Source: Clavelina lepadiformis
Lineage: Eukaryota > Chordata > Ascidiacea > Aplousobranchia > Clavelinidae
Length of the DNA: 64,000 nucleotides
Assembly (NCBI RefSeq): GCF_947623445.1
Contig: NC_135244.1
Span: forward strand, 20,150,860 to 20,214,859
Reading direction: 5' to 3'
Shown: piece after piece, positions 1 to 64,000 of the stretch
How the letters are laid out: every line of letters begins with the position of its first letter
Numbering within the stretch: position 1 is the first letter of the stretch
Translations under genes and position numbers: made by a program
The notes under the pieces: generated by a model
Seen by the model: only the letters and a program-made list of their open reading frames with translations
What the model was told of the DNA's origin: nothing
The model's database searches: none

Positions 1-3000
1 AAATTGCTTTATTCTGTTGTTCTTTAATTATTATGATGAAGCATCACATACGAAAGTTCAGCGAATTATATCAGAAAACTGAGAACAACGGTCTTTGTAC
101 CTGCTTGTCTGGAAGCTTGAAAGCGCATTTTCAACGAAAGTTCCATGCCAAGTTGTGTTTTGCGGTTGGACGTATAATTATGATTGACGTCTTACCTTTA
201 CAGTTAAATAATCAACACGACTGCATCTTTGCGAACTCGAAAAACGTAAACAAATTGAGTGACTACGCGTTTGTAATACAGCAAAGATACTGAGAAACGT
301 TGCTTGGGCGGTAAGTCAGTGAGCGAAAGGTGTAAAATGCAATTTGAAGGAAAATGTCATTTTTTGATGCCATTTCATTTCTTTTTCCTAAAGTGAATTC
401 CATCGTCTGAAGTTGTTACGTTCCTAACAAAACCAACATATTGGAATTTTTCGTATCTTTGAACGCGATGAAATGACTTGCGAATGGCAATGTATTCGGC
501 GCACACTCACACAATGGGTTGGATTGTTATTTGTTACTTACCATTGAGTTGTTCTACTTATTGCTTGTCATTTAGTTGCCATTCACAATGGAATTTATTG
601 TTTGACTGGCCGTGGATAACCCTGATGCGATCTTCGAATGGCATTCTAGATGTTATTACAAGATTAGTTTTCTACTTGGTTGCAGCAGCTGTATTTAGAT
701 ATTTCCGCAAAAATTAAATGCACTTAGCCGTGTAATAAATTTGACGTCGCTTTCAGAAATACTTCCAGACGCTTCCAGTGTAAAAAACTTCAAATGCGTG
801 GGACAGCAAATAAGTCATCGCATTTCGTCAAGCACTTTTGTAAAACTGCAAAGAATCGCTTGAATTGTACAAACCGCACATTGCACGTCCATACTTTTAT
901 ACAAGCCTGGAGATCGATTCTATATCAATTATTCGGACATGTAGAGTTCAATGAACAAAGTTTGCAGCCCCCTGGGTAGACTGATGTGCCGGTGTCCTTG
1001 ACTACCGGTATTGTCAGCTTTCTTAACTCAGGCGTATGCAGTCACAAGTATTGCGATCCCAAACATCTTTGCGATGCTACCAAATGTTTATGAGACATTT
1101 TTGCCATATTACAATCTTGGTCTCGATTTACCGCCCGCTGAGCGTGTTTATGGATGCATGGTATGTCACGTGTATTGTGTATGGGCATCCTGCATGGATG
1201 CATAGCAGGGCTATAAGGAATATTCATTAACAAAGGGCTATAAATAGTATTGAAAGCCGAGCCCCTTGATTGGCACGTGTTCCTCTTCAAAAGCATCGTT
1301 CAAACATATCGTGGTGACACCGCATGTCAAAAAACAGTCTTGTCTCTTCCCAAAGCTGTCTACGGTTTCCAAACGCTATCCATTATTAAATAAAGCACCT
1401 AACGCATGTTTTTAGCATTGCATGCCACTGCTAGGCTAATGAGAGTAGAATATGATATCAGTATCAAATGCATCCCAATAGACGTAACCTATCGTGTTAC
1501 CAATTACCATCGTCTCACTTTGTCACATGACCTAATTGATTTCCAATACACAAAACTGAGATTTCCTGTACATTTTTCTGATTTCCAAGTTAGACTGTGT
1601 AATGAATTGCCAGCCAATGATTCACAACACTGAAACCTTTGCGTAGTCTAGGGACCCGTTCCAAGTTTTGGCTAAATTAGCGTAACTTATAACACGTAGG
1701 CTGCCGAAATATGTGCACTCACCGCGTACAATGAACCCTTTGTAGTTTGTTCGTCCTTAGTTATTTTGCCACTACACACGCCATGGGTGTCGCAGTGAGG
1801 GCAGTTTTTGTGTAAGTGTACCCAGACAAGGCTATGGCGATTAACGATAACGTTAAGTGCGCAACCACTGTTGTACATTGCGATTGTTTCATAACACACA
1901 GTTTTAGATAATCTGTCTTTTGCTATTGCAGTTGGTTTCTCGAAACCAAACATACTTTTGTGTATAAGATACGCATTATTAAAATCAACTTAATTTGCGA
2001 GTAAGACTGCCGCGCAATCAGACAGTTTCTATAAACAACCAACAATTCGCCCACACACACTTTAGATTTCAGCTCTAGTGAGTGATGACATAAATGTGAA
2101 TTTATTTGTTGCTTGCGACTTGCCGCGTCAACGGATTTGAAGCTGAACGTCTTCTCAGCGGCAGTGCATGACTCACACCTAATAACTTATTGAACTTATT
2201 TTTATCCCCAGATTACTAGAAAACGTTTCGCTTGTTACTCCATGTACAAGTCGGTGTTAGGAGTTTGAAGATGTCGAATCGAGGAATTACGTGTATTAAG
2301 TAACCGAAGATTTGACCGGTCAGGCGACAGATAATGGTCAATTGGTCATAGATGCGTAGATATTAAATTTTAATACATCGCGAGACTGGTACGGTGTTGA
2401 TAGCGTATTGCTAGGAAGCAGTCGCCCAGTTAGTTTTTTAACAATATTCTTTTCGTACAGTTCTCCGTTCGCTGTTGTTTTTGATAGTAGTTTGGTGATA
2501 GTGTTTTGCCATCAAATTGTCCGTAAACGTTTGTTGACAAGAGTGGTTTAAAACCAACATTGTTGTGCTGCCATATCCGTTTCCAGTTTGAATAGAGCTT
2601 ATTTATAGACGAATGTTTTTAATGGTGTCTTGTAGCCAGCGTAATATACCGGTGGTTGTTTTATCAGACCTTGAATAAAACAATGGAAACTTCCTGTCAT
2701 ACGCTGCTGTTGTATTTATTATAAAGCCTTAGAACGTGCCCATGGTTAATATGTGTTTAAACACTTTCAATACGTGAGCGCTATCAAAACTTTTCCGAAG
2801 AGTGATTTTTTGATTTGACGATGTACCGTATGTTATTTCCCATAAGTGGCCTTGTTTTATTTCGGTAGAGCTTTTCAGTTTCTTTTGACCCCAATTACGA
2901 GTAAAACGGTCATTTATCAATCATTTGTCATTGGATATGAACTTTGCCTGTTCCGCCGTCGAGGTCGCACAAACCCTACTGGGAAAAGTCGTAAATGAAA

Positions 3001-5319
3001 TTTCGTCACTTAAACTCACTTTAAATCACGAGCCATAGTGTAGCGCTGTTAATTGCAAAGTCCGATGTTGGCTAACTATGCAAGCGTTTGTTTTTATCAC
3101 CGGCGCGTCACTTTTTAATTAAAATATCGACCCAGGAAAAGTCGATTTTATAATTAACGACTTGCAACCCCAGCGTTTTGTAAAGCAACGCTGCACAGCA
3201 GAGCATATGGGATAAGAATGCAACTTAACCGTTAAAGGAATTTGCGTGTTGACTGTAAATAAAAAGCATGATGAGTCGATGACTAACCACGGTTAAGCTT
3301 ATTCTGACACCGTTGAATACTGGCACTTTGCCCGGTTAAGCGACCTGTTATGGGCAAACTAACATATGTGCATCGGCTTCTTCGCCTTCAGGACATTGTT
3401 GCGCTATTCCTGGCTTATCTTGTCGCTGTAACATGACGTCGTGATATGGCTACAACATCGTAAATCTATGGACGGAAGTGCGCGTTATGGCTTTCAGGAA
3501 ATGTTTTCCAAGATGCGCGTATCATCCCTCTAGGCTTAACCGTAAGACAATGAAATGGCTCTGTAATACGGAGTAGTTTTTAGGAAACTTTAATAAAAAC
3601 TCCGCCCATGTGTCGGGCTTACATTCCCAATTTTTTTACCCTACTTTCTCTGGCTTGGATCTGGGAAAGTAATTGCTCAAATGTAATTGAATATGGGGCA
3701 ATTTCCTTCACGCCAAATTGTGAAACCGTCCGAATGACAGCCGCACACACACACACACAAGTCTTGCTCAAACAACTCCGCCAAGCTACTGCAGTTAAAC
3801 AAGCAGTTGTCCTGACCAACAGACCATGTCCATCGCAGACTCAAGTGAATCTTCGGGCAAGATAGTATTACTTTTTACAACATCTGTAGATTGCTGTGTT
3901 AAGCTTGCCTTGGCCAAATTTTAGGTTCAGGAATTACCATACATAACAAACCTATAGCTTAAGTTTAATCTTGAAAGCAACCAGCACAAGGGGCGCGGAG
4001 TATATTTACCGGCCACGCGCATGAGTATTTAATCAGAGGTCGTAAAAAGCGCATGAACTGATTTACCGCTGCGTATAATATTGTTTTGAACTTTGCGTCA
4101 GTGCGACAAAATAGATTTTATTGTCAGCAAGCCTCGATCGATAGGCCTTGTGTGAACAGACATGTTGGAGACAGCTATCGATTTTTTCCTCGTCACATCC
4201 GTCGTTTTTAGCGGGAGTTTTATTCTTGAGTCCCGTGAGAAGGAATCTGGCTGCGTATTAGCCTGATAACATCGCAACCTTTTACAATACCTTGAGATGT
4301 TGCATTCCTTTAAGCCAGATAAGTAATAAGTTAATAACAATAGCCTATGTCCTATGGTATGGCAGGATGTATAGGAATACGCCTACGTCAAGTTTTCTAA
4401 CGGTTTAATTTCTCATAGGACTACCTTTGTGAATTGAGCGCTTATAAGTGACTGATCATATTATATTTCGAGTTTTATTTTGTATGACTTGGCAAGCGTA
4501 GAAGCATTTTAGGAAATTTGAAACGAACCGAAAATTGTGAAAGCTATACCAGTGGACCTTGCATAATGCATTGAGTGCAGCCGTGGGTTCGTTATTAAAT
4601 ATTGATTGTCGCTGGCTGCAGTTTGTACAAAAATCTGCAGTAAGACCAGACGCTCGCCGACTTTATTTGGTCTTTACACGAATAGCCGGTACTCACCTGA
4701 AATAAAGCAGGGTAAAAAATTAGTGGTTTACAGTGGCATGCACTTAACCGCCAGCAACAAACTATCCACTGCAAGGCTGTTGTTTTAAACGTTGTTTCGG
4801 GTTGGGTGAAACCCAATATGTGTCAAGGCTTAGGAATGCCATTGGCAGCGGAGAAAAAGTCAGGGAAAAAGCGGCGATTTCCCTGAGAATTTCAACCCTG
4901 CCATTTGATATCATGAGCACTTCGACCGTATCAATGGCAAATGGGCAGTCGGTTTTTAAAAAATACCGAATAAATTGTTGGACTTGATGACGCTTCTGTT
5001 AATATCTACACTGCATTGCAGAGATTATTTGTAACCAGGATAGAGAATCGTTTTGCCTCAAACACGTTCAACGGCAAAAGGTGCGAATGCAACTTCTACA
5101 CATTCAGTTTGTGTTAGCTTTGGCGTTTGCAACCTGCCGCTAAATTGCTTGATTTTATTTATCTTAGGACCAGGATAATAATGAAATAGACGCCTGATGT
5201 GTACTAATGTATAGAACAGCAAATATTAGCCGAATCATGCCAACCTGGCGGATCTAGAAAGAAACGTTTGGGCCGCAACAAACCGCAATTGAAATGATGA
5301 GATAAAGCAAGATAAAAGC
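1..5319. other. Upstream region without recognisable gene
   Basis: About 5.3 kb before the CASKIN start codon. I read both strands and found only short ORFs (under 90 codons) with no recognisable domain and no convincing chain of splice sites. A short CA run lies near 3745-3760. The region probably contains the CASKIN promoter and any 5' untranslated exons, but I cannot place them. Confidence 0.5.
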
Positions 5320-8300
5320 ATGGGAAAGGGAGAGGAACACTTACTGGAAGCCGTTAAGTCCCAGGATATCCCAACAGTGCAAAGGCTTATCCAAAAAGGG
5401 AAAGGAAAGCTGTTGGGATCATCGAAAAAAGTCAACATAAATCACCAGGTATAATATATGGAATTTTTGCCCAATGTTTTCTCTATGCTGTTTTTTGTCG
5501 ATGTGAATAATTTGTATTTCATATAAATTATCTACTTGTACCAAAATTATTTTCTGCTGTTTTTATTTGTAATTCTGACGGATTTATTGTCAAAAATTAT
5601 CATCTAGTATGATTTTTTTGCAGGACAGCGAAGGCTTCAGTGCGCTTCATCAGAGTGCAGTGTCTGGCAACACCAGGATAGCATGTCTGCTGATCGATGC
5701 AAATGCTTCGGTGGACATACAAGACAAGAAAGGCATGAGACCCATCCATTACTGCGCGTGGAAGGTGGGTTGATGACATGCTTCACTGAGCTAATATTAT
5801 GACATCAGCCGCCTAACACGCCCTTAATCCCAACAATCTCGCCACTGCTTTTATAATGTTATCGAACTAAACCAACAAACGTGCTTTGGGACTCGGTGAA
5901 CGTTTTTTTGGCATTTTATCACTGAAGAATTAATTTGTAGTCTTTCGTTTGTTGTCTGTTAGGCTGCTGAGCCTATTGCACCAAGTTTACACCACACAGA
6001 TATTCTTTACCAAAAATGGCTTAAAAACTTATAATAGTTATCAAAGTTAATTTGGTATAAACATATGAGAATATGTTTATTTGGAATATCGTTAAACTTT
6101 TGATAAATGATGTCACTTTGTCTTGTTAAGATGGCAAGACCTTTGTCCCCATAGCATATTACTATTTGTAGTGCAAGATAGCCTTTCTTTGACATAGATA
6201 AATGATAGAGATATATTTGTTTAACAGTGTAATCAGCCATTGTAGTGACATGTCACTTCATGTAGTCTGTTGCGGCTTTGTGGTCTAAACTCAGGTTTAT
6301 CTACCTGAGCTCACAAAAAGCCCAAAGGGTATTTGTGATTTGTTCTGCTTATCGACAATCTCATCTTCAAACATAAAAGGTTACTTGTAAGACAACATTT
6401 TTAATATGTACAACCACGCACAGCTGAATAGATTAAATGTATGAACAGCTCACCTGTTTTTGATATGTCAGAGCACATCAACATGTGTATTGACACCGTT
6501 ACAAACACCACTATATTAGTATCCATATATACTTCAGATTTAAATACGCATAGTTTGTTCGAGACATGTATTTTTGCAAGGGTCGGTCTCATTTTGTAAC
6601 AAGACAAAATCATTTTCTTTTTGCATAAAATATGCACCAGTTGTGTTAATGAACGTTTTCATTTGAGTAAATATTATAATTGTTTCCATCCAATTAGATT
6701 TATTGCAAATTTTGTTTGTGCTTGTTAATGTAATCAGTTTTTTCTATTGTCAGGGTAAAGTGGAGTTAGTAGCCGCCCTACTTGAATCAGGTTCCAAATG
6801 CAATGCCCAAGCGCTGAACGGCCTCAGTCCATTGCATCTTGCGGCGCAGTACGGACATTTTCCGGTTTGTAAAATTCTACTTCAGTATGGAGGAGATCCA
6901 TCCCTGAGATCTAGTGATGGGACCACACCTCTGGATCTTGCCTGCGAGTTCGGGAGGAGTGAGGTAATCAAAACAGCTTCTGATGCCTTTAACTTGTACA
7001 TATCATGCTTGAAAAAACAATTTGTTGACCCTCTTACTTGATTTAAGGTCACGTTTGGTTACAAAGGTAAAGCAATTCCACTCGAGTTTGTTGGTTTATG
7101 TCATTTAAGATCATTTTTGTGTTTGTTGTAAAAACATACTCTTAAATGTTTCACCAAATATCGGGTAAAAGATGTGTCAAAACATGTAACATGACCCCAT
7201 CACGTCAATGAAAACCACTTCGGTTTGTTCGGTCTAAAGTACTTCTTCGTATGAATGACACTTTTGTCCATACTAGTGTAAACTCATAATATATATTTAT
7301 AAAGAGAGGTTTAATAATCCTTTGGTTTTGAAAACACATTGCATTGTTTTGGCGTTGTTTGGATGTATCTGCATGCTACTTAGAGAAGGGTTGAATATAT
7401 ACATAAAATGGTTCTTTATTCAGGCGTATTATTTAGACTAATCATTATTCTCCTGAAATCACAAACATGTTGGGCAATTTACATTATTTTGTATTTACTT
7501 AAGACTACACAGTGCCTTGAAATTACAATAACCACCTTGCCTGTGGTCTTTATTTTTTTATACTTGTGTGTGACATTTACCCTCCTTTCCTAACGTTAGG
7601 TTGTCGAGTTGTTTGTTTCGAGCAATGCAAGTGTATCACTTCTTGATCATTATCGTCTGCAAAATTCGGACAGTGACTACCTTGCTACAAGCAGTCCACT
7701 TCATTTGGCCGCTAGGAATGGCCACACCAGAGTTATAAAATCACTCTTGCAAGCCGGACTTGACATTAACTGGAAAACCTCCACGGGAACGTGCTTGCAT
7801 GAAGCTGTGGCAAATGAAAGAGCAGAGGTAACGTGGACAAATCTGTCAAATTTAGGAATAGTTGCGGTTTTTGTTTGTGGTTTCTGTACATAACATTTTA
7901 TGCTAGATTTTTTGTGGTCAGACGCTTTATTTTTGTTGAAATAACACTTTCGTCGCAACTGATATGTCTCGTAAGTCATAATGCAAATAGCCTTACTCAA
8001 ACACACTAAACCGCATTGTAAATAAATAAATCAATCAGTATCAGTAAATCACCTGCATCAAAGATACATAGTTATTTTAGTATATAACAAATATCACACT
8101 CACATAGTGTTGCAAAACTTTTTGTCGTCTTTAGTTTGATTTTTTCTGTTAACATGTGTTGATAATGTCACTAGTACACCATTGATTAATTATTTTCTTA
8201 ATCAAAATACATCAGATCGTACAACTGCTCATCGACTGCGGGATTGACACAACTCGCAGAAGTGGGCTGGGACAAACTGCTTTGGAATTAGCAAAGAAAA

Positions 8301-11300
8301 TATCCAAGACACCAACCGTTATGGACATAATAAGAAAGCTTTCCGAAGCACAGCCTACTTTTCTTCAGGTGAGAGAGATAGATCTTGTTAATGTTAACTT
8401 GTTAATGTTAATTAATCAGTTACTTGTGTGCATTTCAGTTTTAAGAGAACCCAAGTGAAATTTGTCTGGCATTGCTTAAAGTTCACTTACACAGAGTGCG
8501 CAACCCTGTGTTGTTTTAACGATTTTACACATCATTACAGGTGGTAGCAATCACAGACTTCAAGAACATCTATGACAAAACCAGCCTAGCATTTACGAAG
8601 GGCACATTCATCAATGTAATCGAGCAAAATTCTAACGGAATATGGAAGGGCGAAATCAACGGTGCTGCTGATAGTCGTACCAGTGTTGGTTATTTTCCTG
8701 CCTCATATGTCCAAACATGCCATCATCACAATCACAACAACAGCATGGCCGGTGGGTACATGTGGAACCGAATTGCGTCATTTTAGATGTTTATCTGCTG
8801 CTTGTTCTGTTTGTGTTCTTTGATGTGTTGGAGGTTCAAGGTCTTTAGCGCTAAACTAAACCTGTAGGCGATGTGAAGGGACGTTAATATGGTGCATGTT
8901 ATTAGCTTTATCAGCAAATTGGCATTACTTCCTTTTAAAAAATTATGTAGAAAAAATAAAGAAACACTTCACAAACCCAACAACAAAATACAAACACGTG
9001 GTCATATAGAAAAAATTCAAGTCTCACTTGTTCATGTTCCATCAGGATCTGATGACAGCGGGATCCATCCCCACGACGATGAAGTTCCTCACTGGCATCC
9101 ATCCTCCAACTTCCCATCCTCCCCACATTATCATCATCAGCAATGGTCTCACTCATCGCCTTCGAAACCTCTCCACGTTGCACCAAAGTACATCAACGTG
9201 GACCCTAGGAGCAACCCGTCCCATCATTTGATAAACAAGGTGGAATCTGCTTTAATGCTTGTCTGGGTTTTGTCGGTTTGTAATCGAGCTTAAATTGTTT
9301 AAATGCACAGTGAGAAAGGGATTTATTTCTTTGTTTTTTTATTATTTTATGCTCACTTAATTTCTGCGGTTACCCAGGGATTATTAACTTAAGATAATGT
9401 TAGAAACAAGTTTCCCTCAAATTTTGCACCCGTTTTGTACGCAAGTTATTTTCTTCTACTCAGGTGCAATTGGTCAACCCTAACGTCAACAATCCAAGCT
9501 ACGATGATGTCATATGCAGCCAGCCAATGTCCAAGCCCCCAGCTGTCACCCCGGATGCCCCAATTACGGTTTCACGGGCATCCCAGGAGATGGTTCGGCC
9601 CCACATTGCAAACCCTGGGTATAACATGACCTGTAATGCCGTGTTTTCTATAACCAAAAACTGACGATGTACCAATCTCAAAATATCTATTGCATTTACT
9701 TTCGTATAGTTCTGGTAAATCAACGTTTATTACGGAACATTACTGTATCTACGAATTGGCTGAGTTTTAAAAGGCCTTAAAAGAGGTTGCAAAACTATAT
9801 TTATAAACTTTGCGATATAACTGCAAATACCTTGATTGGCAATGACGTCAGAAAATCAATAATTTCTTAGTACAGTACAGCCTTGTAATAAAATATGATA
9901 ACGAGAATAGCGTTAAGATCGAATGATGACGGTACCTAGCTACATAATAAGTATGATTTGTATATGTCATTTTATTCACTGCGGCCTTTGTAATTGCTAT
10001 CGTCCTTCCAGATATGAGGATGTGCTTCTTGGAAAATCGTCACTGTCTAGTCCGTCCAGCACAGCCTCATCGTACGGGTCAGCTCGGAGTCATCCACCGC
10101 ATTTCGTCGACTCTTCAAAGATTGTGCAGCAGCATAGAAAAGTGATTGGTGGGTGCCTACCACGTGACATTGATAATACTCATCAACGCACGACTTCCTG
10201 ATATTATTTGTTAGAATAACTGTGTTTGGTGTCTCTTCGCGTAATTGCACCGTCTGTTTTATGTATTGCGTAGGAAATCATCATTTATCTATGAGGATCT
10301 TTAAGATTGGAGCCTCTGGTAACTACCACTTTTGAAAACCTTCTTAGCATAGTATAGCATAGTATAGTATAGCTGATATAGCATAGTCCTAAGTAAATCA
10401 AGTTGAGACATTTTATGGTTTCTCACAGAGTTTCTTACCTTTTGAAAGCATAAATTTATTATACAATGATAGCTTACTCAGAAAGGACTGCGGCTGTTTT
10501 TAGGTAAGATAATAAGAAAAATGAATTAGTTGCAAATTTTTGCTTTAAACCTCGTAGTTATATGCAAGATTACATGCAGTTAAAATCAGCACAATAGAAA
10601 GACAAGTATAGCAGTTTCAAATCAAAAAGTTTAGGATTAAAGACATTTAGTTTTTGGAAAGGAATTTTCCAATAGCAAAGTAAGTGCATGCTGTTAGCAT
10701 TATAGACAAATGATGTACTTCTCAGTAAGAGCTTTCAGGGCCCGACATACAAACAATGACTGTCATAAGCATATTTACGTATCTACACACGCTTTAAATG
10801 CCATTGTTTCTGTCATTCTGACAACCAAACGCGCAATGATTAATGGTGCAATTATGATCATTTGCAAAAATTATGCAATTTGCTGAAAACAGGACGTTGT
10901 AGCCTGTGAGACTTTTCGTCATTTTTGTTAAGTACCGTGCAGTGACTTATTAATCGTGTCAGAGTCAGGTGATTAATTGCTGCAATATCCTCTTTTGTTA
11001 TCGGCTGGCTTATCAGAGGTAGTCAGAATTTCTGAGCGTCAGTGTTACATGACAGTGTATCTGTGTTAAACTATCTCCTGTACAAAGCTTTACAGACTGA
11101 TTACGATAGTGATCTAGGTTTGAGTTAGTTGAAAATGCCGCGGTGGTTGAGACAAGGTACAAGATTTTATGTTGTTTTTTGGGGTTAATATGACCGTTTG
11201 ACAACATACCATTGCTAAATCAAATTTTGCTAATTTCTCCAAAGACACAGAGTAGTTTACACTTAAAATGTACAGATTTGCATCAGTTCAACAAGCTATA

Positions 11301-14300
11301 TATCTACGTAGCTTCTTTATAAATAGGTTTCATTTTCTTTTATCAGCTTCAACATCAGGAAGTGTTAAAAGTAACAACAGTGTGGATTCCTTGGAACCAA
11401 AGCAGGTGCTGTGACGTCATGTGTATAACGAATTGAACCAGCCAAAACCATAACCTCTGTAGAAGCTAGCAAAGTGTTAACTCCCGCTAATGGCTTTGTC
11501 ACTATAGTGTCATAATTACTGTTTGCGTAGTTACTGTTTACAGTTGCATTTTTTTGCCGTTAGCATTAACACGGTGCCATGTTTGCAGTCATTGATGTCT
11601 GCGTCCGACGAACAAGTATACCGCTGGCTGCATTCATTTGGAATGGAACAGTACACGCATAACTTCATCCATAACGGTTACGATCTCGCCACATTAGCCC
11701 GAAGCAATTCCACCGATCTCGGCGCAATTGGCATTTCTAAACCCCCTCATCGTAAGAAGCTAACGGCTCAAATTAGCGTTCTGAAGACGGAGTCGCCCCC
11801 AAGCCGGGCAGTCGAAAATATTCCGAGATCAGTGGCTGAGTGGCTTGCCGAGGCTGGGCTCCCGGAGTATATTGGCGTGTTTGAAGCAAGTAGAGTGAAT
11901 AGCATCCAGAAATTGATGGAAACCACGTGGGAAGATCTGCAGGTGAGGACTGTGTTGGTAAAACAAGACGCAGTGCAATTTCCATTCTACTTGTTGCGAA
12001 GTATTTCAAATATATTATTTTATTTGTTCAGTCGATTTTTTTATATAGTTTTGTTGAAAGCAACAATTACGTCACGATTTATTGCGAGGAAAAAAATCAG
12101 ACTTTTTGGACATTGCTTTTTACTTATTTAAAATTGTACAATACGTCGCAAATTTATGACCCTAAGAAACTCCACATCGCTTGTAGTGTTACCATAAATC
12201 AGCCTAACATCAATATGGTGTGCTGGAACATTGAAAAATTAATTAGAACTTATTCTTAAGCATTTTCGTCTAATTATTTCGGCCGCTAGAATATACGCAC
12301 GCATATACGGACAAACCTAAATTTATTCTTGTCTAAGAATGTCGTAACCGAACAGGATAATCGATTTCATTCGACTCACACTGAAGTAATCGATTCTTTT
12401 ATGTGAAATCTAGTAACGCACGAACATCGGCGCTGAGATTTCCGTATTTTACGGAAGTTATCTATCTGCATATGACCGCTCTCATTTTACCAATGAAGTT
12501 AAGAAAAAAGAAAAAAGTGTCACTGTTTCACCGGAAAAAATCTTACGGTCGAAGCCATTTTTCACACTTTCCTGTTAAACTAACCGAAATCTAACCTCAA
12601 ATACAACCCTGACTCGTTCAAGTCGACCTTTCGCTATACCCGCTATACTTTACCAGTTCTTTTAAGCCAAACGCAGCAGGCTAACAGCTAATCTTAACAT
12701 ACAAGCATGACCTACTTACGGTGAAACAGTCTGATTACAAAGAAAAAGTATACAACGATTCGTGTTTCACTCGCCTGTACGTCGGACCATCGTGTATATC
12801 AAAATTCAAAAATGGGCGCGAAAACTTGCTTAATGTGTTTTCCAGTCCATATTCCAATTATTTTGTGTACAGTAAACTCGGTTTCTCGTTTCCTAAACAT
12901 GTGGTGCTTTGAGTTGATTGCACAAAACGATATTTGACTGCCTGTGTTTTCATTTAATGAAGGCTCTATTTCACCATTTCAATCACTATTTCACCGGGTA
13001 TAAATCGCACGTTCGAAGTTTTTTTTTATGGTTTCTTGTTAACTTGTTTTAAATGTTATAACACAGTGACCTGGACCTAATCAAAATCTACCTTCTAATC
13101 TGAATCTATTCTCCAAACGAGCTGCCTATCTTTAACAAAAGACTGCGTGACCTACATAGGACAAAAGACTGCGTGACCTACCTTTCTGTAATATATCACT
13201 CCATATACATATAAGCGTCTTCAAGTATTTATCGATGTTTAAGTTAAAAAGAAAATTGAACGAAGCAAATTTTTAACCCATTCACAGTTAAATCACGAAA
13301 GTTTAACAATCGCCAGATCAACTGAGAATCCATTGCATGTCGAGCATTATTTGTGAACCCAAGATTTTTAGAGATGCGCTTGACAACTTTTTGCATTCAT
13401 TCACAGTAGTGAGTTTAAGTGGTGTAGAAGTATGTAGGAGGTTAACCTACAATAAGAATTTATTGTTTTTGTGTTAATGTGTCTGCTTGTACGCTGCATA
13501 CCAAGCAACAGCCAGGAAGTAGACGTTTGATCGATTCTTACATGTACTCATAACTGACATCCCTATTCACGCTATTATTGTTTTGACGTTACAAGAACTA
13601 GTACTAAATGCACTAACGCTCGTATTTGTGAATGACCAGGTCTGTTCCCCACTTGATGGTAAGATTTTTGGTCGATTACTATTGCTGTCTTTATTTAGGA
13701 AATGAGGATTGAAAAACTTGGGCATCAAAAGAAACTCTTATTAGGAATCACCGAGCTTAACCAAACCTACCAGCTCTACACCGACAGAAGTGGCTACAAA
13801 CAGCAGAGAAGTAAAGAGCAAAGCACCAGCATACCACACCATCAAGGCTTGAGAGTGCTACCAACTGAAGGTTTTCAGCAACCTTTGTTGAAAAAACCTC
13901 AAGTGCAGACCAAGCCGAAAAAGGCTTTCGCTTCTTTCAAGGAATCACCAGGTCTCAGCTTAGAACTACAGCAAGCTTTAAACAAAAGGCAACAGATTAT
14001 CGACAAAAATGAAGAAGTGCATGTTCAAAAAGCACCAGAAGCTAAACCCCCACACAATTCGAGTACGATTCACCCTGCTGTTGTTGAAAATGCTCGTTTG
14101 AGGCCCAATGTGGCACCGATAAACATTCTTCCTCACCACAACGCCTCACAGCCCGTACCTTCACCCCAGCATATTGCCGCGAATCAACAATTTTTAGCTG
14201 AAATACAAGCTCAGGTAATATATTTCCGCAACTGCTCTAGTTGGTTATCTTATAATGTCCTTCATGAAATCACACTTGATCGAAAATAGACTTCTATTGA

Positions 14301-16786
14301 TGCTGGTATCACTTCTGCCTATCACTTGTGCTGATGTCCAGTTTTACTTCAGTTTCCACTTTCTTAAGTTACTCTAAGTTTTTTTTTTCTAATTTTACAG
14401 CGAAGCTTCAAAGCTAAACCAACCACTCCACCACCCACCTCACACTCCCAAAAGGTACAACGTAACAATAGCAATCGTGGACCTAAGCCAAGTCCACCGA
14501 AGCGAATTTCATCTATTAGTTTGGAGGAGTCGCCCCTTTCCAGTCCGCAAGATCCGAATGTGGATGGATTTGAGAAAGTTGAATCTTCTCAACAACCCGA
14601 AAGGTGAAGTACTTTCTGTTTTATTGAAATTTATTTCATTGATTTGTTGTGGATAAGAATTAAAATGGCTTATCACTAATTTTTCTTGCATCTTGCAGCA
14701 CCAACAGAAGTTTACCAAGAACTCCAATTTCGCCAAAATCTCCAGTTCAACGATCAAATGAAGTATTTCGGTTTCCGACAGAGGCTACTGTTGTTTCACC
14801 AACCCACCATGTTGTTACCTCGTTACCCCCTCACAGTAACTCTGCACTTAAACGCATTCAGGCCCCAACAATCATCTCACAAGTTAAGGGTGCACCACCT
14901 CCACCTACTAGGAGCGTCCCAGCCCACAAACCCGTGCCTTTGCCACAGCTCCAGCACACTGGTGCCTTAAATTACCCTGTCGGCACTAATTTCGTTCACC
15001 CAGTGGGCAATGTGCACCCACTGAATTCCCAACCACAGTCGTCAATCAGCAACCATTCTTCGAAGTTTGAAGCCACCATGTCCCTGGTTCAAACACATCA
15101 TTTGGAGAATGTACCCCAAATTCACTCCAAACCAGCATCAATGCAAAATCCACCCGTATTGAATAAGCCCCATGAAAGTATCACCAAGTCCACAGTCTCG
15201 ACTTCCATAGAAATAAAAAGCGAGCCCTCTAGGAAACCTGTCGTTACCCCGAAACCAAACTTCCCTCCAGCCCCTGCAAGTAAGCCAGCCGTCATGAAGA
15301 AACCGCAAGTAGCGAAACGGCCAAGTCCTAACCCACCAATACAACCGCACAGTCGTAGTGAACTGACACCGGGTGACAGCAGCGACAATCCTCTCTCTCC
15401 GACGTCAGTCGTAAAGAAAACTTTTAAGGGAGAGCTAGGAAAGCGATTTGACCTGAGCGTTCTCGATCAGATCGACCAGAAAAATAAATTAGAAGAACAA
15501 CGAAAGGCAGAAGGATGGAAACAGCAGGCCGTGGTTGATCAATCACTTAGGTCGCCCCTACCTGCTAACCCAGCCCCACCCAGCAGTTTCCATGAACAGC
15601 CTCAATTTGCCCCATTAAGTGAAACGAAGCAAATTGTTGAAGTTTTAACAACGCACGTGCCGCAGGATTCTAACCCTGTTGTCACGACAACTGGCCCCTG
15701 GCCAACTCCTGAAATTGTGGCCCCAAAAGAAAGGGAAATCCCCGATGTTATCCCTGATATAGGGTTCACATCACTCGCTGTTTCGACGGCAAAACCCAGT
15801 AGAGACCCTCTTGATGATTTCGAGTGGCCCGCTCCTCCCCCTGGGCTCCCGTCACCCCATGACGAAACCCCACCGGCGTTTCCGTCTTCATTCCCTCAAC
15901 ATGTGTTGACCCCTCCCTCTCCCGGGGAGGTTAGGACTTGTTTTGAAGCTGACCAAGACACGGGCACCGTGAAGCGTCGTCCGACCTCAGTCACCCATAG
16001 GGATGACAGCAACGCCGTGCCTAAATCAGTGGCGGTAAACGTCGAAAGATCTGAAGTTCAAATAGCGAAGAAAGTGACTGGCTTGAGCAGCTCTCGACGA
16101 GGCAGTGACGATCTCAAATCAAACTTTTATTTACCGACAGGCGACCGAGTTTCAGAACAGCCCCTACCAGCAGGCTGGGGCGAATACTCCCTTCAGGATG
16201 TGTTGGAAGGTTTTGATTTACCAGAACCCCCGCCCAACTTTGCCCCAGCAAAGCCAAAACTTCCCCCAAAAATGTCTGCTAAGCCTGCACCTAGCAGTAC
16301 CACGGGAGCAGAAGAAAAAGTGCCTCCACCGATACCTAGAAAAACAAGTGTACGGGAACCTAAGAGACGAAAACAACCAGAACCAGTTATCCCAGGTACG
16401 ATTTCTTTACAGAGTGAAATTGAAATGAAACTTAAGTTAATAAGCGTGTTAAAGTTATAGTAAGTGTTAGCTTTGGAGTGATACGGTATTAAGAGCTAAC
16501 AATTATTTTTGAGTTACCATTGGGTAAATCTAGGGTCACCTTTCAGGTTAAACTTAGTACCCTGTTTGTAATTTACAACAATTATTTAGAATGCTTTTCG
16601 GTGCAATTGTAAAACTTTACGTTGTTGTTCGACGCATATTTTGGCGGAAGTAATAACTGACGTCATAATTTAGTTGCAGGGGAAACGTTGGAGGAAGTGG
16701 AAAATTCCAAAGCTCGTCAAATGCTGGACGATATAGGATCTATGTTCGACAACCTTGTTCAAGAATTCGACGATATTTTAAGCTGA
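5320..16786 (+). CDS. CASKIN: CASKIN-type scaffold protein (ankyrin-SH3-SAM-SAM), 15 coding exons
   Basis: Multidomain adaptor of the Caskin1/2 family, which in vertebrates acts as a synaptic and cytoskeletal scaffold. Coding exons: 5320-5448, 5624-5764, 6754-6963, 7600-7827, 8216-8368, 8541-8751, 9046-9239, 9464-9618, 10012-10148, 11347-11405, 11589-11942, 13699-14214, 14401-14603, 14699-16395, 16680-16786. All introns are GT-AG, phases agree, and the total is 4494 nt (1497 aa), close to human CASKIN1. The N-terminus [16 protein letters not shown] and the in-frame TGA at 5290-5292 fix the start. Ankyrin repeats span about residues 44-285 ([54 protein letters not shown]). SH3 is at about 288-352 ([12 protein letters not shown]). 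Two SAM domains lie at about 543-605 and 618-680, the second split by the intron at 11943-13698. A long Pro/Ser-rich tail follows, ending in a conserved [11 protein letters not shown] segment. Family assignment is secure; CASKIN1 versus CASKIN2 is not resolved. Confidence 0.95.
11943..13698 (+). other. CASKIN intron 11 (splits the second SAM domain)
   Basis: A 1.76 kb intron with GT-AG ends, the longest in this gene. It holds a 21-bp direct repeat (13135-13155 and 13161-13181, period 26 bp). No other gene is recognised inside it. Confidence 0.8.
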
Positions 16787-17120
16787 AATTATGCTTGGTG
16801 ATAGAAGGTTACTGAGACGAATTTTAGGTCGTGTCATGATATTAACTTTGTCAACGATAGTTTTCAAATGTTTTTGACGCAGGCGAAGAAATCGCTTGAC
16901 CATCTGTTACGGTGAAAGTATTCCTCAGTTATTTTATCCTGATTGTTTGTTCAAAATTTCGAAATTCTGTCAGGTGACGAAAATATGCTCGTTTCTTTTA
17001 TTTTGGTTTCTATGATATTGTAGTAAACTTCTAAAGTCATAATTACGAATGATTTTGAAACTTATTGCGGGTAATTGACACGTCAAGTCAGGCCACACAA
17101 CAAGATCGGATCGATTGCTA

Positions 17121-17126
17121 AATAAA
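17121..17126 (+). terminator. Likely CASKIN polyadenylation signal
   Basis: AATAAA about 335 nt after the CASKIN stop codon and the first canonical signal I noticed downstream. It would give a 3' UTR of roughly 350 nt. Confidence 0.5.
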
Positions 17127-18183
17127 GCCGAAAATGGCTAGTTTTATACCTCCGTTGTGACATCCAGTGTTAGTTTAAACTCTCTGACCTGTGTAGTTGA
17201 CCACGATGTGTGCAATTACGGCGCAAAGGTTAATTGTAGAAATAGCACCTCATGAAAACACGTCTCTTTGCTATGCTAATGCTCAGGCCCTGTTTATCGT
17301 TTAGTTGATAGCGGAACATTTGTAATGTAACATCGACGTCTTGTCGTTCCCTTGTTGTTCTTTTGCATTTCTCTATTGCTTTGTCATTATTTTCTGTGCT
17401 AGATTGTGTGTGGCTGTGAATTGCATTTTCCTTCTTGTTTTGCGAACTCGACTTCATTTTGGTCGCTAGCGGTCGACACCGAAGGTACAATAAAGGATAT
17501 TTTAGTGCTGCTTTTTGCGTTTAATTCCCTTCAGCGGCACTTGCCTTTGTAGACGAAATTTTCTTTCATCGATGCCTTAATCCAAGAGAAAAACGTCTTA
17601 AGATTTTATTGTGAAGTCATAATCGTTTTCAAAAATGTCATCTTTCTACTGATCACCGTTTTTTGCGAAAGTTTTATTGTTATCTTCTCCAAAAACTTAT
17701 GTAAAGTTGAAATTGTTGCTGGTCTTTGACACATCGATGACTGTATTCGATTCATTAGCGGAAATACCATTGATGTATCGTTTTCATAATTAAACGTTGC
17801 ATTGTTACTTAATCGATTTGTTTCGAGAACAAATTCAACTTCCAAGTTTTTAAGACTTATTTTTAGAATTTGGATTCGAAAACCAACAGCTGTCATTTAT
17901 ATATAAAACAAAATCATTGCCATCTTTGAGCGGTTCAATGGTTTTTACACTGTTCCTATTATAAACACTCAGAATCATTTTTGATGTCATTTTGTTACTG
18001 ATTCTTACGATACTTGATTAGTGATGATATGATGTCATAATTTGCACTGATTTCTTCTTGTTACTACGTCATAAGGTGATTCTTTTGTGATGTCATTTCA
18101 TTGGCTAGTAATTATCCTTGTTGATGCAAAACTCAATAATATAGTTGTATTTATTGCTTTTCTTCTTACTCTTTCCCATAAAG

Positions 18184-18327
18184 TTTCAATAAAGATTTTT
18201 GGCGGCCGAACCATCGTTACGCTTCGTTGGCGCACAAGAAATTTCAAAATATACCAGCCAATGAAAACGAAGTGTTTGCTTTTACTTTTATGGAGTTGGA
18301 GGAAGTTAATTGGGCAAAAGTCCAGCG
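18184..18327 (+). CDS. Isolated coding-like exon, unrecognised protein
   Basis: A 144-nt open segment bounded by a pyrimidine-rich acceptor (TTCTTCTTACTCTTTCCCATAAAG) and a strong donor (CAGCG|GTAAGT). Read with two bases carried from a previous exon, it encodes about 48 residues including FWRPNHRYASLAHKKFQNIP and VFAFTFMELEEVNWAKVQ. The composition (aromatics, Trp, charged residues) looks like real protein rather than chance. It enters and leaves in phase 2 and its length is a multiple of three, so it could be a cassette exon. I could not find the neighbouring exons, and I do not recognise the domain. It may belong to an incomplete or degenerate gene between CASKIN and SNRPB. Confidence 0.35.
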
Positions 18328-18850
18328 GTAAGTGCTGGAGAGTTAGAAACTATAAGCCCAACGTCTTCGCCTTCTTCCTCAAGATCAAACTCAAATACTC
18401 AATGTCTAGTGTTTGTTCTTTGCGTAAAGCTTCATGCTGCAGTTTCAAAAGATTAGCATTTGGCCACAAGTTCTCTCATGGCAACTTTTGTGACATGATT
18501 GTGTTTTGGGAAAGTAACCAAATCCCAACACAGTAGAGTTTTAGAATTGGCTTAGTTCTTGTCACGATATGGGAACAGCGCAATATTATCTAACCGTTAC
18601 AAATACTTTATCGCAAGAAAAAATTATATGCTGATATAAGACTGAAGTATTGATTGCTGTACAGGCATCGGTTTTTTAGATTTTCCCTCTTAGCTATAGT
18701 AGCTAATAACACATCACAACAATCTCTGAGTATCGATTAACATAATATACCTGATGATGTCACTCTCGACTTGGACTTGAATGGTTGACACACGCCAAAT
18801 TAGTACATCCGACTATAGATTGAGCAGGATCCAAAGAAATCGTATAATAC

Positions 18851-19161
18851 TAGGCTTACCATACGTCCCGTTTTAGCCGGGACAGTCCCCCTTTTTAAAG
18901 TCTTGTCCCGGCGTCCCGATCGGTCGGCCAAACGTCCCAGTTTGGCATTCAGTCAGCCAGCATAGGCATACCACATAGAAGCCATACACGAACATTAGCA
19001 TATTCTTATTATTGTTTTTTCTGTGTAGCCTACCGGTACTTCTTGAAGAAGAATTTGTGATCTTTTTTATTATTTATTTCATTGTATTCGATAAAAATGT
19101 TATTGTGACGTCATATGTCGAAAGCGTCCCGCTTTTAAGCCACAAAATTATGGTAAGCCTA
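18851..19161. mobile_element. hAT-type MITE with perfect 12-bp TIRs and 8-bp TSD
   Basis: A 311-bp non-autonomous DNA transposon. The ends are TAGGCTTACCAT (18851-18862) and its exact reverse complement (19150-19161). They are flanked by the identical 8-bp duplication TATAATAC at 18843-18850 and 19162-19169. The 8-bp target duplication is the hAT superfamily hallmark. Inside are several CGTCCC-type repeats. No transposase ORF is present. Confidence 0.92.
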
Positions 19162-19341
19162 TATAATACCAAGCTGACTAGGTTAGACCATAGTCAAACT
19201 ATGGTAACACAGACATCGTACATTGCGCTGCAGCTCCAAGCACAATATCGCTTCAATGAATATAGAAAAGAACTGAATTGCACAATATACACTTTTGGCC
19301 ACTTGATGTTGCCAGAGCGCAACTTAGATAGCACTCTACGC

Positions 19342-19788
19342 CAGTGCCCTTTAACCGGTGTGCACGGTGCACCTTAGGGTCACCGGTCACACTAGGGTCA
19401 CCGATCACCCTAGGGCCTAGGGTGCACCCAAATACGCATCGGGTGCGCCAGTACGAAAAAGTATACAAGGGTGCATCACAAACTTGTCACAATAAACAGA
19501 TACTTTTTACAAAAACTTTCTGTGAGCAAAAATAAACCATAAATATTTGTTTGAATGCTGTTTTATGACATGCAATAGTACTCACAAGCAGCCAGCAGCC
19601 ATAATCGAACTCTCACCGACAGTGTGTGAAACTTCGGCAGCTCCGCTCGGTTTAATAGACATGATGATATGCATAATGATTTTTCATATCGCTTTTTACC
19701 TCAGTTTACTTTTTAAGTAAACTGGATGCATGAGTTTGTCACAACAACTGTAAGGGTTCACCAAACCAAAAAAGGTTGAAGAGCATTG
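19342..19788. mobile_element. Second hAT-type MITE (447 bp)
   Basis: The left end CAGTGCCCTTTAACC and the reverse complement of the right end CAATGCTCTTCAACC match at 12 of 15 positions. The flanks CTCTACGC (19334-19341) and TTCTACGC (19789-19796) form an 8-bp target duplication with one mismatch. The interior has repeated AGGGTCACC and CCTAGGG blocks near 19375-19425 and a 10-bp hairpin arm pair around 19704-19726. No transposase ORF. Confidence 0.82.
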
Positions 19789-20873
19789 TTCTACGCTTTA
19801 TGGATCAGCGCTCGTCGCTGAGATCATAGGCTACACGCTAGAAGGCTGGCAATAAAGCCATATATGGCCCAGAGGCCACCAACCATTCTAACATAGACAA
19901 AATATAACAAGGCGTGTAAAGTGACGCGATTACTGCAATAGAAACTGTAGTTTGGATAGAGACGAAGTTGATATAGTTGATGTTGACCAAGACGTAGTGG
20001 CTAGTTTTACTATATAACTAATACCGAAAGGCTCATAAGTCCTTTATTTGCAAAACAATAACATTGACTACTTGCGAAATGATATAGTCTCTCTTCAGAA
20101 AAATAACATAGCAGAACGTGAAATCACGATAAATACATAAAAGTAGATAAAAAGTAGGAAATATAAAAAAGTGTACAGACGGCAATTCATTTTCAGCCAT
20201 GTAGACGTCAACGAGAACTAATTAGTGTGTGTTATGAAACACATTACTAAAAGTAAACGATAAAATTAGGTGAAAATATTTAAGTCAATTTAAAGCACTA
20301 CAGTATAAGGTTTGATATGAGTTGGTATAAGAAATGCAGCCTGACTCAGAAATTCCCAAGAAGCTAACCGAAAAAATGCTTTGATTGTTGTCCAAACATT
20401 TCGTTTCATTGTAATGCCCTTCTACCTTTGTATGTCCACGGCTCCACGCAACAAAATTATTTTTCAACTAAACGAAACCAGTCTATGGTTTTAAAAGGTT
20501 GAGGATCGGTGCCTCGGTTTTAGATCGGCATGTTTGCTTGTATTATGTATCAAGACTCTTCAGATGTTTTATTCTACAGTGATTCAGTAAAAAGCGGCAA
20601 GCATTAAGAATAAGTATCGAAGTGCGTACAACTTTTTCTGCAGTTCGTTATTCGCAAAAAATTCCATTTTATTGACAACTGATATATTTTCGTATTTGTA
20701 AATTTTCATTATGGGTACGAATTACGATGGTATGTATATACTGTGTGCATTTACATTCAGGTAAAAAAATGATTTCCCGGTACGGTTAGAAATCTAGAAA
20801 AATTAATGTTGATGTCGATGTGCTAAAGTTAACGTTTGGTAGCGCGGCATGCTCACAGACTTTTTCTGACCAG

Positions 20874-23800
20874 CAAGCTCTGGACATTTACAATGGTAAG
20901 TAATTTAATAATATTTTTAATGATGGAGCTGTAGTTAAAATTACTTAAATATATCTTATTTACAGCCACCTCGCGGAGGTTCAAAGTTAAACAATCATAT
21001 CAATTACCGTATGCGATGCATTCTGCAGGTAAGCTAAATTTTAACTCATTTCAAAGCCTAAATCCAAGTAAAGAAACTTAGGCTTTATATTTGCTGTTAA
21101 TTTTGTTTTAAAATAAATTTGTTATACAAAAAAAATTTTTGTGAACATTTTTTCTGATAAGATAACAAAATCTGATTCCAATCCGGTTTGAAAGCTCTTT
21201 CTTCCTAGACTTGTTGGTTTTAGTCAGAGGTATTATTTTGGTCTATCTGGTTCAATTATTGGCTATTTATTATAACTGCGTAAACTGAAAAGGTAAAGAA
21301 TATGTGTGCTCAGTACAATTTCATAGAAGTTTTTTTGTTAGTGTAGGCCTAGTTGATATGTAAAACATTTGTCTGAAGTGTTACCATCTGAAATTTTGCA
21401 ATTGTCTCGGCATAACATTATTTAAATCGGGGAAGTTCCCGATAACAGTTTCAATAGAAGTTATGTTTAATTCATTGTTTACACATGTGTTTGTCCTAAA
21501 CTAAGAGCTCTTAAAGTTGTTTTAAATTGTAATTTGATTCCATTGTTCAATCATTGTTTGATTAAACATCTTATTGTTGTTGTATTGTAGCACTTTATAA
21601 TACCTTGTTCACCTTTGCCCACCCTTCTATTGTCTAAACATTTCGTAATGTCAGTTAAAGATTTGCTTTTGTGTCTATGTAACAAAATTGGGAAATTCCA
21701 CGACAGTAGGTTAAAATGAATCTACCATGTTCCACGTAGTTGGTAGGCATACAGTAAGAGATCTAGCTTTTTAAAATTGGTCTTCTCACAATTCAATTCC
21801 GTAGTTTGATTAAATGCCGTTACAATCACTGGTTGTCTCATGGCTGGTTGCTTTGTTAACCCTTCGCTACCATTTTGTTGGGAAAACAGAGCTATTGTGT
21901 AAAAAGATACTGCTTTTCATTTATATGTTTGTACAATTCAAGGATTGTTTTTCTCTTTAGTAAATGTATGATTGTCAAACTAGTAAAAGACTTGAAGAGT
22001 TTATACAACGTTGATGAAGTATACATATGACCTCAATAATAATTGTAACAGATAATGTTATAAGATAGCGTCATTTATAGCATAGGTATGTAAACCTTAA
22101 ACAATCAGTTTATAGACACCAGTTGAGTTTGTCACAAACTTAGCTTGACAGTTGAATATATATTTTGTCTCTATTATTTTTGTATGACAATTTTTGTTTC
22201 CCGTTTACAGTGGTTTCAGTAAAGAAATCGTTGCTATGCTTTTGTTTTATTGTTTGTGAGTTAGGAAATTTTTGATTTTGTTGTTGCATTTCCTGCTTTT
22301 TGTAATATGGAACTTGTTACCTGTAGATTTACCACGTACATACTTCAGCTTGATTTTGTTCTCATGCAAAATTTCCCAATGTGTTAAACTTCCTGTTACT
22401 TCAACTCTGATTGTTTATGTGACAAATGTTGTCATTGTTAGTTTATAGTGTGGCCTTGCTGAACTGACAATGATATTGTGGGAAAATTTTGTGTCAGTTT
22501 ATTTGGTAAACATTGTAGCAGTCATTGTGATGCGTGCAGCGGAGATTTTGGCGTCATCAAGCAAAATCACGGTGCACAACAACAAAAGGTTTGCTTGCAG
22601 GCTTGCAGTTAGGGAACTAACAAGAGTTTTGAATGAAAGGTTATGCGTTATAAATAATTAATCAAATGGTTTATGTTAGTTTTAATTTAGTTGTATAATT
22701 GTAATAAACAGGTTTATTTTAATTACATATCATACGTCAACACTGATATAATCAGAGTGACCTATCTATGTTGTTATAGTGTGATAGGTTATTTGTGTAA
22801 TCCACTGAATGATTATAATTATTTCTATATATGTTATATGTATGCACAACCTTTCATTTGATGCAAAACTTAACAAAACAATCAATTAATTAGTGTGCTT
22901 TAAATTGTTTGTTTTCACACTGTGTTTTTTCGTGTAGAGTCGAAATCTCTCCCAAACATAACCATTAAACTCCCTACTCAGTGAAATATTTTCAAAACTA
23001 TTCCACTGTTCAGTTTCAACAGTTATTTTGTTGAATAGCACTGTTTGATGTAGACAAACTTGTTTTTGTACTTTCCCCTTTGAATTTTTAAATACTTTAG
23101 TGACAAGAATGAAATCAATATATACTCCCAGCTCTTGCAAATTCCAACTACAAAATATTTGTCAGGTTATGTTGAGGCAAGGACATTCCAATATCTCCAA
23201 ATGTGACCTTGCATTTGATTTTATAGTTGCTACTAAGGCAAGCAAAGTGCAGAATAGGGAGTTTTATTTGTAGTCTGAGTATTAGTAGTTTTATTTGCCT
23301 GAGTAGTCATGCTTGTTGAGTGCATTCACACTCTTTATGCAGAGCCTTGTTAGAAGTGCATTAAAGTTGCCTATCTCGGCACAAAATGGGTGAATGCGAA
23401 TGATTTCTTTCATTCATTCGATGCTTTAAGCAGTGTGTAGTTACTGGCGAACATTATATGTTTAGAGCAATTTCAATGTTAAGTTTTAAATTATCCTAAA
23501 ACAGTGGTTCCGAAAGTATGGGTCACGACCTAAATAAGGGTCGTGAAGAGTCAAAAAATAGTTAAAAACAGTTTATTGTACTTGTACCACGTTGTTCAGT
23601 AATTTTGATCATTTCTTTCTGTGTATCCTGCACAGGATGGTCGCACTTTCATCGGCACCTTCAAAGCTTTCGATAAACACATGAACCTAATTCTTGTTGA
23701 TTGTGACGAGTTCCGTCGGATTCGACCCAAGAAAGGTTCCACTGACAGAGAGGAGAAAAGGACTCTGGGGCTTGTGCTTCTACGCGGAGAACATCTGGTG

Positions 23801-24924
23801 TCGATGTCGGTTGAAGGACCGCCTCCATCAGGGGTAAGATTCGTGCGGATCATATTTAGTAAGAATAGCCGCTTGGGTAAAAGTAATGCTCAGCTGAATC
23901 CAGATTTTTCCCAGAATCCAGCTTTTTTATAGCTGTTATCAACTGCCTGGTCATTACACTGTGCTCCAGAACTGTTGCCAATAGAGAATATTGCGTTATA
24001 AAGATTGTTCTTCACTTTCAAAGTCGTGCATGTTATGTTTCGTCATTTTGATATGGTATCTGGCTATCTGCCACCTGTCAATCATGCCGAGGCAATTTAG
24101 ACGAATACTGAACAAGATTCGATCAGAAATGAGTTGATTAGAACGATACCATAATGTGCACCAAAAGATAAAGGCCGTTTCATCGCGCAACGTACAATAT
24201 CACAATATTTGACATTATCATGCTCGTGTATTTTTTTGTGATCCTGTACAAGCTGGATTGAAAAAATGCGAAATCTTATCACAGTTTTTAAGTCTGGCTC
24301 ATCCCCATGTAATAACGTTGTGTCTTCTCGTTATTATTGTTATGTGCGAATCAAATGTTTTCTTGTGCATTTTCTTTTCCTTAAATTGAAATAGTTTTTG
24401 TTGGTCTTGTTCAGTGGTTAGTGCCCGTATCTGCTCAGGCACCAGTAAAAGTAATAACCATATTTAGATTGAAACGGAAACAGAAATAGCAATTAATTGT
24501 AATTGTAATGAAATCGAATGAACAAAGTAAGAATATGAAGTGCAATGAGGCAACTTACCAATACGGCACATTCTGACACTCAACATGTTAATGATTTGAC
24601 ATATTTGAATGTAATGTTCACGAGTATACTAACATTTGGGAAACACAGCAGCAATCATAAACCAATGTTTCTCTTTCCTTACAGAAAGGACTCGGCGTGC
24701 CGGGAGGTTCAAGTCGCGGACCAGGCGCTGGACGAGCTGCCGGTCGCGGCATGGGTGGCCCCGGTGGTCCAACGGCGGGATTACAGGGGCCTATGCATGG
24801 GGTTGGTGGACCAGCCCCGGGCACAATGGCACCGCAGCGGGGCGGTTTTGGACCCCCGCCAGGAATGAGGGGCCCGCCCCCGGGTATGGGCCGAGGTGGC
24901 TTTGGTCGAGGCTACAACTATTAA
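20874..24924 (+). CDS. SNRPB: Small nuclear ribonucleoprotein SmB/B', 4 coding exons
   Basis: Core Sm protein of U1, U2, U4 and U5 snRNPs; it forms part of the heptameric Sm ring on snRNA in the spliceosome. Coding exons: 20893-20895 (the ATG alone), 20966-21028, 23636-23833, 24685-24924; total 504 nt, 167 aa. An AG at 20872-20873 could start the 22-nt first exon. The protein opens [20 protein letters not shown]. The Sm1 motif is at about residues 23-53 ([19 protein letters not shown]) and Sm2 at about 66-82 ([14 protein letters not shown]). The tail is Gly/Pro/Arg-rich and ends in [10 protein letters not shown], with [12 protein letters not shown] and several RG dipeptides typical of symmetric arginine methylation sites. 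It is shorter than human SmB (about 231-240 aa) because the proline-rich repeats are fewer. Identification is secure. Confidence 0.96.
21029..23635 (+). other. Long SNRPB intron 2
   Basis: A 2.6 kb GT-AG intron. I looked for intronic box C/D snoRNAs, because vertebrate SNRPB hosts one, and found no convincing C/D box pair. It contains a hAT terminal fragment near 23502-23570. Confidence 0.7.
23502..23570. mobile_element. hAT transposon terminal fragment
   Basis: CAGTGGTTCCGAAAGTATGG followed by GTCACGACC and GGGTCGTG resembles the common hAT terminal sequence type CAGTGGTTCTCAAACTGTGG. I found no matching right terminus or target duplication, so this is a truncated copy. Confidence 0.5.
24417..24455 (+). 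repeat. tRNA-like box A fragment, possible SINE remnant
   Basis: GTTCAGTGGTTAGTGCCCG resembles the 5' part of a tRNA, including box A. No box B (GGTTCGA) follows at the expected distance and no tRNA fold is evident, so this is at most a decayed tRNA-derived SINE. Confidence 0.2.
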
Positions 24925-27900
24925 TGTTTCAAGCACATCGGCTACTCTCTTCACATCGTGTCAATCATATTCGAAGTTGCAGTCCCGCTTTGCTTGTGTT
25001 GTCATAAAGCTGCATTATTACGTGTGCTTCTAAAAATGACCTTTTTCTCGTGTCATGAGTTTTATACGCTTGGGTAACGCCAAGCGAGAATTCCTTTTTT
25101 CTATGGAATTTTGACAACCAAAGTTCAACAGGAGTGACATTTTTATGTTGTCGTTGTGCGAGTGAGTCGATGATGTTTTTGGAATTATGATGAATACAAT
25201 AAACGAAATAACCATGAATCGCAATAAGACTTATTATAATGTTGAGTGAAGTATCGTCGCCAGAGGTCACCAGAGAATTGCGCATTCAGCAAAAAATTTA
25301 GTTTGAGAATATGGCAAAGCTTGTTTTTTGAAGAAAGGCTCATGGCCTTGTCATTTGCTATAATATCTAAGTAAAGTTAACACGTAAAACCAAATCGTGA
25401 AGGAATATCAAGGCGGAAATATCATTTCCTGATGAAAATTCTTCTTGTACCAAGTTTGCCGTATTTAAGTAATTGTGCCGTATGTAAGTGCGCATTTGCA
25501 AGTTACCTATGCGGTATCTTGCCTGTAAATCTATACCACATTGGGTATTTTAGGTTACAATGTACCTAAATGTTGTAAACAAAGAAAGATTTCTTTTTGA
25601 CTTGACCCTAAAACCTAATCAATAATATGTCGAGCAAACTCCAACCAAGTCTCAAGTGATTACTTCGGAATAAGTCACGTGTTTAGAAAACACGACTCGC
25701 GCATGTGACTCATTACGTCACTAATGCTGCTCATCGACTGCAGCGGTTTGAAACAGAAATTCTATGCACGCACGTTTATATCTTCGATGGGAAACTTGTT
25801 AAACAATCCATCACCTTAGTTCAGTTGTTTGCTTGGAAACACGAAGAACGACAACAACGCATGAGCAGGAATCCTTTGATTTCAAAAGAACAAAGATTAA
25901 TCTCTCCATTGTGAGCTATCATTGTGTGGTGAAGACGCTGTCTGATGATGCCATGTAAGGGGATGCAAACGACAAGTCACTAATTTGCTTTTCTTCAACA
26001 AAGAAAAAACTCATTCTTGAACAGCTCAAATAAGGCATTTAGTTGTAGAACGAAATCTCTTTTTGAAATATAAGTTTGCTGTACTAAATTGAAAATCTGC
26101 TGGTAATTAGCCTATAGCTTCACACTAGGACGTTTGCATAACCTAGCTTGTAAGACCTTTAAAAATTTGAACATTTTAGTAAAGGAATAATGAACAAAAC
26201 TCCATCCAAGAAAAAAAATAATAAATAAAACAATCTTCAAATGCGTAGCCTACAATTTTTCAACATTAAATATCTTGGCGGCCAATGCTATTTGATGTTT
26301 ATTGTGATGTTTACAGTCTTAGCTGGTAGTGCTTCGGCGATTACATGGTTAAGTTTGATCTTTACACGATTTAACTGCACATAAAAATTTTAAGGCTGAT
26401 TTGTTTAGCTGTCTGCTGGTAGATATTGCGTGACGATGAGCTGAATCGTAATCTTAGAATTTTGTGGTCTTTAAGCTCAGCACTGTGCACCTTTGGTCAA
26501 AACTGTTTCGCTCTAAACGACGACTCAAATTGTTATACGCCAAGTTTTCTGAAATGCAAAAGAATACTTTTTCGTGGCTTACTCTGTCGCTTTACTGATA
26601 GGAGGCTGCTTACACCTGCAAACATTTTCTGTTTACCTCAATTTGCCAACCGTCACCAAAAAACATGTATTTCCATCATGAAAGTTATCAAGTAATCTGC
26701 TACGGAACTATATAGAGTCAGGATGTGCCCTAATGCGCGATAAGTAGGCTATGTTCATCTCTAATGTTTTTATAGGCAACAATTTCGAACATTGTTCATG
26801 GCAATGAACCAAAATTGCACAATAAAGATTGATGGAACTCTGTGTGGGGTCGTCTAAATTTATTCACCTTATGCAAAATTTCTCGTCGTATCATGTTACA
26901 AAGTGTTCAAGTACGCCCGCGATGGCTAATCAACACATTACTTACATGAAATTGTGGCTTGCCTTCAAAACTTTTGTAAGTTCAGGAAATCGCAAAAAAA
27001 CGCAGAAAGATTTATTACATCGTAATTCTTATTAATAGTGCGCTTATCAAAAGAGAACATGCCACAGTTTTGCCAGAAGGTTGTCAAAACTATGTACCGT
27101 AGTGAGTGGAAATGACGGGTGGAAACTTTGTTGACAAACTTCGCAGACGCGATTGAGATTATTGCGACAACGACAAAACAATAACTCGCTTTGACAGCAA
27201 AATGAGCGTTATAGACTGGAAATTGGAACAAAATCATTTCTCTAAAGCTGAGCGAACCATTTAACAGCGTTTTCGGAATAAATCCAAACTAAAAATAGTT
27301 TGAGCATCGATGGAATGATTGAAATTTCACCCTAATATAAAGTAGTTGAAATGAAGAAGTTGATGAAAGTAATAACTGTATTTAGCGATTCGTTTCGGCG
27401 TATTTTATCGCGTTTTTGAATTTGAACAGCGGCTCAACAAATACTGTTGACTGTTGTAACGATTTCTTTGATCCCAACGCTGGAAAATTCAATTCTATTT
27501 AATGCTTTGGCGTTGCACGTTTCGGCAGTAAATGGTGGAGAATGCTTTCGGCAATCTCTTATCGCAATGCTTGAAAACTCCCGACTATGTAACTGTAATC
27601 TTAACCTTGATATTTTCCCATTTCTGTTGGTAATCTAACAACGTATCAAACGTTGAAATGTATGCTTTTATTTTTATCAGCCAATTCCCCACCACAATTC
27701 TGTTTGTTGTAAATAACTTGTAATGACTCATCGGATACAAGCAGTGTTCCAGCTCAAACTGAGCGTATGTCGGTAAACAACTGCACACAGGTTAACGTCT
27801 GGAAAACAAATATCAGTTAATTTTTTAGAACGCAAGCAAATCTGTTTTAAATCTTACAACGGAAAAATCTACGTTTCCCAAAACGAATGATTGATTTTAT

Positions 27901-30900
27901 GTCCTGTGTTGCATCAAGCCGTAGAAGCGAAAACTGGCCGATAACAAATCAACAACACTTTATTTTTACAAACGGCAAACTTGTAAAAAGATGCCTTCAA
28001 GTTTTGTATGTATGCGCACAGTAGATGATTGATAAGGATATGTTGGGACAGTAAAAACTTTGTCGGGTGATAAAAGCTATGCGAGTACCTGATTAGGTAG
28101 CTACGCGCAATTAACTATAACAGTGTTTCTTAATCTTGTTTTGCCGCGACCCAAAATCTTATCTGTGGGAGCGACCCAAGTGGTGATCTAATAGTAATAA
28201 ACGATATAGAATTATACACTTTTGGTGTCATAGCGAGGACCCTGTCAAGACCCAATTTCGAGGTCTCCGCGACCCAGAAGTTAAGAACTACTAAACTGTA
28301 AGAAAAACGTATTGGAATTTGGGTGTGCTTGAGCGAACAAAACAGTTTTGTGTCTGAGACAAGATGTATAATTACTTTCTTGTTCGGTCATCGACTGATA
28401 AACTTAAGCTATTTACAGAACGTATCGACATTGCATGGTGTGGGAAAATCTACATACCACTGTGAAATAAAATTTATCTTCATCGAGAAAATATGAACAG
28501 TCGATCTTAGAGACAACTTCCCGAGCGGATTGTTCTGTCTCAAAAATAACTTAATCAGCAAAATTGAAACAAGACACGGAACTCATAAAGACTGTGGGAG
28601 TAAATGTCAAACGCAAAATTTTCACACATTTTACCATTTATTGTGATCACAAGACAGCACACCGCCGATTTTGCTTATCAAAGCGCTTTTGTTTATCATC
28701 TCGATTGATTTGCCTTAGGGCTTGCTATTTGGCATGATTTGTAAATGCGATGTTCTAGTTTAAAACGCCAAAATACTTAGATTCCAGACCGTTCCATACT
28801 CGGATTCCAGTTCAACGGTTGTTGTTATTTTCCATGTCCAGTCGACCGACAACGACCGAACAAGCACGATGTTCAGTACAAGTATGACTTGTACTTCGAT
28901 TCCTTAGGTACTGTAAGTTTGTACAAATATTTGACTTGTTACTCTGGTTATCATCACAACAACCAACGGCAGATCGCATTTGTTTTACACTTCACAGACA
29001 TCAATCGAATTGAACCAATATTACGTCACGCATTCCACGAGAAGAAGGTTTCTGAGAAAGTAGATGATAAGGAGCTCAGTCGTTTCTTCAGTGGATGTTT
29101 ACGAGTCTGCTTAGGGCTTAGGCTTGGCCTTAGGCTTAGGCCAAGAGGTTTGAGCAACTTTTTGGGTGGTGAGTTAAAGAATGTGAGACTTAGAGTAGAG
29201 GGTGGTGCATATTGATTGTTTTATTTTTAACCCACTTATTTTTAACGCCGTGTGAACACGATGTGAGCATATTTACAGACCTTTTTTTAAAGCGTGAGAC
29301 ATATTGCTTATTTCGGTTTTATTTTTAACGTTTTTCAATTAACTACCATTTAGTGAGGTACTTGACAATCATTAGGCAATAATTGCATTCCGAGTAAATT
29401 CATTATAGAGTTTGCATTAATTTCGTTTGCAGCCTGCACCAAATCACAGTTGGTTATGATGTGATTTTGAAACATTAGTCAGGCCTCGAAATCTGCTTTG
29501 CGCAAAAGATGGTCAGCTTTTGTGGTGGTTGCTTCGGCAGATGCAGTGGTCGCCGTTTATAAGATCCACCTCCGTTCCGGGAGAAATGGATCCCATAAGC
29601 GGCGGATCTAATAAACGACCGATCTACTTTAGGTCTCCAAATAACTTAAACAAGCTCTGTTTATGGTTGTTAATCATAGTCGACGGAAATAACTCAAAGA
29701 ACACAAAAATAAATCACACCAAAACACAAAGAAAGCATTCAAAAGAACATCAATTTAGAGTTGCTTGTCCCCGAGGAAAAGTCTTTCGCAGGTGATCCCG
29801 TACAAGGTGAAAAGAGACGTTACAACAGCTTGGGGAAAGCATTTTACTCGTTTTTTACTACATTTTAGCAGTTTAATACGTTTTACTACGTGGCCAGACG
29901 TTGGGAGTTGATCCACTAAGACAAGTATTTTCCACTATTTCCACTTTCCAGTATGTAGAAATTCCGTTCTACGGGTTTTGGCTCCAACAAGCGGCTGGAT
30001 CCAATATCTGTGAACCTTATAAGCTGCGACTACTGCGCCTTGTTAAAATATTCACTTAAGTTAATCGGCCTCGGTCGTACATAAATACTTAAACGTATTT
30101 TCGTCGCGAATTTCGTCAAATCATCGTATATCGTCGACGCCGCACGTTGGCACCTATCAATGTTGTATAGGGCTATAAACTGTATTTCACAATTCAGTAA
30201 CAGTTGCTGTAGTTATTTGTGAGACATAAGATTTGTGTTCAGATGCCGATTCCTTTAAATGTAAGCCAAGGGTTACATTTTAATACTTTGAGTAATTATA
30301 TTCAAGGTCTATATACAATATATAATAGATTTTACGAGGGATTTTTACGATGGATTTTACGAGGGTTTAAAGCGAGAGACGGCTTATTATTAACGTCTCA
30401 AGTTGTAATCTACATCTAACGAAATATCCTTCAAGCCTCAAGCAAACACAGCTTTAAATATAAATTTGGTAGGGTTGAGGTTGGTTAACCTCTATCAAAC
30501 AAAGGTTACCGTGCGAACGTTAACCTTTAACGTTAAGGTTTACTTTAATGTTAAGGTCAACGTTACGAACACTAAATTTTGTTCTTTTTTATAGCCAGAA
30601 TGAATTAAAGCAGCAATTCGTTTCATCGATTTTTATGCGCTTAAACTGCTTATTTGACACAAGGCGGAGGTCTGGTGTGAAGCTGGTTACCGGTTCCCTG
30701 GTAATATTTGCTCAAAACATGTATTTGTTCACCGGTCCTGTGGCTTCTTATTAAGTAACTTGTTTGCAGAGGAAGTTCGTTACATGTATAGTTATTTATT
30801 CATCTAATTATTTTTGAATCAAGGTATTTACCTACTTTAAATAAGTAATATTTTCCAGAAACGTTTGGGTAAGACGTCTTGGAAAGATTGCGTTCATGAA

Positions 30901-31457
30901 ACAAAAGAAAATTAAAATCTTTATCTGCATACATTTATTGATTTTTTTCTTGTAGATGTCCTGATGAAACAACAGCTAATAATTACACAAAGAATAACAA
31001 ACGTGTTGGACATTCAGTAACTATAGAGTATAGACTATGTAGGCTCTAACTTTTGTTGCGAACATCGGCGATCATGTGGCTACACAAGCCATTCTCGAAA
31101 GTTACACAAGCGTTTTCAATAATCTTTCACAAGTTCTGTTATGTCCTTCGAACGTACCACCAGTTGGATGATGGTAAATTCCTGGACCGTGCTGTGAAAA
31201 AGATTACGCTCGGATGACATGCTGTGTTATGCTCGCACAGGAATCTCTCGTCAGTAGATTTTACGTTTGTTTCAAACTTTTAGGCAACTCGATTCAGTGA
31301 GAATTGGCAGAATTGGCGTTGATTTTAGCCAACTCGGTAAACCTGAACGAACGAAACTTAAGAGAATTCTTATACAAGCAAGCCATGTCCAGAAACTCGT
31401 GCACGTTTTCAAAAAATTTCTTTCTAAAAATTTCGAAAAAGACCTTTCAAAATACCT
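24925..31457. other. SNRPB 3' region and gene-poor interval
   Basis: The interval starts with the SNRPB 3' UTR; an AATAAA lies at 25198-25203, about 275 nt after the stop. Beyond that I see only short ORFs without recognisable domains, one hAT MITE (28121-28293), and low-complexity GGCTTA-like repeats near 29110-29145. A plus-strand open stretch around 28900-29215 has some coding-like composition but no splice context or domain. Confidence 0.5.
28121..28293. mobile_element. hAT-type MITE (173 bp)
   Basis: The left end CAGTGTTTCTTAAT pairs with the reverse complement of the right end, TAGTAGTTCTTAAC. The flanks AACTATAA (28113-28120) and AACTGTAA (28294-28301) form an 8-bp duplication with one mismatch. 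GCGACCCA occurs near both ends, as in many hAT MITEs. No coding capacity. Confidence 0.78.
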
Positions 31458-31465
31458 CATAAAAG
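31458..31465 (+). promoter_or_regulatory. TATA-like box of gene A
   Basis: CATAAAAG lies 45 nt before the gene A ATG. It matches in position the clear TATAAAAG of paralogue B. The TTTGCAG at 31475-31481 may be the initiator region or a 3' splice acceptor. Confidence 0.4.
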
Positions 31466-31502
31466 GTTTTGTTCTTTGCAGGTGTTACAAGTACAATTTA
31501 CC

Positions 31503-32213
31503 ATGAAAAGAAAAGTATTTTTATTGGTAGTTATTTGTTTGTGTGTGTTCTGTTCCATCAGTGAAGCAAGTAAGTTTACTTTTCATCAACTATTAAGTTA
31601 AAATGTCATGAAACGTTTGCCATGTTCCAGTAGGTCTAAGACATAATCTTGACAGACTCAATTGCCTTTTCACAGGAAGGTCTCGTCATAAGACGAAATC
31701 TCGTTCAAAAATTTGGTGTAAAGTTTTGAAAAAGTTTGCTGGCATTTGTAACCGGAGAACAGATACGCAGGAATATTCCGTCAATTGCGGATCGTTTAAG
31801 CATAATCGTATAGGTATGTTTTGTAAATAAACACAATTTACAAAAAAACTTTGAAGAATTAAAAAAGAGTTTATACACCTGACAATAACATAAAGAAATA
31901 ATTCTGAATACTTAAAATGTGAAACATGCAAATCGAGTACTGTCATATAGAAGGGCTGCTTGCCAAAAAAATCATCAATTCAGTGTAGTACTAGTAAAAA
32001 ATGAAAACTATCCCCTTGTTTGAAACAACGCAATAAAAGTGTTTTTGTGTTACGTAATAGAGTAATGCTGTAATAGTTAGCAAGAAAACTTCAACAAACA
32101 TATCGAACAACTTCAGTTAAAAATGTTAATTTTTTTCAGCTTTGACTTGCACTCGATGTCGAGAGACTTATGGGGTTTGTTCGAAAAACACGAAACTTTT
32201 TCGTCTACGATGA
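31503..32213 (+). CDS. Gene A: secreted six-cysteine peptide, 3 exons, 92 aa
   Basis: Exons 31503-31569, 31676-31813, 32140-32213; GT-AG introns, both in phase 1; 279 nt, 92 aa. Exon 1 encodes a signal peptide (MKRKVFLLVVICLCVFCSIS, cleavage probably after EA). The mature chain is strongly basic (RRSRHKTKSRSK). Exon 2 carries C1-C3 (WC, x9, IC, x12, CGSF) and exon 3 carries C4-C6 (CTRCRETYGVC). Six cysteines suggest three disulfides and extracellular export. It is the closest relative of gene B: same exon 1 and exon 2 lengths and mostly similar residues, such as the shared ICNRR. AATAAA lies at 32390-32395. I do not recognise the family. Size, charge and disulfides would fit an antimicrobial or signalling peptide, but that is inference only. 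Confidence 0.85.
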
Positions 32214-32506
32214 AAACCAATCAGATGTTTTATGATGTTTAAGCACCCAATGACGTCAGGGAAAATCGATGACTTTGACTTAAAATTTGCGGTACAGCTG
32301 TTTCCGTTATCTTTCACAACTTGCTATCTTCTAAATACTTTTTTGTATTTTATGTTGTTTGTGTTATTTATTAATGGTTGACAGCGTTAAATAAATCACT
32401 TTCAGCACTTGCATTTAAACTTCTTAGTATAAAATAGAAACGATATTGTGTTACAGGCCAAATTAATTTATTGTCAGTTTGACTGGTTAGGTTTCCAAAC
32501 TTGCAG

Positions 32507-32643
32507 AAACGTGTATAAAAACGTACTGTTTAAATCGTGCTGGGGGTGTCTGCGATAAATCAATTGGCGATCTGTCATATAGGAAAGCGAAGTTCTATTC
32601 AAGCGCTTGGAAATGTATTTCTGAAACCAGAAGAACTTTATGA
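32507..32643 (+). CDS. Candidate alternative or orphan terminal exon with four cysteines
   Basis: Acceptor GGTTTCCAAACTTGCAG, then two bases and 44 codons to TGA at 32641. The open phase matches the phase-1 exits of gene A exons 1 and 2, so it could be spliced onto either. It encodes TCIKTYCLNRAGGVC and later SSAWKC (spacing C-x4-C-x7-C-x20-C), a different cysteine pattern from the standard last exon. It lies about 290 nt after the gene A stop and beyond the AATAAA at 32390. It may be an alternative ending of gene A, or the remaining exon of a separate small secreted gene. No transcript evidence is available here. Confidence 0.4.
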
Positions 32644-33687
32644 GGTTTTCGTTCATTCGTTCACATAAGTTTTAATCGTCATCAGGAAAAACGTGATTTG
32701 CGCAGCTGCGCAGTAGCTGATTGTAAATTAGTTGACTTGGATTAAAAAACACAAGCTACGTTTCTTCCAAATACTTCTAGGAATAAGCACACAACACACT
32801 TTGATCCATGTCAAGCAAGCTTGTTATAAATGTATGAAATTCCGTTTAATTGTATTTTCATTTCAATTCAACGTCATACCAGCACACAAAATAAAAGTAA
32901 ATTTTGACTTAACTTGTAGATGTTATATTTTATTTTATTAGTTAAGATGTCTATGCCAGCAATATTCAGATGTCCGACGGGCAGTCGATGTTTTAAAAAC
33001 TTAATAATGACCATAAGGTTTTTCGTTTATCAAGTTTCCGCGGTGTGGCGCTCCCGAGTTTGAGTTTATCTTTGCTTTTAGTAGGATGGCTCTGGTAAGC
33101 GATAAAATATAAGGCAACATTTGGTTTCGTATCAAATAATTTTAAAGCAGTTTTATAATTTACAATGTCTCTAAATTTCTTACTTTTTTCAGGCAAATTA
33201 TTTATTAATTAGGCGCAGATTTTACCATGCACTTTGCACTACTTGGCTGTAGTCCAGGTCTTAAAAAGAACATAAACGCTGTAATTGAAATTTTGAAAAG
33301 ACAATAGAATAAAAGACGGCTTTTTTCGGTGTCTTTTATGCCTTATGACCATACATAACACATGTTGTTTTAGGTTCTATCCTATGTTCTATGTCATGGC
33401 ATTCTACAAGTTGCATTTAACTGCTTCTCAATACATAGAAATGCATGGAGAGCGCTAGTACGGGTGAACGTTTATATTTGCGCAAAAAGAAACGAAAGCT
33501 TTGATTGCGGTTTACATGACAAACGCGAATGTTAAAGTGATACTGCTCATTGAAAGAACATGCGAGTTCATTGGAGTTCACCGTGATATTACATGATTAG
33601 GCATATGACGTAAGAGTGGCGCTTACCCGCACACAGCGTGTTATTAATATATGAGAACTTTGTGGATTGCCACAGTAGACCATATAG

Positions 33688-33877
33688 CAAAGATGGACAA
33701 ACTGCGGCTCGCCGACATGTATTTTGTGGCTCTTCTAGCTGAATAGCAATATCCATTATTGTTCGTTATCCATTCATTGTTTACCGTATGTCTATTGACA
33801 CTACTGATTTTGCGGCTCGCTGGTGTTGGTAGTTTTTCATAAGTGACTCTTTCATTGAACAAGTTTGCTCACCGCTG
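33688..33877. mobile_element. Probable hAT-type MITE, diverged
   Basis: The left end CAAAGATGGACAAACTGCGG and the reverse complement of the right end, CAGCGGTGAGCAAACTTG, are similar. GCGGCTCG occurs twice inside, as in common hAT MITEs. The flanks CCATATAG and GTGTATAG share only 5 of 8 bases, so the target duplication is weak. Confidence 0.45.
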
Positions 33878-34112
33878 GTGTATAGTCTTCCACTTAAAAT
33901 CTTAAATAATAAAAAGCACGATATGGTTTGGACAATAAAATGTATTGTTGCGTCACAAGTACTACACTGTTTGGCTCAATGGCCGTCGACTGACCCTTTC
34001 CAAGTAACAGCCGCCATTTATGGAGATATGAAAAATATTTTTTGATCGCCCATACTTAACAATATAAATTATTGATTCACTTTGATTCTTTTTAAATTGC
34101 AAGAGTTTTGGG

Positions 34113-34278
34113 CATTAGATAGATTGATTAGCATTAGATTGATTGATTAGCATTAGATTGATTGATTAGCATTAGATAGATTGATTAGCATTAGATTGAT
34201 TGATTAGCATTAGATTGATTGATTAGCATTAGATTGATTGATTAGCATTAGATTGATTGATTAATTAGCATTAGATTG
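34113..34278. repeat. 19-bp minisatellite, about 8 copies
   Basis: Tandem copies of CATTAGATTGATTGATTAG. Two units carry ATAGATTG instead of ATTGATTG, and the last full unit has a 4-bp insertion. The array ends with a partial copy. Confidence 0.95.
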
Positions 34279-35639
34279 CAAAAATTTCACTCAGGTGGGA
34301 AACATATGAGTTTCTTTGCACAAAATATGACGTCACCATAGATGGTCAGCGAAGCATGTAACGTAAAATGCGTGATAGTCGGCGTGTCACTGCAGCCGCT
34401 TGCGTATAGAATTGTCAACCTCTGTGCTGCAGTGAAATAAAAGAAAATTAAAAGTTAACAACAGTACTCATTATAACAACATACAAACCAACAATGCGCA
34501 TTTAGAAACGGTTGTGTTGATAAATGCGGTAGAGCCTTTTCATCACCATTAGAATCTAAATGTGAAAATGTCATGATCGAGTAATTTTGAACCGGCCGGC
34601 AAGCTTGATGGAACTTTTTCCACAAATTCGAAAAACACTTTCTCGTATTCCAATGGGTGATCAAAAGACTTTACCATATTTTGCAAACGGTAGTTTTTGT
34701 GATTTAAAACTTTTTATTAATAGGTAATTTTAAGTTGGCCACTGCAAGTAAAAAATGAGGCGCCATCTGCTTGTACAAAACCATGCAATAAATTGGTGCG
34801 TTTCAAAAGTTTATATGATTAACAAACGAACACATCGGTCAACTTCAGTTACAAAGCTGTTTGGAAAAAGTAAATATTTTTTATCTTCTTCTGCTGTAAT
34901 CTATTGTTGCCTTTTCTTGTCCTTAACAGACTTAGATACAGACGTAACTTGTATTGAAACAGTACAGTACATTTAACACCGAATTTGAAGTGTATTGTAA
35001 CACAACACTTTAATTAGGCTTAAACAAACTTGTAACTGGGATAACTTATGATAAAAGATCAAATAATAAACATATAACAAAATATTAGTAACTTCAAAAG
35101 AATAAAAGTTGGACCTACTGCAACCAGGCAGACTTACACATTTAAGGTCGAGATAACGTATAAAGCCACAAAAGTAAACAAGGTACGATCCACGTTCTAC
35201 ATGCAATCAATGTGCTTGAGGTCTACCACCAAGATACTACATATTTTCCCCAATTCAATTACATAAATATTTACCACAGAGTTCTGCACACCGAGCTCAT
35301 TCTTATAACCTCCAACATAGAATGATCATGAATGACCATAATCTGGCCGAGGTATCGACCGCATTGCGCGCAATCCAGCACAAAATGGCGCAGTCGGCCG
35401 CAAAGGAAATATAACGGACCCGAGCTCCAAAACACGTATAACAGAAACACTATCGCGAGTTGCGTGATGTTTGTTATCTGATGACATCAGAGAATATGAG
35501 TAAATTTTTTACCTTCAATCCAAAACCTTCAATCATAAAATAAAAACGGTTCCTAAGACTCGGGAAAAATACGAAAATTAGATTCGAGTCTTTTGAGATT
35601 CGGTTTTTTAGGATACGTTATTCTAGGTTCTAGAATGTG

Positions 35640-36030
35640 CATCTTTATTTGTACTCCACACACACTTTGAACGTTCCCCGTCTTTACGTCACTCATTGTT
35701 ACATTCCCAGCATTCCAGATTGCTGTGTTGGCTACGTTGTGCTGACTAGAGTTGGGCCTAGAGAGAGGTGTTTTGTCAGGTGTCAGTTTTTTACCGGCTT
35801 AGAACGTGACTGTTATTGACTCAGTGTTTTCTCTCTTGTGGTGTCGTGTTGACTATCTTGGTAGTTTTTGTAGCAGCCGCGGCTGGTTATTTTCTCGTTT
35901 ATTCCTTAACTGTTAGTTTTTATTATTGTACCGTTACTATTCATTTTATTTAAACCCTTTTAATATTTGTGGTGCCGCGACTCGCCGTTGAAGTGATATC
36001 GAACTTGGCTTTTACCCCACTTTTATCGCG
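35640..36030 (+). mobile_element. Possible LTR-retrotransposon fragment with primer-binding site
   Basis: TGGTGCCGCGACTCG at 35969-35983 looks like the complement of a tRNA 3' end (ending CCA), as in the primer-binding sites of BEL/Pao-like LTR elements. It follows a roughly 330-bp non-coding stretch that could be an LTR. I see no second LTR and no gag or pol ORF. Tentative. Confidence 0.25.
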
Positions 36031-38626
36031 ACACCTGTATCAGAAAATAAACTATTTTCTTTTCAGATAACACCAGGCTTAGCACACAATACATTCTCTG
36101 CCACGTCACAAAGGTCCTTGTGATAAATGCTATTCAATATCACACAATATACGCCAAGTCATAGTAAACCTTCGTAGATTTTCGTCTACGCTTGAAGGCA
36201 CGTAAACAAATCATCACAAATGTGCTTCTCTCGCTCTGTTTAAATTGCTTTTTTGTTTCATTTTTATCTTTGTATTGTTTATGAGCATAGGGTTTGTGCC
36301 ATTTACTACATAATTGGCGTGTACGAAAGGGGATTCCCTTGACTTGTTTTCCAGCAAATATCCTACAGTACAGGTTAAGTGTATGTAAGCGGCAGACTAT
36401 TTTAATGCGATTTGGTTAAAACGTAAGTCAAACCATAATCAAAAACTGCGTGGTAGTTTACTACAATGGGCATTCAAAAGCTTGTAAAAAGTGTTTTATA
36501 CATTCTGTCACCAGGTCACGGAGACCACGGTTGTGTTGCTAAACTAAGACTGGTAGGACGGCTTTTCCTGCTCGACAAACCAAATCAAGGTAATAATCAG
36601 CAACTTTAACTAGAGACCTCGTCGAAACAATGTATAGCCTGTAACTATGTGGATAGTCCTTAATGCTTTGTCAGTTCCGGCGTCTTTGTTTCATGAACTC
36701 AACGATCTTTAACTTTGTGATGAAAGAATTATCTTGAACGTAGATCTCTACTGCGTGTTGACCTCTGCAGGGCACAACGTGCACGTTCCTGTGTTTAAAA
36801 ACCTATTCGACTTAGCTTGCACTTGGCTTTCTTCTGTTTACTTCTAGTGCGATTTTCGGCGATGACCTTTATGTCGATTTCTGTGGTGATTTCCATCCAA
36901 GCGCTTAAACCACTCGTCCATGGTCTCTGTGGTAAAGCATAAGTAAAACTTTGCTTTCTTACCAACTGCTTTTTAAATTAGATTGCAGGAGAGTGTAACA
37001 TTCTTCAAATCCCTTATACATTTTATGGGCTAATTGTTTATGGTTAAACGTACATTTATAGCGCATTTATATATTTATATTTTATACCGACGCTTCGGAT
37101 ATCTTTTTTCTGTAAAATTCCATCGTGTCAACAGGCCGGAAAAATACTGAAACTCAAGGCATATTAAAGGGCGCATGCTTGTCACATAGCGACAAGCACC
37201 TCGTATCCATCCATTACCAAATAAAAATGACGTCAGAACACGCGCGTGGAAAGTCCATGTTTGCAAAAAAATCAATCAAAGCTGCATAATTATGGTTAAG
37301 AGCAAACACGAAATTTCAAAGTGCACTTGTCTAATGAAGGAAAGTTCGAGTTGGTGTGGTGCGAACCGCTTCTTTACACGGTTATGCGAATCGTGTAAAG
37401 AGAAACGTATGTATGCTTTAACAACATGTTACAAATATTTGAGAACTGTTATTGTCTACTGCAGTGCGTCGCAGAATTTGCTTTTAATTAAAAGTTAGCA
37501 AAGCTTCATTAGCTAACTATACCATGTTGAGGGTGTGTGATTAGTTAAGCATGTTTTACACGAGAAAACAGTTGTTGAAAGAAATGGGAAAAACTGCAGC
37601 TATTTCTGAAGTGGATATTTACACAGAGTAAATTGCTCAGGCTGAAGGCTTGGTAAACTAGTTTGGAGTCCTAGGGTGGTGCAAAAGGTCAAAGTAAGTA
37701 TAGAAGGATGATGGTACAGTAGTTGCTTTAGTAGCTCACTTTGGCCATGTTTACACGATGTGGTAAGATTTGCCATTTTTTTCTCATAAAACTGTAGACA
37801 AGGTGCACTTTTCGTTTCTGTTTTTTTTGTTTTTTTGTTTTTTCTTTTAGTCAGTTTTACCATTTGGAAAAGCAAGATTGTACTCCAAGTAAGGAAATCG
37901 TGATGTTTTCATTAATTTGGACAAGCATCAAACATCATTTTGTGTAGTTTAGAAAATAACGTATCAGGTATAACCCTATATACTTACTTTCCCCGAGCTT
38001 ATCTTGGAAGCATTCGCAACACTTTCAACCGTAAAGAAAAAAAGAAGTTTTATAGAAAAAAAGCTATTTGAGCTGCTGCGCTAAAATTTTACGACTTTTT
38101 CCAAAATTTACTTCGCTATTGGTTGGGCTAAACCTTTAACGGTTATTTGAATTACTTTTTGCTGAATTATAAATTTCTTGTAAGCACGCAATTAATTTTA
38201 CGGTGCTTACCGATTTTGACCGTTTGAGTTTTCCCCATTTTGGATTGCAGAGACAACATCGAACAATATAGAATTGATTTTTTTGTAAAATATTTTTTGT
38301 AAAATCTATGATTAACGACATATAAAAATATGTTTTTAAAACAACTTTGAATTTTTCAATTAATTATGCTTCAATAGAGAAAGAATTCAAACTCCAAGAA
38401 AACCCAAAGATAATGTAGAGTTGAAAATTCTGCTTTACGCAAACAGTTACCTGCATTCCAGCGGTCCTTCTGTAAATAAGTTTTATCATTATTTCTTTCG
38501 CGTTTGTGTGTTCAAAGCACAAATGTACTTGACACCAAGAAAGAACTAATACACTATACGGAAAAATACTTGACTAAAAGTTTATCCAATTTTCCAGGTC
38601 ACATAAGCACGCCAGTCCAATAAATC

Positions 38627-38634
38627 TATAAAAG
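38627..38634 (+). promoter_or_regulatory. TATA box of gene B
   Basis: A canonical TATAAAAG 46 nt upstream of the gene B ATG. It implies a transcription start at or just after TTTTTATAG (38641-38649) and a very short 5' UTR. Confidence 0.55.
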
Positions 38635-38672
38635 TCTTTGTTTTTATAGATGTTATAGAAGCAAGATTTACA

Positions 38673-39497
38673 ATGAACAAAAAAGTATTTTCGTTTTTAG
38701 CTATTTTTTTGTTTATATGTTCTTCCATCAGTGAGACAAGTAAGTAAAGTTACGTTGAATAATTATACCCACGATTAAAAGCTCATTAAATATTTATTTT
38801 AATTTAAACACAAGACAAATGCTTAGAGACTTTTTTATAGAAAGATCTCGCCATATCAAGAAACCCCGTTTAAAAGTTTGGTGTATCCATCTAAAGAACT
38901 TTGTTGGAATTTGTAATCGGAGAGCAGACACGCAGAGATTTTCCGTCAAATGCGGGGCGTTCAAACTCAGTCATATAGGTACGTTTCACAGAGAAAATTC
39001 ACAGAGAAAATTTTGCTTACTTTTTGAAGTTTATCCAATGTTAACAACGAGTTATCCTGTCATTATTAAGTAAACAAATTGGAATCAGTGTTCTTTATAA
39101 AGCATAAGGACGCCCAGCACTGCCCAGTAATCGACTAGTATAGATTAAAAGCAGTGAGAGTATAAATGATACAAAAATGAATATTTATTAGATATTTACG
39201 TTTGTCTGACCAGTAGGAAGTCTGTATGGTTTTTAAGTCTTTACAGCTTTGCAATTTTTAAACGTTGCAATAATGAAAATGAAACTTACTCGGAAGAAAA
39301 TACGTAATTGCGTGGACACCAGTATCAACTTTGTATGAAGCATAAATGTAAAGCGGTGATGATTAACATGATAACTTCAGATCAAATAACTTCAAATAAA
39401 ATGCGTAAAATTCTTTTCAGCTTTGATGTGCAACCGATGTCGAGCACCTCACGGGATTTGTTCGGAAAATATAAAACTCTTTAGTGTTTTCTCATGA
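38673..39497 (+). CDS. Gene B: secreted six-cysteine peptide, 3 exons, 93 aa
   Basis: Exons 38673-38739, 38841-38978, 39421-39497; both introns phase 1; 282 nt, 93 aa. The signal peptide is MNKKVFSFLAIFLFICSSIS. The mature part has the same frame of residues as gene A: VWC-x9-IC-x12-CGAF, then ALMCNRCR-x5-C. Exons 1 and 2 have exactly the same lengths as in A (67 and 138 nt), so A and B are a recent duplicate pair in the same orientation about 7 kb apart. AATAAA lies at 39828-39833. The protein is basic, and its function is unknown. The last residues after C6 differ from A, as expected for a less constrained tail. Confidence 0.85.
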
Positions 39498-42400
39498 GAC
39501 CTATAACAAGTTTCGTGATGTTTAATACCTAATAACATCAAAGAGTGGTTGTAGATATATATATTTGCCATTTTTTCGTCTCTTTCTGTTGTTTTTTTAT
39601 ACATTGCTTCTTTCCATTATTACATGTTTTTTATATGTCATCTTCTTTGTGCTTTATACAAACCGTTGCTGTCATTAACTAACTCGTTTTCAACAGCTGA
39701 TATATGCTGGTTACTGGTGGGCGTAATAATGTTAACCGTGAGGTGAAGATTTTCACGCAAATTTAATTTGGTGTCTTTCGTAGGGAAACAGAAATCAATG
39801 TAGTCAAGATTTGCAATTTCTATATGAAATAAACTTTTTAAAGCGCAGTAGCTTTGAGAGGACTTTTGTCAGCACCTTTCTTCACCAACGCATTGCAACG
39901 CTCGTCAGATACACGTATAATATGACATTGTAAACACTTGAGCAACTGTTAATTACCGGACGAAGTTCGGAATGCGTACTTTTCAATGTCATTCACCACT
40001 CTGAAATCGTCATTTAATTTTAAGCGATTTAATTTGGATAAGTTACTCAGAAAGTATAATCTTTGCTCGAACGATTGAAAGCATTCGGCGACTTTTAAAG
40101 TGAATATTTGTTGAAGCTAGGGTCATCACATTGACCTGTTACAATTAATTACCACTAATGTTACAATTTTCTTTCCAAAACCTTTTCGGGATTTCTGGTT
40201 TAAAAACTTTGACGTACACTGTCTGATATTATAGCGTCTATCCAATGCAAATCGAAGCTCAATAACGGCCGTAAATTTTTTTCTTTTCTTTATTTGAAAC
40301 AACGATAAATGTTTTTAAAGGTTGATGAAAGTCACTTTTAACAATTAAGATGTCAAGGTAACTTTCGTATATTCTCACGGGAAAAGAAAGCTTTAAAGCC
40401 TATATGCAATTGTTCCAGTTGGTGTATTGTTTATACTTGGTGTGTCCTTACGTCGATGTAGCGACGAACCGTAAAATTGGCTTTGATGTTACTGGCCTAG
40501 AATTTATAGAACATAATAATCCCTCTATCGTTCGTAACAAGCACTTAGTTAGTTGCAACGAAACAAGTATATTAAATGCATCCAGTTATTTGAAAATGAT
40601 CTTTCGTCATCGATTAACAGCATTTTGACTTGTAACTTAGATTGTTTTGACATGTCCAATCTACACAAACCAAAACTGAAATTGTGGCGACGGTGAGTCA
40701 TTGAATGTAGATTGCGATCTTAATTATATATACGCTTTGTCAACACCAAGTAGTCAACTTTGTTGTATACTGCATTGCGGTTCTGTATTTCATTGCAGTG
40801 TCATTATATAGTAGCACGATAAATGTTGTTGATGAGCTTCAACTCAAAACCAAACAGCAGACATTCACAAGCTCTATTCAAGCTTAAAAGAAAATAAGAG
40901 TGAAACCGCCTAGATTTTAAAGGGTTTATGTTGACCTTCGATTTCCCGGGAGATTAGGCAAAGTTTTTCATTTGATAATCGCTTTCTCGAAAACAGCGTA
41001 CAAATTTGTTTGTTCTAATGTTTGACCGGACACGTAAGTTTCGGAGGGCAATATTCCAGCACAAAATGTCCTTTGAAACAAACATCTCCATCGCATCGTA
41101 GCGTGAAAGAGAAAATGCCAGTCATTTTGATACAAAATATATTTCGATGAAAATTTTCTGACCGATTGCGAATGCTACGAAAATATCCGCCCGTTAAACA
41201 TTTAAGGTCGATTTTATACTTAAGCTGAGGCAGCAAGATCGAAAGCAGATTTGTAACTCGGACAGGAATTGTCGGGCCGACCTCGGGCTCAATTTTGAAT
41301 AAAAATTCGGGTCAGATTCAGTCAGGTTATTTCAACATTCTGCCACACTTGCGACCTAATTTCACTTTCTTCACACGAATGCGCATGCGTACAGAGTGCT
41401 AAAACTACCCGCAGAGAGCAAAGTGCAACTAAGGAAAGGATGACATCAAAAGATGACTTTGATTTATTCAGTAAATTTAACTTAAAGGCCTATTATAGGA
41501 ATTCAAATTAATTTTCGGTTTCTGGTTACCAATATAAGGTCCGTTTAAAACTCTGGTATATACAGTGCAAACTATCTACACTTCTACTATATAAAAGAAC
41601 TGGTAGATAAGTAAATATCTGAACAAATTTTCATTAGCGTGTGACCTAATACCATAATGATACTTCGACAACGCGCATCTGTTGTACATATTATATACAC
41701 GCAACATGTTTTGTGCGCAACATCGCCAATTTTGTTCTAAACTGTATATTCCGTGTACTTTATTCAAAAAGTCAAAAGCATTGCAACGCAGGCTATTAGG
41801 GCACTATAAAAACGTTATCAAGGTGAAACATAAAATTTCATGATGCTGATCTAAGATAAGGACAAAAACGTGAGTATCAGCTGCACCGTCGCGAACTTTG
41901 ACAGCCTGCTGTTTATGTCTTGTAAAGATGCCCATCTCAAGATAATGGTTAAACACTTCTAGGAAATCTTCATGTTTTTTTTATTTACTTTTAAAGTAAA
42001 TATTTGTGCAGTATTTGAGCTGCAATATACGCAGGTGGGCTTATGTGGTGTATAGGCGGTTTTAATATATGCTAAATGGAATGGGGGTGACTCTGCAACT
42101 TGATGATAGACCAACTGCACTCCATACTTGCAAGAAATTTGCTGCATGCAGCAATTCATCATTTATTTGCTGTATTTGTGAAGGCGACCACAGTCTTTTC
42201 CGTCAACTCGCTAGAACTATCTATATACAGCCATTGACAAGCACGAACTATTATTAAAACACGTCATTGCTTGTTGGGCAATGGTCATATCTACATTAGT
42301 AGGTATATTTTACAGGTTATAGAGTGTGTTGCGTATAACTATGTCTTTTAGTAAATCTACTTTTAAGCATCTATACAAGACATGCAAATTCCGTCATCAG

Positions 42401-43883
42401 CCGTGTATGCTTTTTTAAATTATATCGGTGTGTTTGTAATAAGTGTGAACTATACTGAATGAGATGCACACCTTTTCTTGTTATTAATTTTTCATCTATG
42501 GCGCATTGAATGCAAACATAACTATATCACCTCCTGTCATAGAAAGGATTCTTACGCAATAAAACTAGTCGACTGTCTATAAATTAATTTAACTCACAGC
42601 AACCTCACCTGAAAATACTATTGATATATTAATAAGCCGCGTTAACCACCGAATTTTAACGTCATGTTATACCAATGAAATTCTTTGGTATTGCTTGTGA
42701 GAGCGCTATATTTAGACGTAATAGCTTTACGATTTGTTTACAAAATGTGTGTTGCCAATATTAATATACTACCTTGAGGGTATTTCTTTTATGATGCGAA
42801 TTTAAACTCTGAGTCGTATAGGCGTGTATACATATATATTTGGCCATTAGCGTATTTTATGTAATTTGAGCCCGTATATAATATAGATTAAAATATATCA
42901 AAGAGAATTGTTTGTATACATTTTATCCTGACAAAATCTGGGCCGTATTTAACTGGTTTTACAAGGTTAGTTGTAAGCCAGAAATTACAAACCTATTAGC
43001 TTTATGGAAAATTGTCAGTTTTACGACCACCAACAGGCTGGCTACAGCACACCAGTAACATCAATCAGTGCCACCAGCAGTTATAGTAACCTACATTGGT
43101 ATTCCGTAGTTCCTTTTACATCATACACGTGACCTGACTCCGACACATTTTAGGGAGTTGATCTTCTCAAGGGCCAATGTCTCCTATTCGTTTTGGCCTT
43201 GGCAAGGTTATGGCACAGTGGTGATTTCAATGAAATCGGTGACTTTTGTGCCAACGGCCAAGTCGCTAAACTTTATCGGACATTTTAATTTCTGTTAATT
43301 AACGAATTGATAAACTTGACCCAGATATGTTAAGTTTGTTATGTATCTGCCATAAGCTTATTTTTGCAATGACTGTGTCAGTATACTGTCAGGAAACCGA
43401 TTTGAGAAAAATCTGATATCCGAGAAAACTAACGTAAAAAGGTGCCTGTTAATGTTGATGGTGTCAGGTGCCAATAGGGTATGTTTATTTCATGGTCGTT
43501 TTTGGCTCACCGGCAATTCTTCTTACGATTTTCCGCTAAATTCTTACGTTAAACGATTTTGTAACTGACTATATTTGATCACATAGTATTTATTAATTAT
43601 TGATTTATTATAATTATTCGCTGTATTTACATCGCATGCTTCGAGACACCTTAAATAGGCTGTGACTATCGTAATACGTCACCGTCATACGCTACACGTT
43701 TAATAAAAGAAATCTTGCTTTTTCTTCATATTGGCTGATTCCATCTGAAATAATGTTTGATAAGATGTGCTGGAGTTGGGTGGAGTCCACACGGAGAGAC
43801 CAGAGCTCATTGTCCGATGCTTTTGTGCTTCAGGTTTCTTATTTGATGAAGCGTTTGATAAGGAATCTGGCCTGCCCAGTTCC

Positions 43884-43955
43884 GTATACTGTCTACTGTA
43901 TGGATCAAGTATACTGCGACATATTAAAGTATACTGTCTACTGTATGGATCAAGT
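43884..43955. repeat. 27-bp direct repeat
   Basis: GTATACTGTCTACTGTATGG plus seven more bases occurs at 43884-43910 and again, identical, at 43929-43955 (period 45 bp). The spacer also begins with part of the same motif (GTATACTG). Confidence 0.9.
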
Positions 43956-44554
43956 CGTAGGCGCAAGCAAAATTGTCTTGATATACCGGCGGATAATTAT
44001 TCCACCCGCTCATTAAATCCAATTTAGCTTGAAACGGAAATGTCCGCAAACACTCCGGCAGAAAAACGGCCTCTGAAAACATCGTTTGCGAATACTCTCA
44101 AGGTGTGGCGAAATACCGTAAATAATCAATTTCAGCCTTATAGTCACACATATATGTCAAATATTTATGCTAATAAGGAGATTTAGCAAACCTAAGGAAT
44201 GTACAGACTTGCAGTTTATACTTGGACGTACACTTGTTTCCAATCGACTTCGATTTGTATGTACAGCAAGAATTAAGGTCTCACTGAAACTTTTACAAAT
44301 AAGGCTCCTGACAAATCAGGCTTAACTCTGCAAGAAATATGAGATGAACGAAACTTGCTGAAAACGTGAATGCGTAGCTTTGGTTTTAACATCAGTACAC
44401 AGCATTGATGGAAAGCCATGGGAAGCAGACCTCAACCTTCAGTCATGATTTATCTTTTTCGTTCGTTTCTTTGTCACCTCCAGGTATGGATTATAAAACT
44501 GACTCAACAAATAAAGGCTTATGACAAGAGTTGGCATTGTAGTCGGGTTATAAT

Positions 44555-44715
44555 GGAAACTCATTAAAAACGGTATTTATATACGGCTTGATCGTGACTG
44601 TTGAAGATTGTATTTTTGAACATTTGATTGCCACTTTGAGTCATTATAAGCGTCGAATCATGCCTATACAGTGTGGGCTGTACCATGCCTAATTTGTCAT
44701 TTTTAATGAGTTTCC
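44555..44715. repeat. Inverted repeat, possible MITE
   Basis: GGAAACTCATTAAAAA at 44555-44570 is exactly reverse-complementary to 44700-44715. The 161-bp unit has no coding capacity and may be a small transposon remnant. I could not identify a target duplication. Confidence 0.5.
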
Positions 44716-45392
44716 GCTTACAAATTTTGCAAGTAATCAGTTAACCAGACAGCCAACTTTAGCGGTAATGCTGGCAAGAGAATCAGAACGAAATCAGACC
44801 ACGACAAATTCGAGAGCATGATTCAACAGATAAGCTAAAGCATGCCCGTCTCTACACTTTGACACACATGCGTCATCGCATAAATCAGATTATGTCAGGT
44901 CATGAGATGGTTACAGCAAATCTTCTTTCTCGTTTTTATGTAGAAGCTGTATGTGAAGCTATAATAGCTTTCGTTACAACGCTGGCACACACTTGTTGAT
45001 TGAACCATCAGTTTGCAATGTTGGCCATAAGTCTTAACATAGCCCAACTATTCAAACCTATGTGTGCAATATACATGTAGTTTGGAGGGAAATGTCCATA
45101 TCCAAGCAACATTATTTATCGCAGTAAGTTCGTTTACTTGTTTAATTCGTAAATTCGTTCTCACCAACCAATACAGCACAGTTCGTGACCTTTGTTGCTC
45201 CTATTTTGGTTCTTCACGTAGGTCGTGCAGACGACTCAATTACTTCGCAGACAGTACACGTTTTCGCCCATTTGTGTCACCCTAAACCCAAGTGAATAGA
45301 CATTTTGTTTGTTCTGTATATTCTTGCATCATCTTTTTCGAACGCATACCAGTGTTATCATATCATGTTATCATGTTATCATATCATACCAT

Positions 45393-48300
45393 AGGGGGGA
45401 GAGACAAGCACCTTCACGTGGTCCCCCCTGTCAGTAACATATCTAACAAGAAGATATGCGAAGCGAAGTTTGTCAAAACCGAGCAATTACCCAGACCAGA
45501 GTTCAGCGCAGAGTGGCGAGGGAAACGCCCTTCCCAGGGCGCGGCAGCTTCTCTGTCGAAAAGTACCGTAGACCCACCGTCCTGCAGCTGAACACCGAGG
45601 GCATCACCGCCAGCAAGATCAGCGTCATAGAACACCTGGCCAACAAACATCAAGCCCTCATCATCGTCCTCCAAGAGACCCACTGCACATCTATGGATAA
45701 GTTGGTAATAACCAATTTCACACTCGCAGGCGCAATCCCCAGCAGGAAACACGGCCTCGCCACGTTTGTCCATGATCAACTGAGCTGGACCCTAGAAGAC
45801 CAATCCCCAGCTCATTCGGAGCTCGAGTGGCTTTGTGTAGACATAACAGGCTACAAGATCATCAATATCTACAAGCCCCCACCCTTGCGACTTACACCAT
45901 CAGCCATACCAGTGTTCCCCCACCCCAGCCTCTACATTGGTGACTTCAATAGCCACCACACGGACTGGGGCTACAAAACAACCAACAACGATGGAGAAAG
46001 CCTGGCTGCCTGGACAGCCAATAACAACCTCACCCTACTACACGATCCTAAGGGTGCTGCTAGCTTCTTCTCCGGGCGTTGGAACACTGGTACAAACCCA
46101 GACCTGGCATTCGCAAGTATGGGCTCCGATTGTCGACACCCGCACAGACGCGTGCTAGAGAAGTTCCCAAGGTCCCAACATCGACCCTCGCTTGTCACGG
46201 CCCCCAAACTCGCACTGCCTGTTCCGAGCAAGCGGGTTAAGCGTTGGAACTTCAGAAAGGCCGACTGGAAACGCTACGGCTTCCATACAAAAAAAGCCGC
46301 GAAGCGTCTACCTCCGCCACACACCATCCACGTGGACGAAGCCTACCAGGACCTCTGCGACGCAATAACATCTGCGGCAAAAAAATCCATCCCCCGCGGC
46401 CGTCGGAAGATCTACATACCGTGCTGGGATGAGGAGTGCCAAAGCCTCTACTGCGACTTCCTTGATGCCCCTCAGGGCGACGACACCAACACATCAGCCA
46501 CAGTCTTACTAGAAAGGCTTGATCAAAAGAGGAAGCTCCGCTGGACGGAGGCTGTCGAGTCAATCGACTTCACACACTCTAGCCGCACAGCATGGAGAAC
46601 ATTGAACAATCTCACTGGCAGGTCACGAGGATCTCGTCAACAATGCCCTGTCTCGCCTAATGCCATCGCGACACAACTTGTGAAGAACGGGACGTTTAAA
46701 ACGAGAGACCGTGAATCAGACAGGTCCGTCCTTCAGGAAATGACGGACCTCTGGAAGGTGCCAACATCACACGCAGACAATATCCCCGGCGACTTCACTA
46801 CGGAAGAATTCGTCGCCGCCCTCCAGCACATAAAGCCAGGTAAAGCTCCGGGCCTTGACCATCTATGTCCGGAACTAATACTCCACGCTGCTCCCGCCCT
46901 GAAGTCCTGGTTAAAAGACTTCCTTTCCTGCTGCATGCGCCACCTGCGCATTCCTAAAATCTGGAGAAGAGCCCTCGTGGTTGCAGTCCCTAAGCCGAAG
47001 AAGCCCCCAGGGGATCCAAAGAGCTACCGTCCCATCTCCTTGCTCTGCATCCCCTTCAAGATCCTCGAAAGACTCATCTACGCCCGTGTCGAACCGATAA
47101 TAGACCCACAGCTCCCTCGTGAACAAGCTGGCTTCCGACACGGAAGATCAACCGTAGACCAGGTCACACTTATGACCCAAGACATCGAGGACAGCTTCTC
47201 AGCTAAGAAGAAGGCCGGCGCCGTGTTTGTTGATCTCACGGCTGCCTATGACACCGTGTGGCATACCGGTCTCACCTGCAAACTACTCCGTCTACTTCCT
47301 GACAGGCACATGGTCCGCATGATCATGGAACTTGTACAAAACCGTAGTTTCACCCTCACCACCGGCAGCGGCCCACGAAGTAGACTACGCCGACTCAGAA
47401 ACGGCGTCCCACAGGGCTCCGTCTTGGCTCCCCTCCTGTTCAACACATACACCTACGATCTGCCCAGCACCACCTCCAAGAAGTATGCCTATGAAGAGGA
47501 CCTGGCACTCCTGCATTCTGCCGGAGACTGGCAGTCGATGGAGAGGCACCTTAGCCAAGACATGCAAACACTAACAGCATATCTCCAGAAATGGAAGCTG
47601 CAGCTCAGCAAGGCAAAGACAGTGTCGGCGGTCTTCCACCTCAACAACAAAGAAGCACAGCGTGAGATAAACATCACTATTGATGGGGAAACCCTGCCCT
47701 ACAGAGCCGAGCCCACTTACCTCGGCGTGACCTTGGACAGGGCACTCACGTATCGTCGACACTTGGAGTTACTGCGCAATAAACTATCTGCGCGCGTCGC
47801 ACTCCTAAGGCGGCTGGCGGGCTCAGGTTGGGGGGCCGGCGCAAAAACCCTACGCACAGCCACCCTGACACTTGTCCACTCCACCGCCGAGTACTGCGCA
47901 CCAGTGTGGTGTCGTAGCTCCCATACCCGCCATATCAACACCGCCATCAACGACGCGCTGCGTATTGTGACTGGTTGCCTGCGTCCCACTCTAACGGACT
48001 ACCTACCAATCCTTGCAGGCATCCAACCTGCTGAGCTACGCCGCAAAGGAGCCATGATTTCTCTCGCCCGCCGCGCCTTGGACCCTAAACATCGTCTCCA
48101 TACCTCACTCCAGCGACCACCACCTGGAAAGCAGCGACTGAAATCAAGACACCCCTTTGTGCCGGCCGCACAACAGCTACTCAGTAGCGCAGAAGACCTT
48201 GGACTAAGTGCGGCGCACTGGACGAACCACATGTGGAGCACAGAGTGGCACAACAACTCCTTCAGACTCTGTGACTTCATAACCGACGCCGACCCAAACC

Positions 48301-48591
48301 CACCAGGAATGTCCCTCGCAAGAACTGCTTGGGTCAGGCTCAACCGCTTGCGCACCGGCGTCGGACGCTTTCGTTCAGACATGCACAAATTGGGACTGGC
48401 TCCCTCACCAGGATGCGAGTGTGGTGCCACAGAGCAGACAGCAGACCATGTGATCAATGCCTGCCCAATCCATCGGCCCCCACACGGTGTGCTTGGTCTG
48501 AAAAGACTAGACGAGGATACAATCAAATGGCTGATGACCTCATGCCCGGAGATCTAGTCTGGAAGGAAGAAACGCTCAAACGAAGAAGAAG
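45393..48591 (+). mobile_element. APE-type non-LTR retrotransposon (Jockey-like LINE), near full length
   Basis: A 3.2 kb element flanked by the 10-bp target duplication ATCATACCAT (45383-45392 and 48592-48601). It starts with a G-rich run (GGGGGGAGAG) and ends in a GAA-type simple tail (CGAAGAAGAAG) rather than poly(A). The insertion site is itself made of ATCATGTT-like repeats. It holds one long ORF (endonuclease plus reverse transcriptase) and no separate ORF1 protein that I can recognise. It is visibly richer in G+C than the surrounding DNA. Confidence 0.92.
45456..48557 (+). CDS. LINE endonuclease/reverse transcriptase polyprotein, 1033 aa
   Basis: Retrotransposon protein that would nick the target and reverse-transcribe its own RNA. 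The APE-like endonuclease occupies about residues 42-245, with N46 (QLNTEG), E74 (LQETH), GDFN 162-165, D216 (NPD) and H242 (SQH). Reverse transcriptase spans about 450-760: PKSYRPISLL at 521-530, EQAGFRHGRST at 556-566, motif A FVDLTAAYD with D593, motif B NGVPQGS at 649-655. Motif C reads Y679-E680-E681-D682 where YADD is expected, so the first of the two catalytic aspartates is glutamate (codon 47496-47498). A C-terminal CECGATEQTADHVINACP Cys/His segment follows. The ORF is otherwise uninterrupted. The first 40 residues may be out of their ancestral frame, because the shifted frame over 45400-45590 is also open. Confidence 0.9.
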   Translation: MRSEVCQNRAITQTRVQRRVARETPFPGRGSFSVEKYRRPTVLQLNTEGITASKISVIEHLANKHQALIIVLQETHCTSMDKLVITNFTLAGAIPSRKHGLATFVHDQLSWTLEDQSPAHSELEWLCVDITGYKIINIYKPPPLRLTPSAIPVFPHPSLYIGDFNSHHTDWGYKTTNNDGESLAAWTANNNLTLLHDPKGAASFFSGRWNTGTNPDLAFASMGSDCRHPHRRVLEKFPRSQHRPSLVTAPKLALPVPSKRVKRWNFRKADWKRYGFHTKKAAKRLPPPHTIHVDEAYQDLCDAITSAAKKSIPRGRRKIYIPCWDEECQSLYCDFLDAPQGDDTNTSATVLLERLDQKRKLRWTEAVESIDFTHSSRTAWRTLNNLTGRSRGSRQQCPVSPNAIATQLVKNGTFKTRDRESDRSVLQEMTDLWKVPTSHADNIPGDFTTEEFVAALQHIKPGKAPGLDHLCPELILHAAPALKSWLKDFLSCCMRHLRIPKIWRRALVVAVPKPKKPPGDPKSYRPISLLCIPFKILERLIYARVEPIIDPQLPREQAGFRHGRSTVDQVTLMTQDIEDSFSAKKKAGAVFVDLTAAYDTVWHTGLTCKLLRLLPDRHMVRMIMELVQNRSFTLTTGSGPRSRLRRLRNGVPQGSVLAPLLFNTYTYDLPSTTSKKYAYEEDLALLHSAGDWQSMERHLSQDMQTLTAYLQKWKLQLSKAKTVSAVFHLNNKEAQREINITIDGETLPYRAEPTYLGVTLDRALTYRRHLELLRNKLSARVALLRRLAGSGWGAGAKTLRTATLTLVHSTAEYCAPVWCRSSHTRHINTAINDALRIVTGCLRPTLTDYLPILAGIQPAELRRKGAMISLARRALDPKHRLHTSLQRPPPGKQRLKSRHPFVPAAQQLLSSAEDLGLSAAHWTNHMWSTEWHNNSFRLCDFITDADPNPPGMSLARTAWVRLNRLRTGVGRFRSDMHKLGLAPSPGCECGATEQTADHVINACPIHRPPHGVLGLKRLDEDTIKWLMTSCPEI

Positions 48592-50435
48592 ATCATACCA
48601 TCGCATATCATATGTTACCCCTCATAAAGATGCTCGTTTGTTGCAGATTTCTTTAAACCAGGACTTAAAATCTGTCTCAACGCAGCTTTCGTATCCAGAT
48701 CGGATATAAAGCACAGTTCAAAGTCTAAAGTCTACAAATTTAGAAGGGTTCCTTTGACATATCGTTCTCGCCGATACGTCATATATTATATAGGTATTTG
48801 AAGCAACCTGCGTATCGCGTGCACAGATTATGACGTTTGAATTCCGCAAAATTCAAATTTTTGAAATATAGCAATTCATGCACGCTAACTTATTTATTTT
48901 TGGCAATATTGAATGAATAAATGGATCATTTTAGCACGAATTTGTAATAGTCGACATAAAATGCAAAGCGATTTTGAAAAAATGAACAGCAAAGTTCACG
49001 TCAACCGTGCGTGAAAACTCGGTTGGTCACGTACGCGATGCGTGCAAGCAAGCGACGCATGACGTATACGGCTTGAAAACTGGGACATATAACGCCTATT
49101 TCGGGAAAAGTGACGTAAAAATTTCGTCGTTGGTTCTTAAATTTACCCGAGAATTTTAAACTTTCTCTATATTTGGAATTTGACGAAAAGTTGATATTTT
49201 TCGTTATGAAATTATAACGGCGACCAAAATAACGTTAAACAGGCTTCTATATAACTGCTTGTACAATTGAAAACCTTACACATTGTTTCATGCATGTAGC
49301 ATTCAGCTAGAGCAAGTACATCAAAAACTTTTGCAAGGTGGGAGACTTACACTACATGTTGGAGGCAATGATTTTCGCAAAATTTTAGAATTAGAGATTT
49401 TAGGATTTTTAAATTTCTTAATTTCAACTATAACTTTTCAAGCTGTAAAAACAGTTGTATATACTTTATATTATTCTTTTATTGCTTTGTAAAAGCATGG
49501 AATAGAATTTGCTAATAGCTGGATCAAAATTTATCTTTTCGAAATTCATCACAACGTTAGCATTTTGTTGAGTATTTCCGCAAGGATGCTTAAGATAGTC
49601 TAAGTAACAGTAGGAAGTAGGAAATAGTTTGATAATGTTTTAAAAATTGTCCAGTTTTATTAACAATTATTCAAATATTTTTCAATCATCTTACTCCCTG
49701 TGCAGGCAAGTTAAGAAAAAGATAAGAATAAAATATTCATGATTCAACAGTAAGTGACGCCGGGTGACAAAATAATGTGTACAATGGATATACGTGCTTA
49801 AACAATTGCTTAATCAGGAAAAAACCTTCTCTGCTTTCTTCTGACCCTAAACGACGTTTGGAGACGTTTATTTCGCCTCAATTTCGTTCCTGATTATTCA
49901 GCATAATTTATAAGAGGTCTTCACGATTTTGTTCCCAATACAGTAGAAATTCTTAAAACGTTCTGCATTTAGACAACGTTTTTGCCATTTTGACCTTTCC
50001 TGTTCAGCTACATATACAGAGTCGTGACCAGACATGCTTGCAGCAAGCGGTAAACGCACTTATCGGGAAATTGTCAATTTTGAAATGGCAAACGCTGTAT
50101 AAAATCGTGCAATGATCGGTCGTGTTATCTGGTGCATTTTTGGAGCTGCAGTTGTTTGGTTTTCCATTTCTTTGCAAAAGGACGGTTTAAGGAAAAGGAT
50201 GGTTGATTGATAATGCATGAAAGTTAGCTAAGATTGTTAGTGATGTCAGCAGAAAAAAAAACCCATAAACGTTGAAATTTTTTTATATGCGAGGGATTCT
50301 AATCATATGATTGATACAGGCTTACTTTCGGCAAATACAATGACAAAATTTGCTGTTGCTTAACCGCATAATTGAAACATTTTTTTATATCATTATATCA
50401 CTTTGATTATTTTAATAGTATCGTTTTTATTGCAG
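48592..50435. other. Interval between the retrotransposon and gene C
   Basis: About 1.8 kb of AT-rich sequence. No ORF with a recognisable domain, no repeat of note. The last part probably contains the gene C promoter (TTATTTTAATAG near 50406-50417). Confidence 0.6.
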
Positions 50436-50475
50436 AATTGATTTAATTTCTTAAGAGTAAAAATTTTTTTTAAAA

Positions 50476-52188
50476 ATGAGAAACGTTTTTACCGTATTTG
50501 TTGTTGTTGGACTTGTGGCTATGTGTGACGCAGGTAATATTTTATTGCTGTATATTATATTAGAAAATTATTTCTTTTGGAATTTGTTGTTAATATTTTA
50601 ATACAATGTATTTGTATATAATACATGCTATAATTTATACAAAAGTTGACAACACATGACAATTATTAAACGTACTACGCGACGAATTCGTTTAATTGCA
50701 TACCAGATAATCGCATAATCCATTTTATCGCATAATGGTCGTAACTCCCAAACTATAGCCAATCATTTATTAAGGAAATATTTCGGTTTATCACATAATT
50801 CGGTTCATTGCATAGAATTAAAGCTGTTTATTCGATTAACCGAACCCTTAATTGCTAGATTATAGTGACAGAAACAATTGTTGTAAATTTTGAACACGCA
50901 ATGTGTTTGCTGCACGCTCTTAAAAGGAAGCTGTCAATTGCGCGTTAGTTCCATATTCATCTGTTCTTTATATCGTTTGTTAAACACCGCATATTTTTGT
51001 ACAGTATTTTGAAATGATGAAAGCGAGCCCAAGCAAGCACCAAATCGAAAATATTTATCGTTGTCAGACAAGATCCTTGTTATTAAAGAACTTGAAAAGA
51101 AAACATCTCAAAGCGCAATTTTTAAAACGAAAAATGAGTTTTTGTTTGCTCATGGTAACAACGTACCAACGTACCAACGTAACAACGTAACAAAGTAAGA
51201 ACGTAACAACGTCGATTCCCTGATTTCGGATATACGCATAATCCGATTAATCGCATAAAAAGCTGGGCAAATTGACTCTGCAATTAACCAGATTTGTCCT
51301 CTATATCGAATGTATCATTGGAGGAAATATTTAAAAGCAACCTTTGTTGCAATAACGATTTAACGCTTCTCTTTTGTATTAAGACGCCGCCGACAATGCT
51401 TCGGGATCAATAACGTCAACCGTAGAAACATCATCGGCAACAAAGGCAACAAAACCGCCAACCTTGCAAAGAATTGGACGTCCAACAATCCCAGATCAAT
51501 TTTGGTGTTCATTTTTGGAAAACAAAGCGAATATTTGCAAGTTAAATGCAATAAACAGGAAGTACAGTATAAAGTGCGGTGATTTCAAATCAAATTTTAT
51601 AGGTATGTAAAACAGAGCGTGTTTGTGTGTATGTCTATGCTTCCTATCTAAATAAGAGTAAGTGACAATGCGAAAGTTTAGATGTATGGAAAAAAATATT
51701 TACTTCCCTAATAATACGACATCCAAAATATAACAAGATAACAGTATAGTCTATAATGTACTATGTTGGGTGCAATACATTATATAAAATTTATAGATAT
51801 AAATGCATGAAGACGATATGTATTATTTATAGTTGGGATCATTTTTTTCTTGCCCCGGTATTATTTAGATTTTATACCAATATTTCAGCGCACGGTTCCT
51901 GCATTTTAATGTTGCTTTCATAACTTACCGTAGTCCACAATGTTATCGTCAAATTATGTAATGATCTAAAAATGTTTAATATGAAGTTAGAGGTATACTA
52001 ATATATAATTATATATTTTGTCCTTTCAAATTCTCTCTTGATATTTTTGTTGTAATAATACAGTCATAGCAATAGTTTAATAAGTTATGTCTTAATCTTG
52101 TTTTTCAGCTCTTAAATGTTCTAAATGTCGGGACGTTTTGAAAGTTTGCAAAGATAGCCAAAGACTTTTTGAAGTGAGCTACGGCTAA
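50476..52188 (+). CDS. Gene C: secreted six-cysteine peptide with Ser/Thr-rich spacer, 118 aa
   Basis: Exons 50476-50533, 51384-51602, 52109-52188; both introns phase 1; 357 nt, 118 aa. The signal peptide is MRNVFTVFVVVGLVAMCDA. Unlike A and B, exon 2 begins with a roughly 35-residue Ser/Thr/Pro/Ala-rich stretch (SGSITSTVETSSATKATKPP), likely disordered and possibly O-glycosylated. The cysteine module follows: FWC-x9-IC-x12-CGDF, then ALKCSKCR-x5-C in exon 3. Intron 1 (850 bp) carries a short ACGTAACA-type tandem repeat near 51153-51212. AATAAA lies at 52235-52240. Same orientation as A and B, but separated from B by the LINE insertion. Function unknown. Confidence 0.84.
51153..51212. repeat. 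Imperfect 8-9-bp tandem repeat in gene C intron 1
   Basis: Seven or so imperfect copies of AACGTACC / AACGTAAC in a row. Confidence 0.7.
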
Positions 52189-54323
52189 GAAGTTATCGTA
52201 CTCAAAACGATTTTAACTACATACAACGAAAGACAATAAATTCCTAATATATGTTGAAATTAAAATCAATTATGTTCTCACCAAAATTCATTTTCATTTG
52301 AAAGCGTAAAAAAGCATACCGCGAGTTTTTTGCTTCGTGTATTTTTTCAGTTTTATTGTGGCTGTTTTCGGTATTTACGTGTATTTTATAAATACAATGA
52401 CGAATAGTGCGTGTCATCCGCGTTTATAAAGCTGGAAAATTAATGATAAAGAAACAACTCCAACCCATGTAACAATCACTTGTTCAAACATAGTCAAATA
52501 GTATAATAAAATATTTCAAAAAGCCATGTCAATTGCTTTACATGTATTTAAAAGCCAATCAATGAAAATTAGTATACAGTGTAATCTATAGCACATGCAA
52601 TTGCTATGCATGTGGTTTTCAATTGAATATTGATGTATAATATAAATTTTGAGCAAAAGTTTTGCGTTCATGCATATTGTATGTATGTGTGACATCTATT
52701 TGATACTCATGTTAAATTTAATTATGCACTTATTTATCTATTATCTGTTCAAGAAAAATAAAATGCACGATTGCAAATTTGTAGGTTGAAATAATTACAC
52801 GTTGTCGAAACATCAAGTCTGAATCGCCATCACACTGTACGCTAATCAGGTGTTTTGTGCTGGCACTGCCACGACACTTGATGTTTGGTGTCATTATTTG
52901 CCAGGAAATTACATACTGCACCGACTAATGACGTAAGCAATTTGCACACGGTTTTATGACGTAAGCAAGGCCAAGCGATTGCAGAGTCCCGTTGGTTTGG
53001 TAGTAACACAGGATCAAATATGTGAGCCAAAGTACCTAGTATTGAAACGTGTAAGTTGCCGATCTTTACACACGGTTGATAGATGCAGTAGAAAAGCTCT
53101 TATTTCGTTTGAAACAATTTACAAACGTTTAGATTTTCTTTCTTTCTTAACTATTGGACAGATCCACAAGGTCGTTCTCTCTCTCTCATCTTGCGTATGA
53201 CGTTCGCGTCTTCCAAATAAGCAAAACATTCCAAGCAAAACAACGCCGCCATTTTATAAATCGGTGTTTTAACCATCACTCGTGTAGTTTTTCTTTGTAT
53301 TGCAAAGTTTGCTTTGAGTCCAATAAGTTATCATTACAGGGCAGGACGTTTTTGTTTTTAATGCGCTTTCGCTACAAAAATGAGTTTCTTTTTTAAAATA
53401 ATCCCAGCAGCTGAGGTTAGTCTTCGTTGTCATGCTGCTAATTTTCTTCTTTTGTGGTGTACCTTGACATGCGAGATGACCAGTACGTGTATAAGTGGTT
53501 CCGGGGATTTGTCCTATTTGGAGCAACTACTCACTACTGTATGTGAATACATAATTACAGTTGGTAGCTTATGGAGATTAATAGCTTTCAAGAAAAACTT
53601 CAAGGTTAAGCCGAATCGTTTTATTTTCTGTCAAAAATGTGATAAATTTACGAATTTTAATGCATCAAAATAATAATATCAAATTGCGTGAGATGGTTTT
53701 ATACTTAGTAAAGTTCGTGCGTCTGGTTCATTTTAATGCAAGGCTTGAAAAACACATTTGGCAAAATGGTTAAGTACAAAGCACGTTTAAAATACATGAA
53801 AAATTATATAAATTCTCACAACGCCACAACACTTTTGTAATATACAATAAGTACTGTATAGCCATGAGCCTGCAGGTAAACAATAATGAACGATAACAGA
53901 AAAAGTAAGAAATAAAAGCAATAAAAAAGCTCTTTTTAACCAAAGTTACACAAAGAACTTTTATCAAAAATTGATGGTGCTGTTGTCAAAAACTAAACCA
54001 AAAAAACAGCAATAAAGTCTTCGGTACTTGGTACATTGTAAAACGTCTTTAGTAATTTCGGTCGAGTTGAACCTGTTGAACCAGTTTTGTTGATCTGATT
54101 TTAAACTTCATCTTAAAATATAGCCCTAAAATTTATCAAAATTAAGTTTCATTAATTATTTATTTTAAACTTAACTTGGTATTTTTGTTGTCAAGCGTAG
54201 CACCACCAACTTTTTAAATGTACGCTACTAATTAGAAGTTATCACTGCACACAAGTTTATGTCTGATTTCAAGTAAAAATTCTCTGAACATGTAATATAC
54301 AAGAAGAAGATGTGATAATTTTA
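52189..54323. other. Convergent intergenic interval between genes C and D
   Basis: 2.1 kb between the 3' ends of two head-on paralogues. Besides the gene C polyadenylation signal I see no gene. A plus-strand ORF near 53380-53673 ends in FCQKCDKF, but it lacks a third cysteine and the family splice pattern. Confidence 0.6.
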
Positions 54324-55781
54324 TTATATGCCGAAAATTCTTGCTTTATTTCCGCAGTATTTTATTCCACTCCGACACATAGAACATATAAACCCTGTTA
54401 CACAAATAACTCATAATTACAGATCTGTCATATAAGATTGCTTGGCCTAAGGCAAGTTGACATTACCGATACCATCTGTGGTTAACATTAAATGCTATGG
54501 AAAAAATTACTATACTTTAACATTACTATAAGGAAGGAAACAATTTCTTCTGCTTATATTAAATCAGTTTATTTCAAAACATCGCTTTATCAGGCATCAT
54601 ATGCTCGGAAAGTGTTACGTATTATTTTGAATAACTGCAATTGTCTTATTGGGCAACCAATGGTACTAGTTTGGTGGAAAAGGGGAAAGAAAAAGTTCTA
54701 AAACATATTGAATTAAGTTATTGAATTCCATTAAGGAACCAAAAACAATTGATTACATAAGCAACTTTAAAACCCAAATCATAGATTTTTCGACAAAAAG
54801 CTAAATTATTATTTAGATAATTTCTTAACAAATCAATTAAATCTTGTCATAATTCAAACCTTCAAAGTTAAATATACATAAATACTCACTAGTTCTTTTT
54901 GTCTTGAAATCTCCGCAGCTGATAGAGTACTTTCTGTTTTTCAGGTTGCGAGTACAGATGTGGTATCTTTGATCAAAATTATTGCACAACATTACCAGGT
55001 TGAGGGTTCGCGGCTTTCTATAGACCTTTCTGCTCCGCTTTTTATACGATCCCGACACTTGTATGTTTACCAAATTTTCCGGGGTTTCGTCAGACACCTG
55101 AAGTTTTCTCGACGCACTGATGTGCAACGAAAATGTTGACTCTTTTGGGTCAACAACATCTGCATCAAACCAACAAGTGAAACTAGTAAAAATCATCACT
55201 AAAGGTTGTTTGATAACACAAAGGTATGGTGAAGTAGAATTACAGCAACACGCCGCGCTACAGAGTAAAATGCCAGATTTTTCAGTGGGAAAACGCACTC
55301 AAATATAAACCATTATAACTAAAAACGCTTAAAAACGTTTTTCAAAGATTTTTATTCTTAACCACGATGACGTAAAGTTTTTTTATGATTTTAATTTCTT
55401 TGGTTCCAATATTTATATATGTTCTGTTAAAAAGTCATCATATATGTTATCCTGCATAGGCAGCAGACACTACAGGAGCCTCGTTTAGGTTACAAAGCTG
55501 CGGTTGATTTTTTGCTACTGAAAACAAGAACTAAAGCATTTTGTACTTTAGAAAGACACACTTTTTCAAAAAAAAAGAATTGTTTTAATCAATTTACTGT
55601 ATCCGACAAGTTTTTCTGACTGTAATCGCAGTTCAGTTTCCAAATTACATAATACTTAATATTTTTCAAAATATACTTCAACCTAAACTTGGTTATTTTA
55701 AGGAAACTTACGATTTCGCTTCGATCCTGAAGTGATGATGAAACCCGAGAAAAGAAGAACAATGAAAATTGAAAATCTCAT
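54324..55781 (-). CDS. Gene D: secreted six-cysteine peptide, 3 exons, 136 aa
   Basis: On the minus strand the exons are 55781-55712, 55159-54890 and 54394-54324; both introns phase 1; 411 nt, 136 aa. The signal peptide is MRFSIFIVLLFSGFIITSGS. Exon 2 begins with about 60 residues of polar, partly basic spacer (SYKKRSRKVYRK) before the module MLC-x9-IC-x12-CGDFK. The 71-nt last exon gives ICSMCR-x5-C and ends KARIFGI. The tryptophan before C1 found in A, B, C and E is leucine here. The exon 2 acceptor (TTTGATGCAG) was chosen because it preserves phase; a different acceptor would only change the spacer. TATATATA lies about 80 nt upstream of the ATG. Close to C in the core (RKYSI before C3). 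Confidence 0.8.
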
Positions 55782-55858
55782 TTTCTTCTATATTCCAACT
55801 TGCAGATCAGAACACACTTTTAAAAAACAAACAAAGCTAAGATAATACTTTACCGCTG

Positions 55859-55868
55859 TATATATAAT
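55859..55868 (-). promoter_or_regulatory. TATA box of gene D
   Basis: Reads CCATTATATATAC on the minus strand, about 80 nt upstream of the gene D ATG. An AG at 55800-55799 (minus) could be a splice acceptor in the leader. Confidence 0.45.
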
Positions 55869-56767
55869 GGTAGGGTGCTTTTTGCTTCCGATTTTTAAAT
55901 GAAACTGTTTGTACTGAAGTTGCCTCAATAAAATGTGCAAAAAAACACAAGTCTCTAGAAAAGTGATGTCATCTCCGCCGCGGGCCTGAATCGCTACTGG
56001 CTACTTGTGGTTTAACAACAATCAAACAGAGAAATGTACAAAGTATAGTTAGTATAGATGTATCGTCAATATTCTCTTTGTACATAAGAAGCTTATACAC
56101 AGGAAGCAGAGAATGGTTTGTTGTTGAGTTTTCCGTAATAATTAATGCTGCAACTGCAATGAACGTTCTGTCGGCTGTTTTCGTTTTATGCATGAGCAAT
56201 ACTGTGTAGTTCGGAAAATTGTAATAAATAAAACCAGCAACTGCGCCTTCACGCGGTGGTGCGTATCATGACGAGTATGCTTATCGAGCTTAAATCTGAC
56301 CGACAACGTTTCTTCCACGAAGTTTTCCCGAATAAATGACTATTAATCAGATAAAAGACAACATATCTACAGTCTTCATAAACGAAACGCTAACTCTCTT
56401 GTGCTAGAAAAATTTGCCAAGGTAGATCATTTGCATCATTTGCCGACATTAGTTCGCCTTGAGCAGAAACCTATACTTTGTTTGCTGGTAAGTCGGGGTG
56501 CAGTCATCTAAATATCCACATCTTTAATCATAGCCTGATTTACTGCTCGAAATTTCAAGTCTTAAGTGTTTTGCGATTAAAATCGCAAGACGTCGCAAAA
56601 TTTTTGGTGGCACAAACCTATTTTCGAAATTGTTTTAGTGATAACTATATACACATAATTTATCAAACGCATGCATTTGGCCTGCAGTGTCGGAATACTG
56701 AATTATGGGAAAATATATCAGATACACACTTTTAAGTGTATTCAATTTACGACCACATACTACAGAT

Positions 56768-56830
56768 CAGGGTTTCTCAAACTGTGGGTGGTGACCTCGT
56801 TTGGGGTCTTGAAATGAATTCAACTTTCAT
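56768..56830. mobile_element. hAT transposon terminal fragment
   Basis: CAGGGTTTCTCAAACTGTGG followed by GTGGTGACC is a typical hAT left end. No matching right end or target duplication was found. Confidence 0.55.
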
Positions 56831-56963
56831 CAATTGAATTTTTTGTTAATTATTGATTGATTTTTACTGTTTCCATTATGCGGTTCTTTTAGACAAAAAT
56901 ACCACTTGAGATTTGTAATGGACGGTTTATAGTTTTAATATCGTTAACGTGTATAGTCTAGGG

Positions 56964-57256
56964 CAGGGGTAGCAAAACAGTCAGAGACTAAGAGCTTCAT
57001 TTCTTACTGTGTTAACAGTAAAGAGCCACATCATACACATTGGCACACATGAATATCACCCCGTCTCTTACTCACTCACATACACACCCTTGTTCAACTA
57101 CGTTTATTGCAAATGTTACAAACCAACATGAAAATGACAGAAATTTACAAGTCATTTATACTGTAAAAGCTAAAAAACACAAATACAATATGAACGAAAG
57201 AGCCGCATAATCCCGGGCAAAGAACCGCATGCGGCTCGAGAGCCCCGGGTTGGCCG
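56964..57256. mobile_element. hAT-type MITE with CGGCTC ends
   Basis: The left end CAGGGGTAGC and a right end CCGCATGCGGCTCGAGAGCC followed by CCGGGTTGGCCG match the widespread hAT class that begins CAGGGGTGGCCAACCC. AGAGCC occurs inside near both ends. The last few bases at the right end and the target duplication are not intact. Confidence 0.6.
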
Positions 57257-58524
57257 TAAAGGTTGCGACTATAACTTATTGGTAGACGGATGTCATCAAG
57301 TCTCACACGACAATAGTATGACGTCATGTTTGCATACAAAAGTTTTTTTCGACAGAGTAGCAGGAGATCAATAGTAAAAGCTACTCGCAACCTGATCACA
57401 AGATTGAAAATAAAGCTAATGTTTACCACCGGTTACTAATACTAATGAAACTTTACTTTTTTGTTAAAAAATAATTGTAGGTCAAAAATTTAACACAGTG
57501 AACTCTTCTACCGTACATGAGATTGGCGTTTCCTGTCGTTTGCAAAATGTGGTTACGGTTACGATAAGTTACGGTAGTTACAGTAAGTTACGCAAATAAG
57601 TTACGGTAGTTAGGCAATAAAATTGGTAAAATGTGTAAAATTGGTAAAATCTTATCGGCCACCTTTTTATCCTTGATTTTAGGAGGCCAGGGTGGAAGTT
57701 GAACGAATTCTGTCAGTATTTTGTAAAATTGAAACTTACCAATCTAAATAACAACAATCGAAGAAACAAAGCAAGAGAAGCATGTGTCACGTGCCTCAAT
57801 CACGCGTTGATCAGGCGCTGTGCACGCAGACACAATGCCAATACGAATTGAAACTTGATAGAACTGAAGGTTATTTTCTGATACTTAGTGGTTGACTGAT
57901 AAGTCAATGCTTAGAGCCTTAGACTAAACGTGACAGCTAAAGTGCTAATAGCACTTGTGGTCGTCTCCTCACGCGCCTACAATTAAACTTGTATGGTCTT
58001 CGAAGCAAACGTTTATCTTCCCCGACAAAATGGCGAAGGTCCGTAACAATTGTTTTTTTACGCTTAAAACGCTAATCTTAATATTTTGATATGCTATAAG
58101 AACGAATTGTCACGTACTTTTGTTTCGCTGCAACTGGAACTGATGTAGAATTTCTCTTCACTAAATTAACATGAACAGAGTTCAAGACTGATAGTTCGTT
58201 GGCTTTGATCAAACTAACTTCGTGTTTTCTGGTATAGTTTGACGCACAATAATACGCAGTACACCTCTATAAATGCTTCCAGTTTATAGCGTCTTACGCA
58301 ATATTTTCTTGACGATGACTGCTTTAAATGAAAACTCTGAAGTTACCCATGACGTCTGTTCCATTGTCAAGAAGTGTCAAAAACGTCACAAAAATTAAAA
58401 CCACAAAGATTTTATTTTCAAACACGTCATTACAATTACCATACAAAGTTTAAATTGGTTTGTTTTAATTTAGTTCAAGGAATAATGATTTTCAAAAATT
58501 TAAAAGACGATACACTTCATGACT

Positions 58525-58746
58525 TTATAAACTGTAGGTCATATTATTAGTTACTTGCACAATTGTTTGATTTTTGTGTTGATTTTCAATACAAGTACAA
58601 AATTGTATAATTACACAAGAACGTTGCAAAAAACTCCAACTGTATAATTTTCTTAGCTGCAAACGATTAATTTGGCCTTTGCTCATCCGTGCACTTTGGC
58701 TTAAAACAAGATTAAAAAAAAATAGTATAAATGTCCTGATAAGCAT
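58525..58746 (-). CDS. Candidate small secreted protein, 73 aa
   Basis: Single-exon ORF on the same strand as D and E, lying between them. It starts at the internal methionine MLIRTFILFFFNLVLSQSA, which looks like a signal peptide. It then has YSWSFLQRSCVIIQFCTC, with three cysteines close together, and ends NNMTYSL. The spacing does not match the six-cysteine family, and there is no intron. It could be a degenerate relative, an unrelated peptide, or chance in AT-rich DNA. Confidence 0.22.
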   Translation of the reverse strand: MLIRTFILFFFNLVLSQSARMSKGQINRLQLRKLYSWSFLQRSCVIIQFCTCIENQHKNQTIVQVTNNMTYSL

Positions 58747-59444
58747 ATTTTCGCCCAAACTTACAAAACCGAAATTTATGTTTCAAAAACGACAGATGTC
58801 TGTTTGTAGATCTGAGCAAACTGTTTGAAATAAAACGTTTCCAACCTGGATTTTTCTTGTTCGTTTAAAGCGAAAAAATATTTTATAGAACAATATTCAA
58901 CTTTTCGACGTTAAAAAATAACAACTCACGAACTTAATGCAATTGAAGTTGACATTGTGTTTCGATACATTAAGACCAAAAGCAATTGCATCCACAAGTA
59001 CACGTTTTATTCATTTAACGATCTAAGTCAATTTGTAAAACTTACAGTTGGCAGAACATGAAAGTATAATTAGGAAACATTGCATTATATATACAATGAA
59101 AATGTAACAATGACAGCAATGACAAGTAACAATGTAACAATGACAGCAAACATGCACTTGGACAGCTATGATGTTAAAAAACATATTTAGGAAACAAGAT
59201 TATATTTCAAACTTTAGCCATGATGATAAAGTAATTTTAGTATTTTGATTTTGATATTAAACTCATTTAATAAAATAGGATGAAATAACTTTTAATATTA
59301 CATGTCGTTTAACAATTTTCAACTATATGGCAATATATAAACTCAAAATTTTCAATATTCTGCGAACTTTTAAATCTCACATAATGTAAGTGGTACAAAG
59401 GTGCTGTTTTGGCATTCCAAGCCACAGTAAATAAAGTTCCTTCT

Positions 59445-59595
59445 TTAAATAATAATGATTTTTCCTTTTCCTCTGCAAAATTGAGTCAACCACCGGCAAT
59501 AGATACAAACGTAAACTGTAATTTATAATTTAGACATTTCTTTAAAAATAATGCCAATATCAATGCCGCATAAGTGGTAATAATAATAATAACAC

Positions 59596-59629
<34 letters not shown>

Positions 59630-60919
59630 CTAAGAGAAAATTATGAATGTATTTACAGATAAAACCTATACCAACCGGACACGGTATGAAATAACGTAAG
59701 TAAGGATATTTAAGGACCATGTCCATTAAATTACTTTTTCGGTTTCACAAATCAACTTCATCTTGACCCTTTTTGTTTGTAAGTTATTAGAAAACTTACC
59801 AACTTTATTAGTTTTTGAATGGAAATTATGGAGCTCTCCACAGCCACACATATATGTCCGGGTTATCAAGTTTCTATCACAGATGTGAAGTTTTTTGTGA
59901 AGGGTTGAGCACCATCCTATGAGGGAAAACGTATCTCTGCCCAATTTTCTACTCCGCGTTTTGGTAGTTCCTTCTTTTTTGATCATCCGCACGCTTTTTT
60001 GATCACTAGATGCGGACGAACCCGTTTTCCTAAAACCACCGCGAGAATGTGCAAGTTTCGCACCTTTCAGAAACGCGACGTGACATGAAATGCAGAAAAC
60101 AAATATGTTATGAATCGTAATAAATGAATTGAAAGGTTCACTATGAGGCTTGGTACGGTTCACTATGATTATGGCAAAAAAGGTTTATCAGTGTTCAACT
60201 TTTGCACAGAAAGATGCCCTACTGAAGACAAATGTCATAAACGAACTTGAAACTGAGTGTAATTCCGATAAGAGTCTCTCATTGAATCCTACAGATACTT
60301 TTTGTACTTAATTTCAATAATACTTTAAGAAATATGACGTATCAAGTTTATATGAAGAGGATAGCAAAATACGTCATAGATGTAAAGGCGCATACCGCAA
60401 ATACCGCGACCGCAAAACTATACAATGACCATTACATGAGGTGATAAATTGTGAGAAAGAAGTACGGTAATCCACGACGATAAGTTCGTGTCTTTAACAA
60501 CAAATCAGTGTGGAAAAACTATAATTAAGGAGAAAAATATATGCTTGTGAGTACGTTTAAATCGAAACAACAAATATATGTGCCTCAGGCTGCGCAAATA
60601 ATTATTATGTTGATTATAATCAACAGTGTACGTGCAGCATTAAACACGATACATGCGAGAATAGATCGAGTCAATTCAATCAAAACGTATGACGACAGAA
60701 AAACCATTAAATAACAAACTACATGTCAGGTATATCATACAAGGTCTAAAAATAACTTATAGAGTATATATATAGAAAAACTACAAATTCAACTACAATT
60801 GATATTTTACTTAAGCCTAGCTGTTCAAAATTAAACTTTAATTTACCCTTTTTGCTTTTAGAGCTTGAGGTGATGATGAAAATCGAGAAAAGAAGGGCAA
60901 GAAAGATGAAGATTCTCAT
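59445..60919 (-). CDS. Gene E: secreted cysteine-rich peptide with a seventh cysteine, 135 aa
   Basis: Minus-strand exons 60919-60847, 60063-59800, 59515-59445; both introns phase 1; 408 nt, 135 aa. The signal peptide is MRIFIFLALLFSIFIITSSS. A basic spacer of about 55 residues (RMIKKEGTTKTRSRKLGRD) precedes the module GWC-x9-IC-x12-CG. The last exon encodes VCIYCR-x5-C and ends in a run of isoleucines. Compared with the other four, there is an extra cysteine two residues before C3 (TYMCGCGE), and the C3-C4 loop is 15-16 residues instead of 11. An odd number of cysteines suggests a free thiol or a covalent dimer (inference). Its N-terminus resembles gene D, so D and E are probably a duplicate pair. 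Confidence 0.78.
59578..59629. repeat. TAA microsatellite
   Basis: (TAA)n with one interruption (CAC), just upstream on the plus strand of gene E exon 2, i.e. within its intron 2. Confidence 0.95.
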
Positions 60920-60987
60920 TATCTTCGACTTCAAGTAAGTTCGAAATTAAAGATACTTCTTAAAATACGAAACTAAGATGATCATCC

Positions 60988-60996
60988 GATTATATC
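60988..60996 (-). promoter_or_regulatory. TATA-like box of gene E
   Basis: Reads GGATATAATCG on the minus strand, about 70 nt upstream of the gene E ATG, at a similar distance to that in gene D. Confidence 0.3.
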
Positions 60997-63900
60997 CAAG
61001 TAAAAGTGAGCAATTGTCTTTGCAAGGCAGTTTTCAGTTATATGAAAAAGTTTAGTACCAGTGTAACCTTTACAAGAATTACAAATGATCAACATTAAGA
61101 GTATTTGGTTACAGTTTCACAAAACGCCAAATTTACTGTTTATATAGGTAAACTACAATCAAACATACTGTATTGAAAAACAAATAAAGTGAAGTTAATA
61201 CAAAGCGTTGTGTTAAACACATAATAATCCTGGTTGTAGTTTTAAATCTATACCAAATTTAAAGGTAAGCTGTTGTGGTGGTTGTGGTTTTGCTACTTTT
61301 TAGGCAATATTGATTACTTTCAACGAAATCATTTCTCAAACACTTTTAACCCGAGGTAAATAGATTGAATAAAAACTGTTAAAAAATTTCAAAAACGATG
61401 AAACATTCTAATATTTTAAAATCAGAAAGTTATTACAGCAATAGAAATATCTCTCCTTCAGATTTTCAAACTGTAGAAAGCATTCTGAGCAATAATAGTC
61501 ACTGTCTAACTCTAAATTAATTGGTTTGATGTTGGAAAGCTTAAAAAACTAGTCTTGTTCCTGTAAGTGGCAGATTCAACTATATACCACTTGAAAAATT
61601 AAGTTGCAAGTTGACTATAGTATGTACACTTCTTGCTGTTTGCGCTTTCCTTTCGAAAGCATTGAATTTAATACCTTGCTTTGTGGAAATACACCATCTT
61701 ATAAACTACGAAACCAAACGTATTTTTGCGAAAAAAGGGCGGAATGCTAGATGGATGGATGGATGGATGGATGGATGGATGGATGGATGGATGGATGGAT
61801 GGATGGATGGATGGATGGATGGATGGATGGATGGATGGTTGGATGGATGGTTGGATGGATACAGTATAAGCGTAAATTAGTTTGTCGTCATCAGTTAATC
61901 ATAAATTTCATGTCATTTGCAATAACCTTGACGCAGATGATGACAAAAATAAATTTTTCGAAAGCATATTTGCGAGATATACATCAAAACAGAGTTAAGT
62001 TATAAATCGTATAGTATCTCGAAAAAAAACTATAAAAGTTGTGTATATTCTCTCTATACTGTATGGTCTATTTAGTATCAAAGTTAGCACAACTGAATAA
62101 GAAGCCAACAATTTGGAAATCCAACTATTTTTTGCGCATCATGTGCGCTGAATCTTTAAAGTCAATGAATGCCTGTATATTTTGAAAGCATATTTTTACA
62201 AAAAATTTTTAATTAAGCTAAGTATATAGATTTGGTAGCCTCATAGTCAGCGGTTTATCTCGTTAAGGTAAAATTTCCCCCAAAGCTCTATCTTTTGCGT
62301 GATGATAGGAAACAGCTGATGTAACAAGATTCAACGTGGCAGTTTGATTCAAGATTCAACGTGGCGCAGTTTTGACAAACGCCACATAATTTCGAAATGA
62401 ACTTACAAAGGAAGCAAACACGTTTGTAATCAAAATTCTACCCAGTTTTATATTCTTTGCTTACTCAACAAACTTTTAATTTCTAACATGTAATGCCTCA
62501 GGACCGTATATGGGGTGATTTGTCCCACCATACTCAACTCACATCGACCACACGCCTCTACTTCGGCTGAACTAGAACTAAATGCGCTTAGAATTGTGAA
62601 GACGCCCATGCCTATCAAGAAAATTTAAGTCAAACACGCTTCGACGTGTGAATAACAAGAGCATAGAAATCATGATTTGTCAAGCGTAGATAATCTCCTA
62701 TTTTATGAGTCTGAGGTCAAAAAAAAGTAAGTAACAAAAGGCTTACACACAGTGGCAAATATGTGTGTTGCCAGTAATTCTACGCAGCAGCGGATAAGAC
62801 TATAGACTATAGAGTATAGAGTTTCAAACCAGCCGGGGTGGTCCGGCCAGCCTTGGGCCACCTTGGCTTAAACACTTCATTTTCTAGACAATAAGGTTTT
62901 CCAATTCGTTAAAGTTTACAAAATGTGATCTTAAAAACTGCAATATTTTTTTTTCAAACGAAATTTTTCTTTGCGTGTCATCTTGAGAAGTCATCCATGT
63001 GACACCACTTCTCACATTTCTCCTTTGGTGGGATAATCCTTTGAAAACGAAACTTTTTCCGGGGTTAGCCGTTGAACTGAAATAATTTTTTTAAATTTCA
63101 TATCGTCGTTTCTGGGTTGTTCGCTTTATGTGGCAAATAATTCTTAGATCTTGATGGTGATTTTAGTTGTTATTTTTAATTATAAGTTTCATAATGTCAT
63201 TACATACAAGAGAACGATTTTCAACAACAAGTTCGATTTTCCACTAAGCGATATTCAGCTTTCATGGACCTTGTAGCGTTTTACCGGTAACAATACCACA
63301 GCTTTCTATCTGTGTTGTAACATGTACCAGCATCATGACGTATTGGATATGCACAGCACCTGAAGTCACTGGCGCCTATACCTAAAACCTCTCAAGCGTA
63401 ACGTAAATAACTTATAGAAATCAAAGAAAAACCAAATACAAGGAACAGTACCTTCTATTACAAAAACAAGTACAAAAGAGCGGAGTAATCAATTTCCCAT
63501 ATAAATTCAAAAATCATAAAGTTAACAAACCGTTGAACTAGGCAAAGCTTTGCTGTCAGTAGTTGTGTATTCAGACGATGCGATATGTCTTTATTCTTCT
63601 TACACAACGGATTTTACGAGGTCTTTCATGCGCTGATATTGTGATTCGTATCATCATGCTAGTCGCAGGAAGCATCACGAAGTGACGCCAACTGAACTGC
63701 TGACCCCAGTTGCAGCGCATTCGAAATTTAGCGTTCTCTCGTCTTACTACTTTGATGTGGTGGCAGCGATTCGGCGAAACTAAACAACAAATCAAAACCT
63801 TTCGTGCGCAGCCTTAGAAGTGTTTCCGATAAACATGATAAAAGAAATTGTAAAAAGTATCAACCGCTCTGAAACAAGAATCAAAAAGTTAAAACATATA

Positions 63901-64000
63901 TTAGCGTTTCATTTTTATCTCACCTGAAAAAAGGAGGAGATGCAGCTGTGCAAGTAAAAGATACCAAGTATAGAAAGTTCGATTTAAACATTATTGGTTT
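60997..64000. other. Right-hand end of window without recognised gene
   Basis: AT-rich sequence with an ATGG microsatellite (61751-61860) and a 16-bp direct repeat (62325-62340, 62350-62365). Short ORFs are unrecognised. No further six-cysteine module was found on either strand. Confidence 0.5.
61751..61860. repeat. ATGG microsatellite
   Basis: About 27 units of ATGG with two GGTT variants near the right end. The ORFs reading MDGW repeats across it are artefacts of the repeat. Confidence 0.98.

Follow-up and report, generated by a model that had tools for sequence, protein, structure and literature searches.

Does a 64,000 nucleotide stretch of the Clavelina lepadiformis genome (hereafter the window) contain a family of secreted six-cysteine peptide genes, as proposed in a first-pass annotation, and what function could such peptides serve? 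The annotation described five genes, each with a signal peptide exon and two phase-1 introns. All five are present and splice into open precursors of 92, 93, 118, 136 and 135 amino acids (g1 to g5, respectively), with GT/AG borders, two phase-1 introns in each gene and a phase-1 symmetric exon 2.

Genes g1 to g3 lie on the plus strand. In g1, the signal peptide exon (31503..31569) is followed by an exon encoding a basic tail and cysteines C1-C3 (31676..31813) and by a third exon encoding C4-C6 and the stop codon (32140..32213), a structure represented by gene model P0003. The equivalent exons of g2 (38673..38739, 38841..38978 with C1-C3, and 39421..39497 with C4-C6 and the stop codon) are represented by model P0004. 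In g3, the second exon (51384..51602) encodes a Ser/Thr-rich stretch and C1-C3 and the third (52109..52188) C4-C6 and the stop codon; its signal peptide exon (50476..50533) is the least certain of the set, owing to a weak first donor (GTAATA) and a weak acceptor (TAAG) and to the lack of a g3 model among the 8 proteins found. Both remaining genes are encoded on the minus strand. The signal peptide exon of g4 (55712..55781), its exon 2 (54890..55159), encoding a pro-region with the motif KKRSRK and C1-C3, and its exon 3 (54324..54394), encoding C4-C6 and the stop codon, are represented by model P0002. The g5 exons encode the signal peptide (60847..60919; isoform X2 of LOC143460612), a pro-region with KTRSRK plus C1-C3 and an extra cysteine before C3 (59800..60063), and C4-C6 with the stop codon (59445..59515), as in model P0001. 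Isoform X3 of the same locus (P0008) consists of exons 1-2 of the neighbouring gene g6, followed by GYCK and a stop codon. A possible terminal coding exon for this isoform lies about 1 kb upstream of g5 (61913..61926, minus strand), the sole acceptor-preceded GYCK-stop site on that strand in the stretches examined between g5 and g6.

Comparison with NCBI/UniRef gene models revealed the same splices for four of the five window genes (g1, g2, g4, g5). The g5 prediction is identical to its model, g2 and g4 differ from theirs at 1 of 93 and 3 of 136 residues, and g1 agrees over the full 91 residues of P0003, the prediction being one residue longer at the C-terminus. Models also cover g7, g9 and exons 1-2 of g6. 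When exons were scored with profiles from which the gene under test had been withheld (g1 and g2 being omitted jointly), 9 of 10 held-out exons outscored the best of 10 shuffled windows, the exception being g2 exon 3 (9.0 versus 12.0 bits). Judged from the sequence, the family members are apparently genuine genes that probably serve defence or cell signalling.

The family reaches beyond the window. Nine complete and two broken copies (g7b and the copy designated C3) were found in C. lepadiformis; one contig carries two clusters separated by 2 Mb, and another contig a remnant. Ankyrin/SAM and LSM-domain genes are neighbours of the family. All 8 of 8 protein matches belong to this species, in a search limited to close relatives. 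The proposed spacing, C-x9-C-x12-C-G-x10-C-x2-C-R-x5-C, is as described in g1 to g4, and so is the longer C3-C4 loop of g5. Over the nine complete members, 9-10 residues separate C1 from C2, 12-13 separate C2 from C3 and 11-12 separate C3 from C4 (16 in g5), while C-x2-C-R-x5-C is found in all nine, as are the Arg after C5, already described as invariant, and the Gly after C3. The 3+3 division of cysteines between exons 2 and 3 holds for those of the framework but not strictly for g5, where exon 2 also holds a seventh cysteine, placed two residues ahead of C3, and the division becomes 4+3. Likewise, the Ile before C2 is constant in the five window genes, but g7 has Met and g9 has Phe at this position. 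In every complete member the chain ends 9-12 residues past C6 with no further cysteine. The family has a hydrophobic C-terminus.

No named family was matched to the module in these searches, in agreement with the description of basic, secreted peptides with six cysteines that lack a Pfam name and are encoded by genes sharing a conserved split module. None of the five window proteins (two queried without exon 1) matched Pfam above the curated cut-off, and no match above cut-off was obtained in NCBIfam. The best Pfam E-value among the nine members of A3 was 0.0075, the same Pfam family scoring 16.1 against a cut-off of 25. A domain profile gave no significant match among 177,635 PDB sequences, and AlphaFold models were poor (pLDDT 50.9 and 53.2). 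Beta-defensins, with their terminal CC pair, were rejected on the six residues between C5 and C6 in all nine members, and insulin, whose A chain follows CC-x3-C-x8-C, on the lack of any directly neighbouring cysteines in the nine domains. The Kazal pattern is similar in part, at C3-G and C4-x2-C5, but its C5-C6 loop is far longer than the 6 residues seen here and no Pfam match was obtained.

Positive charge is common to every member, with net values of +7 to +14 over the 55-60 residues of the cysteine domain (eight members measured) and +8 to +24 when the preceding stretch is included (nine members). A K/R-rich RSR stretch occurs in g1, g2, g4, g5, g6 and g8 and is absent from g3, g7 and g9, which carry Ser/Thr-rich stretches before C1. 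Both close pairs, the two well measurable, are under purifying selection, with dN/dS of 0.28 for g1/g2 and 0.20 for g6/g8 (0.30 in the g6/g8 pro-region). The fast change ascribed to the spacers, taken as positive selection, is thus not borne out in these pairs.

The reading tentatively preferred, though not a confident one, is that C. lepadiformis has at least nine complete genes encoding secreted precursors of cationic humoral host-defence peptides, antimicrobial or opsonic. The signal peptide would be removed, convertases may also cut the RSR stretch where it occurs, and the paired cysteines would form three disulfides, giving a mature peptide of about 55-75 residues that would bind anionic surfaces in the extracellular space. 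Paralogues varying in charge and pro-region may then serve a humoral antimicrobial or opsonic role. Host defence is favoured because the precursors splice, match gene models and are positively charged, and because dN/dS is low in the close pairs and the paralogues form a small family in which two copies are broken. It is weakened because amphipathicity around C1 is inconsistent (below 5% of shuffles for 2 of 9 members only), because the close pairs give no sign of positive selection, because three members have no RSR stretch and the cysteine number of g5 is odd, and because a receptor ligand could just as well have the invariant Gly and Arg and the hydrophobic C-terminus.

The main rival, a less probable one, is that the peptides act as secreted ligands in signalling, resembling cytokines or hormones and possibly being remote kin of schistosomin, the basic stretches being convertase sites or glycosaminoglycan-binding segments. 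Purifying selection in the close pairs is consistent with such a role. Paralogue sets of varied charge, however, are unusual for hormones. The only two domain-profile matches at E <= 10 in the PDB set were both schistosomin, on C-x2-C-R-x5-C, but with E-values of 2.3 and 2.4 (profile A5) that are not significant database-wide. Profiles A3 and A4 did not retrieve it at E <= 10, and single-sequence searches gave other chance matches at E 0.4-0.5. Profile-profile alignment (hhalign) returned a probability of 41% (P 2.8e-4), a score reached by none of 400 cysteine-kept and none of 400 full column shuffles, yet the alignment displaced C3 by three positions. In the HMM version, the score was matched by 4 of 2000 shuffles that kept the cysteines and by 1 of 2000 full shuffles, schistosomin having been preselected as a top match. 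A schistosomin search of the C. lepadiformis genome, run without a positive control, gave no match. Schistosomin is described as a snail neuropeptide with effects on reproduction and growth; PMC3434067 presents it as an inhibitor of snail reproduction, with postulated roles in growth and larvae.

Some other extracellular role is unlikely. Small disulfide-rich secreted families are often protease inhibitors, structural peptides (here of tunic or mucus) or gamete-recognition peptides, and the Ser/Thr-rich stretches of g3, g7 and g9 would suit them, but no inhibitor family was matched in Pfam or the PDB and strong cationic charge is not required. That the exons are chance open reading frames or dead remnants, as two broken copies out of eleven and the missing g3 model might suggest, is very improbable given the gene models, the dN/dS values and the held-out profile test.

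Tunicates are the sister group of vertebrates, and in one of them the analysis documents a family of secreted peptides whose cysteine framework is apparently unnamed. The surprise is moderate, because lineage-restricted peptide families are common. The exact exons are supplied for expression and synthesis tests, and the schistosomin link is testable.

Among known systems, the six-cysteine antibacterial peptides of another ascidian, Synoicum turgens (PMC7024374, PMC13208793), provide a precedent for a defence role only. Turgencins A and B are cationic and Lys-rich, and turgencin A shares with the family the Gly after C3 and C4-x2-C5 (PMC7024374). They differ in being amidated peptides of 35-36 amino acids, with C1-x3-C2-x4-C3 and C5-x3-C6 in turgencin A. 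Membership was rejected on spacing and length; turgencin residues 1-34 scored -1.9 bits against the family profile, lower than the majority of their own shuffles (1380 and 1311 of 2000 scored at least as high). The St-CRPs, six-cysteine peptides with moderate antibacterial activity, are neutral, only 18-19 amino acids long and follow CC-C-C-CC (PMC13208793).

Schistosomin from Biomphalaria and Lymnaea (PDB 9fdo, 9rt6) resembles the family in its size of about 80 residues and in the order of its first six cysteines; C-x2-C-R-x5-C is identical (9fdo). Its C1-C2 and C3-C4 spacings, 8 and 10 residues, are similar to those of the family (9-10 and 11-12, with 16 in g5). It differs in a C2-C3 spacing of 9 instead of 12-13 residues, it has no Gly after C3, and its eight cysteines include C7 and C8 past the motif. 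It is doubtful, but conceivable, that the family is the first chordate member of an ancient animal secreted scaffold including schistosomin. The shared core would then be C1..C2..C3..C4-x2-C5-R-x5-C6. The sea squirt form, divided between two exons with a phase-1 junction and ending without C7 and C8, would have become a group of cationic paralogues, and the schistosomin peptides, so far unplaced, would acquire relatives among the deuterostomes.

All five genes of the window (g1-g3, plus strand; g4 and g5, minus strand) could be reconstructed from the genomic sequence, every intron lying in phase 1 between GT/AG borders, and they yield precursors of 92, 93, 118, 136 and 135 residues, respectively. 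This bears out the first-pass annotation, which had proposed five genes with a signal-peptide-like first exon and phase-1 introns. In these genes the signal-peptide-like segment is encoded by exon 1. Exon 2, which is symmetric (1-1), carries a variable stretch together with the first three framework cysteines (C1-C3), and exon 3 encodes C4-C6 and a short hydrophobic tail. Exon 2 of g5 (window 59800-60063, minus strand) also carries a seventh cysteine, absent from the first-pass annotation, two residues before the third; the odd number could leave a free thiol or permit a dimer. When exons were scored with profiles trained without the tested gene against the best score of 10 shuffled windows, 9 of 10 exceeded the shuffled best, the failure being g2 exon 3 (9.0 vs 12.0 bits), for which g1 was excluded from training too.

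Other features were noted in the window. A non-LTR retrotransposon ORF with endonuclease and reverse transcriptase Pfam matches (45456-48557, plus strand) occupies GC-rich sequence between g2 and g3, and a short tandem repeat array of TTAGATTGATTGATTAGCA-like units was seen by eye between g1 and g2 (34115-34280). Ankyrin repeats and a SAM domain share the plus direction with a long proline-rich ORF that has no Pfam match (6667-7041, 11508-12131, 14664-16460); possibly they form one Caskin-like scaffold gene, and the region is usable as a synteny anchor. An LSM domain exon (23609-23932, plus strand) resembles SmB/SNRPB.

The genome (209.06 Mb in 95 contigs; the published assembly is given as 210.1 Mb in PMC10884593) was searched with seven family queries, and the stretches around the matches were read. 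Four more complete members were recovered on the contig of the window (C5, 24,617,235 bases): g6 at ~20.217-20.219 Mb (minus strand), g8 at 22.202-22.204 Mb, g9 at ~22.179-22.180 Mb, and g7 at 22.182-22.183 Mb, where our own splice equals the database record P0007 (LOC143459644). Record P0006 (LOC143459643) corresponds to g9 and supplies its first exon, which had no match in the genomic stretch examined. Two copies are broken: g7b (C5 ~22.184-22.185 Mb; L037:4268-4955) is a remnant whose exons 1 and 3 look intact but in which exon 2 could not be recognised; the other, on a different contig (contig C3, ~2.067-2.069 Mb; L039:850 and 2947-3191), retains exon 1, the basic region and the first two cysteines, ending before the third. 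The family thus comprises at least nine complete and two broken members, a lower bound since the searches score best candidates only.

Protein searches matched eight records, all from Clavelina lepadiformis. P0001 (LOC143460612 isoform X2) is identical to g5, P0002 (136 residues) differs from g4 at 3 positions, P0003 is g1 without its last residue and P0004 (93 residues) shows 1 difference from g2; g3 had no counterpart among the eight. P0001 and P0006-P0008 lie on a contig with the length of C5, and the contig given for P0002-P0005 has 12,235,537 bases, indicating another assembly. Multiple isoforms per locus in the NCBI pipeline are usually transcript-based. LOC143460612 spans g5 and, as isoform X3 (P0008), exons 1-2 of g6. 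Isoform X3 ends in GYCK, giving four of the cysteines, and this ending fits a single acceptor-preceded minus-strand site (window 61926, between g6 and g5) in a search covering the window and stretch L036, the 140 bases between them lying outside it. The predicted protein P0005 joins g9 exon 2 to g7 exons 2-3. Both joins are consistent with phase-1 symmetric exons; they may be gene-prediction artefacts, and P0005 may represent read-through.

Across the nine members the module reads C-x9/10-C-x12/13-C-G-x10/11 (15 in g5)-C-x2-C-R-x5-C, and the invariant domain positions are the six cysteines, the Gly after C3 and the Arg after C5. Of the residues initially considered invariant, this Arg was retained; the Ile before C2 was not, since g7 has Met there and g9 has Phe. 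The peptides are basic, as first described, with net charges of +7 to +14 for the domain (eight members measured) and +8 to +24 for domain plus preceding stretch (nine members). An RSR-containing basic stretch, at which the precursors might be cleaved, precedes C1 in g1, g2, g4, g5, g6 and g8 and is absent from g3, g7 and g9. NG86 estimates of dN/dS on the cysteine domain were 0.28 for g1/g2 (dS 0.81), 0.20 for g6/g8 (dS 1.07; pro-region 0.30, dS 1.05) and 0.31 for g3/g4 (dS 1.69), the remaining four pairs being saturated. These low values support functional genes; positive selection was not seen in these pairwise averages, which are not site level.

No Pfam family matched the five window proteins above cut-off (best E among the nine members, 0.0075), and NCBIfam gave nothing notable (best E 0.05). 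The PDB, which includes defensin, Kazal, chemokine, insulin and trefoil structures, returned no significant sequence match, making HMMER-detectable kinship with those families unlikely; a more distant relationship is still conceivable. AlphaFold models from 7 and 6 input sequences reached mean pLDDT of 50.9 and 53.2; the second, which suggests three strands and a helix in the region of C1, is too uncertain for use, and fold searches with it gave no usable match. A literature search, with most subscription papers outside its scope, found no description of the peptide family, and the LOC identifiers occurred in no paper within that scope.

When 177,635 PDB sequences were searched with the cysteine-domain profile, two passed E <= 10. 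They were schistosomins, with E-values of 2.3 and 2.4, and the matches covered the C4-C6 motif. The first six cysteines of schistosomin follow the same order, but at spacings of 8/9/10 rather than 9-10/12-13/11-12 (16 in g5), and it has two cysteines more. Alignment by hhalign to two schistosomins gave 41% probability (P 2.8e-4), with C2, C4, C5 and C6 in register and C3 three places off. Shuffles scored as high in 0/400 (cysteine-kept) and 0/400 (full) cases, and in 4/2000 and 1/2000 in the HMM version, figures that overstate the support because the candidate was picked from a large search. The two full-length profiles did not recover schistosomin from the PDB, and schistosomin as query found no match in the C. 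lepadiformis genome. Given these results and the two further cysteines, the family is not filed under schistosomin, and homology would be a minority view.

As to function, we tentatively favor host defense, since every member is positively charged and the set is small, paralogous and provided with a secretion signal; amphipathicity is not general across members. A role as secreted ligand, with which conservation and low dN/dS are equally compatible, seems somewhat less likely, and other roles less likely still. The nearest functional precedents for a defense role are the turgencins (PMC7024374) and St-CRPs (PMC13208793), described there as six-cysteine antibacterial peptides of other ascidians, although their cysteine framework is unlike that of this family. 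Lineage-restricted secreted cysteine-rich peptides are an already known kind; the cysteine framework appears to be new.
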